The translations under genes and the position numbers were made by a program. DNA of 64,000 bases from Sabellastarte sp. h YS-2021 (Eukaryota > Annelida > Polychaeta > Sabellida > Sabellidae), in assembly GCA_964017235.1 (NCBI GenBank), contig OZ024936.1, positions 33,316,040 through 33,380,039 on the forward strand, read 5' to 3'. Each line of letters begins with the position of its first letter. Position 1 is the first letter of the stretch. A model generated the notes under the pieces. The model did no database searches and was not told the origin of the DNA. It saw only the letters and a list, made by a program, of their open reading frames with translations. Positions 1-64,000 of this stretch are shown here, piece after piece.

Positions 1-86
1 AATTTCTCTCTAGTAAAGTTAAATCTATCAGTAAGACATTAGATGTCAAAAACCTTTCAGTAAATTCTAAAACCAAATAAACCCTA

Positions 87-283
87 GGGTCAACCACAGG
101 GATGACCCTAACCATAAAGTCAAATTTTAAGGGTCACCTTAAGTGACCCTTCCTAATCTCAAGCTATTGTTTCAGTAAGGTCACCTTACATTTAGGTTCC
201 CATGTAAATATCCCTAATTGCGTAAATCATTTGACTTAGATTCATTAACTCCTACATCACTTTAAGGTCATCTTAAATGACCT
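87..283. repeat. Cluster of inverted AGGTCA/GGGTCA half-sites
   Basis: Three inverted pairs are seen: GGGTCA (87-92) with TGACCC (103-108); GGGTCA (131-136) with TGACCC (144-149), spacer 7; and AGGTCA (265-270) with TGACCT (278-283), again spacer 7. A lone AGGTCA lies at 178-183. AGGTCA is the classic nuclear-receptor half-site, but no gene start is visible next to the cluster, so a decayed hairpin repeat is as likely as a regulatory element. Confidence 0.35.
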
Positions 284-299
284 CCTCCGTCTAATCACG

Positions 300-1000
300 T
301 AACTTTATTCTATATTTATCATACTAACTTTGTATAGTTGTTGGGATAGATGTAATTGCATATAGATATATATATATACATACTTACAGTCGTCAGCCAC
401 TTTAAGGTGGCCTTAAGTCTTTTGTGTAAAACGTCTATCAAAGTATGTAAATATCAAGTTAGAGGCTAACATAGAATAAACTAATTTTATTCCCAACTGT
501 AGTATCATTCATGTTGTTGTCACACTCGGGGGAGGGGCACTGTGTAGCATCACGTTAAATCCTGATTTAAACAAAACAAGTCTGACAGGTATTCTGAATG
601 TGCCTCGAGAAAGGGTTCACACATCAATGTTCCTGACCTCCTCAGCAAGAGAGAGGAATTACCAAATATGTCAACTGGAAAAATTTTCACATTGTTTTTC
701 ACATTACATCTTTAAACCAAATATAATGAAATTGGTTTTATCAAGATTAAGTTTCAGCTTGTTTGCAGATAACTGCTTTTGACATCATCTAAGTAAATTT
801 TCAACCTAGGAAAGAAGCCATATCCTTGTATTTAAAATGAACATTTAGTCGTGTATCATCAGCATAAAGTTGCAAGTTATGCCAGGATGACTTTGAATAA
901 CTTTTCTTAGGGAGTGGTGTATCATAAGAAGAGTACTGAACCAAAGACAGAGCCCTGGGGCACACAGTACAAGTGGTTCTTCAGCATCAGATAAAACAGA
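300..1000. other. Intergenic stretch with no recognised gene
   Basis: AT-rich DNA with a short (TA)n tract near 366-378. Frames are short and no family is recognisable. The last hundred bases, on the minus strand, probably belong to the LINE fragment that follows. Confidence 0.5.
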
Positions 1001-1004
1001 GCCA

Positions 1005-1304
1005 ATATTAATGTACTGAAGGCAAATTGGAGAGGAAAGACTTGAACCAATCTAGACCACTGATACCAAACCATGAACTCAAACAATCTCTGAGCGTGCC
1101 ATGATCCATGGTATCAAAAGCTGCTGATTGGTCAAATAACACAGTAGAAATGGCTTTACCCCTAGTCAATGTAGTTTCAGATGAGTGACCAAGCTTATAA
1201 GCTGGCAGATTGACATTTTCAAGTCCATTGAAAATGACATGGTCATTTAAGTATGAAGTGATCACTCGTTCCACAAGTTGGCTGCAATGAAAATGTTTTA
1301 TCAC
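1005..1304 (-). pseudogene. LINE reverse transcriptase fragment (CR1/L2/jockey-like)
   Basis: The minus-strand frame contains AYKLGHSSETTLT followed by VLFDQSAAFDTMDHGTL. This is the conserved block of non-LTR reverse transcriptases in which a YR.xHSTETAL-type motif precedes the catalytic LDLSAAFDTIDH motif; here the first Asp is kept in DQSAAFD. Only about 100 residues remain. The YADD box, the endonuclease and the 3' tail are missing from this piece. It is a dead relic with no promoter or partner gene nearby. The precise clade is inferred from general resemblance only. Confidence 0.75.
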
Positions 1305-3304
1305 TGGTAATATGGTTTATATGCAATCATAACCATTTTTGGGCACGTGTGCCTTGTTGAAATGGACACATTTTGAATATAGCCCTGTATATCCATAGGT
1401 AGACAATAGTCTAAATTCTCAAGCAATATAGACTATTGTCCAATGACTTTAGTATTACCATCTACCAGATGTCTACCAGAGGATATTAATTATTGTGTTA
1501 CTGAATGATTCAACTGTGCATTCGTGTTTCTGAGATGAACAATAACATAAAAAATAAGGACGAAGAACAAATATGTCAGAACTTGTGAAGTGATGATGTA
1601 AAATCAGAAACCGTTAAGAATACATTATGAGGTCTAATACGTATGAAATAATAATAATTGTGTATGGAGTAAGACAAGGATCAATATTTGGTGATAAACC
1701 TGAATCAAGAGATCTTTTAAGCAGCCCAACGAATTGCAAAAGGATTCCTGCTACTATAAATTATTTTATTCAACACAAACGTCAGAGTGATTTAAATTAT
1801 AAAAAACAACAATTTCACTAAAATGAAGTACCTCTCATTCTCAATATCTTAATAACATTAAGAGCTGTTGCAGATATCTTCTTTTATTTTTATCAATTTG
1901 TTTTTTGTTTGGATTTTCAACAATGTAATATCTTACAAGTAAACAGACAAAGCTATGAAAAAGGAAAATTGATTATCTTCATGAAAGAAAATGTTCTATA
2001 ATTCTGTTGTTGTTGTTTTTTTCTAGTTGCTGAAAGTATAAACATTTTTTTGTGAAACGAAAATGATATCTGTGATCACAAAAGACACATACTAACTTCA
2101 AAAACATATCTTATCTGTTCCAACTATGGATGTTAATATGAGTTATCACAGGAACCTAAACTAGATAATTTACCATCTAATCCCATCTAAACAACTGGTT
2201 TAATGTAAAGTATAGACACTATTCTTGTGATAGATAAAACACAAGAGACCAAGTGTACCTGTTTAAACATTATTGCTATTTATTTTTTTCACAAATTTGA
2301 ACATAAATGCAACATATGGAAAAAAGTTAAAACAACCCAGTGTATTAATAATAAATGCATTGTATATTATTGTAGACACCCTGTTTAAGAGAGACATGTT
2401 CAATACAATTCACAACTCAATCATTAACAGTCACATACACATGAAGACTTTATAAGCCAACACTCAGTGTCAAATTTCAATAACTCTAGTTATCAAAATT
2501 TTGTACAATCTAATCTAATGTGGACTTTTATAGCGCTTAATCTCAATCGCTGATGGACTCTAAGGTGCAAATACTATATACTATATTTGTTATTTACTAT
2601 GGTATCTTTTTTGAATGGAGAGAAGTGATAGCTAATCTTTTCCCTGAAGTGGTCAAAGTAGGGCCCCAAATTTAGAATCGACAAGTTCTTATGACAACTT
2701 GTACATATGGAACAGTAACATTAGAACGTATAATCACAACTGCCTCACATGTTCTACATCTCTGAGTCTCAGCATAAAACATTTTGTACATTAGTATTGT
2801 ACCAAAAGAAGTCTTTCCTTTCTCATGTATTCTTTGCACTAGTATTTTGATACAATTACCCAATGTGGAGAGCTTATTAGCCCCCATCTCTTCATCTTTA
2901 ATCCAGTTAACCCTTGTTAGTAAATATCACAGATTCTAGTAAAAATACCTTAGAGTTTACAAAATACTTAGAGTACACATAAGTCTTCATATCTGTATAA
3001 TGTATGATAACCAGTCTTTTAAACATTGGTGTACTGTGAAATAAACGTACACATAAGACTACAAATAATATTATAAACTGGAAAAATGAATTACAATTTA
3101 AATGACAGTAGCAGTTTGATTTGTATTTTTGAATCGAGTAAATTTGAAACACTTCAGCCATTAAGGGCGTAGCCTTTGTTATTTCTATCATGTGTAACCT
3201 CTATCTCAATGGACACAATTATTGCACAAGATAGTGCTTTTCAAAGTATTCAGTGTATATACATTTTGATTCAGCAGTCCAATGGGGTTAAAAACTTCAG
3301 CTAA
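1305..3304. other. 3' flank of CUB gene A, left part of duplicated block 1
   Basis: No protein gene is recognised. From about 2,030 this DNA matches the 3' flank of the second CUB gene (32,590-33,850). Shared short words include GAAGTCTTTCCTTT (2,808 and about 33,570) and CACTTCAGCCATTA (about 3,150 and 33,785). Near 2,520-2,575 lies TTTTATAGCGCTTAATCTC, which resembles the reverse complement of LINE 3' tails seen elsewhere in the window. Part of this region is probably the 3' untranslated region of gene A, but no clear AATAAA signal was identified. Confidence 0.55.
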
Positions 3305-6300
3305 TTAAGGAGTATACTCTGGTGGAAAGTGTGCAGCATCTACCTCCACTACTTCAGAACTCTTGGGCATGGTTTTGATCTCCCCTCCTGTAGCAGACTG
3401 TGCTGTGCTGAAGATGGAACCACCTCCTGCTCTTGTATCTCTGTTGCCTGTGAAGAACTGTGGAGCCTGGTCTTGTGGAGATGAACTGGATGCTTCTTGG
3501 ACAGGAATATTACCATCAGCTGTTCCTGTGGTAAAGAATTGTGGAATTTAGACTGGCCATATACTCTTGAATCATTCTCACTGAGTATAGAAGTTTTACT
3601 TAAAAGTACATATTTTCTTTGCCAATATTAAATGTATGATGCTTGTTTAGAACAAGTAATCCTGGTATTTTACTGTATGATTATGGCAAGTCACAGTGAT
3701 GGTACATCAAACTCATCTACCACCACCTCTAAGGTAATTTGGTCAAATGTTGGCAAGTGGTGATGCCAATAGGTTTCAACTGTAGTCTATTGACCAACTA
3801 GTACACAATGCTCTACTCACCCAGCTGCCACTTATAACATGACCTACTCACTAAAATATTACATTTAATGAGTCAAATCAAAATTGACAGTTCACTGAAT
3901 GTTTTCAGTGTATGAAGTAAATGTATGCTAATAAGAACATAACACAAATGTGCTTACTGTGCACCACACCCTGCACTCTGGCAGTGTTCTTCTCATTCCA
4001 GGCTATGACAATACATGTGATGACACAAGCGGTAAAGCCAACAATGATAGCAAGTCCAAACAGAGAGCCAACAACTATTGCTGCAATGAATCCAGCGTCA
4101 GAACCTCTATCTTCCCCTTCATGAGTCGGAGCTTCTTCTGTGAAAAATATTAGAATAATTAACAGAATATTCAATTTAAGTAAAAAATTTGACGAAAAAA
4201 ATACGTCACTTACAACTCATTGCAATAAGCTTGTAATCTTTCTGTGAACATCTGCTAGGGTGAACCTTCATCTGAAGAATATTTACACCAGAATTATTAA
4301 CACAAGTATTTGGTGCCTTGTTATCTATGATAGTGAAACTCTATTCCTTAAAAAATCTGTATTAATATCCTTTGTAGATAAGGATTGAAATTATATTGGA
4401 AAATATGTTAGATCATAATTTATGTATCTCATTGAAAATGTGGAATAGGTTATCGAAATTCATGAGTCCGCCTCTTGCAATGGTATGAAAATTTACTTGA
4501 TGATATCAAATATGGTGTATTGGTTTATATATCCATGAACATTTTCAAGTTCAACATAGAAAGTCTGCAGGAAAAACATTATAAATGTAAATATGTAATT
4601 CTATCTGCTGAGACTGCAATGCCGGATGTTTACCTGCAATTGTGTATGACATCTTAAACCCTTCATCCCCACCCTGACTGTCTGTGATGAACTCTACATA
4701 TAGGTACCTGCCCGTAGAGTCTGTTTTATAGGAATCCCTGTCTTCACAGATAGTTTCCAGCAAATCTCCCTCATCTGACAAAGTAAACAAGTGTTCCATA
4801 TTATCATTTTACTCGTACTTCCATGATGTCTTCTTCTATGTCTATGGGATTCACTGAAAGTCTGCGCTAATATTATCTGTGTTGTCGAGAGGGGCAAAAG
4901 TCTATATTTTATTTAATGTACATAGGTAATCATGTATTAAAAGATAATTTAGTCTATAATACTATGAAAAAGTACTCAGATGTGAGATATAAACCATCAA
5001 GCAATAATACACTGGCAAAGTATGAAGCAATGGGGGCATTGGTTGGTGTTGTATTTCAGTTTTGAGGTCAAAAGCCATGTCCAGTACATTTATTACTGAG
5101 GAAAACGAAAACAGTGATTCTGTTTCTGTCTGTCTCAAGTGTATTCATAAACATGAAAGAGGCATAACGGAGTTGCCAGAGTGATCATTTTACAATATAA
5201 TCATTTTATGCCTAATATGTCAGCAATAGTATTCCTCTGTGGATCATATTAAATATGTAGCTAAATATGTGTCTAATGACTGTTACAATTTGGGTAAATC
5301 TTTAAATATATTTACACAGTGTCATATATTGTTCTGTAATGTTATATCCTATGATTACATTTTAGCAGTTTGAGGAGGTTTTAGTGGTCCTGAGTTTGCA
5401 TCCAGCTCATTGTTATTAACCAGATATATTAACCTTGCATCAACTTTAACCCTTGCAGATTTTATCGTACAAATATTTCTGCTACAGTATATCTCAAAGT
5501 AACATTCATAAAATTATTAAATGAGTGTCAGGGACTATGTGGTGTAGTGGATTATGAACTATTTTCCCTCCTTTGGCTATGTGGAATGATTTAGAAGTTT
5601 TGGCTTTTATATGTATATCTATAAACTTCCCCCAGTAGTTTATGACTTTTCCATACAAAAATTTTAAAGATATGATCCATACAAAATAACAAAAACAGCA
5701 TAAAGCATTATTTAGGCAAACAAATCAATGGGTTTAGCTTTTCATCACTTGCCTGAGTCTCCATTGTAAATGTTCACCTTGTCACCTGACTGAGAGTTGC
5801 ATCCACCATTCAGATTAACTTCATCGGCATCTACCTCCACTCTTTGATCTTCATCTGCTTGTATGATCCAACATGTATGCTGGTTACTGTTATAAAATAC
5901 AGGAACACTTTACATTTGAAGAATATGAAGAGAAATGCATGTTGCTCCCAATCGCTGACACAATACTAGGGTGGTCATATCCAGGCTATCTAATTTAAAA
6001 TGTAGGAAAAGTTCATGGTTTGTGAGCTCTTGGCACTAAGTCCTGATTATTTTGTAATGTTGCTTTCTACATAAAACTGTGGTTGTGTTGCTTAAACTTG
6101 TTTCGAAAATTTATCAGGATTAAGTAAAGGGAATTGGTATTTAATTCTGCATCCTATCATTTAATGTTGCAGGTTATATTGTGATTCTGTTCTAGTGGTT
6201 TATCCGTTTATTTAATGTTTTATCTCACGCCTTGTACCTTATCGGTTTTGTATTGTGGCGGGTAGTTCGAAGGGCAGAAGTCACCAGTACATACAGTTGG

Positions 6301-7761
6301 TCAAGGTTCTGTACTGTAAACTGCCGATCAAAGGCAAAAGCTTTACCAGCTTTCCCACATGTCAGCAGGCCATTATTCAAACTCTGGTCTCAGAGGTGGG
6401 AGGTGAGTGTGTAACCACTGCATCACTGTGTCCATCTTATGTCCTATAGCTTCAAAGCAGCGTCTTCAGAGTGGTTTGTGACAATTTTAGCATTCAATCA
6501 CTCGGATCTCACTTTTGTTGTCGTGGGTTCAAGTCTAGCCCAGGTTCAGCCTTCAAGATTCCCTATGGGCCTGACCTGATATAACCTTAGATATAAGAAG
6601 TGGTGTAAAACCACCAAACTTGATCTGTGGTTCAACCGGTTTTCAAAAAAAAAATGTGTCGTTTGAAGTAAAGAAGCATGTTTAAGGGCAAGGAGTAGTA
6701 AAATATATAATGTTGATCCGAATATATTTTATAATTTATTTTCAATTCTATTTTTTGGGAAATGAACAGACATGTTTGACAAGAACTGGAAAATTTACAT
6801 GAACAAGGTTTGACTTAAATAGATACAAAATGGCTAAAACTCACTTTTCATAAGATGCTGTGCCGTAGGAACTGTGAGACAGAAAGTACTGGGTCTCTGT
6901 AGTAGCTTGCAGTCTCACAAGGTTCAAACAGGTGTCTCCATCAACTACACAAAGAGTCATCAAATATATTGATCATTTAATCAAAATCATAGAACGGTAG
7001 TCATAGAAATATACTGCTAACGTGATCAGAATCATAGAAAAAAGGTGAATTCAGAATCATAAAAAGGGACTTAATGGTGACTATAAGAATAATAACAGGC
7101 TGAGAGTTGTTTTCATTCTATATTTTCACAGGTTGAACACAAAATCCGTCCTTGTGTTTCAAGTATAATTATGTCTTTATGTACCAAATTCCACAAGTGG
7201 CAATTCTGAGGACCTGTCCCAATATGACCCTGGCTGTTGAACGGGACGTAAAACCCCAACTTTGACTTTGACTTTATGTACCAAATTATTATGTACGAAC
7301 AGATGATGCTTTGCCATTATGCACACACTGATTATACCATATGAACATGTACACCATGGTTGTACTAAGTCATAATATTCCCATGGATTATGCTTAGTCA
7401 TTATGTGCTAAATCATTATGTACAGATTGACTCGAATATGTCATTATGTAAACATTAATTGAGTTAAGTACTAACTTACACACTGACTGTACCAAAAAAA
7501 ATCATTAAAAAGAACATCACAAAATACAATTTATATATTTTACCTGGACTAAATTGGATATATCTGAAGCTAAAGATTTATGTACTTTGACATTTCCATC
7601 TTGTGTGTGCAATTCTTATTTGTTTATTACATTAATACATTATTTATTTACTTATGATTACAAAATGTATTAAAACATTTTAAAATAATCAAACCATATG
7701 TGTAATACTCACTGCAATAGATTAAGCCACAAAAATAAGCCAACATAAAAATAAACTTCAT
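3305..7761 (-). CDS. CUB-domain type I membrane protein, copy A (six exons)
   Basis: I reconstructed a spliced gene of 274 residues from coding exons 7761-7713, 6944-6845, 5886-5753, 4774-4634, 4137-3958 and 3525-3305. Intron phases are 1,2,1,1,1. Residues 1-16 form a hydrophobic signal peptide (MKFIFMLAYFCGLIYC). Residues 22-139 make one CUB domain with the four expected cysteines (C22, C55, C79, C104), the CWII motif, the YNGDS turn and the GRYLYVEF/EGF end strands. Residues about 157-187 are a transmembrane helix with a GSLFG small-residue patch. The tail of about 85 residues is Ser/Gln rich and ends in PPEY (269-272), a WW-domain ligand motif. All acceptors are AG; the third intron has a GC donor. 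Such proteins act as surface receptors or adhesion molecules; the ligand cannot be inferred. Its paralogue is at 33,965-40,165. No frame disruption was seen. Confidence 0.85.
5745..5756 (-). other. Non-canonical GC splice donor, intron 3 of gene A
   Basis: On the minus strand exon 3 ends ...GACTCAG and the intron begins GCAAGT, which fits the consensus of GC-AG introns (AG|GCAAGT). The equivalent site of copy B reads CAG|GTAAGT. The reading frame and the homologous exon boundary both require this position. Confidence 0.75.
6465..6654 (+). repeat. tRNA-derived SINE in intron 2 of gene A
   Basis: A box A-like word (TCAGAGTGGTT, about 6,466-6,476) precedes a box B-like GGGTTCAAGTC (6,525-6,535) at tRNA-like spacing. 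A body follows with a GTAAAACCACCAAACT tail word and then an A-run (6,645-6,654). This order (Pol III promoter, body, A-tail) is typical of a SINE rather than a tRNA gene. Confidence 0.6.
7199..7277 (+). repeat. SINE 3'-half fragment in intron 1 of gene A
   Basis: The segment carries GGCTGTTGAACGGGACGTAA followed by AACCCC and a short TTTGAC tandem tail. This word is typical of the conserved 3' domain of molluscan and other invertebrate SINEs. No box A or box B head was recognised in front of it, so the copy looks 5' truncated. Confidence 0.5.
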
Positions 7762-7780
7762 TTTCAATCAATTTCTGTCT

Positions 7781-7791
7781 TATATTTTATA
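7781..7791 (-). promoter_or_regulatory. TATA-like element upstream of gene A
   Basis: TATAAAATATA occurs 20-30 bases before the ATG of gene A on the minus strand. If it is a real TATA box the 5' leader would be almost absent, so it may be chance AT-rich sequence. Copy B keeps the adjacent GTATAAGACA word but not the full motif. Confidence 0.2.
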
Positions 7792-9980
7792 CTGATCTTT
7801 CCCTGGTTTTACTGGAATATTATAACTATCTAATCCTTCTGTGTGTATGGATAACACATTTACAGGATTAATAAATCAATTCACTGGTTAGACTGTTTAT
7901 TTTATATTATAATATTCCTTGCTCACTGTTTGTATTTGCTTGTCAGTGTGAGTCTGTTTTCTTGCTACCCAGAGTCATTGATTTATCGGAGCTAGGTTAA
8001 CATAATCAAAATTGTCCTCAGATTTTATGGTACAGAAAACTTCTATATGGATAAAACCCGAGTGTTTGGATCCAGCATATGTCGCAATAACATTTCACTG
8101 TTGGTTACTATACTTGCTTGAAATCAGTTTTTCTCTGTTGGATAATCAAAATCCTGATTTCATAACTTTAAAAATATTCAGTACTGTTTAGAATTTTATA
8201 TTGCTTCAGACACTAGCATCCTAGAATTTCATTACCAGTTGTTGCCAATCTTTTATATCTCCAGTTTAGTTAGTTCGGCAAACCTACATGACAATTATAT
8301 TAATACAATTTACATGTGTAAGAAGCACTAATATTTAACCAAAAATTCTTATAAATTACATGTGACAAAATTATGTAACAATACAGATGTATTTTATTTT
8401 ATCCTTTTTATATGAAAATCCATACTCATAACCACATTTTCTGTATATGAGTTCATATTTTGTGGAAACACAAGAAAACATATACATTGTTGTATTGTAT
8501 TTATATTTATACTCAGTGCAATATCCCTATGTACTACAGGATTCAAAGCACTATATGATACATTGGCCTGTACAAGTACAGTCCAACTCTCAAATTACAG
8601 ACATTCCCCTAACTGAAAGACAGAGGCTCAAGGATAACAGTTTATCAACGTCCTTGAAGTTCTTTAACCTCCCAGATAGGATGGAACCTAATGACAGAGG
8701 ACCGCCATTTTAAGTGGTCATCCAAGCCACTATATATCTGCCTGTACCTGGGATTGAGCCGACGTCCTCTGTGTTCCTAGGCGACCTTTTATCAGACAGA
8801 CTCACGCCAGAAGCAAACACAACAAAACTTATTGACTAGGTTATACATAGGTAACACCATTCTGTGATGAGAAGCTACAAGTTGTGTACTTTTGGTTGTG
8901 GGGTTATTGTGATACACTCCACATTTTGTATTGATAGCATATCTTCAAAATGATTCGATGGGATTCGCAATTAATGTAGGACACCATCCACACAACATAG
9001 ATTGTGATTTACATTCAGCAGCACTGCTTTAATTGTTTGAAAAGTCTCCCGCGACCCCTCACAATCCACACCAAAATGTGTATGCTGGAGGAGAGAACAC
9101 CATAAATATATACAGTCTGAAGTTTGTCAGCTTGGAAGTAAATACTCACAGAAACCACCATATGAAAAGGTATGACCTAGGCATAAGTAGTTGTATTGCT
9201 AATGCAAATTATGAAAAGATTACCAACCATATGTCACACGGTACATATTACAATTTCTCCCTTATATGAATCACAGCCATATGTGATAGAACCTAAGTAT
9301 CAATATATGTTCCATTGATGTAACACAAAAACAATTATTGCAGCAAATTTACCACACTAATTATATTGAATGATATTAAGCAATACTATAACAAGAAACA
9401 GAACAAAAGGTATACAACATAAACGCAATAATGTCACTCCGTTATAAACTGGATAGATTTTACCATATTTTATTTTGTAGCGCCTTCACAGACTGTGATA
9501 TTTTGCAGTTCTGTTTCGACTTATAAGCAATCCGGGGATGATTTACACTAGGTCTCAGGATGAGCCAGGTTACAGGCTAGGCCGCTGGTTCAAACCTTTT
9601 AGGCTCACAATCTGTTTCCCAAAAGTTGATTCGGCTGAAACTGAGCTGAGCCAAAAGTCTCAACTATAAGTCACTTAAATTCTATAAAATTACATTGTTT
9701 TCCACAAATGTACTTTGGAATATACGAAGTTTAAAAATATAAACATTAGCATGATCATGGATGACTGACACAATTTTTTTCATTTCATTTAAATGAAAAC
9801 AAGGGCACTCAGAGTGCACTCTGCCAAGGCACATAATAATATGTAAATAGGAACATCCAGATGTTTTTTTCTGAATCCAGATCAAAATTTAATGGGAACC
9901 AAGTTGGACAAAGACCCATCTTATGATTCCAACAAGTCGTATTTACCTAAATCTGATGACAGACAAATAAAAACACAAAC
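7792..9980. other. 5' flank of gene A, block 1, with dispersed repeat
   Basis: Sequence up to about 8,230 matches the 5' flank of gene B (40,170-40,580), for example TTGATTTAT followed by GGTTAACAT. At 8,510-8,625 there is a dispersed repeat sharing CAGGATTCAAAGCACTA and ATTCCCCTAACTG with 34,970-35,085. Around 8,735-8,760 an antisense box B-like word (GGGATTGAGCCGACGTCC) hints at an old SINE. The rest holds no recognisable gene. Confidence 0.5.
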
Positions 9981-10855
9981 ACAGGGGCGTAGGAAGCAAT
10001 TTTTGGTTGGGGGGGCGAGAAACCAGATTGCACCGACGCGACGCAACACCAACAATTTTGGTTAATTTTACAGAATGTATTGCATATAGGTAATATTCAA
10101 ATGGTCCAATTAAAATATTTTAAAGTTCCTTTACCAAAGGAAATCTTTGTGACGACATCAATCCTAAGTTGTCCTGACCTTGTATGGGTATAGAAATACA
10201 TATAGTCACCTCTGCATTTGAAAGGTATTTCTAATATCTTGACTACATGTTTCCAGAACCTGTGACCTTTCCTTCAAGTGCTGAGCTGATACAAGATCTA
10301 ATTTTAGCAAGGTTAATCCCCAAATTAAGGGGGATGTATAATCGTTGGACTGGCCAGGTCCAATAAACACACAGTAAAGAAAGAAGAGATTTCTGGAAAA
10401 AATCTTATCAGCTGACAAATTGCTGTGCTAAGCAATTGCTCTGTGTGAATTTGAAACTACATGTCTAGGTTCTATTTTAAATTAGTAACATGGTAAATTA
10501 AATGTAGAAGATTACTATATGTATGATTTTGGTCTGCATAAGTGAAACATTTCACAGAATTTTACAAATCCCATGACAGGTTAACTGAAAATGTTCCTTT
10601 TTACAAATCATAAAAATAAATATTTTACAGTTCAAATGGTAGCTTACACAATGGTGCATGTGAGCAATGAACAAGGTAAAAGTGTAATTTGACCACATAT
10701 TATTGAGTTACCTGTTAAAATTTACATAAACGTCAAAACTGGAGTTTAGTTCTTTTGCAAAAAGTTGGGGGGGGGGGGGTGAAAAGATATCCCCCCCCAA
10801 CTTTATGGTTGGGGGGGGCGGCCGCCCCCGCTGCCCCCCAGTTCCTAGGCCTATG
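9981..10855. mobile_element. G-rich MITE-like element with short inverted ends
   Basis: The left end reads AGGGGCGTAGGAAGC and the right end, reverse complemented, reads ATAGGCCTAGGAACTG, so the termini are imperfect inverted repeats. Runs of G and C follow each end (10,767-10,779; 10,791-10,798; 10,811-10,836) and could fold back on one another. No protein is encoded. I could not find a convincing target-site duplication. Confidence 0.55.
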
Positions 10856-12170
10856 AAACAGACAAATCAGACAAATGGTTATGAAAATAATGCCTCATTT
10901 GAAGAGGTGACAAGCTTAGGGGTTGGCAATGAGTAAGGATTTGTCACAGCAGAATATTTGAAACGTATGTCAACTTTGTGGATTTCTATTGAAATTGCTG
11001 ATATTGTCAGTACATCCTTATCCACTGGCAAAAAGGGTGTATGTTGGTTTGTACAGCAGGTGGAACTGATTAAATCCTCAACTGTTGGGCAAACTTAATA
11101 GGGCGTTCTGTGGCGGTACATTCCCACATCAATTCAGCTCCAGGAAATCTGATTGTCTTAGCACTGTATTGTCTCAGAGACCCATAAAGTAAAACTGACC
11201 ATGTCTCAACCTGACCCTGAGAATGATGCAAAACTGGAACTACAGCATGGATACATGATTTGACAGCCATTACGAACTGTATACTAATGTTATTTACATT
11301 AATTACAATAGATTTTGAAAAAAAATACACAAAAAAAAACAATCTTCTGGAGTGTATACAAAATCGACTGGAAGGACTACTTATCTGTATTAGTCAATAG
11401 ATATTTGGGTAAAAACATTTTTGCCAAGCATAAACATAGCAACTGAACTGTGACTAGTATTCTATTGGTGAAGTCAGAAGAAAATTAATCACAAGCCAAA
11501 TATAAATATACTAAACTCTACTTCCCCGTTTTTTGTGTCTAAATAAAGGTTTGTTTTATGTCCATGCATTGGGGTACATTTCTAGAATCGGTGAATATAT
11601 AATATTTATTATTTCCTCATTGTAAAGCTCTAACCAACACAAAAAGTTTTCACTCTAAGGACGATAAGCTTTTGTCATATGATTTAGCATTTTTATGTTT
11701 TTAATTGGATTTAATATGGCACTTTCACGACTACTATTTCAAGGCAGTTTGTGAAAAAGGTAGGGATAGTTACAAGATACTGAACTTCTGTTCTGCGGTT
11801 TGGATATGATATTGTTTTAGGATTAGTCAGGTTTCTTCCATTAAATTTTTAGAAAGTTCAATTGCTTTATAAAGAGCTATCTAACCCTGTATTTACAGCT
11901 TTGTAAAGGGGTATTTTATTTTATGTTTGTTTATTTTTCTTCTCTGCAAGTCAGCTGGACTTCTTGTAAATTATATTGCAATAACATTGTCGATATATGC
12001 AGTAAATTGTCAGGAAGAATGTTAATAATTGTTTATCTTTCTGAAAAATGCAAGGATAAATATCTAAAGCAGAATATATTGCAAGATGTATATAATAAAA
12101 TGATCGACCAGTGCCTAAGATGTGTCAATAATATTTCTTATCTGGTCTCATACTGTTAAAAATTAAGGTA
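10856..12170. other. Unassigned part of block 1
   Basis: No gene is recognised. Sequence at about 11,470-11,705 matches 46,885-47,085 (CAAATATAAATA, ATTGTGTCTAAATA-like and TTTAGCATTTTT words in the same order). This places the stretch inside the large segmental duplication. Confidence 0.5.
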
Positions 12171-12179
12171 TTTTAGTAA

Positions 12180-12480
12180 CTTTCCGTAACCTAAAGTTTT
12201 CTGAGTTTTTTCTATCTTGTCGATTGCATGTTACCATACAATGAGATACAGTGAACCAATACTTTCTAGCTCTACTTGTTTCTATATTATAGACAGCACA
12301 AAGATACAGTAATCCAATGCTTTCTGGTTACTTGCTTCTGTCTCACAGGATGGAATTTTGTCACACAATAATACATTGGTCCAATGCGAATTTGTTTCTA
12401 TCTTATAGACAGCATGCTAAAACACAGTTCAAAATATTGTTATTGCCACTGGTTCAGCTGCCAGACTTTTTGTGATAGTG
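12180..12480 (+). repeat. Tandem repeat of about 65 bp, first part
   Basis: About four diverged units, each running TTCTATCTTGTAGACAG, CATGTTACCACACAATGA, then a GATCCAATGCTTTCT-like stretch. The array resumes at 14,286 after a LINE-bearing insertion and has a counterpart at 52,290-52,780. Confidence 0.65.
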
Positions 12481-13099
12481 TGTGTTTATCGACACCCTGT
12501 CCCATGTTCTGAAGTCTTTTTGATCAATTCTTTACTCTCTCTGAGTACTGTCTTCAGTTAGTTTCTCATTCTTTTTGTGGTGATTACAATATTCATGTTG
12601 ATACAACGTCCAAGGATGGTGTTTAATTTCAGAATTCAGAGTCATGCAATGGTACCCAGCATGTTCACTCACCAGCATGTTCACTCACCAAGCCACCTTC
12701 TTGGACACATTCTTGTTCTCTTGAACTCCTACTGAGCCCATTGTTGTTGCAAAATGTTCGGTTTGGTGGGTTTATTTTGGATCATGCCCTGGTGCGTGAT
12801 TTCATTAGCCCTTCTGCACCCAAGTCATGCACAGGTACTTTTAGAGGTGTCATAAGATACAAATGCAGAGCCAGAGGAGGGATTTTGCTGATTGCTCATT
12901 TGTTACATGTCCTGGCAATACAATGCCCTCTATGAGCAATATACAAAAGATTTAAGAGGCTTGCTTGCTGCTATGGTGTCCTGAACTTTACCAAAGGCTG
13001 CTGCTGGATGACTTTCAGACTCCTATTTACTGGCAAAGGCTGTCAGCTGTCAATTAGAATGGATCAAGCACAAAGACAAGTCTCCACAAAATTGAGCTA

Positions 13100-14140
13100 G
13101 ACTCTGCAGATTGCCTGGTGCAACTCACTAATCAACAGGGACAAATACAATTACCTTGGACCAATCTGCAGTGTTTAACACTATTAATCATAGTACGCTC
13201 ATGATTATCCGAATTCCTGGTTTGGTGTGGGTGGTGTGGTTCTAGACTGCTTCAAGTCTTACCCCTCTGACCGATATAAGAGCATAAAGATCGGTTCTGT
13301 TTTATCTTATAATAAAAATCTGTTCCACAGGGTTCTGTCCCGGGACCAATCCTATTTTTATTATATACTACTCCCCCCAGCAAAGCTCTTTTAAATCATC
13401 CTGACATAGGTTTCCACTTTTCACATGAAGTTATATGTTCTTCTTACACACTAGAATGTTGCTTAAACCGTTGATAGCTGTAAAACAGCTTAGATTATGT
13501 CAAACAGTGGCTCCTTTCAAGCAAGCTTATATTTAATCCTGATAAGACAGACTTTATTATGTTTGGCTCAATGACTACATCTGACAAAAACTCATGGCAT
13601 TTTTCCCATTTAATATACATGTACTTGGTAATCTCATCTCACCTGCCAAAGTAGTTAAGAACCTGGGTGTTTGGTTTGACTTGAATTTTTCCTTCTCTTG
13701 CCATGTCAGTAATACATGTAAGGCTTGTTTTGTTCATATCAGGGATCTCAAGCAACTCAAAGGGTATCTCACATACGATGCTGCTCTTTTGGCTGCAAAT
13801 GTTTTGGTTGGAAATTGTCTTCACTACTGTAATTCCTTGTTTAAAAGTCTCTCTGCTTTTGCTCTTTACAGGGTCCAGTACATCCAAAACGTTCTTGGTG
13901 GAATTGTTGCCAATACCACCACGTACTCACATATCACTCCTTTCTGTTTGAAAGGCCCTTCTTTGGTGACCTAGCAAGCATTGTGGTTGAGTTCCCACAC
14001 TTTGCATCAATATATAAGTCTAAAAAAGCATCTCGGCCTCAGCTTTGCATATAATGCCCCCAAGGATTCGGAATGATCTGCCTGATGATGTATGCTAAGC
14101 CAAAGCTCTTTCATCATTGAGGATCAAATTGAAAACCTAA
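13100..14140 (+). pseudogene. LINE reverse transcriptase, C-terminal half, degenerate
   Basis: Translation in shifting frames gives SAVFNTINHSTLMII-like RT motif 1 near 13,165, a GSVPGPILFLLYT motif near 13,330, and then an open stretch at 13,594-13,974. The latter contains VKNLGVWFDLNFSFSCHVS and LVGNCLHYCNSLF, both typical of the RT thumb of CR1/jockey-like LINEs. Frameshifts and stops separate the pieces and the YADD box is not intact. The insert splits the 65-bp repeat array of block 1 and has no counterpart in block 2, so it arrived after the duplication or was lost there. Confidence 0.75.
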
Positions 14141-14285
14141 CTCCTTTCAAAGGCATACCCACCCTAGGTTCCTGGTTTTGTCTTGGTCTTTCTCTGTGGT
14201 GCTGACCGCTGGAATGTCTCTGGCTTAACGATTATGGCTCTTCACTTTCTCGTATTATGAATCTGTCAATAATAGAGATTAAGAA

Positions 14286-14560
14286 ATATAAAAGTACCAA
14301 TAGAATTAGAATGATATAGTAATCCAATGATTTTACTGTTTGTTTCTATCTTGTATACAGCATGTTACCACACAATGATGCAGTCTTCCAATGCTTTATT
14401 ACTGCTATCTTCTATCTTGCAGATAACATGTTACCCCACAATGATGCTGTGATCCAATACTTTCTTATTGCTTTCTTCTATCTTGTACATGGCATTTTAC
14501 CACACAATGATTCACTGATCCTATGTTTCTGACTGTTTTGTCTTCCAGGCAGCATGTTGT
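14286..14560 (+). repeat. Tandem repeat of about 65 bp, second part
   Basis: Units start near 14,345, 14,411, 14,477 and 14,541. Each has a pyrimidine-rich TTCTATCTTG ending in an AG like a splice acceptor, then CATGTTACCACACAATGA. The last unit (TCTTCCAGGCAGCATGTT) leads straight into the PDHA-like pseudogene. Confidence 0.65.
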
Positions 14561-15498
14561 TACATTGGCTCACGCCACAATGACACAATTCCTACAGCAA
14601 CTTTCCAAATTCCGGAAGAGTATACATACAAGCTTCACAAGTTGGAAGAAGGTCCCTCCACTTCTGTGTCTATAACCAGAGATGAAGGTTTGGCTTTCTA
14701 CAAAGAAATGGAGACAATTCGTAAGATTGAAAGGACTGCCAAACCCATGTAGATGAAGGCAAAGATACGAGGGTTTTGCCACCTGTGTACAGGACAAGAA
14801 GCAGTAAGTGTAGGTATGACAGCTGCAATGTCTCCTGATGATCAAGTCATCACATCATACAGAGCTCATGGCTGGACATTATCGATGGGTGTTTCTCCTT
14901 ATGAAATATTTGCAGAATTGACAGGGAGAGCATCTGGATGTTCGAAGGGGAAATGCAGTTCCATGCATATGTATGGGAAAAATTTCTATTGAGGAAATGG
15001 GATAGTTGGAGCACAGGAACATCTGTAGAGAGGGCTGCAGCCAGTCCTGAATTGTACACCAGAGGAGATTACATACCTTGACTCCAGGCAGATGGGATAA
15101 ATGTTCTGGCAGTAAAAGAAGCCACAAAATTTGCCTTGGAGTACATAAGGTCTGGACGAGGCCCCCTAGTGATGGAGCTAGCAACATTTAGATATGATGG
15201 ACACAGCCCAGCAGATCCACAAAAATATATTGATCCTGAGTGCAAAAAGGAGATAATAAAGAAAAGGGATCCTATAAGTACTTTCAAGAAAAAACTGATT
15301 GATTCTCTTTTGGCTACTGAAGAAGAGCTCAAAGAAATTGAGTCTTCTGTCAAAGCTGAAGTGCAGAAAGCAGCTGACAAGGCCCTATCAGATCCACAGC
15401 CACTTCTATCAGAGCTTTACACCCACATTTACAAAGATCCTGTCCTGGATTGTGAGATCAGAGGATGTGACCCATTTACATGGATCAAGGCCAATTAA
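14541..15498 (+). pseudogene. Pyruvate dehydrogenase E1 alpha pseudogene, copy 1
   Basis: The intronless sequence matches mitochondrial pyruvate dehydrogenase E1 alpha, the thiamine-diphosphate enzyme that decarboxylates pyruvate. Visible blocks are [79 protein letters not shown], then SVERAAASPELYTRGDYI, SGRGPLVMELATFRYDGHS and a 120-residue open C-terminal part (15,136-15,498). It is broken by TAG at 14,750-14,752, TGA at 14,990-14,992, and a frame-shifting deletion after GIVGAQ that removes about 58 residues, including the cofactor-binding GDGAANQGQ region. No targeting peptide or first exon is seen. Lack of introns suggests a retrocopy. Copy 2 lies at 52,770-53,833. Confidence 0.9.
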
Positions 15499-15639
15499 AT
15501 TGCTGCAGTATACAAACCTATGAAACAAGCACGCTAAATATCAAGACAGGTGTGTTTTTTTTATTTCATCAAAGACAAATACACAATCATTTTTAATATA
15601 TTAAAGCCACTTTTAAACAGCAAAGCCAAATCTTTACAT

Positions 15640-15860
15640 ACATCGATTAAAGATTCTTTGATATGTCATTGTCATATATACATAAATGTCAAGGTTATGT
15701 CTTTGTAAATATCAGAGTTTGTTTATCTGTAAAAACAAATTGAATCTACATGGACATATTTTGTACATACTAATATGATCGGATTGGAAAGATTCAATAT
15801 CTTCAAAGTCTTAAATTTCACATAATAAGAACTACCATGGAGATACAAATGAAGTAATTA
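15640..15860. other. Right edge of block 1
   Basis: The sequence after the PDHA pseudogene still matches the DNA after copy 2 (about 53,920-54,060), for example AAGCCACT and TCATTGTCATAT in the same order. The match fades before the DIRS element begins. Confidence 0.5.
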
Positions 15861-16160
15861 TACAATCGTGACATATCACCTAAATCTTGTAAACTACGTC
15901 CCGGCATCTAGGTGCCGGGTAGTTCAGCCCTTAGGGGTCCCAAAAATTTCGGTTTCTACAGGTATTAGCACATAGCTTGCCCTAGTTTCTGATTGATCAG
16001 TGACTGGTCACCTTGGGGCTTGACCAGACATTCGGCCATTTGAAACTTGGAGGTGACAGGGGTGACATTGCAAATCATCAGAAACTACTTACATTCAGTT
16101 TTACAAGTTATTGTAGGGTTTTTAGTTTTTAGTTCAATTGTTTTAAATTCTTCTGACGAC

Positions 16161-17323
16161 ATGGCAGCATCCTTTCGTCAGTACAACTTACGATCGGCTG
16201 GTCAGGGCACTGTAGAGGTACCTGTGGAGCTTCACATGTCAGAGGACAACACCTTCATGAAGGAACTTCTGGTTTCACAGCAAGAACCAACAACCGGGCA
16301 AGTGTCGGACAATGATTCTTCTATACATGAATCAGATTGTGAAGCGTTAATTGCTAGTTCTGATGATGATAATGATTCTCGGCAACAAGTTGTAAATCGA
16401 CATAAATCTGTCAAAAAATCGGATCCGATAGCTTTGGATTCTCAAAGTACCTCCCAAGAAGCCATTAATATCCAAATCCTTGCACAACTACAATCTTTTG
16501 GCAAACGGTTACATGATATGGAAAAAAGATCTTCTAAAAAGAGTACTGACACTACAAAAATCAAGAACAAAAGTTACAAATCAAAGTCCGAGCTCAACCA
16601 GCGGTCACACCCTCCCCTGTTCACCATGATGCTAATGTACATGACTTACATTCTTTGAGGCAAGATGCTAACTTACAAATGCAAGTCGAAAGACGTCTTC
16701 AGGAATTGGCTTCCCTCAACAATCAGGTACCAAAGTTAAATCTTTGAGGGGGGGGGGGCCCAGTTGAAGTATTAGTACCAAATCGTGTAAAATGGCCACA
16801 TGAGTACGTTCTTTCTGGTAATTCAAAAGAAAGAATATCCTATGATCAATTGTCAATTACACAATGGATGGCTGGCTTTGGTCGCATCATGAAAGAGGAA
16901 CCAAATTCTGAAATTAAAGATTCTATGCTAGATTATTTGGTCTCATTGCTTGATGATGCGAATGACTTCTCTTGGGATGCGGCCAAGGCCAGCCATGCCG
17001 TTCTACTATGTAGAATGGACCAGGGGGAGATAAAAGACTACACTGAGTTACATAAGATTGATAGAATTAGAAGGGCACATGCTCAAAGACACAGTTATTC
17101 ATCTCAAAACCATCAAAATGTGAACAAAATAGGTCAGAAAAATGTCAAGTCCATGCCCTGCATTTTCTACAACAAGGGCACATGCAACCAGCCCAAAACC
17201 CATGAAACAAAAGGGATTTTATACAGACACATATGTTCTGTTTGTTTCACCAATGGCAAGGCTTTCAATCACAGTGAAGTAGAATGCAAAAACAAATTGA
17301 GAAAATTGTCAAAAAACGAATAA
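16161..17323 (+). pseudogene. DIRS Gag-like protein, frameshifted
   Basis: The likely start is the ATG at 16,161 (MAASFRQYNLRSAGQ); an in-frame upstream ATG at 16,047 adds 38 residues of unlikely content. The frame is lost near 16,590, continues in another frame (VHDLHSLRQDANLQ, LQELASLNNQVPKLN), and is lost again at a G-run (about 16,748-16,758). From 16,850 it is open to 17,323: ITQWMAGFGRIMKEEPNS, DFSWDAAKASHAVLLCRMDQ, then a Cys/His region (CIFYNKGTCNQ, HICSVCF, FNHSEVEC). This is the usual DIRS Gag layout: acidic N-terminus, alpha-helical core, zinc-binding end. It overlaps the next frame by 40 bases. The G-run may be a real mutation or an assembly error. Confidence 0.75.
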
Positions 17324-20046
17324 CTTTGGGTGCTCAACCTCAGAGTACCCACAGTTATTCTCACAGATTTGTCTTTTCTTCTAACAATCCAACTGCTAAG
17401 TCAGAAAGTCAAATCCACAAAAATATAGCCTTCCATTGGTACAGAAAATGGGCTAGCTTCAAAAACACATCACCTGACATGACATATGCTCAGGCTGTGT
17501 TAAAAAATAAGGCAAATAATTGTCATATTGCTAGGGATCAGAAGGTCTTGCTTGCATCTGCCCTCAGTAATCACAACAATGCTCGGTTCCACAGTAAACA
17601 CCCCGTGCATGTGAACATTGCTAGTGATAAATTTGTGTACCGTGCTAGGAAAACAAAAGCCTTGCATAAACAACAGAATGTAGCCGTTCCTTTGTCGAAT
17701 AGATTTACAGTATTGGCTAGTACATCCGATGACAATACTGCTTGTAGTGATCAAAGTATCTCTCCCCATTCAAGCGGGCACAACATTGATTTAAACGACG
17801 GGGATGCAGGCAAGCGTTCTTTTCAGCACTCAAACGAGTGCGAACATCCCTCCAGTCTTGGTACACCTCAGCCCGGGTTGGCTGTACAAGCAAATTCACT
17901 TTCTCATGCGAATAAAAACGAAACTGGGGTTTTTATTGGGGATAAGGCACATACCAAGACAGAATCCGACAACTGTATTGTAACAAATTTGTCGGATTCA
18001 CATGTAACTCCTCGTGGAACGTCACAAGTGGTTACCAACTCTTCGCAGCTACCACAAGACCTTGGCATTATCCAACAGCCTCAGCTGGCTGAAACAAACC
18101 AACTTTTCTGTGGGAATAAAAACAAAACTGGGCATTTTGATGGGGATGTCATAAATGCCAATGTCTTACAAGATTTCAATGTCATGTGTGAGAATAATGG
18201 TGATGTCATTGACATTATGGACACTGCAAATTTAGATCAGGAATCAAACCGAAACTGTAGCCTTAATATCATTGCTGACCCAAGTCACGTCCAGAATCTA
18301 TCATGTGATACTGTTGATACGACACAAATACGGATACATTTTGGCTTCAAAGCCAAGGGTCCACTGAAACTGTATGATGGCAATCCAGGATTCTGTAATC
18401 GCATCCCGGATATAATAACTGCACATCTACTAATTAGGAATAGTGGTCTCCCTAATTACCTTGGCTGTAGAATACCTGTTATGTCTAATCTTAAGTGTCA
18501 TATTTGGTCTCAATATCTTACAAAATACTGGGATAGACAGTTAACTGACCTACTCAAATTTGGATTTCCTCTGGATTTTGACCGTACTTGTTCTCTACAC
18601 TCTACAGAAGAAAATCACAAGTCTGCCCTATTAAATGCTTCCCATGTAGGTAAATATATTGCTGAGAAATTACACCATCAAACCATTCTTGGCCCTTTTG
18701 ATAAGAAGCCAATAAATTTACATACCTCGCCGCTCATGGTTAGGGATAAGCAGGATAGTGATAGCAAGAGGACCATCATGGATCTCAGTTGGCCTGAGGG
18801 CCATTCAGTAAATTTTGGTGTTGCCAAAGATGTTTATTTGGGTACCGAATTCATATTGAAATATCCTTCTATAGATAGTATTACTTCTTCACTCAAAAAA
18901 CTAGGTCCTGCTGCAATGATATACAAAATAGATATCAGCAGAGCCTTTCGTCAGATTAAAGTAGATCCTGGGGACATTGATCTCCTAGGTTTTAAAGTTG
19001 ATAATCACTATTTCCTGGATCTTTTGGTCGCTTTTGGATATAGAAATGGGAGCCAGATCTTCCAGAGATGTACAGATGCAATTAGATACATAATGTCCCA
19101 ACATGGTTTCCATAATCTTCACAATTATATTGATGATCTCATATATACTGGTCTCCCATCAGAAATTCATGCTTCATATGACTTCCTAAAACATCTCTTA
19201 TCCCAGCTAGGCTTAGATATTTCTATGAAGAAGTTAGTTGCCCCTAGTACATCAGTAACATGCTTGGGTATACAAATTGACACTGTCAAAAGAACTCTTT
19301 CACTTCCGGAAGGTAAATTGCAAGAAATTGTCGACTTGTGCAGAAGTTGGGCTTCCAAAACCTATTGCAGTAAAAAAGACCTTCAATCCTTACTAGATAG
19401 TTTACTATATGTAACTAAATGCGTGGCCCCTGCCAGGTCATTTCTCAACCGAATGTTACTTTTGCTACGCCAGAATGCTCATGTATCAAAAATCTTACTC
19501 ACACAAGATTTCTTCCAAGACCTTGCATGGTTCAACAATTTCCTCCAACTTTATAACGGTGTAACTTTCTATGATCAACTCCCTTCTAACATTGAAGTCC
19601 ATCTAGATGCATGCTTAACAGGACTAGGTGGCCATTTTGGAAATATGATATCCACTTTACCCATACCTCTAGGGTTTCATCAATATGATATCACACACCT
19701 AGAAATGGTCAACATAATAATTGCTGCAAAGATATGGGCTTCACACTGGTCCAACCGAATAATAAGAATATATTCTGACAATATGGCTGTAATACAGGTC
19801 CTCACTACAGGCAAAGCTAGAGATCAAATGTTAGCAACATGTGCCCGCAACTTATGGCTAATCGCAGCTCTCAACAACATTCAATTTCAATTCTCCCATA
19901 TTCCTGGTAAGCACAACAATCTTGCTGATTTATTATCCAGATGGCATATGGCTCATAACAAAATTGAAAAATTAAACTCACTCATCACCAACTATGCATG
20001 GATTCCCACCCACCTTACCCTAACATCCCTTAATACTTCAATATAG
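17284..20046 (+). CDS. DIRS reverse transcriptase/RNase H polyprotein
   Basis: A continuous 920-residue frame. The first 350 residues are hydrophilic with no recognised fold. Reverse transcriptase motifs follow: PLMVRDKQDSDSKRTIMDLS, IYKIDISRAFRQIKVDPGD (first Asp), GSQIFQRCTDAIRYIM, HNYIDDLIYTG (catalytic Asp pair) and TCLGIQID. RNase H residues follow: VHLDACLTGLGG, HLEMVNIIIAAKIW, IYSDNMAVIQVL and SHIPGKHNNLADLLSRW. The intact frame and conserved catalytic residues suggest recent activity, although both neighbours are damaged. The in-frame ATG at 17,284 lies inside the Gag end; translation could also start downstream or by frameshifting. A methyltransferase domain, present in some DIRS elements, was not seen. 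Confidence 0.85.
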   Translation: MQKQIEKIVKKRITLGAQPQSTHSYSHRFVFSSNNPTAKSESQIHKNIAFHWYRKWASFKNTSPDMTYAQAVLKNKANNCHIARDQKVLLASALSNHNNARFHSKHPVHVNIASDKFVYRARKTKALHKQQNVAVPLSNRFTVLASTSDDNTACSDQSISPHSSGHNIDLNDGDAGKRSFQHSNECEHPSSLGTPQPGLAVQANSLSHANKNETGVFIGDKAHTKTESDNCIVTNLSDSHVTPRGTSQVVTNSSQLPQDLGIIQQPQLAETNQLFCGNKNKTGHFDGDVINANVLQDFNVMCENNGDVIDIMDTANLDQESNRNCSLNIIADPSHVQNLSCDTVDTTQIRIHFGFKAKGPLKLYDGNPGFCNRIPDIITAHLLIRNSGLPNYLGCRIPVMSNLKCHIWSQYLTKYWDRQLTDLLKFGFPLDFDRTCSLHSTEENHKSALLNASHVGKYIAEKLHHQTILGPFDKKPINLHTSPLMVRDKQDSDSKRTIMDLSWPEGHSVNFGVAKDVYLGTEFILKYPSIDSITSSLKKLGPAAMIYKIDISRAFRQIKVDPGDIDLLGFKVDNHYFLDLLVAFGYRNGSQIFQRCTDAIRYIMSQHGFHNLHNYIDDLIYTGLPSEIHASYDFLKHLLSQLGLDISMKKLVAPSTSVTCLGIQIDTVKRTLSLPEGKLQEIVDLCRSWASKTYCSKKDLQSLLDSLLYVTKCVAPARSFLNRMLLLLRQNAHVSKILLTQDFFQDLAWFNNFLQLYNGVTFYDQLPSNIEVHLDACLTGLGGHFGNMISTLPIPLGFHQYDITHLEMVNIIIAAKIWASHWSNRIIRIYSDNMAVIQVLTTGKARDQMLATCARNLWLIAALNNIQFQFSHIPGKHNNLADLLSRWHMAHNKIEKLNSLITNYAWIPTHLTLTSLNTSI

Positions 20047-20059
20047 CACTTCTTACTGT

Positions 20060-20818
20060 ATTTTCAGATCTCAAGGGTTCTGCAGCCCAGTTGGCCACCT
20101 TGGCGTCTTCTCGCCTGCTGCAGGGCTTTAGGCCTTCCACAATTAAGCAGTACCAAAGGATGTGGCAGGACTTCCTTCTTTCTCCCAGGTAGATATTCAT
20201 TTTCTGTTGTCTTTCATGGAGTTTCTATGTCAGAATGGTCATTCTAGGGCTAACATAGAAAATTACATGGCTGCTATCAGAACCCTCCATATTCTATATG
20301 GTCTGTCAACACACCCATTCAGAGACCAAAGGATTCAGTTATACCTAAAAGCACTCAAAATTAGTGCCCCCCTTGATACCACCATTCGTCCTATTCTAGA
20401 TATTCAAAAATTACAATTATTGCTCATGTATTGTGACACAGTTCTACATTCCACAATCTTCAAAGCATTGTATGTAACATGTTTCTTCTCCTTCCTTAGA
20501 CTTTCCAATATCCTTCCACAATCGGTAGCCACATTTGATAACACTAGACACCTTGCAAAGGGCAGCAATTCACTGTCCACATCACTGCTTCATCTTGACT
20601 TCTATACACCTTTGCCTTTGCATCTTGGATTTCCTGGCTGTAAGACTTGCATCGGATGTATTTTAAACATGGGTGTCTCTCTCTATACTTCAATTATCTG
20701 GAAAATCTCCCAAAAATTTCAAAAAATTCTATTTATTAGCATCTCGGCACTAAATGCTGGTTTACAGTTGTGTATCACGACATTCCTCCACTTACCTCCT
20801 TATCCACTAGTACTGTAA
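20060..20818 (+). pseudogene. DIRS tyrosine recombinase, truncated
   Basis: Two frames together give the N-terminal SAM-like domain (LLQGFRPSTIKQYQRMWQDF, then a frameshift near 20,190, then HSRANIENYMAAIRTLH) and the start of the catalytic domain (LDIQKLQLLLMYC, FKALYVTCFFSFLRLSN), whose Arg fits the first catalytic Arg of the family. After RHLAKGSN the frame no longer resembles a recombinase: the HxxR box and the Tyr nucleophile cannot be seen. The enzyme that would integrate the circular DNA is therefore lost, and the element should be immobile without help. Confidence 0.75.
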
Positions 20819-20820
20819 CT

Positions 20821-21290
20821 TCATATCAGAAGTCAATAATTCTGGTGTCGCTTTGGGCTTGAACCACCTCTCCTCTACCTACAACATTACAGGCCTATGC
20901 CTTCAATTGTCAGTTTGACCTTTAACCCTTGAGCAAGGTCGGCCTAAATTGCTTGACCTCAGTCTCGTCATTCTGACTCAACCTTTTGACCTTTGGTCTG
21001 AGCTGGTTCAAACCCCTTGCATTTAGTAAATAGATGTGGCCAGTTTAACAAATGTTATAGACATGTATCTGAAAGAATAAAATGTGCATTTAAAAAATAA
21101 AATTAGAAGAATATATTTTAAACCCAATCTGGTGTCTTACTGTCTTGGGGCTCTGGGGGGCTGTAATTATAATTGAAGTAAACTTTCTTGTCAGACACAA
21201 TACTTTGTACACCATCATGTGTACATAACTTTTTATCTTTATTTAATTTATTTTTTGAGTGCACGATGCAACAGAGTAAGGTAAGAATGA
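20821..21290. other. Region between DIRS and Harbinger-derived element
   Basis: No gene is seen. The first 200 bases contain several TTGACCT words and may still be DIRS tail sequence. The remainder is AT-rich. Confidence 0.4.
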
Positions 21291-21850
21291 ACTTTATGTG
21301 GGTGTTCCACCACACGACTAAGGCTCCCGATTAAGGGTTTTTGAGGGTCGGTTTCAAAAATTTGCTTAGTCCCAGGCATCCTGTAAGGGTTGGTTGTGGT
21401 CGGTTGGGGCCGTGTGAAAAATCAAACATGTTTGATATTTCTCCCGACCCAAAGCCGACTATTTTTCCCGCCATAAACAAAATGTCCAGTCCCAGGCGTC
21501 CTCAGGCCTCCTCAGACCAAATTTACACAGTCCTATGTTGTCCCAGGCCGCCTGCGACCCTTAGTCCCCGACCCTTGGTCCCAGACCCTTAGTGCCTTAG
21601 TCCCAGGCCTCCTTCGACCCTTAGTCCCATTGCAAAACAAGAATCGGCCACCTCGATCTGGGGACGCCTTGTGGGGTTGGGATTTAATCGTGGGTTAGTC
21701 GGGGCTTAGTCCCAGAAGGTCTGAGGCATCCTGGGACCCAGTCAGTTTGTCTACGACAGGATCGTGGTTCAAACCGACCAGAAAAATGACTTAGTCGGTT
21801 CTTAGTCCCAGACCAGTTAGGGACTGTCTGGGACCGCCTTTTAATAGAAG
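21290..21850 (-). mobile_element. Non-autonomous Harbinger derivative
   Basis: This 550-bp segment is built of words such as CTTAGTCCCAG, AGGCCTCCTC and AAACATGTTTGAT. Read in reverse, its left part matches 45,960-46,375 and its right part resembles 41,050-41,190 and 45,110-45,300 of the Harbinger element (for example ATTGCAAAACAAGAATCGGC). Its end GGGTGTTCCACCA equals the inverted end near 46,360. No protein is encoded, as expected of a MITE mobilised by a relative. Confidence 0.65.
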
Positions 21851-21859
21851 TAAGCTCAT

Positions 21860-22300
21860 TATAAGACCATATACAGGAGTAAAATCTAAAGATTTACCAT
21901 TTAGGTTAAAATATCTTGCTGCAGAGATTGGTGCACTTTTGTAGTATGTGAGTTGTGTCAAAAACATTCTGTGTTGTATTATAATGTATTTTTGTTTTGG
22001 TTTATAAAAAATACCTACACTGAAGTCTTTTGTTATATGATAAAACATATATATGGGATTACTAAAACTGTATCCTACCTTGTACATTTGATTTGGTATA
22101 TGGAAAAAAAAACTTGTACTAAATACTGTTTATATAAAAAAAAACATGTATAGGTGATTACTAAAACTGTGCTGTTAAAACTGTATAACTGATGTAATAC
22201 TGAGTGCACTATTGATTGTGACCTCTACATAGAAATAAAGTTTAAAAAAAAAATTAAAAAAAATAAATAAAAAAAAAAATAAAAAAAAAATATCTTGCTG
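21860..22300 (+). repeat. Possible retroposed 3' end with A-rich tail
   Basis: AT-rich DNA ends in GAAATAAAGTTT followed by a long A-rich tract (22,243-22,290). An AATAAA-type signal followed by an A-tract suggests a reverse-transcribed RNA 3' end, but no parent coding sequence is recognisable. Between 22,300 and 22,690 nothing further is seen. Confidence 0.35.
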
Positions 22301-22692
22301 TAATTTTAATTTCCACCTCAACATGCTCAAAAAATTATCAAAATTTTAAAGTTAACAATGCTTCTTACAGTAGCATATGAAATTATAGCCAATTTATGTA
22401 ACAAAATGTATTATATAATAATAATTCTTTTGTAAATTAAACATGCAAAGTAAAATTTCTAAAACAGAAAATAAAGAAACTTTCAAAGTATTTTGATCGA
22501 CATAATTTTTAAAGTTCCCGCCAATTTATTAACAGAAATCAATTTCCATCCATCAAGCTAGTAGGGCAATGACAGGACATCAGATGCTTTCTGTTGCTCG
22601 ACACAAAGTTAAGAAGCAAGGTTTCTAAATTAGCTATAGTTTTGTTTTACTTAAGGACAAAACAATAACTACCTGTATTATGTTATTCCTGA

Positions 22693-22785
22693 CGGGAGCT
22701 GGACGAATCGGCCCTTTGCCAAATCGGCCCTCGGCAAATCGGCCCCCTAAAAAAGTCGGCCCTCGGCAAATCGGCCTCGACAAAG
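22693..22785 (+). mobile_element. Solo end of CGGCCC-word inverted-repeat element
   Basis: The end starts GGGAGCTGGACGAATCGGCC and repeats AAATCGGCC words spaced about 15-18 bases. It matches the left end of the complete copy at 27,687-28,933, including the first 12 bases, which helps set the element border. No matching right end is found nearby. Confidence 0.65.
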
Positions 22786-22869
22786 TTTTACCAATCCAGT
22801 TTATACAAATACTTGGATATTTTCTAGAATAGTGTTACCCTGTATATATAATGTATATTTCAATATATT

Positions 22870-23120
22870 TTTCAACAAGTCCTTCTCATATGATGCTCCA
22901 AAACTCTGGAATGATTTGTCACTGGAAATTCAAACTGCTCCTACACTATCATGTTTTAAAAGGTGACTTAAAACTTATCTGTTTCAGAAGTCTTTTTCTC
23001 CTTCAGTTTTCTCACTACCGAACACTGATGATCACTGGTGACGACCCTATTATGGTTTAGGACTTTCTGATTTATGTATTTTGATTTGGATGGCGTGCCT
23101 TAGAATCCACTAGTTCAGAG
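22870..23120 (+). pseudogene. LINE ORF2 C-terminus and 3' tail
   Basis: Translation gives FSYDAPKLWNDLSLEIQTAP and LKTYLFQKSF, the characteristic last block of CR1-like LINE ORF2 proteins (xxAAPxLWNxLP ... LKTHLF). It is followed by a tail with TTTGATTTGGATGGCGTGCC and AGAATC words. A similar tail occurs at 39,820-39,990. Stops interrupt it. Confidence 0.65.
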
Positions 23121-23509
23121 ATTACGCACATGGATACCTGATACCTGATGTATGCAACAATTTTTCCTTTATTTAAGCCAGAGAAGACAGAAAAGATTAC
23201 TATTCAGCATTGTTTTAGGGATATTGAGAAAATCCAGACTTATATTAATACTGTCAGTATTACCAACTTGGTCAATTGATTCAGAACATTTGAGAAGTAA
23301 GCCCTGTGAGCTTTATAATATCGTCTGGTTAAGCAGCTACGCAGTCCCATATCAATAGCAATAAACTTGATAATCCTCATCAATCTCCTTAGAAACTGGG
23401 TCATTAAAGTGCTTCACTGTCGAAAAATGAGGTCCATATCTCTTTCTGATACAAGTAGAACCCACTGCTCTAGAGTTGCTTCACTTGTCAGCAGATTTTG
23501 AAACTATCT

Positions 23510-23835
23510 CCTTGGCTATCTGAAATCCTGGTTTAGTCTCAGTGGAAATATTCTCAAGTGGCTTGTATCTTATCTGGGTAATCATTGCCAGGCCATTAAG
23601 ATAGGTTTGACACTCTCTAAATTGGGCAAGCTCATCTATGGAGACCCCAAAGATCTGTGTTGGTTCCACTGGGTTTTTTTTTCCACTTTATACAACTCCA
23701 CTAAGCAAAATCTTTTGCCTCCATCTTGATATAAAATTAGAGTTTTTTGTGGACAATACCCAATTATATGTCAATTTATCTACTAAGCTGAATGCCTGCC
23801 TTCAAGATGGTTATACACTTTCCAAGATACCACTG
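23510..23835 (+). pseudogene. LINE reverse transcriptase fragment
   Basis: Frames give GNILKWLVSYLGNHCQAIKI, then a damaged GxPQGSVLGP-like segment, LYTTPLSKIFCLH and VDNTQLYVNLS. The last corresponds to the YADDTQLY catalytic box with both critical residues altered (VDN). This is the palm region of a CR1/jockey-like LINE on the plus strand. It is separate from the C-terminal fragment just before it, since the order is wrong for one element. Confidence 0.65.
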
Positions 23836-24349
23836 AAAACCGAAACTTGTTGACAGTAATCATTCGTGGTATGGGGGTACCAGTGAAAACTTTGAAAGTA
23901 TACCCCCCCCCCCCCCCCTTCATTTTATACCAGGGCAGATTTGGGGGACATTGAGAATCTACCCTGGGGTAGATTCTGGTGGCCTCCCAGAATCTTCCCC
24001 GCCCTCCCACTTTACACACCGGGGTTGATTTAGGGGGGCTTCCCAGAATCTAACCCCCTCTACTTAGTTAATACAGGTAAAACTGATAATATATGTGACT
24101 AAGTATTTAAGCTTTTTAAAATTGGTCACCGAGAAATGAATTCATGTAAAAATTACATGATTTGCACAACTGTTTATCTAAATAATTTGTCATTGAAAGT
24201 GTGTGATTTGTATTTCAATAAATGCATTGGGAAGAGTTGAGCCAAGTTATTAGGTGAAAATTGGTTAATAGTGAAGTTATTGCGTATTAATGCTGGTAAT
24301 TCTGATTTTTCAACGGAGACCCTGTTAGGCTTATAAATTGATGGAACTG

Positions 24350-24556
24350 AGGCCCAGCTTCAGATAATCCCAAATTATGAAGAATAACAGGACGTTTGAT
24401 ATACACTGAGGCCCTGTTTCAACTAATCCCAATTTATGGAAACAAAGAATAGGCTTTTGCTGTACACTAAGGCCCAACTTCAACTACTGCCAATTTATGA
24501 TATCAAAAAGTTGACTTTTGATATACAGTGGGACCCAGCTTCAACTAATCCCGGTC
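24350..24556 (+). repeat. Tandem repeat, period 60-61 bp, about 3.4 units
   Basis: Units begin at about 24,351, 24,411, 24,472 and 24,533, each with GGCCCAGCTTCAACTAATCC, then AATTTATGA, then TTTTGATATACACTGA. The array lies inside the tentative AGAATCTACCCC element. Confidence 0.6.
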
Positions 24557-25019
24557 AACCAAATCAAGTGGAAAACTACACTTGTGGTGTGTAAGATGAG
24601 GCACTTTGTCCACAAATCTTAATTGGTGAATTCAAAGGAATGTCTAGAATAGCTGATTGCTCTCACAAAAGGATCATTGATGTGAAAAAGGCTTTTAAAT
24701 AGTAATAAAATAAACTGTATTAGTGTGAGGGTTGCTTAGAAGTTTGTATAAGTACATCATTTAACCCTAGTACTATCACTTGTCATAAGTCAAAAATGGA
24801 TGATAATTATATGCAGATCTTTTGAAATACTTCAGCTCTATAAATAGTGTGATAAGACAGACAAATAAATATTTATTATGCAGTATTACAGAACTATTAT
24901 TACACAAAGTGTAGCACACAGTCTAAAAAGGGTTATAATTCAATTTAAAATAATGTGTGTGATATTCTATGTTTTATATGTATTTAAGGTTTACTTTGAA
25001 AGGTAAATAGGTTTTGTGC

Positions 25020-25420
25020 AAACCAAAAAAAAACAAGAGGGTCAAAGATGCCCCAAAAGGCGGGCTGTGCAGGCAGCAATAAGGTTAGCAACTGCTGTAA
25101 TTACATTTAGGAACAAGGAAAGAAATGTTAGGTTACCCAGTTAAGGTGAATGTGTTAGACATGCTAAGAAACGTAAAACTTGTAATGTAGGTCACATAAT
25201 TGTATCTATGCTATAAACAGACAAATAAAAGGATGGAATTACACCAATTTTGGAAGCAACTTAGCTATGATGGTGATGTATCTCCCTGTCAAGTTTGAAC
25301 TCCATTGGACAAACCATTTTTGAGTTAGAGTCCGGAAACGAAAAATGTAGACGGACAGACAGACGGACGTCGGACACATCAATCTAATAGGCAGTTTGGT
25401 TACACGCAACCCGCCTAAAA
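25020..25420. repeat. Dispersed repeat ending in GACGGACAGACAGACGG
   Basis: The segment starts ACAAGAGGGTCAAAGATG, contains AAACCATTTTTGAGTTAGAG and ends with GACGGACAGACAGACGGACG. The combination of a TTTTTGAGTTA word followed by CGGACAGA tracts recurs in weaker form at 35,995-36,065 (intron 2 of gene B). This repeat style is common in bivalve genomes (recalled, not checked). No coding content. Confidence 0.45.
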
Positions 25421-26299
25421 ATAAATAAGTAAAACCTTTTCACCATATACAGTGCACAAAGCTGTCTGAAAATTAAGTTTACAGTTAAAACAGCATTAAC
25501 ATTCCTTTTATTGACATTCTAAAACTAATCACAAGGAGTAGGTTCTGGTGGTGTTCATAATCTACTCCCGAGGTATACTTTGGAATCTACCCCACAATAG
25601 ATTTTTGGCTCTCTCAGAATCTACCCAGGTATAAAAATTAAGGGGGTATAATCTGGGGGCTTACACAGGTGTATAAGAAAGCATATCCCGCTCTGTATAT
25701 AACTCTGTACAGGTCATATACGGCTTGCAGTGGATAATAAATGTTATCACTTTTGAGTTAATCAGCCTAATAAATATTAAATGCACTTATGTATTTCAAT
25801 CACAATATTATAATTACAACACCAAAGAAAAGTTACAGATTGGTTTCATCCCGCTACACTGCCACCTCACACATTTCTAACTTGTGTGCGCAATAACGCT
25901 CAAAAACTTTCATGAATTTCACTCAAATTAGGCATGCATGTGTATGTAAGCCAGGAGAGAAATCCTATTTCGAGAGGAAATTACAACCTCAGTATTAAAA
26001 TAGTTAAGGCTACTTGAATGTCAGAATTTGATTTTTGACCACTTGTAGTTCTGAAACTTTGCGGCTCATCCAATGCTGGAATCTTAACCAAGGTATCAGT
26101 AAAACGTAACATCAAGCCTACTAGAATATTAATCATTTCAAGATACACCATGACTAGATTCGATTCCTGTTTGGGTATAGGAAGGAAGTGCACAGTTCTT
26201 ACAGTGGCCTCCAAGACCTGTCAACCATGCATCTAGCTCGACTGTAAAATTCAACAATCTATGGTTGTTTATATGGTTGAACAATTGCCAATCCTAGAT

Positions 26300-26749
26300 A
26301 AGAATTCTTTTCAACCAACATGGATTTGTCCCAGGTAAATATTTTGGCGACTCGAGACATAATGCATTTTGCAGAAAATAATAAAATACAGGGACTGCTG
26401 ATGTTAATCGATTTTGAATGGGTTTGTGGTTTGATATCTTGGAAATTTACTACGTACTATCACACCTGGGCTTTACAGAAGCATTTATAGCATGGATAAA
26501 GTTATTTAATACATATGTACAAACTACAGTTATGCAAAGTGGAATCATGTCTGAATTTATCCAAATAAGTTTTGCTGCAGACAGGGCAATCAATTTTCCT
26601 CGTATTTGTTCATTATGGCTGTAGAAGTACATAACATTCTAATCACTTATAATGATAAAGTAATAGGTATATCAGTGAATGGGTTTGAATAAAAATTGTC
26701 ACAATTTGCTGATGACATTACCTTAACATTACATGGTTCTTGTCAATCG
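26300..26749 (+). pseudogene. LINE reverse transcriptase, 5' part, split by Penelope element
   Basis: Shifting frames give a QHGFVPGKYFGD block, IQGLLMLIDFE followed by ISWKF (RT motif with the first Asp), LGFTEAFIAWIKLFNTYVQT, and finally QFADDITLTLHGS near 26,701-26,735 with the catalytic Asp pair intact. The protein is Tx1/L1-like in style. It stops at GTTCTTGTCAATCG, where the Penelope-like element is inserted, and its continuation is found at 30,717. Confidence 0.75.
26736..26749 (+). repeat. Target-site duplication, left copy (14 bp)
   Basis: GTTCTTGTCAATCG occurs here and again at 30,703-30,716, exactly flanking the Penelope-like element. Joining the two sides restores the LINE frame. 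Confidence 0.8.
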
Positions 26750-26809
26750 TAATAAAATAAGAGGGTAGACTACTGAGTGCTAGGTAGCCTGGATGATGCC
26801 CATAAATAA

Positions 26810-27678
26810 TCAAACAAATTGGTTGATGCCAATTGATGTTAGGGAGTGCAATTTGAATATCCAAGATAGTTCAAGCCTTCTGCGCCTGACTGTGTTGGAT
26901 GGATCAAATTTTGCTGTGCACCATTCTAACACTGAGAATATCATGTGTGTGTGGTTATGCCCCTCACGTTTAAAGTGGAGGGATACGGGGGTGATAATAC
27001 CATCTTTTTGTGCTGAAACTTTGTGTTCATACATACGTTTTCTGATTGCTCTGCTGGTTTCACCAACATACTGTTTCTGGCATTTTGTACATGAGATTAG
27101 ATAAATGACATTAGAAATTTCACAAGTTATGTGTTTTGGTAAGTCATTAAGTTGGTATGATTTATTAGAAAAGTTACATGTGACTCTGTTAATTTTCTTA
27201 ATCTGGGGAGAGTATGTGCATATGCCTAATCTGGTGCAAATTGTGGCTCTTTGCGGTTCTTGGGTGGTCTCAATGGGAGGGTATCTGAGGGAAGCACTTG
27301 TTAGCATGTCTCTAAGGTTGGGAAGTCTTCTGAATCCTATAACTGGTTTTTCACTAAATAGTTTACCACAATCTGCGCTGTTACTTAGGATATTCCAGTT
27401 TTTATGGATTAATTGCTTAATGTTAGGATTGCATGGGTTGAATTTGGTAAACATGACAGGGGTGGTTATGTCTTTTTTGGGCATGACTTCTAATAGTTCG
27501 TCCTGGGTGAATCTGGATGCCCTTTTGTAATGTTTTCTAAGGGCCTTTGCTGGGTAATCCCTTATAATGTAATATTTGATGAGTTTTTCAGAATTTTGCT
27601 CAAAATCCTCATCATAGGTACATATCCTTCTAAGTCTTAGGAATTTTTCACAGCGGCCTTTTGTTTTGCTGTGGGCAT
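26810..27678 (-). pseudogene. Penelope-like element, GIY-YIG endonuclease part
   Basis: The open part, read on the minus strand from 27,678 to the stop at 26,810, begins at the inner edge of the insertion (HHAHSKTKGRCEKFLRLRRI) and covers the RT thumb and linker. It then has a Cys pair region (VTCNFSNKSYQL, HITCEISNVIYLISCTKCQ) and the endonuclease core, where VIY corresponds to GIY and QYVGETSRAIRKRMYEH supplies the YIG-type YVG, the Arg and the His. The family uses this nuclease to nick its target. The frame ends naturally (GINQFV, stop). The apparent start codon at 27,730 lies in inserted DNA and is not genuine. Confidence 0.85.
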
Positions 27679-27686
27679 GGTGTGTA

Positions 27687-28933
27687 GGGAGCTGGACGAA
27701 TCGGCCCTTTGCCAAATTGGCCCTTGGCAAATCGGCCCCCTAAAAAGTCGGCCCCGGACAAATCGGCCCCCCTAAAAATTCAGACCTGGGCAAATTGGAC
27801 CCCAGTTGAAAACTTTTGTAGAATATCTTTTATTACAGTGTCCTGTTTGCATATAATACTATAGTGTACAACAAATAACAATGAAGTAAAATTGATCGTA
27901 GCAAACCCAGCCTGATGTAGGCTTATAAGACACTACAAATCAAAATAATTATTATATTAACAAGATGTGAAGATTTGAAACATTCAACAAGTTTATGCAT
28001 TAGTAATTAAACGTATCAAAAACACAATAATTATGAACTATATATTATAAATTAAACAGGTAGCATTTTCTCAAATGCCATGCTTTTTCTACATAATTCG
28101 CCAAAGAGTATATTTTTTCAGTTGACATGTTGACATAGGCAGTTTATATCTTATACATAGGCCCATTCTTATAGTGATAACATGCTACTTTGGACTTCCA
28201 AACCTGAATGATATTTGGAGAAATAAGAAGCCCTTTTATAGATTAAATGCATCAATTAATTATAATCAGGCTTATCAAATTACTGGGTTGGGTAATATAC
28301 ATGACAATGTTATGACAACAGTGTTGATGGTTTATGTGTTGTTTTACTAAGTGTAATTAATACATATGAATGATGTCAGCTCATGTCAAGATACTGTAAT
28401 CAATCCCTTGTAACCTATGTGCAATAAAACATGTTTATGTTAGGATTATAAAAGTGCAATTACATTGTCTGCACAGCCTCTGCTGATGGGATTATAATTT
28501 TAGTGATCTTTGGTATTTGTTTAATTTAGGGATAACTAGCTTAAGTGTTAATCAAACAGTATTAGACATTAAAAGATGATTGTTCCCTTTGATGTACATG
28601 CAGAGGATTATATCATCTCCCCCCTTGTGGGCATTAAGTTCATATCTGCAAAATTTAATGCAAATAATTAATATTATTACTATTGTTACTATTAATTTTA
28701 TAATTTATCTCACAGGTAACCCCAATGTATATGGGTTGTTGTGAAAAAAAACATAAATCATATGTACACTTATCTATCTATATCTAGGAGGCCAATTTGA
28801 CCATATATTATTTTATAAGGGGCCGATTTGACCATAAATTATTTTATAGGGGGCCGATTTGACCAGGTAATTTTAGTTTGGGGGCCGATTTGACGGGGGC
28901 CGATTTGGCAAAGGGCCGATTTGTCTATGATTC
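27687..28933. mobile_element. CGGCCC-word inverted-repeat element, complete (1.25 kb)
   Basis: Both ends are made of repeated AAATCGGCCC words. Left: GAATCGGCCCTTTGCCAAAT. Right, reverse complemented: CAAATCGGCCCTTTGCCAAA. The outermost 10-12 bases differ between ends. GGTGTGTA is repeated at 27,679-27,686 and 28,934-28,941, giving an 8-bp target duplication (9 bp if the next G is counted). The host frame of the Penelope protein is restored on removal (HYSSTH joined to HHAHSK). The interior is AT-rich and codes for nothing recognisable, so this is a non-autonomous element. Confidence 0.85.
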
Positions 28934-28942
28934 GGTGTGTAG

Positions 28943-29690
28943 ATGAGTAATGGAGATATAGGTGAGTATCTGTTGGTTTCCCATATAATGTATATAGCTC
29001 TCTTTTTTCATTGATTTTGACAGTGGTGTCCAAGAAGCTAATGTGAGTGTAGCTAAATTCATGTGTGAATTTAATAGTTGGATGAATACTATTCAGGTAA
29101 GTGATGAATTCCTGTAGTTTATCCTCTCCATGGGTCCAAATCATAAAGATGTCATCAATAAACCGTAGCCATAATAATGGTTTTAATGGCCAATTTTCTA
29201 GTGCTTTGGTCTCAAATCTGTCCATAAATATGTTTGCATAATTAGGGGCAGCTGCAGTAGCCATTGCTGTACCTCCTGTTTGGAGGTAGTGATTTCCATT
29301 GAAATTGAAGCTCATCGAATGTAAAACCAATTCCAATAGCTTTAGTAAATGTGGATCTGTTTTTTGTTTTTCAGGATCCCTTCTGAGGTGTTTGGCTACA
29401 GCTAATATTCCTTCATGATTGGGGATATTGATATACAAGGAACTGACATCAAGTGTGACTATAAGGGCAGTTTTTATAAGGGGAATTTTACCAAGTTCTT
29501 TCAGTCTTGATATGAAGTGTTGGGTATCTCTGACATATGATTTGGTCTTTGGTACATATTGTTTAATATGTTCATCCACAAACCCGCTTATGTGGCATGT
29601 GGGGTGGTTTATTGAGCTACATATAGGTCTACTGGGTATATCCTTTTTGTGAATCTTTAGTAGTAAGTAAAACCTAGCTTCTGTTGGGTT
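28943..29690 (-). pseudogene. Penelope-like element, reverse transcriptase part
   Basis: The minus-strand frame runs RFYLLLKIHKK, RPICSSINHPTCHISGFVDE, LIVTLDVSSLYINIPNHEG (motif with first Asp), LQTGGTAMATAAAPNYANIF, LRFIDDIFMIWTHG (catalytic Asp pair), ISFLDTTVKI and HLYLHYSSTH, after which the 1.25-kb element interrupts it. All reverse transcriptase motifs of Penelope-like elements, whose RTs are related to telomerase, are in place and catalytic residues are kept. Only the insertion and upstream frameshifts inactivate it. Confidence 0.85.
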
Positions 29691-30400
29691 TTAATATTCA
29701 ATTACTCAAAGTTTTTATCAGAAATCATATCTAGTGATCTTATTTTAAGTAGCTGTTGAGCTATTCTATCAGATATCTTGTTGGTGATGTCGTCTGGAAT
29801 TTTTTCGTAAAAGTTACTGTCTTCTAGTTGCCTATATCCTTCTCTGAGATAGTCAGTAGTGTTCATTACAACTACTGCTGATCCTTTGTGTGCTTTTTTA
29901 TTACCAGGTGTGGATTGTCTCTTAAGGCTTTTAGGCCTTTTGTTTCTTCCCTTGTAAGGTTTTTGTGCTTACCCTTTTTAGGTTTACTTTTCAGTATTTC
30001 CTGTTTAACTGACCTTTGGAATATTTCTAATGCTCTATTTGGTGGGTTTGACCTCCAACTAGATTTAGGTTTAAATATTTTTTTGTATTTCCTTGTTTTT
30101 AGAATCTTCCAGTTGTGATTCATTTATATCAGATTGAACGTTTTGGTTCATGAAGTCAATAATTGATTGGTTATTGAGTGGGTCAGGTGTCTCAGATTTT
30201 TCTCTATTGAAGAATTCCATCAGTTCTAATCTTCTGTGAAATTCTTTGAAATCTAGCCATATCTGTGATTTGTCAGGTGAGCCAGGAGTTGGGCAAAAGG
30301 TTAGGCCCTTCTCTAGCGCTTTGATCTGATGTTGGTTCAAAGGTGTGTTGGATAGGTTAATGACCATGTGTCCAATGTAACTCTCAAACCTGGTATCCTT
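29691..30400 (-). pseudogene. Penelope-like element, N-terminal part, frameshifted
   Basis: Three overlapping frames carry the typical N-terminus. At 30,071-30,367 are VINLSNTPLNQHQIKALEKG, LTFCPTPGSPDKSQ and FHRRLELMEFF. At 29,872-30,123 are KPKSSWRSNPPNRALEIF and LTREETKGLKALRDNPHLVI. Then GSAVVVMNTTDYLREGYRQL continues in another frame near 29,890-29,830. At least two frameshifts and one stop separate these pieces from the reverse transcriptase. Confidence 0.75.
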
Positions 30401-30702
30401 AGGTAAGATGCCAGGTCATGCTTCTTTGGCCTCATTTCTGAGGTTGGTAAGAAACACTGTGTCCTCAATACTCGACATATTGATAGATTTGGAATGAGTT
30501 GTTGGTAGTCCCTAAGGTAGAATAGGGGTTTACAAATTGAACCTGTATTTGAACCAGTTCTGAACCTGTATTTCAGGGGTATTGCGGGGATATAGAAAGT
30601 CTATCATAAAAATAACTTTTCATTCATCAATACTTTACAGGTGTTAAATGTAGGTGTGTTTCATTTAATCAAGGTGATGTGAATTAAATTAAAGCATTAG
30701 TT

Positions 30703-30716
30703 GTTCTTGTCAATCG
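30703..30716 (+). repeat. Target-site duplication, right copy (14 bp)
   Basis: Perfect second copy of GTTCTTGTCAATCG; see 26,736-26,749. Confidence 0.8.
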
Positions 30717-31560
30717 CTAGAAATTGCACTCAGTGCATTAGAACATTTGATACATACTCTGCGGCAAAAGTAAACACACAAAAAAGTATTGTTTGGATTG
30801 GTGAGAAAAAGATTTAATAAAAATTAATAAATCAAAGATTTCATTGAAATACCACTGAATTAGATTAAGATTAAGCAAACCATAAACAAAATTTCACATT
30901 TGGCCAATGTAACGGTGATCAAAAATTTCCGCTGGCAAAGTTGAATCATCTCTTCAACTGTGAGCAAAATGTCCTCACGACAAAGTTGAATCATCTCTTC
31001 TTAAGTCTATCAAATCTTGATGATACTTTTATTTAGTTTTTTTTTATTTACTTGTACGATATATTCTACAAATTTATATGGTCAAATAAAACTCCTAAAA
31101 TAAATAAGCGTTGATATTAGATCATAACTTGGGAGGTATAAAAATTATGCAACTAAAACACTTTATAATACCACTTCAGGTTATTTGGTTAAGAAGAATA
31201 ATTCAAAATAATATCCCATGTATTGAACTCTTTACACATCAAATAATCAAAGATATAAACAAACTCTTTTACCTCGGTTCCAAACTTTACTTTATCTGTA
31301 GTTTAAAAATTAAAAAAAAAATTCAGGATCGATGTTCTTAAAGCTTGGAATATATGGTACAATGAACAAATTGTACTTAATAATGAACAGATTATTTCAC
31401 CATCCTTTATGGGTGTGTTTATCGATTTGTCTGGCCGGTTGTCATTTCCATTACCCCAGTAATGTGTGGATTTTCCTGAAATTGTGTGTCTGGATACGGC
31501 TTGATCAAAGATGGAAGTGATAAATTTTGCAAAAGATCTGGATGATATCCTGGATGCCAA
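30717..31560 (+). pseudogene. LINE ORF2, 3' continuation after Penelope insertion
   Basis: Directly after the target duplication the frame resumes with LEIALSALEHFDTYSAAKVN and QKSIVWIGEK, the segment that follows the catalytic box in Tx1/L1-like proteins. Further on, 31,110-31,341 reads GGIKIMQLKHFIIPLQVIWL, RRIIQNNIP and INKLFYLGSKLY, and near 31,335-31,400 VLKAWNIWYNEQIVLNNEQI, the family C-terminus. Frameshifts and stops are frequent. A duplicated CAAAGTTGAATCATCTCTTC (about 30,935 and 30,980) marks a small local duplication in between. Confidence 0.7.
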
Positions 31561-32580
31561 AAAAATCCTGAATTTTCAGTGATCCCAAATTCACTTTAGT
31601 TTCAGTGACTTAGGTTTTTGGGTTGACATTGGTCCAATTAGTGGATCTTCATGAATATTTAAATTGGCAGGACCTGGCCAAAGGGGGGAAGTGATTACAC
31701 TTTTGGAAAGATCCGGAACATATTCTGGACAAAAAATAAATTCCAAATTTCTGGAAACACTCCCTGCTGGATGTGTGCACCATTGCTTTCTAGTTTCATC
31801 ATTTATTTCAGATGTTTTGTATCGTCTTATTGAGTATTTTGCCTAATATAAATTTTGTCCATCTTGTAAATTATATTTATTCATATATATTTCTTTATCC
31901 TTTCCATTTAACCGTTGTTGCAATACCTGAGTTTTTTTAATTTTAAAATTGTTAGCATATCTGTAGTATGCTCAAAATATGTTAATAAATAAATATAATA
32001 TAGCTGGGAACCTACCGGCATCAAAATAATGGCACATGTGATGTTTAAGTCACTTAGCATAGTTGATAAATATTTGGGCTCACAGAATACCTTATTGTCA
32101 GGTAAATATTTAACTCCTAAACTCAGACTATATTGGTCCTTTTAAATAAATATTTTTAAAAGTTATCATTTTGGTATCTCAGCAAGAGAGGTAACGGTTG
32201 AAAGTGTTACATTAAACCCTCGTCACACTTCTCAGTTTGCGACTGTGTTGAGAGATATTTTAAAACGTTTCCTGGCCATGTGACAACAATCAATATTTTA
32301 GCATGGATTATGTAGATGTAGTGTGTTATCAGACATGTTTTTAGCACAGCTCAATTGCTTTTCTGGCCACAGATCTAAAATGTTTTGGTATGTTTTGATC
32401 ACATGTCACCACTTTCCTGAAAGTTTATGACTGCAAGAAAACTATGATCACCTTTTCTCATCTGTGGAAATATGTTTCTGTTTTGAAATTACAGCTTACA
32501 ACTGCTAAAAAAAATGGACACATTCATCTAAAATTATCCACTTTCCATCCATACTTATGTGTGTCCTGCTTGATTTTGCT
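31561..32580. other. Gene-free stretch left of block 2
   Basis: No coding frame or clear repeat border is recognised. The start may still be LINE 3' end. From about 32,590 the DNA aligns with block 1. Confidence 0.45.
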
Positions 32581-32584
32581 TATA

Positions 32585-33964
32585 AGTTTTTCCAGTTGCT
32601 GAAAACATTGTCCTTTTTGTGAAAAAATGACATCCTTGGTCAATAAAACATGTATTTTATTAAAATTCAGAAAAATATCTTAACTGTTAAAAATATAGAT
32701 GTTAACATGGATTATTACAATTACCATAAATCAGAGAAATATACCATCAAAACCAACCCAAAGAACTGATTTTAATGAGCATTATTAGCACTATTCTTGT
32801 AACAACTGAATGCGAGACATTTTTTTACCTTTTTAAAAGTTGTATATTTTAATAGAACTGAAATAATGAAATAAAGTTCATTAATAATAAAATGCAATGT
32901 GGAGTGATTTATAAATTTTTTCAGGGAGACAGGATTTAACTACCTTTAACTACCTTACCATTCTTATCCAATGCAAAAGATGAGACTCATGAGCTGTTTC
33001 AAGTCTGCCAATTTATCCTCTCTTCTATCAGTGATCCTCACTTATTAACAGTTAACCCCAACGTATCTACGTCATCAGTAGATGTGTATCAGGTGATTTT
33101 TAACGTTTTGGAGGCCAGTTACGTTTTGTATGTAAAGTGTAACTTCATTATGTTCACTCACCTCTATCTATTTTATTTAAAAAGTACAAGATGCAAATAA
33201 ATATCTGATAACCTATATACAGGTACATATGTACCGCACATTTTGGTCAAGTTTCACTATATTCTTCCATATAAATATGACATTCCTGTGTCCAAGGCAT
33301 GTCTGTTTTGTAGAACATCAAAGAAACTAATTTGGTATGAATTACTCCATATGGACTTATTGCGAAACCCTAAATACAGCAAACGCATTTACTTCAAACA
33401 GAAAGTATTTCTTAAGGGAAATATTTTATGTTGAGTGACTGTCAAACACATTACTAAAATTATTAACTGTGCAGCCACCTAAGTTAATCAATCAGTCAAC
33501 CATTGTAAGTGTAAAAATTGTTCATCTGTTTTTAACAAAAATCATTTTTTACATTATCATTGTACAGAGAGAAGTCTTTCCTTTCCACTGTATTCTTTGC
33601 ATTGGTATTTTATTATAGATGGTTTATCAGTCCCTACCTCTACATCTTTGATCCAGTTGACCCTTACAATGTTAATAAATATAACTGATTCCAGTAAAAC
33701 ACCGTAGAGTTCAGAAAAAAACTCAAGGTACACATACTATGACATATAATTTGATTTATAAATTTGTGAATCAAATAAATTTGAAACACTTCAGCCATTA
33801 GTTGTGTATTCTTCATTATTGACATTATGTGCAACCTTTCTCTCTGTCTGGTAACACTCAATGGATATAAGTATTTTACAAAAGAGTGTTTTTTTTTAAA
33901 TCATTATTTGCATATGATTGAGGAGTCGGACTGTGTCAAAGACTTCGTCAAATTAGGGAGTATG
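32585..33964. other. 3' flank of CUB gene B, left part of block 2
   Basis: The order of matching words follows 2,030-3,300: GTTGCTGAAA with TTTTTGTGAAA, GAAGTCTTTCCTTTC, and TTTGAAACACTTCAGCCATTA. No separate gene is seen. Confidence 0.55.
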
Positions 33965-36900
33965 CTACAGCAGCAACTGTGCATCATCTACCTCCACTAC
34001 TTCAGAACTGTTGGGCATGGTTTTGATCTCCCCTCCTGTAGCAGGCTGTACTGGGCTGGACACGGGACCAGCTCCTGCTGTTGTGCCTGTGTTCCCTGTA
34101 AAGAACTGGGGAGCCTGGTTTTGTGAAGGAGATTTGGATGATTCTTGGGCCGGGATTTCGCCATCTTGCGTGCCTGTGGTAAAGAGTTGCAAGGGATTAA
34201 AGCAGTCTATGTATAATATTCAATCATTCTCACTAGATATATACTTACTACATTAGCTGTTTGCCAATATTAAATGTGCAATGCATATTAAAACTGGCCA
34301 ATTATGAAGTTTCACTGTATCCTTCTGGCATGACACAGTGATGTTGTACAACACTCTCCTCCTATCTCAGAAGTCATATTTTTCAATATTGGCTTACGTT
34401 ACTCAACTACCTGCTGTGATATGGCATACTCACAGTACCAATAGCTACGTTACTTTCAATAAATCAAATCACAACTGAAAATTTAATCAATATTTCACAC
34501 CTTAATCTAGGAAGTAAATACATAAGGAAAAGTCCATAAAACAAATGAGCTTACTATGCACCACACCCTGCGCTCTGGCTGTGTTTTCATTCCGTACTTT
34601 CACAATACGGATGATGACAAAAGCAGTTGCCCCCACAATGATAGCAAATCCAAACAGAGAACCAATCACTATTACTGCAATACGCCCAGCGTCTAAGCCT
34701 TGATCATCACCTTTATGAGTGGGAGCTTCTTCTGTGGAACATACCAGAATAATTAACACAATGTTCTGTGTGAATGAAAGAGGCATTAACGTTTTCCTTT
34801 TTAGCTACTAAGCTTGCATACTGAAAATCAATTATAAGTGAAATATAAGTGATATATTTAGTAGAAACTGGTCAGTAAAATAACTATAGTGAATTTGGTA
34901 AATATACACGCAAACTGGTGACATTTTCTTACCAAAATTGTCAATCGTATGTCATATTGTATTTTATGCTGAGTGCAACATCTCCTTTGACCACAGGATT
35001 CAAAGCACTACTTGACTCCTTCTGTCTCTACAAGTCAAACCCAAGCCTTGTAGTGACTGATATTCCCCTAACTGCAAAACAGTTAATCTACAACCCAGAG
35101 ATTTTCAAGGCTACTAATAGTTCTGGAGATGGTCCAAATTATGGAAGATCAATAAATGTCAAAAATGTATATCTAACTGCAGAGAATAAAGTTTACCTGC
35201 AATTTTATAGGCCATCTTGACGCTTTGAACTAAATCCGGATTACTGGTGTTGAAGTCTACATAGAGGCATCTGCCTCTAGAAACTGTTTTGCTGGAATGC
35301 CAGTTTTCACAGATAGTGTGCAGTAAGGTTCCCTTAGCTGAAAAGTAAACAGGTATTCCATTTAGTCATGTGGTCCTCACCTATGTGAATATGGCAAGAA
35401 ATAGGATTTATTGAGCGACTGATTGTTAGAGATAGAGGGTTAAAAATTCCAATTTGACTAATTTTACAGAGGTGAAACAATACATAGAGAATTTGATCAT
35501 CAAATATATCATGTTACAGTATATCTTAAGTTCACATTAGTACAAATTATTCAATGAGTGTTAGCTGGCTCCTTAGTATAGTGTATAGCATATTATTTTC
35601 CCTGCTTGGGAATTTAGGGTTTATGGACTTAAGTGAGAAATGTAGAAAAATATCCTTCTATACACATTGTTTCAAACATATGAATCACGTTGTATCAACA
35701 ACATTATGAATAATTTAATCAAACCAATCAATAAGATTAGCTTTTCATTACTTACCTGAGTCTCCATTGTGAATGTTCACCATGAAACGTCCAGAGCTGC
35801 ATCCGCTAAATATATGAATTTCTTCGGCATACACCTCCACTCTCTGCCCTTCATCTGCTTCTATGATCCAACATGAGTGCTTGTTACTGTTATAAAATAC
35901 AGGAAAACTTAGAACAAAGCAAACTAAAGAGAAATACATGGTATTCGTATTTAAAACTGCATTTTAGCATTAAAAGTAAATGCCCACCCAAATTTGAACT
36001 CGACAGTTTTTGAGTTATAAGGACAAGATGGTGTACAGACAGAAGGGCAGAAACACGGGACGAAACAGATTACAATAGCATTCTCCTATCACCGAGAGTT
36101 AATACGACAAAATAAGATCAACGCATGTACTTCAAAATTGTCACTAGAATAAATGAAAAATTTCACTTGGGGACCAAATTTGCAAAGGCAGTGTTTTGAG
36201 AAAATCAATTTGCCAATGGCCAATTTGGTGAAGGGCCACCTTTCACTATCTGCCAATGGCTGAGTGTTTAATGGGTCCAGTATCTGGATCATCTTTGTGG
36301 TAGTAGGTTTAAAGATAGCTCATGACAGGTTTTGGGAATCATTGAGGACCTGTCCGGGCATGTCCTTAGCTATTCAAAAATAAATCTCTAAACTTTTACT
36401 GCAACAGGTTATGAAAATACATGATGTGTAAACAAACACATTTCAAGTAAACAGTCATAAAAATACATACTCTTGGTATGACAAGAGGTAATTTCCAAAT
36501 GGTTATTTAATTTTGAGGGAGCCTTAAAATTTCTGTATACGCGCACAGATTTTAATTTATCTTGCCTGTACCCAATAAAACTATAATCCAGACAACTTAG
36601 ACAAATCATACCAGTCTCCTTAAAAAATGGGCCATTCAACTGAGACAGCTCTTCTGTCCAGTACTTGGATAAGTCAGACAAGATCCTGAGCAGGCGGTTT
36701 GACTCTGATTTTTCGTGGTCTTCTCCATGGAGATGACGCTTTCAATACTAGATATTGAAAAGGCTGCTTTTGTGCTGTTGCACTTTAGAGTCAGCTTTAT
36801 AAAGGGAAAGTTAAGTGCTATAAAAATCCAATTTAGATTAAATTAGATGTTTGGCGACAAATGAATAATTTGCATGAAGAACCTTGATTTTTAGTTGGTA

Positions 36901-39900
36901 AAAAGTCACAAAACTCACTTTTCATCGGAACCTCTGAAATAGGTGTCGAGGACAAAATACTGGGCCTCTGAAGTGGCTTGCAGTCTGTTAAGGTCCACAC
37001 AGGTGTCTCCAATAGCTATACAAAGAGTCATCAAAATATGCGGAGATGCTCCAGGAAATAGAACACTGATTGCACTAAATCATTTTAAAGAAAATGAGTA
37101 CACTATATCATTATGGTCATACTAATTCTACTAAATTCTTAGGTTAATACTGAATTTACTTAATATATATGCACTGATTGTACTAAGTAATTATGTATAC
37201 ACTGTAATACATCATTATGAACAAACTAATTGCCCTGAATCATTTACTATGTAAACACTGATAATAGTAAATCATTATGAAAAATAGCATCAGAGCCTGG
37301 TGGAATAGTTCTCAACACCATGAGATATAGAAGTAGTGAAACAGTACAAAGACTGAGATACTTTTAGAGCAGTATCAGTTATATAAAGCTCGAAATAATG
37401 TTTAAGTAGAGAAAATAACATGTAAGAGAAAGTTGACCTTGATTTGACCTGTTACCTTGCCGTAGTGACCTTGACCTATAAAATCTTGTCCGTTCTATAT
37501 CTCGGATACCGTAAGGTGTAGGAAGTTGATACTAGGTAGGGACATTGGTTGGGGCTTGCAGGTGTGCAACATCATGGTGTGACCTTGATTTGAACTTTGA
37601 CTTTACCAAAGTGACCTTGACTTTTAAAATCTTGTCCGGGCTATATCTTGGAAACTGTAATGTGTAGGAAGTTGATACTTAGTAGGGACATTGGTAACGG
37701 GTCATAGGTGTGCAATCTCATGGAGTGATCTTGTCATGGAATTATATCTCAGAAACAGTAATGTGCAGGAAGTTGATACTTTGTAGGGACATTGGTTAGG
37801 AGTAGTAGGTGTGCAACGTCATAGTGTGACCTCAATATGACCTCGGATATTGCCATGGTGACCTTGACCTATAAATTCTTGTCTGGGTTATATCTTGGCA
37901 ACCGTAAGTTGTAGGAAGTTGATACTTGATAGGGACACTGGTCTGGGATTGTAGGTGTGCAGCGTCATTGAGTGACCTTGATTTGACCTTTGACCTTGCA
38001 GTAGTGGCCTCGAACTATAAAATCTTGTCCGGGCTATATCTCGGAAACTGTTAAGTGTAGGAAGTTGATACTTGATAGATATATTTTGTAGAGACATTGG
38101 TGAAGGGGTGTAGGTGTGCATCATGGTGTTATCTTTAACTTTGGCCCTGCCAAAGTGTGTTCACCTGCCATATTTGAGACATGTTTATCTGGTAACAAAG
38201 ATATATGGATCGATGCAACTGATTATTATGTGTATGTTTAGTAATGAAATACATATTTTTTCACATGAAGGAAAGCGAAATAGTGTCATTACATTTATTT
38301 ATTTATTTTGTCATTTGAGTTTGTGTTACATCCACCAATAAACATATAGCAATGAATAAGAATGGTTAAAGCTTCCCATTAATAGTTATGAACTCAAGAG
38401 CAGTGCGCACGGACTCACAACCTATCCAAGAATGCAGCATTAGTCATTAAGTACATGGAGGTTGTATAAACTGTCACTGTGTGCACACTGACTATACTAT
38501 GGCTTTAATGTAGCTAATTTCACTTCGGGTGGACAAAACTCCGGAGAAAGAGTTCCATAGAAATTATCACAACGTAAAACACATTAAAAGTAATATTTAT
38601 TTATTTATTCAATTTTAATTAATCAATTATACATTAAAATGAAAACACCGGTCGGCTATAACTATGCAATAACCAAAAAAACAAAACAAAAACAAAAGTG
38701 CATTGTGGATGGATACTGATTATTTAGTGCTGGTCTGGGCATTTTACAGAATCTGTTCAGTGAATGATTCTGTTTATTTGCTTTGGAACTTGTCTGAAGA
38801 AAGCAGGCTGGTTGGTGATCTCTTTGAAATGGTCATGCAAATTTTATTTTCCAAGTGTAATAAATTATTGAACTGCCTAACTTGCTAATTACCAATAGAA
38901 GCGTGCACCCCACATGAAAAAAAAATATTAAAGCACTTTTATTTTATATAAATTTTTTATGTCTACCTGAATTTAATGTGATTGTTTAACAAAGAATAAA
39001 TATCATGTGTTTTAATTCATCTAGAATTACAACTCTGGGGTTTTGTCCACCCCACTTGAAATTAGCTCCCGCAGTTTTGTTTGTTGTTGCTTGCCACAGG
39101 AGGTAAGTATGGTTATAGTGTAAGTATGTAGCTACTAATGTTAGCAATTATGTGTTACATGAAGTAGTTGAAGATGAGTAATCCACAAAGGTTGGGCCAC
39201 AGCCTTTTATTTTACAGACAATACTACAATGACGGTAAATGCTAAAAGTTAAGGGTTAAACTACACGTGTATGACGTAAAAGGCACAACAAAAGATGTAA
39301 ATTACTCAAAGCAAATAAACCAAAAAATCAGACCAAACAAAAGACTGATGGTGTGTAGTTTTACAGGAGCTGCCTCCACAGAATGGAACAAACTCCCTAT
39401 TTATAGAGTCATCAGAACCATGGAAAGTATCACTAGATTAAAAAATAGCTCAAGACTTGCCTATTCAACTTAGCCTTATCCTCAAGCACAGCCTATCTTC
39501 TCTATTGGACGCTTACACTGACACTGGCCTCTTTCTGGAACTGGACTTTTCCTTTCTGGACATCAGCACCTTAGAGGATGGTTACATCAATTTTGGTGCT
39601 TTATAAATATTTCTTCTTACTAACTACTTACTGTGTTTACATTCTGTATAATTACTTTCAGGTGGAAGTTACTATGTGTATGATGCCTCTCTGGGATTTT
39701 TGCCCGGAAATAAACCATGCTATCTGAGTTTATTGCTTACGCAGACCTACTCCTCTGGTCCTTCGACTGTACGAGTACTAGAGAATAGAGGTCTCCTGTC
39801 CCAAATTTCTCCTATTTCAGAAAAAGGTTAAAATCACATCTCTTCAAAAAGACAGTCCCATCTTAGCATACACTCTATCCGGCGTCTCTGTGGTACTGGA

Positions 39901-40165
39901 CTTGACTATGGATAGATGATTTTTTTTAATTGGATTTTGGTGTTGCGCCTTAGAGTCTGCCTGGCAGAAAATAAGCGCCATAAAAGTACAGGATATAATA
40001 GAATAGAGCAATAACATAACTGCATTATGGGACATATAGCTACATTTAAAGTATATTTTACATTCTTTTTTCCTATTTACATACTTTTTCCTTAACATCA
40101 TATATTTAATACTCACTGTAACAGATAAAACTACAAAAGCATCCCAACAAAAACATAAACTCCAT
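33965..40165 (-). CDS. CUB-domain type I membrane protein, copy B (six exons)
   Basis: Coding exons are 40165-40117, 37015-36919, 35886-35756, 35337-35197, 34731-34555 and 34173-33965, giving 267 residues with the same intron phases as copy A. Residues 1-16 are the signal peptide (MEFMFLLGCFCSFICY). Residues 22-137 are the CUB domain with C22, C54, C78 and C102, plus an extra Cys at 116. Residues about 155-182 are the membrane helix, followed by a 65-85 residue tail. Exon length differences from copy A are multiples of three (100/97, 134/131, 180/177, 221/209), and exons 1 and 4 are equal. All introns are GT-AG. The tail ends DDAQLLL, an acidic dileucine endocytosis-type motif, in place of the PPxY end of copy A. 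The EGF segment of the last CUB strand is changed to QSV. Intron 1 is 3.1 kb, four times that of copy A, because of repeats. Confidence 0.85.
34970..35110 (+). repeat. Dispersed repeat in intron 4 of gene B
   Basis: ACAGGATTCAAAGCACTA and ATTCCCCTAACTGCAAAACA match 8,510-8,640, which lies outside gene A and not in its intron 4. The position differs between blocks, so this is a dispersed repeat rather than part of the duplication. The plus-strand open frame over it is not considered a gene. Confidence 0.5.
37285..37430 (+). repeat. Dispersed repeat R, copy 1 (intron 1 of gene B)
   Basis: Words AAAATAGCATCAGA, ATGAGATATAGAAGTAGTGA, AACAGTACAAAGA and AATAATGTTTAAGTA appear in the same order and orientation at 51,450-51,620. 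Both copies lie next to a satellite-cored element. Confidence 0.6.
37430..38228 (-). mobile_element. Satellite-cored element, reverse orientation
   Basis: About five units of a repeat near 145 bp, each with GACCTATAAAATCTTGTCCG, GGCTATATCTCGGAAAC, GTAGGAAGTTGATACTTG and GGGACATTGGTT. The array ends at 38,150-38,225 in a unique border (GTGTTCACCTGCCATATTTG, ATATATGGATC) that is the complement of the border at 51,720-51,800. Central satellite plus unique ends is the layout of bivalve pearl/HINE non-autonomous Helitron-like elements; the family match is inferred from layout only. The opposite end is missing. Confidence 0.6.
38512..39067. mobile_element. MITE with terminal inverted repeats of about 35 bp
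   Basis: The left end begins AGCTAATTTCACTTCGGGTG and continues GACAAAACTCCGGAG. The right end, reverse complemented, begins AGCTAATTTCAAGTGGGGTG and continues GACAAAACCCCAGAG. The 556-bp interior is AT-rich without coding frames. No target duplication was identified. It lies in intron 1 of gene B and is absent from gene A. Confidence 0.7.
39260..39990 (+). pseudogene. Two LINE ORF2 C-terminal/3' tail fragments
   Basis: The first (39,267-39,473) reads VCSFTGAASTEWNKLPIYRV and SITRLKNSSRLAYST, the usual C-terminal block of CR1-like ORF2. The second (about 39,815-39,990) has LKSHLFKKTVPS followed by the 3' tail GGTGTTGCGCCTTAGAGTC and GCGCCATAAAAG. Both are non-coding relics within intron 1 of gene B. 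Confidence 0.6.
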
Positions 40166-40169
40166 GTCT

Positions 40170-41039
40170 TATACTTCACACTAAGCCTTTCCTGTGCTGG
40201 CTGAAATATTCTTACGATATAAAATGTTTGTATATATAGATATTACATTCAAATGATACATAAATCAATAAATTTGTCAGACTGTTGATTTCATATTGTC
40301 ATATTCCTTGCTCACCGTTTGTATTTGTCAATGCCAATTCAGTTTTCTGATTATTCTGATTCATTGATTTATTGGGCCTTGGTTAACATGATCAAAATTA
40401 AACCATAGATTTCTTGATGTGGAAAACTGCCAGTATGAATTTCACCTGTTTGTCTTCACACAACCTCTACTTTTTGTAAATACATGTTGCATAATCACGT
40501 TTTCATAATTTAATATAATATCATTCCTGTTCAGAGTTTTGTCTTACATCATACACTAGCATTCTAGAAATTTCAAGATTTGTCCTGACCTTGATCATTC
40601 AAATCCAGGAAGTAAGAAATATTTTGAGTTACATTATTAGATATACATAATTAGATAAAAATGTTAAGTAAAGTTTGACCTTTAAGTGGCTGAGCGTAAA
40701 TTAATTTACAGAACATCTTGGGGTGGCCTTTAAATATTTTTAAATTCAAGTAAGATGTATAAGAATTTACAACTGAAAGAGCACCTTATACTAAATCCAC
40801 ATGGAAAATGGTTACCCAATACGCCATAACAGTAGAAACCACGTAGGCTTAAATTACTCATAGGTTATTTTAACCATGAAGTTGTTAACAGTTAATCATT
40901 GAATTAGCCAGTTTTATGAATTAAAGTATACAAACAGTGATAAACAATTAATACAGTGATAGAACACAGTAAAATATATCAAGCTACATGTAAAATGGTG
41001 TAAAATAGCAATAGGAGAATATTTCCTATACATTACCGA
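40170..41039. other. 5' flank of gene B, block 2
   Basis: The first 400 bases align with 7,770-8,230 (for example TTTCCTG followed by GCTGAAATATT, and TTGATTTAT followed by TTGGTTAACAT). No gene is visible. The match ends near 40,600 before the Harbinger element. Confidence 0.5.
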
Positions 41040-41253
41040 CATTTTCCTACACATACCGACTGGTTCCCAGGATGCCTCAGGCCTCCTGGAACTAAGCCCC
41101 GACTAAGTCCCCGCGTCCTGAGGCCTCCTCAGGCATCCTCAGTCTTCCCCAGACCACGATGGCTGATTCTTGTTTTGCAAAATAACTATCTGGGTATATA
41201 TATATATAAATTCCGTTATCTAATCATCATTATCTTTCTAGGAACACAGCAGG

Positions 41254-42534
41254 ATGCCACCTTTTAATGGAAGACAGCTTCAACAACAACTTAGGGCTTT
41301 TTTAGTTTTTATTCAGTTACATATAATGATGTATTTGCTATTTCTATGTCGACCACAGCAACCACCACCAGCACCACCTCAACCACCACCACTACCAGCA
41401 GCCAGACAGAGACCTAAAAGAAGGCACAACATGTGGGTCAGGCCATGGCTACTACAGAGAAAGGAGAGGGGGCCTACCACAACATTATGGCTGAACTGTA
41501 TGCCACAGACATTCCAGGGTTCACCAATTACATGAGGATGACCCCAGAATTCTTTGAAATGATAAAGACCAGACTGGAACCACATCTAGCCAGGCAGGCC
41601 ACCAACTAAAGGGCTCCAATCAGTGTTGAGGAGAAGTTAGCCCTCACCATCAGATATCTGGCCACTGGAGAGTAATACACATCATTATCCTGTCAGTTCA
41701 GGGTTGGCAGATCCACCATCTCCAAGTTTCTACCAGAGGTCTGCAGGGCTATCCAGGATGAGTTCACCAGAGAGTACCTTAGATATCCTACTACTCCAGA
41801 TGAGTGGAAAGAACTGGAGAGGAAATTTAGGATCAGGTGGAATGTTCCACATGCCCTGGGAGCCCTTGATGGAAAGCATGTGGCCCTGAAGAAACCCAAG
41901 AACACTGAAACCCTGTACCACAACTACAAGGGGTTCTTTTCAATAGTAATGTTGGCCTTGGTAGATGGGCAGTACAGGTTCAGATGGGTGGATGCTGGTA
42001 CAGCTGGATCTTGCTCAGATACCCAGATATTTAATGCCTGTCGGCTGAAGAGGAAGATTGAGGATGGCAGGATAAGCTTCCCTTACCCAGCACCTATAAC
42101 CCAGGGTGGTCGAGATGTCCCCTACTTCATCCTGGCAGATGATGCGTTTACCCTGAAGACCTGGCTGATGAAACCCTATGGCAGAAGGATGTTAACCAGA
42201 GAGGAAAGGATTGCCAACTACAGAATATCAAGGGGCAGGAGAGTTGTTGAAAATGCTTTTGGCATCCTGGTCTCAAGATCCAGCAACAGTCAGGGAAGTG
42301 GTGTTTACCTGTGTGGTTCTGCACAACATACTGAGAAGCCAGTATCAAGGTCAACATGGTGGTCAAGAGCCTGGAGATGATGATGATGTGCCCGGTGATT
42401 GTCGATTGATTGGTTGTGCTGCTTGTGGTGGTCCAGACAGAAACCCTGCTAGAGAAGCCAAAAGACAGAGGGATTACCTCAAGGACTACTTCAATAATGA
42501 GGGAGCAGTGGCCTGGCAAGATGGCAGAATATAA
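41254..42534 (+). pseudogene. Harbinger transposase (DDE superfamily 4), inactive
   Basis: The start (MPPFNGRQLQQQ) leads into a proline-rich segment and RPKRRHNMWVRPWL. A frameshift at the G-run near 41,468-41,472 follows, then GFTNYMRMTPEFFEMI, a TAA at 41,607-41,609, IRYLATGE, a TAA at 41,673-41,675, FRVGRSTISKFLPEVCR, WNVPHALGALDGKHVALKKP (first Asp), NYKGFFSIVMLALVDGQYRF, FILADDAFTLKTWLM (second Asp), NYRISRGRRVVENAFGIL (Glu). A deletion with frameshift then leads into VREVVFTCVVLHNILR and the C-terminus ending at 42,534. The catalytic DDE triad is present, but two stops and two frameshifts prevent expression. The enzyme family cuts and pastes Harbinger DNA, usually with 3-bp targets. 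Confidence 0.85.
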
Positions 42535-42656
42535 CTCATGCTGCAGTAACCAGTCCTTTTCAGGACTAATAACCAGTCCTTTTCAGGACTACCAAATATT
42601 CCAAAAACAATTAATCAGCTGTGCTTGTTCCAAATATCACAAACATTTCCCAACAT

Positions 42657-42990
42657 AAGTCACCCACCCAACAAACAGACAAACCCAATGCCCAACAAAA
42701 GTCACCCACTAACAAACAGACAAACCCAATTCCCGACAGAAGTCACACACCCAACAAACAGACAAACCCAATGCCCTACCGAAGTCACCCAACTAACAAA
42801 CAGACAAACCCAGTGCCTGACAGAAGTCACGCACCCAACAAACAGACAAACCCAATGCCTTACAGAAGTCACCCAACTAACAAACAGACAAACCCAATGC
42901 CCAACAGAAGTCACGCACCCAACAAACAGACAAACCCAGTGCCCAGCAAAAGTCACCCAACTGAAAAACAGACAAACCCAGTGCTAAACA
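42657..42990 (+). repeat. Tandem repeat, 42-bp unit, eight copies, 84-bp super-repeat
   Basis: Each unit runs AGTCACCCAACTAACAAACA, then GACAAACCCAATGCC, then GACAGA. Odd and even copies alternate between CACGCACCCAAC and CACCCAACTAAC, so an 84-bp dimer was amplified. As 42 is a multiple of three, long open frames appear in several phases on both strands. These are not genes. Confidence 0.85.
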
Positions 42991-43187
42991 TAATTCTCAA
43001 AAAAAAACACAAACATATATTATGAAAGCTACACCCTAAAATTTGACTTACATTTGACTAAAATTTTTTCCTTTACTGAAAATCTTAAAATTAAATTCTT
43101 TTACTCCACGAATATTTAGAAAATATAACCACCAAACTGGTTCTCTTTACAATAATGGAAGATTATGTTTACAAAATAGTTTGTCAG

Positions 43188-43290
43188 TTCTTTGGTTTGG
43201 GTTCTATGTGCTATTGGGTTTGTCTGTTTCTTGGTTGGTGGTTATGTTTGGTATTGGGTTTGTGTGTTTGTTAGTTGGTAGCTATGTGAT
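43188..43290 (-). repeat. Inverted diverged copies of the 42-bp unit
   Basis: TATTGGGTTTGTCTGTTTCT and TATTGGGTTTGTGTGTTTGT, followed by TTGGTTGG and TAGTTGG, are the complement of the 42-bp unit. About two units face the array 200 bp away, so the two could pair. Confidence 0.65.
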
Positions 43291-43768
43291 AATGCCTTTT
43301 AACTCTAGGGGTGGTGTAAGTGTTGCACTTTTTTATTACATATTTTAACCTATCCCATGGATTTTAAGCTAAAAATGGGCTGATTATTGGTCATATTGGG
43401 AGTTTATTTATTTTAATTTTTTTTCTATGTGGCCTTTTTTCATTATGTGTAGTACCATGGGTTATTTGTTTCATGTTTGGGGTGGTGTGGGTGTTTTTTT
43501 TTTTGTGATAAGTATTTGTACTGAACTGTTATGTTTTGAGAGGGGAATTTTAATAACGTGCAGCTTAATAATTGTTTTTGGAATATTTTGGTGGCCCTGA
43601 AAAGGGCCTGGCAGGTCAAAGACCCACCCTGACTGGATTGCTACTAAGGAGGCTGCTGCTGTTGAGGCGATGCTGTGGTGGTGATAGTGAAGAGTTGCGG
43701 CTGCTGCTGCTGAGGCGGCTCAATGATCTGTGTTGATGTCAGATCTGGTAACTGGCTTAGTATTCCAC

Positions 43769-44905
43769 TTAGGTTGTGTCTACCTGTACTGTTAGAACTG
43801 ATGTAGGGTTTCCAAAGCCAATGGGCCTGGGTGTGTAGTAGATGTAATTGCTGCTAGCTGCTGCTTGGGTGGAACTAGACACCTGTTGAGTGGTTGTTGG
43901 CAGTATCCCGACCCTCTGGGACTCTGTGGTGATAGTGGCTGATCTTCTAGGTAGTGGTTGATGTCTACGGTTGCTCTTAATGGTTTCAATGTCTCTAAAA
44001 ATCCTACCCTTGAGGTCCCCAAACTCCTCTTGGGTCATCTTTTCAGCCTCTGATGCCACATAGTCGAAGAAGGTCTGCCTGTCTGACTTCTGCTGCAGGA
44101 AACCTGAGATCAATGTCCTCATCTGGTCAAAGTGCTCGAGTATCTTGGAGGCTGTTGAAACTGGTGTAGATGTGAACATAGGTTGACTCCTAGTCTCCCT
44201 CAAGACACTGGACTCAAGGTGTTCTGTATCAGATGTAGATCCACGAGATTCGTCCTGCTTGCTGGTGTTTGGACTGGCTTTGAACCCTGAGCTTCTGCTG
44301 GCCCCCTTGCGTCTGATGTGGGTCTTCAGGAAACCCATCTGCTGGTAGGCCCAGGACTGTCTCTTGATCATCTCCCTTGGTTCTTGGCCAGATTGTAGCT
44401 TGGAGAGCTTGTCATAACGTGTTCTCTGGCATTCGAACCATCTTCTGACAGCAAAGGGCTGGAACTTCAGTTCTGCAGAGATTTCTGCCCAGAGAGCCTC
44501 CTTCTTCTGTCTGTCATGGAAACGTGCATGCTCCTTGTCGTACAGCTCTGGATGCTCCTTCACAAACTCCCCAATTGCAGTTTCTTGGCTGTCAGTGAAT
44601 GTGGCACAGACCCTGGCTCTCTTGGCTCCCGAGTGACTCTCTGAATCTTCTTCACACCTCTCATCTTCTTCGCAAGCTTCCTCAGTAACTTTCAAACGTT
44701 CCTCTGTCTCTTCTGTACCCTCCTCTGTCCTCTCCTCAGTTCTTTCCTCACTCCTTTTCTCCATCCTCTCCTCCAACTCTCCACCTTCCAACTCCCTCTC
44801 CTCTTGCCTCTCATCCATCTTCTTCTTTCCTCTCTTTCCTCCTTTCTTTTTCCTCATAACTCCAGTCAATGTAAAAAAAAAAGTTAAAGAATTAAAATGT
44901 GTCAC
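43769..44905 (-). CDS. Harbinger accessory DNA-binding protein (MADF/Myb-like)
   Basis: This is an intact frame of 378 residues from the first ATG. The ATG at 44,857 (MRKKKGGKRGKKKMD) gives 362 residues and starts with a basic nuclear-localisation-like stretch, so it is the likelier start. A strongly acidic and basic Glu/Arg-rich segment follows (residues about 30-95). The conserved domain covers about residues 105-170 (IGEFVKEHPELYDKEHA, ALWAEISAELKF, VRRWFECQRTRYDKL). It fits the MADF/Myb-like trihelix pattern with spaced Trp and Phe residues, found in the second protein of PIF/Harbinger transposons, which brings transposase to the nucleus and DNA ends. The C-terminus is Ser/Thr/Gln rich. 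It is the only undamaged protein of this element. Confidence 0.75.
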   Translation of the reverse strand: MTHFNSLTFFFTLTGVMRKKKGGKRGKKKMDERQEERELEGGELEERMEKRSEERTEERTEEGTEETEERLKVTEEACEEDERCEEDSESHSGAKRARVCATFTDSQETAIGEFVKEHPELYDKEHARFHDRQKKEALWAEISAELKFQPFAVRRWFECQRTRYDKLSKLQSGQEPREMIKRQSWAYQQMGFLKTHIRRKGASRSSGFKASPNTSKQDESRGSTSDTEHLESSVLRETRSQPMFTSTPVSTASKILEHFDQMRTLISGFLQQKSDRQTFFDYVASEAEKMTQEEFGDLKGRIFRDIETIKSNRRHQPLPRRSATITTESQRVGILPTTTQQVSSSTQAAASSNYIYYTPRPIGFGNPTSVLTVQVDTT

Positions 44906-45089
44906 CTAACTGTAAAATTTGCCCTAAGCTCAAGTATATTATATGATATTTAAAACAACTGAAAACCCCTGCAAAAAAACAGTGACACACGTCTCTCAGT
45001 AGCCAACCAGTCAGTAACAACGAGAACATGTGCGCGGTTGCTTATATAGTCTCAGACCCCCTCATTGCCTCGTTTTAATTTCCGACGCA

Positions 45090-46376
45090 CGGAAAATAGT
45101 TGGCTCTTAATCGGTTCTTAGTCCCAGACCTCCTGGGGCCTCCTCAGTCCATTGCAGACTAAATTTGTGTTGTCCCAGGTGGCCTGAAAACGCCAGCTTG
45201 GATCGGTTAGGGTCAGTTTCTCTTGGTCTGGGCTTAGTTCCAGACCTTGATTTTTGAGTCCCAGGACACCTGAGACGATCTGAGGCTTTCCGGGACTAAT
45301 GAAACCGATTCCTTTTCACACGCATAAAACTTCAAAGTTTTTTCGAAACCGAAATCACATACCCAAGTACCCGAAACTACTGTCAATATCGCCCACTTTG
45401 GCTGACGAGTACTACCGATATATCTGGAATTCATAAATTCTGTTTTCTCACCCTTATACACCATTTATATTATTTAATTTGTCTTTTATTTTGGTTGTTT
45501 ATGCATTGTCAAATGCCGATACCCTTTGAAAAGCGTCAGTGTATTAACACAGTTGAATAATACATGTACATGAAACGTTGTATATATTGCTAATATGGTG
45601 ACATGCACACCTTAAATAAATAAAAGTACAATGTTTTCAAACAGTAGTTCAAAATTTAGCATCAATAAAGTTCACTTACCTGCCTGAAAAAAATAAGGTT
45701 TCAATTCCGAAACTACATTCGAGCAACAGTGAATGCTTTATTGATAGGTCATGTGATTCCACTTTTATGGACACAACCGTGTTTTGAATGTACAAAAATT
45801 TCTTCTTGGTTAACATTTCTTCTGTGTTGTACTGTTTTGAATGCAAAAAAGGTGGCTGACGAGAAATAATTAGTAAATGGTTGGATCCCATTATTGGTGT
45901 ATGTTTTAAGTTTGTAAATGTGGAGATTTTTGTAGAATCACCTATTATCGCCCATCGGCGCGAGTACCCGGGTACCTGCTCGCTGAAATCAATACCTACC
46001 CGGTCCCACCAAAAAGGGTATTTTGTGAAACTACTTCAAAGGTCTGTTATGAGTCGGGGACTGCCAAACAGGCCTCCTGGGACTAAGCTACGGACGCCTG
46101 GGATTAAGGGTAGCAGGAAGCCTGGGACAACATAGGACTGTGTAAATTTGGGTCTGAGGAGGCCTGAGGAAGCCTGGGACTGGACATTTTGATGACAGCG
46201 GTAAAAAAGAATCGGTTTGAGTCATGAGAAATATCAAACATGTTTGATTTCTCTCACGGCCACAACCGATAACTACCGACCCTATCAGGACGTCTGGGAC
46301 TAAGCAAATTTTTGAAACTGACTCCCAAAAACCCTTTATCGGGAGGCTTAGTCGCGTGGTGGAACACCCACATAAG
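45090..46376. repeat. Right-hand non-coding part of the Harbinger element
   Basis: Two clusters of CTTAGTCCCAG-type words (45,110-45,300 and 46,040-46,376) flank a unique AT-rich stretch. The second cluster contains AAACATGTTTGATTTCTC, shared with 21,425-21,445. It could be one element end with an insertion or an element plus an adjacent MITE. Confidence 0.5.
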
Positions 46377-46399
46377 CCAATAGTCTCCAGACAATTCAC

Positions 46400-47780
46400 T
46401 GAACTGATACTCTCAGCAAGTGTTCTGCGACTCCCTAAGACACTGTCACTCGTCGGAATGATGGGCCTTGACAGAGGTATGAGCTCTCCAAATGCCTTTG
46501 ATTTGTCTTAAGCATTAAAATACAGTATAGTGACGTCATTCTATTGTTAAAACAATAGATTCATTCAACTGAATGTACTGTTTTTTTTCTACTGTTTTCG
46601 TAAAGGGAGCCAAAGTACAAAGTTTAGCCTAAGACTATTTACAGGTAAGCCTTCAAATGTCGCTACATTTTAAATTCCTGTATCAGTATTTTACATTCTT
46701 TTAAAAATGCAGTCAAACTATTTTGTGTGTGATATTCGTAATTTTAATGTAATACAAGTTGGGACTTAAGAACTATGTAGAATGTGCTGACATTTACCAA
46801 TATTCATTTTTTGTTGTGTAAAAACTTTAAAGGGGAAATATTAAATATACCAATATTTAAAGGTTTTACGTTGAATATCAACCTCAGCCCAAATATAAAT
46901 AAGCTAAAACTTACTTCCCTGTATATTGTGTCTAAATATAGGACGATTTTATATGCAGGCCTTGGATCCATTTCCATAATCAGTGCATATATAATATGTA
47001 TATTTTCTCATTGTATGGCTCAAACCAGTGCAAAAGTTTTTCATCAGAAGGATGACAAGGTTTTCTCATATATTTAGCATTTTTTATGATCTTTCTTTTG
47101 ACTTTAAGATGGCACAAGTTGATAATTAATAAAATTACATAAAAAAGACAACTTTCACAGTAACAAATTACAATGTTAGTGGTGTGTTAATATATTTCTT
47201 TTATTTTAAACTTTTTGTGTGTACATGCCATGATGAAAAAAAAACATTTGAACTATTTCACAGAGAACAAAAGGTACAAGAATATTTTCAGAACACTGTG
47301 TCATTTACAATGTGTTTTTAAAAAAGCTCCATTTCTTTAAATGTTTTTCTACATTGCCTAACTTATACAAAGCAATAGAAGAATGAATCAATCATGAGCC
47401 TATATTTTGACACTTTTTGAAATTTAAACCTCTATATCTTGACTTTTGCTCAACATATTTTAATGTCTAATAGCTCATTGGATAGGCATGTCTCTTAGCT
47501 ATTACGTGTTATAGTTTTATCTGAATCATTATGTTGAAAATATATGAAAATCATAATTTTATCATGATAAGAAGTACAACACCTGTGAATCAATTAATGA
47601 GCCTAATTCGCACTATGTGAACCTTGGATGTGCAGTGTGAGTATTTAATTTACTTTCACACTTTACATGAACACTATATACGGAAACCTGAGTAGATTTG
47701 GTATTGTACTATGTGGGATGAACATATTTGTCATAATATTGTTTCACACACACACATATATCTATAAAACCGATTTATTA
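46400..47780. other. Block 2 stretch without recognised gene
   Basis: AT-rich. Sequence at 46,885-47,085 is the counterpart of 11,470-11,705. The plus-strand open frame of 97 codons at 46,784-47,077 is not kept in block 1, so it is not supported as a gene. Confidence 0.5.
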
Positions 47781-47827
47781 GTTTGAAGTGTACTGTAAAG
47801 GCAAGACTGTTTAAATCAGGAATAATT

Positions 47828-47986
47828 ATGGGTAAAGAGAAGAAGAAAAAAACTGCAGAAGTCATGAAAAAGGCCAAAAGGATGGTATGGCAAGGAACAT
47901 CAGCATATCGAGCTGCTAAATTTATTTATTTGGGGTTTTATGTCGCGTTCAACACTGTACAGGTAATATCAGTTTTATCAGTTTAA
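47828..47986 (+). other. Short open frame with psq-like helix-turn-helix (weak)
   Basis: The frame MGKEKKKKTAEVMKKAKRMV followed by QGTSAYRAAKFIYL faintly resembles the pipsqueak-type helix-turn-helix at the start of some transposases (basic residues, then SAYRAAK). It is cut off after the presumed second helix and has no partner sequence. A chance frame is quite possible. Confidence 0.2.
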
Positions 47987-48059
47987 ACCACCTTCCTCAG
48001 TTGCTTGGTTATGATTTTCACTTGTCCCTTTCCCCAGAGAAAATTCTTGAATAGATTTT

Positions 48060-48640
48060 TTATTTCTACCCATGTGTACTAGGTGAATATGTCTCTACTA
48101 TGGCAGGTGAACACACCCTGGCAAAAACCAAGAAGTACTTGACTGATTTAGCATACCTACAACATCCAAGCAAAGAAACACCCAGTAATTTCCTTACAAG
48201 ACTTAACAGTTTCTGGGATATAACCCAGACAAGATTATAAAGGCCAAGTTCACAACAAAAAAGGTAAAAGGTTTAATCAAAGCCACATCATGATGGTCTA
48301 CACCTTCACACTAACCAGTGTCCATACGAAGTATTTACTTCCTGCACCCTACAACCTCCAAGACATAGCTTGAATTGGATTGAAGGGTCAAGATCACTAC
48401 GGCGGGGTCGAACATCAACTGAAGGTCACACCATTGTTTTGCTAAAATGCCCCTACAACCGATGTCCCTACCTAGTATCCACATCCCACACCTCACTATT
48501 TGGAGACACAGTATAGTCACGCTGTTTCCCATGCCCGCCTGCCCGGTTGCTAACCTGCCCACTCACTTGCTCCCCTACCCACCCATTAGGATAGCACAAG
48601 TGAAAAAAACAATAGCCGTACTGCCCTTATAGGTTGTGAG
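48060..48640 (+). mobile_element. Satellite-cored element, decayed copy
   Basis: The left border has ATGGCAGGTGAACACACC, as at 51,775-51,795. One or two satellite units (CAGTGTCCATACGAAGTATT, CAAGATCACTACGG) follow. The right border has GTGAAAAAAACAATAGCCGT and ACTGCCCTTATAGGTTGTGA, resembling 52,235-52,270. Confidence 0.55.
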
Positions 48641-49279
48641 TTAAATACTTATACTACTTAAATTTTATTTTTATATAGGTTTCATTTTATTACAGGTTTT
48701 ACCTTTCTTGTACAGAAACATTATTTTCTGTTTATTTTCCATTCAAGGCAATTAAACATAAATCATAACATAACAGATATTAGATGTACAGGTGTTTAAA
48801 CGATCATTTTATTGATCTAAATCCTGGATATTAGACACAGGGGCTTTTAAAAAGACCATTTTATCTATGTAGATTTATACCAGATTTTTATCATACCCTT
48901 ACCAAAACTTTTTGAAACTATATTTTCCAGTGTATCTATGGTACATATTAATCTCTGACACTGAGCAATGTTAAAGCTGATTCATGCATATGCAAGATAA
49001 AATTATATATTACTTGAAACTTATTGTTGTATTTTTTACTATTTTAGTTCATTTTTTTAAACTGAACAACATACACCTATTCAAGCATTTGGGGGCTGGT
49101 GACAAGGTGATGAAATTTACCTTAATAATACTATATTAAAACTACCATATTTTTATAATCATAGCAATTATTTGCTGAAAATAAAGTAATGTGATTTACC
49201 TTTGTAATACCTCATTAAAACTAACATATTCATGTCTTTAATATCCTATCTGTAAGATTTTAAAACTCATGGTGATTTT

Positions 49280-49975
49280 GACAAAATCAAAAGTCACACC
49301 ATAACTTTGCACACATACATCCCATAACCAATGTCCCTACAAAGTAAAAACTTCCTACACCTTACAGTTTCAAGATATAGCCTGGACAAGATTTTATGGT
49401 TCAGGGTCATTTCGGTAAGCTCACAGGTCAAATCAAGGTCACACCATGACATTGTCCTCCTACTGCCCCTAACCAATGTCCCCACCAAGTATCAACTTCC
49501 TACACCTTACGGTTTCTGAGATATAGCCCGGACATGATTTTACAGGTCAAGGTCACTACAGCAAGGTCAAAGGTCAAATCAAGGTCATATCATTATGTTG
49601 CACACTTACAAGCACCTAACCAATGTCCCTACCAAGTATCAACTTCCTACACCTAACAGTTTCCTATATATAGGCTGGACAAGATTTTATAGGTCAAGGT
49701 CACTATGGCAAGGTCACAGGTCAAATCAAGGTCCCGCCATGACATTGCACACCTATACCCCCTAACCAATATCTCTTCTAAGTATCAACTTCCTACAACT
49801 TATGGTTGCTGAGATATAGCTCAGACAAGACTTTCAAACTCAAGGTCACTGCGGCAAAATCAAAGGTCAAATCAAGGTCAGACCATGACATTATAGAACT
49901 ACACCTCCAACCAATTGTCCCCACCAAGCATCAGCTTCCTACACCTTACAGTTTTTGAGATACTCAACCTGAGCC
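49280..49975 (+). repeat. Satellite array, period about 145 bp, five units
   Basis: CCAATGTCCC occurs near 49,330, 49,473, 49,619, 49,764 (variant) and 49,911 (variant), i.e. spacings of about 143-147. Each unit includes TATCAACTTCCTACACCTTA, GATATAGCCCGGACA and AGGTCAAGGTCACTAC. The unit is the complement of that at 37,430-38,150. Unique element ends are lacking here. Confidence 0.75.
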
Positions 49976-50139
49976 ACATACAACTTCCAAGCTATCCACA
50001 TTTGGCTTGTTTTAAATCATATTTGTCAATACCTTTGCCACACATTCTGGTGGACAGCCTTAATCTCTCCAAAAAATGCTGCTACATTATAAACATGTAT
50101 TGAAAATTTGCACTCCACTAAAAATGAACTGGGTAGATT

Positions 50140-51090
50140 ATTTTGATCATTTAATGAGCATTTTGAAGTTCTTTACGCTCATTCATCAAAAGTCCCCCAA
50201 GAAGTTTTTCTCCCCTCCACTGTTTTTTATCCCAAATCTTGTTATCGAAGAGACCAATGTCACTAGACCATACTGTGTCATGGGAGTGGCTTCTACCAGT
50301 TCTTTATCACCGGTGTCACCTTGAGATCCTGGTTCTGTGTGAACTTTGCTCGAATCACTTTTTCCATTGCTTCTTCCATCTTATTTCTCCAGTGTCCTGC
50401 TTTGAAACCTTTTATGTTAGATCCTAGCCGTTTCTGCTCAACAGGGTCTGTCGCTTCCATAATTAGATTTTCCTGTTGCTTATCACCAAAAGCAAGGGCC
50501 TTTGCCAGCCTGAAAAACTGCTTCGAGCTTAAGAAAGTTTTTCCTTCTACCTTGAATTTTGCTGGATGGTGGTTGCTAAGTGGTGAGTACTTTGGGAAAA
50601 AGGCTGCTTTATCCCCTTTGGTCCTGGTAAAAATATTAGCTGGCTGCAAGTCTTCAGGCAGTTGGTGAAGATTATCTACTGTATAAGTATGCCCATTTAG
50701 TATTAGACTGTCATCCTTAAGCCACACATTATTCTTCTTTTCTGGATTATGTGCAGATTGTTTCTTTGCTTCAAACATAATCAGCTTTAAAACTTTCCAA
50801 GCTTGGAACACATCAGTCGGCACATCGTCCTCAAGCCTTACATTGAACCTGGACCTCAACTGCTTACTGTATTTCCACATCTTACTTTTAACATCCGGAT
50901 GGGCAACCTGTGCAAGTATAGGGTTTGGTTTTTGTCGCAATGTGATGCACCTCTAACATTTCTGACAACTCAATGGGGGCTCCCACTGAGAGAAACAAAT
51001 CAGCAATCACCATTTTACAATTCTCATCCTTTTTCTGATTGGCCCCTAAGACTTTAATGTTGTTTTTTCGGTGTGTTAATATTAAGTAAA
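50140..51090 (-). pseudogene. LINE ORF1p-like protein fused to a NADAR domain
   Basis: On the minus strand the sequence starts with RKNNIKVLGANQKKDENC and VIADLFLSVGAPIELSEML, the RNA-binding core of L1-type ORF1 proteins. After a frameshift near 50,940 it continues open to 50,293: KPNPILAQVAHPDVKSKMWK, a KKxxL..F...LEDDVP block, NNVWLKDDSLILNGHTYTVD. Next comes a NADAR (YbiA/DUF1768) domain: AFFPKYSPLSNHHPAKFKVE, FLSSKQFFRLAKALAFGD, DPVEQKRLGSNIKGF, HWRNKMEEAMEKVIRAKFTQ. A second frameshift follows, then DKELVEATP, DTVWSSDIGL and GEKLLGGLLMNERKELQ, the NADAR end, to about 50,145. NADAR enzymes cleave N-glycosidic bonds of ADP-ribose-like metabolites. No ORF2 lies alongside. The full-length order is kept but the reading frame is dead. 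Confidence 0.75.
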
Positions 51091-51449
51091 CACTTTCTTT
51101 ATTTTATTGAAGAGTCAGTGACAGAAGAATCAAAATATAATTAATACTCATAAGATGTTGTCAGGCTTCATTCATTTTTTTTTTAATTTCATTAAAAAAC
51201 AAGTATCTTACTTTGTAGTTACATCTTTAAAAATGAGCATTCGACTTTTATGTTTATATGCTTGTTCTTCTTGTGAGTCAGCTGGAATGGTTGGAATGCA
51301 ATCTTTGAAATATCAAGCACAGATCAAGGAATGATATAAATATTTTTGTTTCATATTTTAAAAAAATCACAATATCTCGGCAAGAATTACAATAAAATCA
51401 TTGGGCTGTGCCTTGGTGTCAGTAATCTGTATTGGTCAGATATTGTTAA

Positions 51450-51625
51450 AAATAGCATCAGAAATGCCCGTGCCCCACAGCCTGGGGAAATAGTTTTCAA
51501 AACCATGAGATATAGAAGTAGTGAAACAGTACAAAGATCAGGATAGGGATGAGCATTGTCAGTTATATAAAGATCCAAATAATGTTTAAGTAAAGAAAAT
51601 AACGTCTTAAAGAAAGTGACAGCAT
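51450..51625 (+). repeat. Dispersed repeat R, copy 2
   Basis: Counterpart of 37,285-37,430. Here an extra stretch (GCCCGTGCCCCACAGCCTGG) follows AAAAATAGCATCAGA. Confidence 0.6.
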
Positions 51626-51716
51626 TAATCAGTAAACTAAATATTATGAAGCTGTAAAATTTATTAATTGCAGAATAGCTGTCAATGGAAAAAGCACAAT
51701 TATGTAAAAGTGCTTA

Positions 51717-52275
51717 TAATAATCAGTTGCAGCAATCCATATATCTTTGTCAATAGGAGAAAGATGTCTCAAATATGGCAGGTGAACACACTTTGGCTGA
51801 GCAAAAGTTAAAGGTCACACAATGAGTCACACATTCAACCCTATCCAGTGTCCCTACCAAGTGTCAACCTTCTACACCTTATGGAATCCAAGACAAGATT
51901 TTAAAACTCATGGTCACTACAGCAAGACCAAAGTCAAATTAAGGTAACACTATGACGTGGTGTGACCAATGTCCCTACCAAGTATCAACTTCCTACACCT
52001 TACAGTTGCCAAAATATAGCCTGGATAAGATTTTATAAGTCAAGGTCATTATGGCAAGGTCAATGTTTAAATCAAGGTCACACCATGACGTTGAACACCT
52101 ACACCCCCTAACCAATGTCCCTACCAAGGATCAACTTCCTTCACGTTATGGTTTATGAGATACAGCCTGGACAAACTTTTTCACACTGCCCACCCACCCA
52201 AATACCTGCCCTGCCCGCCCATTCGGACACCATGGGTGAAAACAATACCGAGACAGCCCTTAAGGGCTGTGGGGT
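51717..52275 (+). mobile_element. Satellite-cored element with palindromic 3' end
   Basis: The left border ATAATCAGTTGCAGCAATCC, ATATATCTTTG and CTCAAATATGGCAGGTGAAC equals the complement of 38,150-38,228. Two to three satellite units follow (CCCTACCAAGTATCAACTTC repeated). The right end has CCTGCCCGCCCATTCGGACA, then ACCATGGGTGAAAACAATAC and a perfect 18-bp palindrome at 52,253-52,270. A near-terminal hairpin is a trait of Helitron-related elements. No transposase is encoded. Confidence 0.65.
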
Positions 52276-52289
52276 AAAAGCTAAGGTAT

Positions 52290-52780
52290 TTTAATAACTT
52301 TTCTGTAGTCTAAAGCTTTCTGAGTTGTTTCTATCCTGCAGATTGCATGTTACCATACAAGATGATACAGTACCCCAATATTTTCTTACTTTGCATGTGC
52401 CAATATTGCAGACAGCACGAAGATGCAATAATTCAGTGCTTTCTGGTTGCTGTCTTCAATCTCCTAGACTTTATGTTGTAACACAATGATACTAAATCCA
52501 ATGCTTTCTTAGTGTTTGTTCTATGTAATGAAAGGCATACTAATATGGCAATCCAATACATTGTACTGCTTGTTATCTTGTATACAGCATCTTACCACCT
52601 TATGATGCAATCATCCAACAGTTTCTTACTGCTATCTTCTGTCTTGCATATAACATATTACGCTACAGTCACCCATTACTTTCTTACTGCCATCTTCTAT
52701 ATTGTACACAGCATGTTACCACACAATGATTCATTGACCAATGCATGTATAATATTTCTGTCTTCCAGGCAGTATGTTAT
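52290..52780 (+). repeat. Tandem repeat of about 65 bp, block 2 copy
   Basis: About eight diverged units without interruption, each with TTCTATCTTGTACACAG, CATGTTACCACACAATGA and an AATGCTTTCTTACTGC-like end. The last unit (TCTGTCTTCCAGGCAGTATG) leads into the PDHA-like pseudogene, as in block 1. Confidence 0.65.
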
Positions 52781-53833
52781 TAAATGGCACAATTCCTACA
52801 GCAACCTCCCACATACCAGAGGAATATGGGTACAAACTCCACAGTTCGGAAGAAATTCCCTGTGCTTTTGTGTCTGTTACCAGAGATGAAGGCTTGCATT
52901 CTACAGGAAAATGGAGACAATACTGAGATTGACAGGACTGTCAAACCCATGTACATAAGGAAAAAGGTTCAAGAGATTGGTAATCTGTGTACAGGCAAAG
53001 AAACAATAAATGTAGATATGATGGCTGCAATGTCCTGATGATAATTTTATCACATTATACAGAACATATACCTGGACATTATCTATGGGTATTTCTTCAC
53101 TCTAAATATTTGCAGAATTGACTGGGAGAGCATCTGGATATGTAAAGGGGAAAAGGCGGTTACATGTATTGGGAAAAATTCTATATTGGGAATGGGATAA
53201 TTGGAGCACAGGTTTCCACCAGAACTGGTATTGCACTTGCTCAAGATAACAAGAGTATCTGTATCACTTGAGATGAAGCAGTCAATCAGGTACGAGTGTT
53301 TGAAGTTATGGGACCTGTCATGGTTGTGTCCAAGAATAATCATTTTGGTATGGGAACATTTGCAGGGAAAACCATAGCCCACAGTGAATTTTATACCACA
53401 GGATACTACATACATTGACTCTGGGCAGATGGGATGAATGTTCTGACAGTAACAGAAGCCACAAGGTTTGCCTTGGTTTATGTAAGGTCTGGAAAAGGCT
53501 ATCTAGTGATGGAGTTAGAAACATTTAGATATAATTAATTTATTTTGTAAAATGTACAAGAAAAGTGGTATGTACACAAACTTTCAAAAAATGTTTAAAG
53601 TCAATTTATATAAGTTTAAACAATAAAGTAAGAAAGTGTTTGAACAAAAAAATGTGTATATAAACAGTCGCACAGTATCAGTATAAACAGTATCAGTTGT
53701 TGATAACAGTACATTACTTAATAGCAATGACCCAGAACCACTTCAGTTAGAGCTGTACACCTATCTACAAAGACCAACCGCTGGATTATTGGCTCAGAGG
53801 ATATGACCCCTTTACATGGGTCAAGGCCATTAA
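52770..53833 (+). pseudogene. Pyruvate dehydrogenase E1 alpha pseudogene, copy 2
   Basis: Shifting frames give GTIPTATSHIPEEYGYKLH, VSVTRDEGLH, a weak TGxET region, then GNGIIGAQVSTRTGIALAQD, NKSICIT with a stop in place of the cofactor-binding Gly-Asp-Gly region, VMGPVMVVSKNNHFGMGTFA, then [20 protein letters not shown] and [16 protein letters not shown] (to 53,537). About 190 bases of unrelated DNA follow, then the C-terminal PEPLQLELYTYLQRP at 53,730-53,780. It keeps the middle section that copy 1 lost, so the two copies decayed independently after duplication. Many stops and frameshifts; no introns. Confidence 0.8.
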
Positions 53834-53919
53834 ATCGCTGCAATTTTGTAATTATTAAAACAATCATGTTAGATGTCAAGACTAGTTTGTAGAGTTAATG
53901 ATATGATATTTTTGAATGT

Positions 53920-54440
53920 CAAAGCTATTTTAAGTAAAAAAGCCACTGTCTTTTATCATTGTCATATCTACACATCAAGATTATTTGTTTGTAAATACAT
54001 GTACATGTATCATTGCTCGTTAATTTCTACAAAATAAAATGAATTTCTAGTAACATGTTTGAGTACGTACTAATATATTCAAGTTGGATAGATTCTCACT
54101 AGAATTTAGAGTATCACCATTTCCATCCCTTTTAACTGGTCTATTTGATACAACAGTCAATAACTAATGGCATGTTACATTACACTAATGTAATGTGATT
54201 GCCACACTTACAAACGCTTACAACATTTTCCATTTCTGCCCAAATCAATCTGACAGCCAAAAATTGGAAAATTCTAACTTTTCACAGAGCTGAAAGTAGT
54301 AGCCCTTAGTACCCAGGGCTCCAAAATATGCCCTGTGACACTATAGGTTAGGTTTGGAAGCGGCTACAATAAGATGCAGACAAGACAGGACAGTTTCCAG
54401 GTGAGTGGAACCACTGTTGGGATCAAAAGTCAGGGTCAGT
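53920..54440. other. Right edge of block 2 and following DNA
   Basis: About 53,920-54,060 matches 15,600-15,760. After that nothing is recognised. Confidence 0.45.
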
Positions 54441-54449
54441 GAAATATCA

Positions 54450-55010
54450 ATCATGTTTTACAAGCTAGGAAATCACAACTGATCCTAATTGACTCTGTAA
54501 ACCATAGTATCCACCGGATACTATCTTGTGGATACAACAACCAGCCACCTGAGATGTTGTAAATTGGGTTCTTCAACCTGTAAAGGTTCCCAAAGACAAC
54601 ACATCCTCCAGTTTTGGATGTGAACACCAACATTGATTACAGTAGATTACTGTTTTTAAATGAGTAATGTATAAATAGCACCTTAAAAGAATGAACAGAA
54701 GTTTATAAGTAACTGTAACTGAAGGATGATATTAATATAATTTTTCTTTTTCAACAGGAAATTCATGGGTATGTATCCAGGTTTTATACAAACAAAAGCT
54801 ATCGTTAAATGCCAATTTGAGATGAGCTGAACCAGAACCCACAGTAACAAAAGTTAAAAACAAGCCTAACCTGTTCACTGCTAGGGTAAGGAGGCTGTTA
54901 CATTCGAGGTGTTCCATTGTATAATCTAGTGCTTTGCAGGTGTAATATCTTCCCCACACAGAGGAACTCTCAGACAGCACTACACTAACAACAGAACTGA
55001 CAAAAGCTAT
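54450..55010 (-). other. Exon-like open segments on the minus strand (unassigned)
   Basis: An AG at about 54,996 (TTTTGTCAG on the minus strand) is followed by an open stretch of about 42 codons and then AACAG|GTTAGG. It encodes VVLSESSSVWGRYYTCKALD and HLECNSLLTLAVN, with two Cys. A second open segment lies at 54,451-54,633 (VFTSKTGGCVVFGNL, IYNISGGWLLYPQDS). They could be exons of an unrecognised gene, but no family and no further exons were found. Confidence 0.25.
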
Positions 55011-55242
55011 AGTGAAGGGACATTTTAGGTCAGTAATCCAGTGTTGTGGGTGTCACATGAGCAGAACATACTAAGTGGAGAAGCTTGAGTTAACAAGGCC
55101 GAAGGGGGTTTCAGTCTACTAGCGCGAGCTGCAAAGCCATCGGAGACACCAGTGGTGCACTGAAATGTTCACCCATCTTAATACTAATGCAGCTTAATGC
55201 TGCTTAACTTCAGTGAAGAGACCGGCACTCATCCCACTACGG

Positions 55243-56186
55243 GTGTAGGACATTTCGTACCCGGACACTTCGTACCGGGACATTTTGTACCAGAAAAATT
55301 CGTACCCAACCTAGGACATTTCGTACCCCAAACTTAAAAATGCCAATTATCATTAGAAAATTACTTTTCAAATATAAAATTTAAACAATTCTAATATTAA
55401 TCATGAAGAGGATGTCAAATCCCTCAATTAGTTTGACTAATAGCCCAAGCAAAGCCTTTCACTATGGAACAATAGTCACTGTAATCCCAAATAAAACAGA
55501 TTAGATATGAGGATGTAAAACTTGGAACTCTTGTCAAACAGAATAAGTATTATTTAGTCAAACATGTTTTTAAATAATTCAGGTTAATCTGACACTAGAA
55601 TAGAAGTGATTATATGCAATTCAGGCCCCATTTAGTGTTCTTTTGATTCTACATTTCTTGAATATGAAAACTAATGAAAAAAGAAAAAAAGGGCCCCGGC
55701 AAAACTAAAATAACTAAAATAAACACTGTTATTAAGTTCAATCCAAAGTTTAATTACAAAACCCAGCTCTTTGTAGTAAAATTAATTACATATACTTATT
55801 AAGAGAAAAATGACACAAAGTTAATTCCCCTTTTAGATTTCTTATTTGTTGATTGTATTTAAGATTACCTGTACACATCAATGGAAATAGGGGGTAACTG
55901 TTTCTCTTTGAACTGTGGGGTTATAGGATTATGTCACAGACATCAAAGATTTGACTGGCCCTTTAAAATATACTCAGGAGTAGGTTTCAAGAATGGATTT
56001 TTATTATACGTTTTCAATCTTTATGTTACATATATGTTTTAATAAAATGTTATCTGGATGTGTTGTTTGCCTTTTAAAATATTTGGTATGAAATGTTCTA
56101 GGCTGGGTACGAAATGTCCCAGTACGAAATGTACCGGTACGAAATGTCCCGGTACGAAGTGTCCGGGTACGAACTGTCCGTACCCC
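55243..56186. mobile_element. Inverted-repeat element with 15-bp word arrays at both ends
   Basis: Each end is an array of about five 15-bp words of the type GGACATTTCGTACCC, facing inward in inverted orientation. The 11-bp TCCCACTACGG is perfectly duplicated at 55,232-55,242 and 56,187-56,197. The interior of about 750 bases is AT-rich and codes for nothing. It is a non-autonomous DNA transposon; a 9-11 bp target duplication would suit a Mutator-like family, but that is inference. Confidence 0.8.
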
Positions 56187-56269
56187 TCCCACTACGGCAA
56201 TTCTCAGAAAGTCTGAAGACAAACAAAAGTGATCTCTAGAAGCGCTAGCCTTGCTAGAGCTCAGACATG

Positions 56270-56960
56270 GGAAATGCATTTAAATGCATTTGCATTTGAA
56301 TGTATTTTAAATACTTTTCAAAAGTATTTGCATTTGATTTGATGTTTTCAAATAAAAAGTATTTGCATTTTGCATTTGAAAAAAATGTCAAATACTTTCA
56401 AATACATTTTACAACTAGTATTTATTCTGCAAGTGATTGAATTTGCTACTTTTTCATTTTTTTTGAAAAGTTATTCTTATTATTAATATTAATGTTATGT
56501 AACAGTGAACTCAATTTAATTTAGATTTTTATAAGTACTTTTATAAAAGTAATAAGTTAAAATATTTTATTTTATTGACTTATTGGATATTACTAATATT
56601 ATAAACATGCCTCTGAAGATATTTAACTGATAAAGAAACATGATCTGTTAAAGTGATATTGCAATTAACATAAACAAGTCTAAAACTAAACCATTGCCCT
56701 CCTTATGCAAAAGCAGGTTAAAGCAGTCCCATCATCAACACATAAACACAAAAACAAACATTCAGTAAAAGGTTACTGGGAAGATTCAAGATGTCAGGAA
56801 AGATTAAGCCTAATAACAAACAACACTCTTCTGTTATGAATGTACCTGATGAAAAAGGAAAGTATTGTGTGAGGTGCAAGCATTGTTCTACTGAACTCAG
56901 TACTCACTTAAAGGTTAACATTTTAAGCATTTCTTATAAATGCTACTGAAATGTAAAAAG
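56270..56960 (+). mobile_element. Possible hAT fragment with BED-finger-like relic
   Basis: At 56,277-56,420 there are many inverted and direct copies of GCATTTGAATAC-type words (CATTTAAATGCATTTG, AAGTATTTGCATTTG). At about 56,790-56,935 a frame reads KMSGKIKPNNKQHSSVMNVP, then KGKYCVRCKHCSTELSTHLK, with a CxxC and a His at BED zinc-finger spacing. Many hAT elements begin with such a finger. No transposase core follows, since LINE sequence begins soon after. Confidence 0.35.
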
Positions 56961-57239
56961 GTTCAGTCCTTTGTAGTGTCATTGAGGGAAGTCACTGGTT
57001 TCCCGCAGTAAACAAAAGTCATTTTTCGGATATTTTATTGTGTATCAGACACAAAAACTTTGGTATTATATGAAAGCTAATTGTTTTGTGATCATATTGG
57101 ATATAATTGTTTGTGAGAATATTGTGACAAATATATTTTTTTTAAGATTTTTTTATTGGGGAAAAGTGTATAAAATAAACATTTTGAAATAAATCGAATC
57201 TGTCAATCTGTGTATAATTAACACCTAATTAGGCAATCA

Positions 57240-57665
57240 TACCAATTAAACAAAAGCTTACTGTTCACAATGGATTTATGACAAGTGCCACCAGTATTTG
57301 TGAAGGCAGGGGATATAACTGACTTCAAAAACATTAAGGAAATTGACATGTATCAAGTAGTGGTGGAAAAAGTCGACCCAGAACATGTGTTTGGTGTTCA
57401 GCGTATTGGCATGTTATGGAGAATATATCTGTCTAATCAAGAAAGTAGAATAGCATTGTTGACTCAACACATTACAGTAGGTAAACAATCTATTGACTGC
57501 TTCTCCAACAGCCCATTAAGGGCTGGGCCTAATGAATAGTGATTAAAGGGTGCCCCTGTCAAAAGGAAATTCGTCAATTGAAGAATTTCTAGGGGCCAAC
57601 AAATTTACACTCAGAGGGGCAATTCAGAATGGAAAATTAAGAGACAAAAACAATATCTTGCTTAA
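57240..57665 (+). pseudogene. LINE (Tx1/L1-like) ORF1, 5' part
   Basis: The frame has VFVKAGDITDFKNIKEIDMY, VVEKVDPEHVFGVQRIGMLW, RIYLSNQESRIALLTQHITV and SIDCFSNSPLRAGPNE. This is the RRM-like nucleic-acid-binding style of first proteins in Tx1/L1-like LINEs. After a stop and frameshift at about 57,540-57,600 (KGAPVKR, LGANKFTLRGAIQNGKLRDK) it is cut by the TTAA-target element. It continues at 58,722. Confidence 0.6.
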
Positions 57666-58717
57666 TGTAGCGACCCGAGCTAAATTATGTGTCAAGGCAC
57701 AATAACACAGTTAATAAAAACCTATTCTCAACAAATGATTTTTATTATGCCAAACAAATAAACAAACTGGAACAGAAATTATGTCAACATTTTAATTCAA
57801 CAAGAAGAAAATCATATAGCCCAATTCCCCAAACCTGACTCCCCAAGAATATTCCTAACCAACCAAGCTAATCCCCACCCAATACATCTTTAATATTCAC
57901 CCAAAGTACAAAAATGCCATCTAAAATGCTAACCCCCAAGGACTAAAATTACTAAAAATGTGGTAACTTAACTAAACCTAAAACAGAACATAGTTGTTCA
58001 GTTACCTCTCCATGACTGACAAAGCTTTAAGGCTTAGTGGCAAGAACTAGGGCTGCCACAGAGTAGTAGAGTACTCGTCAAAGAGTAGAGTACTGGATTA
58101 TTTAGAGTACAAATCAGGAAAAGAGTACTCGTCTGCATTAAAATTTTGAATTTTCCACTATATTTTTGTCAGAAATGATGTGCAATATATCAAATTATAC
58201 AGTGAAATGGTACATTTTCTTGATTTCATTGTAAAAAAGAGTACTCGTTCAAGAGTAGAGTAATGGTTAAAGATTACTCGAGTAGTAAAATTATTACTCG
58301 TGGCAGCCCTAGCAAGAACAGTGTGTTCAATGAAAGGTCAGCCCAGAATGTGGGAAATGCACCCCCTTTTATAGCCAAAAAGTGAACTACTCAAGTCTTT
58401 GGTGTCAGCACCTTTGACCCACATCCTTGAACCAAATACCAGTTCCCTGATTTGTTTATAAAAATAGACCCAAAATACCAGGATAGTAAACAAGGTCAAA
58501 CATGGCTACCAAAACATGTGAGTTCCCCAAATAGAAATAAAGACCAAATTCCCACAATACCCACAGGTTAGTAAAACAAATATTTAATACCATTACACAA
58601 TCAAACCCCAAGAAACCATTTAATTATATCCAAAAACCCCTGAATATCGCCCGTAACTCCCGTAAACTCCCGATATTCATCATAGCACAAAATACCACAA
58701 TAACGGTCGTCACTACA
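57666..58717. mobile_element. TTAA-target inverted-repeat element
   Basis: The ends read TGTAGCGACC (left) and, reverse complemented, TGTAGTGACGACC (right), each next to TTAA (57,662-57,665 and 58,718-58,721). Removing the element and one TTAA restores LINE sequence (CTTAATGTCTACAGTGG, giving LLNVYSG). TTAA targets are typical of piggyBac and Kolobok transposons. No transposase is encoded. It contains the hAT-type MITE at 58,048-58,311. Confidence 0.65.
58048..58311. mobile_element. hAT-type MITE, 264 bp
   Basis: Terminal inverted repeats TAGGGCTGCCAC (left) and TAGGGCTGCCACGAGTA (right, reverse complemented) enclose many GAGTACTCG words. GCAAGAAC is perfectly duplicated at 58,040-58,047 and 58,312-58,319. 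An 8-bp duplication and TAGGG-type ends are diagnostic of the hAT superfamily. Confidence 0.9.
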
Positions 58718-58721
58718 TTAA

Positions 58722-59260
58722 TGTCTACAGTGGTGACAGAATTATTTATGCTGAAAAGTTTGCAACACCACTTACCAGAAAAGCAAAAAAGAACATGCAT
58801 ACCAACATTCTAAGGCCATCCAGGGTGGCCAGGACTCAATTGCAAATACTATTCTCATTGCCAGGAATGGAAAAATAGCCAAGGATGAAGCATCCTTCTT
58901 ACCCTACAATCCTGACTGGACATCCAGAAAAAGAGAGTGTAATGAAAGAAGTGCTTGAAGCTAAGGCTGAACAATGTCCAAAATTCAAAAAGGAATTGTT
59001 GAAGACTGACAGTAACATCCTTACAGAAGCCGTTAGGGGTGACACCCGATTACCACTGGTCCACTGGCCTAGACAAAGAACTTTTGATGACCACTAAGAT
59101 TAAATTCTGGCCATGGAAAAATGTCATGGGAAAGCTCCTAAGTGATCTCAGGACAAAACTGAAACAAAAAGAGAAAGATGCAAAAAACACTCCAAGTCAA
59201 TAGATGCATCAAATAAAAAGAATGAAAGAGAAAGTGACTATGACTATAATTACTGAAATA
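58722..59260 (+). pseudogene. LINE ORF1, 3' part
   Basis: After the inserted element the frame resumes: YAEKFATPLTRKAKKNMHTN, ILRPSRVARTQLQILFSLPG, then a stop near 58,877, then HPSYPTILTGHPEKESVMKE and CPKFKKELLKT up to 59,097. A basic Lys-rich end follows near 59,160-59,230 in other frames. Confidence 0.5.
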
Positions 59261-59309
59261 CCTCCTAAAATTGTTCACTTGAATTATAATACCCTATCAT
59301 GTTATCTCC

Positions 59310-62300
59310 GCTATCATAATGTATCCAACTAGTGACTTGTTAACAATACTAACCCTTAAAGTTAGAGGCCTAAATAATAGTCCGAAAAGAAAGAAAATGT
59401 TCCTTTGGCTAGACAATACAAAAGCTGACATTATATTACTTCAGGAAACTTTTTGTATGCCAAAAACTGATCATATATTAAGTCGAACTGGAAAGGGAAA
59501 ATGTTTAATGCTTGCTCAAATCCTAGTCATAGTAGAGGGGTAGGAATTTTGTTTAAGGAAAATGTTGATATTAAGATTCTAAATATACACTACTGCACAA
59601 CTGGTAGGTACATACTGATAAACTTTGAATTTAAATGCAGAGTGTTCTCAGTTGTGTCTTTGTACGCTCCAAATGTAGAAGGAGAAAGAATTATCTTTTT
59701 TAATGAATTAAACAACATTATTGAAGAACATGCTATTAGTAAAGACAATCTTATTATTGGTGGGGACTTTAATTGTTGTTTAGACATATCTGTATGCAAA
59801 ATTAAGATTCATATAAATGATAAAAGCAGAAACATTTTTAAAAATGTATTACACAATTACAGTTGTAGAAATATAAGTACTACTATGTAAAAAAATTCTA
59901 TACATTTATTTTGACAAAAGTACAAAACAATACAGTACATTAGAATATATCTTTATTTCTAATGATTTTATGTTTAAGCCAATTGATCTGGCAGTTTATC
60001 AACCTGTTAGGGATAATAATGTCATTGATCATAATGCGCTGGTTAGCACTTTCCAAGTTGAAAACAATAATACTCGCGGTTCTGGCTACTGGAAAATGAA
60101 TAACCAACATTTTAATGATGAGAAATATTGTTGTAGTGTAAGATAAATTACTAATAATACAATAACGGATTGCCATCCATTAAGCTCTTAAGCAAATTAT
60201 GTGGGAAATGATACAATAAATGTAAAAAAATTCACCATGGATTTAGGTGTTTCTTTCAGTAATAAATGATCAAGCCACATAAAATGTATACAACCAGATA
60301 CACTGAATAGCAAAATCATATCACAAAAAGATAGTCACTGAACAGGACCTACTATTAAAACAAAAAATTGAGTCAGAAATAAATTGTTTTCATGAAGCAA
60401 AAGCTAAAGGAAGCTTTATTCGATCAAGAGCTAAATAGGTGAAAGAGGGTGAAATCGGATCAAAATACTTCTGAATCTTGAAAAATTACGCCAAAGCAAC
60501 AATAGTATAAAAAACTGAAATTGCCAGAGGGACAAATTCTTGCAAATGATAGCGATATTCTTAAAGAGGCACATCGGTTCTATTCTGAACTATATACATC
60601 GAACAATATCCCATATTCTGAAGTGAAAAATTATATTGATTCTATTTCTGAAAATAATACCTTAAACCATAAAGAAAAACAGGAATGTGAAAAGAAACTG
60701 TCAGCTAATGAAATATATAAGGCTGTTAAAAAACTGAACAATAATAAATCTCCAGGACCTGATGGCCTAACTCCTGAATTTTATAAGACTTTCTGGTCCA
60801 TATTAAAAGACCCTTTTATGGATATGCTGCATGAGACATATCAACTAAAGAGGTTACCCTCATCAACTTGCATGGCAATACTAACATTGATTTACAAAAA
60901 ATGACAAAGAAATGTTGAAGAATTACAGGCAAGTTAGCCTGAATAACTATGATTACAAAATAATATCTAGTGCTCTGTCTTGTGGACTGCAAAAAGTTGT
61001 GTCAGAATTAATATCACATGACCAAACTGCATACATAAAAGGCTGATACATTGGCCACACAGCACGGCTTCTGCAAGATGCAATAAAATATTGTGAGACT
61101 AGTAATTTACCCGGTGCAATACTGAGTTTATATTTTCAAAAAGTGTTTGACTCAATAGAGTGGCCATTTATGTTGAAGGCTCAAAACAAGTTTGGTTTTG
61201 GAGAATATTTTCAAACATGGGGAGAAATCCTTTATAAAGACCCTAAACTAGTAGTACAAAACAATGGCTGGCTATCAAAAACAACAAAAATGAAACATGG
61301 TATTAGGCAAGCCTGTCCACTATCTGCATTACTCTTCATAATAACAAGTGAAATCCTAACACTGAAATTAAAAAGCTGTAACAAAATACAAGGAATAAAA
61401 TTCAATGACTTTGAATGTCCAGTATGTCAATATGCAAATGATACAACACTTGTGTGGGAAATGTACAATCAATAAAAGAATCCCTTACAAACATAAAGAC
61501 TTTAGCATTGTTTCAGGGTTAAAACTTAACATAGAAAAATACACCGGTTTATGGATTGGATCATTGAAAGGAAGCCCTGAAACGTATAAAAAAATCAATT
61601 TCACCAATAAACCCTTCAGATGTCTTGGTCTTTACCTGAGTACAGATTTGAATGAAGGTATCTCTAAAACCTGAGAGGAACAACTAAAAACATTTAAAAT
61701 GTACTGAGTTCTTAGAAACAAAGGAAACTTACAATTCAAGGTAAAACCACAGTGGTGAACCACCTAACAATGCCAAAACTCATTCATAACCTCACACTTC
61801 TTCCAACATCTACAAAAATGTTAAAGTTATTTGAAAAGGAAATATATAATTTCCTATGGGGTAACAGATTTCCAATAAAAAAGGAATAGTAACAAGCCCA
61901 TTAGAATTAGGGGGGGTTAAATCTGGTTAATGTTTTTTTGCAAAAAACAGGCACTGAAATCATCTTGGATAACAGAACTCTTTGATAATAATAATAGGTG
62001 CAGAAGCATCCTTGATTTCTATCTGAATAAACAAGGACTGTCTTATGAATTAGTACTGAAAATGAATTGTCACAAAAAAGATGAACTTGTGGCTTTACAA
62101 TGTCTCCCTGAATTTTATTGATAAAATATTGGCTCTTAACCAATGTAAGTATATTAAATCAATCTATAATTTAAAAGATGTAGAACTATTGTCTCAATGT
62201 ATCTGGGGTAATGAATATTGTAAAAATAAAGGGAAGACTATTTACTTCAAGCACTGGATTAGAAATGGCATAGTATATGTAAAAGACCTGCTAGATAATA

Positions 62301-62378
62301 ATGGAAATATTTCACAAGAACATATTTTAAGGAAACTGGAATCAAAATCCAGCTGGATATCTGAATACATGACAATTA
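59310..62378 (+). pseudogene. LINE (Tx1/L1-like) ORF2: endonuclease and reverse transcriptase
   Basis: The endonuclease (59,319-60,140) shows VRGLNNSPKRKKMFLWL, ILLQETFC, VSLYAPNVEGERIIFFNEL, IIGGDFNCCLD and later GSGYWKMNNQHFND. The reverse transcriptase (60,521-61,700) shows KKLNNNKSPGPDGLTPEFYK, AYIKG, VFDSIEWPFML, HGIRQACPLSALLFIITSE and QYANDTTL, where the usual YADD has become YAND. The thumb gives SGLKLNIEKYTGLWIGSLKG and FRCLGLYLSTD. The C-terminal region reads EIYNFLWGNRFPIKKE and runs to about 62,378. At least five stops or frameshifts and the Asp to Asn change make it inactive. The 3' end is replaced by gypsy sequence. Confidence 0.85.
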
Positions 62379-62910
62379 TTTCACCAGCTCAAACTACATC
62401 CTGAATCAAAACACAAGACTGGCATTATTACAGAGTCAGGGTGTTGGCAATTTAGAAAACTCCTATTTGGACTTATGAACAGTCCTTCAGCCTTCAATTT
62501 GGTCATGAGCAAAGTGTTATCAGACTTATTTATTCAAATTTGCGTTGCCATATGTCGATGATATTTTATGCTATTCCTCTTCATTTGAACAACATCTTGA
62601 ACATCTTCAGATCATATTTGACAAGTTTAGAAAAGCAGGCATAAAGTTCAAGCCAAGTAAGTGTGTCTTTACCAAAAAATCAGTCAAATATCTAGGGCAC
62701 ACTCTTACTAAAGATGGGATAAGTGTAGACAAAGACAAGATTGCAGTGATAGAAGATTATCACAGACCAAAAAATCAAAAACAAGTGAAACAATTTCTTG
62801 GGTGCATTACTTACTACAAAAAATTCATTAAGAATTTTTGCCACATAGCTGTGCCTCTCAACAAACTTTTGAAAAAGAACCAACCATTTATTTGGGACAA
62901 AAAAATGTGA
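62379..62910 (+). pseudogene. Gypsy reverse transcriptase, partial
   Basis: It starts FHQLKLHPESKHKTGIIT, then FRKLLFGLMNSPSAFNLVMS. A single-base frameshift near 62,535 follows, then FALPYVDDILCYSSSFEQHL (catalytic Asp pair), GIKFKPSKCVFTKKSVKYLG and FLGCITYYKKFIKNF, up to a stop at 62,908-62,910. These are the fingers/palm/thumb motifs of Ty3/gypsy enzymes. The N-terminal third is absent. Confidence 0.85.
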
Positions 62911-62926
62911 GGACTCTTTTCAAATC

Positions 62927-63724
62927 TTGAAAAATGCCTTGGTTTCCACTGATATTCTAGTGTATACAGACTTCTCTAAGAAGTTTTTGCTTTACACAGG
63001 TGCATCTGATTACAGCTTAGGTTACATATTGGGTCGGAGAGATGAGCAAGGTAGGGAGAGAGTAATAGCCTATGGTGGTAGGGCTCTAACACCCAATGAA
63101 GTAAAATTTCCTGTAACACACAAGGAAGCATTAGCCATCATCAGTGGAATATGCAACTTTCATGTTTATTTGGCAAAAAGTAAATTTACTGTGTACACTG
63201 ATCATGCTGCACTCTCATCACTGCCAATAAACAAGCATTATGAGGGAAGGTTAGCCAGATGGGCATTATTTCTCCAACAATACGATTACACTGTGCAGGC
63301 AAAAAAAGGCAAGCAAAATGCTAATGCAGATTTTCTTTCCAGAATACACTATCCTCAATGCTCTAGGGATCCACCAAGCAGTGAGTATGTTCCACCACAG
63401 ATAATGAGCAATAATCACTTTCCAGCAGAAGCCCACACAACTGACCACATACCAGAGCAAAATGCTCCTTCATACACCACTGAGTACACACTTCACTACA
63501 CCACTCACTCTAATGAGCATGCCACTACCAACACACACAATCATCACACAGTGAACCCCCTCACAAAACTTCTGCAGGCAGAAAATGAATACCAATCTGT
63601 GAAGCCCATTCATTACCTATGTGAAGTGCTCCAAACAACTGAAACTGACAAAGTCACTCCAGATGCAGGATTCGCAACTAAAAACTTACTTGGATTATTT
63701 AACAAAGGGAGTCTTGCCAGATGA
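62927..63724 (+). pseudogene. Gypsy RNase H and linker
   Basis: Joined after a frameshift to the preceding RT, the frame shows DILVYTDFSKKFLLYTGASD, VIAYGGRALTPNEVKFPVTH, KEALAIISGICNFHVYLAKS, FTVYTDHAALSSL and NANADFLSRI. In the usual first catalytic block (TDAS) the Asp is a Gly (TGAS), so RNase H should be impaired. A Thr/His-rich linker of about 100 residues follows, and the frame shifts again near 63,680 into the integrase. Confidence 0.8.
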
Positions 63725-64000
63725 TAGTAAAACAGCTAGGACAATTATATTAGAGTCACCCGATTATGTTGTAGATGGAGGAGTTTTATACCATCTTTAC
63801 TACCCCAGAGGTAAAGGACATAAATGGATAGAGTTGTCAAACAGTTAGTTGTCCCACACCAGTTACAAAATGATGTGCTTAGGTCATATCATGATGCCAT
63901 TACTGCTGGTCACCAAGGATTAGAAAGAACATATCAAGCTGTGCGAATGAAATATTACTGGAGAACTATGTATTCAGATATTCAGACATATATTAAAACT
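63660..64000 (+). pseudogene. Gypsy integrase N-terminus, cut by window end
   Basis: Frames give TYLDYLTKGVLPDDSKTART, PDYVVDGGVLYHLYYPRGKG, a stop at 63,846-63,848, then VVPHQLQNDVLRSYHDAITA, GHQGLERTYQAVRMKYYWRT and MYSDIQTYIK. The His residues of the HHCC zinc-binding domain are visible; the Cys pair and the DDE core lie beyond the window. Confidence 0.8.

Follow-up and report, generated by a model that had tools for sequence, protein, structure and literature searches.

An old tandem duplication of a CUB gene and an intronless PDHA copy at the end of a CUB-gene array in Sabellastarte sp.

In a 64,000-nucleotide window of the genome of Sabellastarte sp. h YS-2021 (contig OZ024936.1; coordinates below are those of this window), a predicted CUB gene and a broken, intronless PDHA sequence occur twice in the same order. 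Did a single duplication produce this arrangement, and was the PDHA sequence a dead passenger or once a working gene? The reading that we favor, with a probability of about 0.8, is a tandem duplication at the end of a CUB-gene array; it would have included a long-working PDHA retrogene since lost in both copies, while the CUB models stayed open in both.

Block 1 (2018..15795, 13.8 kb) and block 2 (32587..54095, 21.5 kb; both unstranded) were compared in the same orientation. The best collinear chain, drawn from 38 candidate matches, comprised 17 matches with a score of 2,495, spanned 4,415 copy-1 bases, and had identities of 67-94%. Under identical settings, the reverse complement of block 2 scored 79, block 2 reversed scored 76, and the 16-31 kb region against block 2 scored 138. 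Two members of the chain are weak alone (9,964-9,981 / 42,998-43,015, E = 1.7; 6,122-6,167 / 35,932-35,977, E = 0.49). Coding and non-coding sequences are both collinear with orientation kept, as in a tandem duplication. The six block pairs named in the initial annotation were all recovered in order, orientation and approximate coordinates by this chain, and the block lengths given in that annotation (about 13.8 and 21.5 kb) were correct. Besides the genes, the chain links the CUB 3′ flank (2018..3304, paired with 32587-33964), the CUB 5′ flank (7762..8231, paired with 40166-40575), an unstranded anonymous stretch (11480..11722, paired with 46873..47115) also located by genome search, a 65/66-bp repeat, and the right flank (15499..15795, paired with 53834-54095). 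Block 1 at 8.2-11.5 kb and block 2 at 40.6-46.9 kb hardly match each other. Self-comparison of the window revealed no repeat common to the duplication edges; the event is old. In searches of the 1.79-Gb genome, whose place counts are lower bounds, the anonymous stretch and the left part of the 65-bp repeat were each found at two places, both in the window, and matches to the CUB 3′ region and to PDHA copy-2 DNA were found only at both window places.

Divergence (K2P) was 0.316 for the 3′ flank, 0.325 for the CUB introns, 0.334 for the 5′ flank, 0.310 for the anonymous stretch and 0.320 for the right flank; because only alignable parts are counted, these absolute values are underestimates. The five non-coding blocks have a common divergence of 26% and are homogeneous (p = 0.99), which fits a single event. 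Chain and divergence together support the proposal that the CUB gene, flanks, anonymous stretch, 65-bp repeat and PDHA copy were copied in a single direct duplication. The expectation of one age for all blocks held for these five; PDHA (0.243; p = 0.005 against the five) and the 65-bp repeat (0.241; p = 0.012) were less diverged (all seven jointly, p = 0.053). This lower divergence could point to a CUB duplication and a PDHA pair that arose as separate events and were joined by coincidence or through a mobile repeat. We regard such a history as very improbable, because sequences on either side of PDHA, the right flank and the anonymous stretch toward CUB, are diverged like the CUB flanks, and order and orientation are kept across 13.8 kb. 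Constraint can account for the lower PDHA divergence. The lower divergence of the repeat, which is non-coding as far as known, has no explanation from the tests made. By the working definition, recent segmental duplications have identity > 90%; the non-coding blocks here are ~74% identical, and the pair is not of that class.

For both CUB copies, splice signals and conservation predict intact, open six-exon models that agree in exons and intron phases. Copy 1 (3305..7761, minus strand; exons 7713-7761, 6845-6944, 5753-5886, 4634-4774, 3958-4137 and 3305-3525) encodes a predicted 274 aa and has a GC donor after exon 3. Copy 2 (33965..40165, minus strand; exons 40117-40165, 36919-37015, 35756-35886, 35197-35337, 34555-34731 and 33965-34173) encodes a predicted 267 aa. 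The predicted protein has a hydrophobic start, a single CUB domain, one membrane span and a short tail. Copy 1 matched Pfam PF00431 with 45.6 bits, above the cut-off of 21.4, and copy 2 with 19.9 bits, below it; copy 2 is nevertheless a homologue of copy 1, has the same exons and aligns with it at four cysteines of the CUB part. Among 424 candidates, no relative of the protein elsewhere was found at E ≤ 0.01. The two proteins are identical at 161 of 267 aligned residues, with dN/dS = 0.52 (bootstrap 0.38-0.72). A shared gene content and order could also arise if two haplotypes of a single locus were placed in tandem during assembly. This protein difference and the 26% non-coding divergence, far above expectation for alleles, make an artefact scarcely credible.

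The array contains at least nine same-strand CUB genes over about 193 kb, and the block pair is its high-coordinate end. In a tree of eight of the nine genes, copies 1 and 2 were sisters with support of 100/100. When eight array units were compared in 28 pairings, the block 1/block 2 pair scored 2,446 and the runner-up 841. The segmental duplication first described is real, but it is not a lone one: the duplicated unit forms the end of this tandem array.

The 65/66-bp repeat is split in block 1 into a left part (12157..12387, paired with 52275-52504 by genome search) and a right part (14314..14557, paired with 52543-52796 in the chain) by a 1.9-kb insert (12388..14313) that is present in block 1 only and contains an inverted piece resembling 709-1136. 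The block 2 repeat (52275..52796, unstranded) lacks this insert. Private to block 2 is the stretch 40600..46400, with a DDE_Tnp_4 ORF (41676-42377, plus strand) and a MADF ORF (43772-44905, minus strand); we take the element within it to be PIF/Harbinger-like. Also private to block 2 is a 146-bp satellite-bearing repeat (37291..38229) in intron 1 of CUB copy 2, with relatives at 48193-52194. The spacer between the blocks (15796..32586) contains retroelement frames on the plus strand (16044-20815) and minus-strand frames (26813-30415) in which a GIY-YIG domain and a weak match to reverse transcriptase were seen. A tRNA gene search found none. The recognised transposon-like inserts are each private to a single block, which fits insertion after the duplication. 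The initial annotation had read a relative insertion chronology from the presence or absence of inserts; what the recognised inserts show of it is their restriction to one block each.

The two PDHA copies lie on the plus strand at 14558..15498 and 52797..53833. Their parent is a multi-exon gene on a different contig, C11, whose exons end at coding bases 174, 301, 393, 642, 782 and 891. Copy 1 is continuous across 174, 301, 642 and 891, and it has gaps that coincide with or adjoin 393 and 782; copy 2 is continuous across 174, 301, 393 and 642. The parent introns are absent from both copies, as in a processed retrocopy. Because both intronless copies lie inside the same duplicated flanks, retroposition preceded duplication, the order originally proposed. 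Neither copy has an open frame at present, and both contain stops and frame-breaking deletions. Copy 1 has stops at parent codons 43, 123 and 212 and a 178-bp deletion, and its final 138 codons remain open. Copy 2 has numerous indels and stops, and its counterpart of parent bases 741-950 is unrecognisable. Unsystematic inspection of the frames upstream of either copy revealed no evident start or mitochondrial presequence. The animal protein relatives of copy 1 are ordinary PDHAs (best 120 of 6,198 listed). A closer source gene was not found: at E ≤ 0.001, a 138-residue query had no matches beyond the window copies and two C11 exons, and at E ≤ 0.05, an N-terminal query had none beyond the window copies and the C11 gene.

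On the branch between the parent and the ancestor of the PDHA copies, omega was 0.03-0.09 in fits that gave this branch its own ratio. Such purifying selection, a sign of past function, is seen on a branch that merges the pre-duplication history of the copy with that of the parent. It argues that the PDHA copy was not merely a dead passenger throughout its existence. The label "PDHA pseudogene" therefore suits both copies as they are now, but not the strongly constrained period before duplication. Judged from substitution patterns, the copy probably functioned as a retrogene during most of its existence. At 40 residues both copies differ alike from the parent; the commoner animal state is in the parent at 22, in the copies at 15, and tied at three. 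The seven molluscs sampled for the PDHA tree did not group with the parent gene, and the copies, parent and one other protein were separated from 17 other rows with support of 92/93.

Because the branch to the C11 gene merges two histories, the constraint could belong to another PDHA gene, now lost or unassembled, from which the copy was retroposed shortly before the duplication. The split of copies and parent, at only 92/93 and with a very long branch for copy 2, leaves room for such a source, as do E1_dh matches on C2 and C5. The two queries, however, found no closer PDHA, and we consider this origin unlikely.

When was the retrogene lost? The TGA at parent codon 212 is common to both copies, and only 0.06-0.14 identical parallel stops are expected between them. 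Both copies are altered at six positions that do not vary among 18 animal PDHAs and the parent. From the shared stop and these positions, loss or loosening may predate the duplication; given the stop, the death of the copy may have come just before it. On the other hand, the copies share no indel outside the stretch where copy 2 is unalignable; within it, the gaps at parent bases 783 and 784 overlap and are too ambiguous to be judged.

The later changes are uneven. At 65 invariant PDHA positions, 19 private changes were found in copy 2 versus 2 in copy 1. Codon positions 1+2 changed 19 times in copy 1 and 61 times in copy 2, versus 20 and 15 at third positions (Fisher p = 0.001), a comparison weakened by near saturation of the third positions. 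When equal rates were assumed, omega of copy 1 was 0.29-0.43, and the tests gave p = 0.0003 and 2e-6 if copy 2 was set neutral and p = 0.004 and 0.0002 if it was left free. These tests carry a caveat, since the codon model with free branch lengths cannot tell selection from a rate difference: there, a model with both copies neutral is not rejected, and freeing copy 1 gains only 2.0 and 2.8 in 2 × lnL for two site sets. Positions 1+2 differ less between the copies (90/428) than the flanks do (533/2,052; p = 0.03), yet the non-coding 65-bp repeat is as slow as these positions (p = 0.80), and third positions show no lower difference than the flanks.

We give nearly even odds to the alternative that PDHA was already dead, perhaps barely, at duplication and that the mutation rate of block 2 is about 2.5 to 3.6 times that of block 1. 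The shared stop and the neutral free-branch-length model favor it. As a non-coding rate control, the 65-bp repeat is suggestive of a faster block 2: polarised changes (copy 1:copy 2) were 12:15 in the left part (p = 0.70) and 5:16 in the right part (p = 0.03), and no significant difference separates the pooled 17:31 from the PDHA 19:61 (p = 0.16). CUB copy 2 is likewise faster, by 13:3 to 10:4 against single outgroup genes and 16:8 by majority (p = 0.15). Against this alternative stand the absence of the copy-2 excess at third positions, the low copy-1 omega under equal rates, the slower positions 1+2 and the lack of a common indel, each with the reservation given above. We give somewhat under even odds to the specific version in which this animal lineage evolved its own PDHA2-like retrogene, which functioned very long next to a CUB-gene array and was duplicated along with one array unit; one duplicate was dropped at once, and the other remained under selection during over half of the ensuing time and was lost later.

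The following history would account for the locus as we favor reading it. A PDHA copy would have derived from the mRNA of the multi-exon PDHA gene and long served as a subunit of pyruvate dehydrogenase. At the high-coordinate end of the CUB-gene array, an old tandem duplication, presumably through unequal crossing-over inside the array or a different tandem-copying error there, copied a unit of a minus-strand CUB gene and a head-to-head intronless PDHA gene; its end points have since eroded. PDHA would have been lost in both copies around or after duplication, earlier in copy 2, and mobile elements would afterwards have inserted independently into each block and the spacer.

The locus is ordinary in kind and moderately interesting in detail. 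It resembles tandem multigene arrays formed by unequal crossing-over in its same-strand paralogues in a row, adjacent copies and co-copied flanks; unlike them, its unit also carries an unrelated intronless PDHA, and the end points are no longer visible. The PDHA copies resemble a processed pseudogene in their stops, frameshifts and lack of introns, but the pre-duplication constraint is too strong for a copy of the C11 gene that was dead on arrival. Mammalian PDHA2 is described as an intronless retrogene of PDHA1 (PMC12377818). Like it, the sequence here is an intronless PDHA apart from a multi-exon parent, with signs of past function; the animal lineage is different, and both copies are now broken. 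The titles and abstract openings of the open-licence literature searched named no PDHA retrogene outside mammals.

Because the recognised inserts sit in one block only, the paired blocks provide a clock for mobile-element insertions here. A second lineage with a long-kept, later lost intronless PDHA would show how often this subunit gains a second gene and when such extra genes become dispensable. If the PDHA2-like retrogene reading is true, the locus would preserve a natural, dated record of how a metabolic retrogene died.

The duplication was called by comparing the window with itself and, in a sensitive search, 1-17 kb against 31-56 kb. In the latter, 17 of 38 hits formed a same-strand collinear chain from 2,018/32,587 to 15,795/54,095 with a score of 2,495 (two of the 17 were not significant on their own); three control chains scored 76, 79 and 138. 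Every block named in the initial annotation, which had proposed a direct duplication carrying a CUB gene and a PDHA pseudogene, was recovered between block 1 (2,018-15,795) and block 2 (32,587-54,095). K2P distances were 0.316 for the CUB 3′ flank, 0.325 for the introns, 0.334 for the 5′ flank, 0.310 for the anonymous stretch (11480..11722 / 46873..47115) and 0.320 for the right flank. The expectation that a single event would leave one age across blocks thus held for these five non-coding blocks (533/2,052 sites differing; homogeneous, p = 0.99), but the 65-bp repeat adjoining PDHA (94/462 sites, p = 0.012) and PDHA itself (138/672, p = 0.005) were less diverged; homogeneity of all seven blocks jointly gave p = 0.053. 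Four queries (PDHA copy-2 DNA, the 1.4-kb CUB 3′ region, the left part of the 65-bp repeat and the anonymous stretch) each found just two places in the 1.786-Gb genome, both in the window; these counts are lower bounds. The blocks are not two haplotypes, because 26% divergence is too high.

Both blocks carry private inserts, which fit insertion after the duplication; the remaining unmatched sequence may represent insertion, deletion or divergence beyond recognition. Block 1 has a 1.9-kb insert within the 65-bp repeat (12,388-14,313). Block 2 has repeats that carry satellite units (37.3-38.2 and 48.2-52.2 kb), and an element with DDE_Tnp_4 (41,676-42,377) and MADF (43,772-44,905) frames, which we take to be PIF/Harbinger-like; its transposase frame was 93% identical over its full length to another genomic copy. 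The satellite-bearing repeats (37291-38229 and 48193-52194) contain 146-bp tandem units in both orientations, have relatives upstream in the CUB array, and probably form a family of mobile elements built around a satellite core. A NADAR-domain ORF (50296-50940, minus strand; Pfam 3.2e-18) lies in the block-2 insert between them. The spacer between the blocks holds retroelement frames. At 16044-20815 (+), a 922-codon frame with reverse transcriptase (5e-13) and a weak RNase H match precedes another whose integrase-like match is weak (0.01, below cut-off); the whole resembles a DIRS-type element. At 26813-30415 (-), a GIY-YIG frame shares one stretch with a weak reverse transcriptase match (23.7 bits, below cut-off), a combination like that of Penelope-like elements. 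Right of block 2, 59283-63724 (+) holds retroelement pieces: endonuclease and reverse transcriptase come first, followed by reverse transcriptase plus RNase H.

Each of the convergent frames of the PIF/Harbinger-like element is followed by a histone-type 3′ stem-loop (RF00032), at 42570-42615 (+; 31.0 bits, below the cut-off of 34) and 43568-43613 (-; 35.8 bits), with a near-identical tail past the loop in both. Elsewhere, at least three stem-loops (contigs C3, C4 and C18) lay within 8 kb of a transposase copy, judged by eye among the 75 stem-loops and 150 transposase copies in the matches listed. The element may be a transposon with mRNAs that terminate in the manner of replication-dependent histone mRNAs; a literature search on this found nothing.

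Splice signals and conservation allow the CUB genes (copy 1, 3305..7761; copy 2, 33965..40165; both minus strand) to be modelled with six exons each and identical intron phases. The intron after exon 3 opens with a GC donor in copy 1 (5751-5752) and with GT in copy 2. The predicted proteins (274 and 267 residues, no stop) begin with a hydrophobic stretch, followed by a single CUB domain, a single predicted membrane span and a tail. Pfam CUB scores were 45.6 and 19.9 bits, respectively (cut-off 21.4); 161 of 267 aligned residues were identical, and dN/dS was 0.52 (bootstrap 0.38-0.72). A protein database search yielded no relatives at E ≤ 0.01.

Tandem duplication is an ordinary way for a gene array to grow. 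Related CUB exons lie upstream of the two copies on the same contig and strand, giving at least nine CUB genes, copies 1 and 2 included, from 33,163,254 to 33,356,204 on contig C14; in the 60 kb past the right end of the window, the sole match had E = 0.75. Copies 1 and 2 were sisters (100/100), copy 2 on the longer branch, in a tree built from eight of these genes, the ninth lying beyond the sequence retrieved. Changes in copy 2 and copy 1 were 13:3, 13:4, 13:4, 11:3, 10:4 and 11:2 with single outgroup genes, and 16:8 (p = 0.15) by outgroup majority. The units of copies 1 and 2 gave by far the longest collinear match among the 28 unit pairs of the array, some scores of the other pairs stemming from mobile repeats. 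Proteins of array pair B, C are more similar (identity 0.82 vs 0.54); therefore, the window duplication is not necessarily the latest.

One PDHA gene matching the retrocopies (copy 1, 14558..15498; copy 2, 52797..53833; both plus strand) was found, on the minus strand of contig C11, with at least seven exons (352 residues assembled, all except the start). Copy 2 lacks introns across the first four exon junctions of this parent; copy 1 lacks them at four of the six, and the remaining two coincide with or adjoin deletions. In copy 1, the frame is interrupted by stops at codons 43, 123 and 212 (parent numbering), two deletions remove 178 and 3 bases, and one base is inserted close to the end. Copy 2 has the stop at 212, six more stops (four of which, with some gaps, sit in a poorly alignable stretch), ten deletions and one insertion. 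The sole disablement clearly common to both is TGA at codon 212.

Parent and copy 1 differed at 55/215 first, 37/213 second and 122/214 third positions, counted in columns present in all three sequences with the badly aligned stretch excluded. In a three-branch codon model, the branch that connects the parent with the copies' common ancestor had omega 0.03-0.09, and its synonymous changes were past saturation. The lineage was protein-coding for most of that time, since a copy of this parent that evolved freely over it would be hardly recognisable.

After the duplication, copy 1 had 19 private changes at positions 1+2 and 20 at position 3, against 61 and 15 in copy 2. Of 65 positions invariant in the parent and 18 animal PDHAs, copy 1 alone had changed at 2, copy 2 alone at 19 and both at 6 (2 vs 19, p = 0.0002); residues outside the set observed in those proteins numbered 8 for copy 1 alone and 43 for copy 2 alone (209 of 352 positions usable). 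Under equal block mutation rates, omega was 0.29-0.43 for copy 1 and ~1.1 for copy 2, and tests gave p = 0.0003 and 2e-6 (two site sets), or 0.004 and 0.0002 with copy 2 free. These results may reflect selection on copy 1 after the duplication. Close to even with this reading is one in which PDHA died before the duplication and both copies were neutral, block 2 changing faster; neutrality of both was not rejected once rates were allowed to differ. Changes in the neighbouring 65-bp repeat (copy 1:copy 2) were 12:15 and 5:16, which, pooled, did not differ significantly from 19:61 (p = 0.16). The common stop at codon 212 would have to stem from coincidence (expectation 0.06-0.14), from one copy converting the other, or from PDHA having died before the duplication. 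However, PDHA positions 1+2 were slower than the flanks (90/428 vs 533/2,052, p = 0.03), a comparison independent of unequal rates, and third positions did not differ from the flanks; the 65-bp repeat was as slow as positions 1+2.

Mammals have intronless PDHA genes, and PDHA2 serves the male germ line (PMC12377818). Unlike PDHA2, both Sabellastarte copies are broken now, and they are not classed as PDHA2; they resemble it in their origin as a retrocopy and in their signs of past function.
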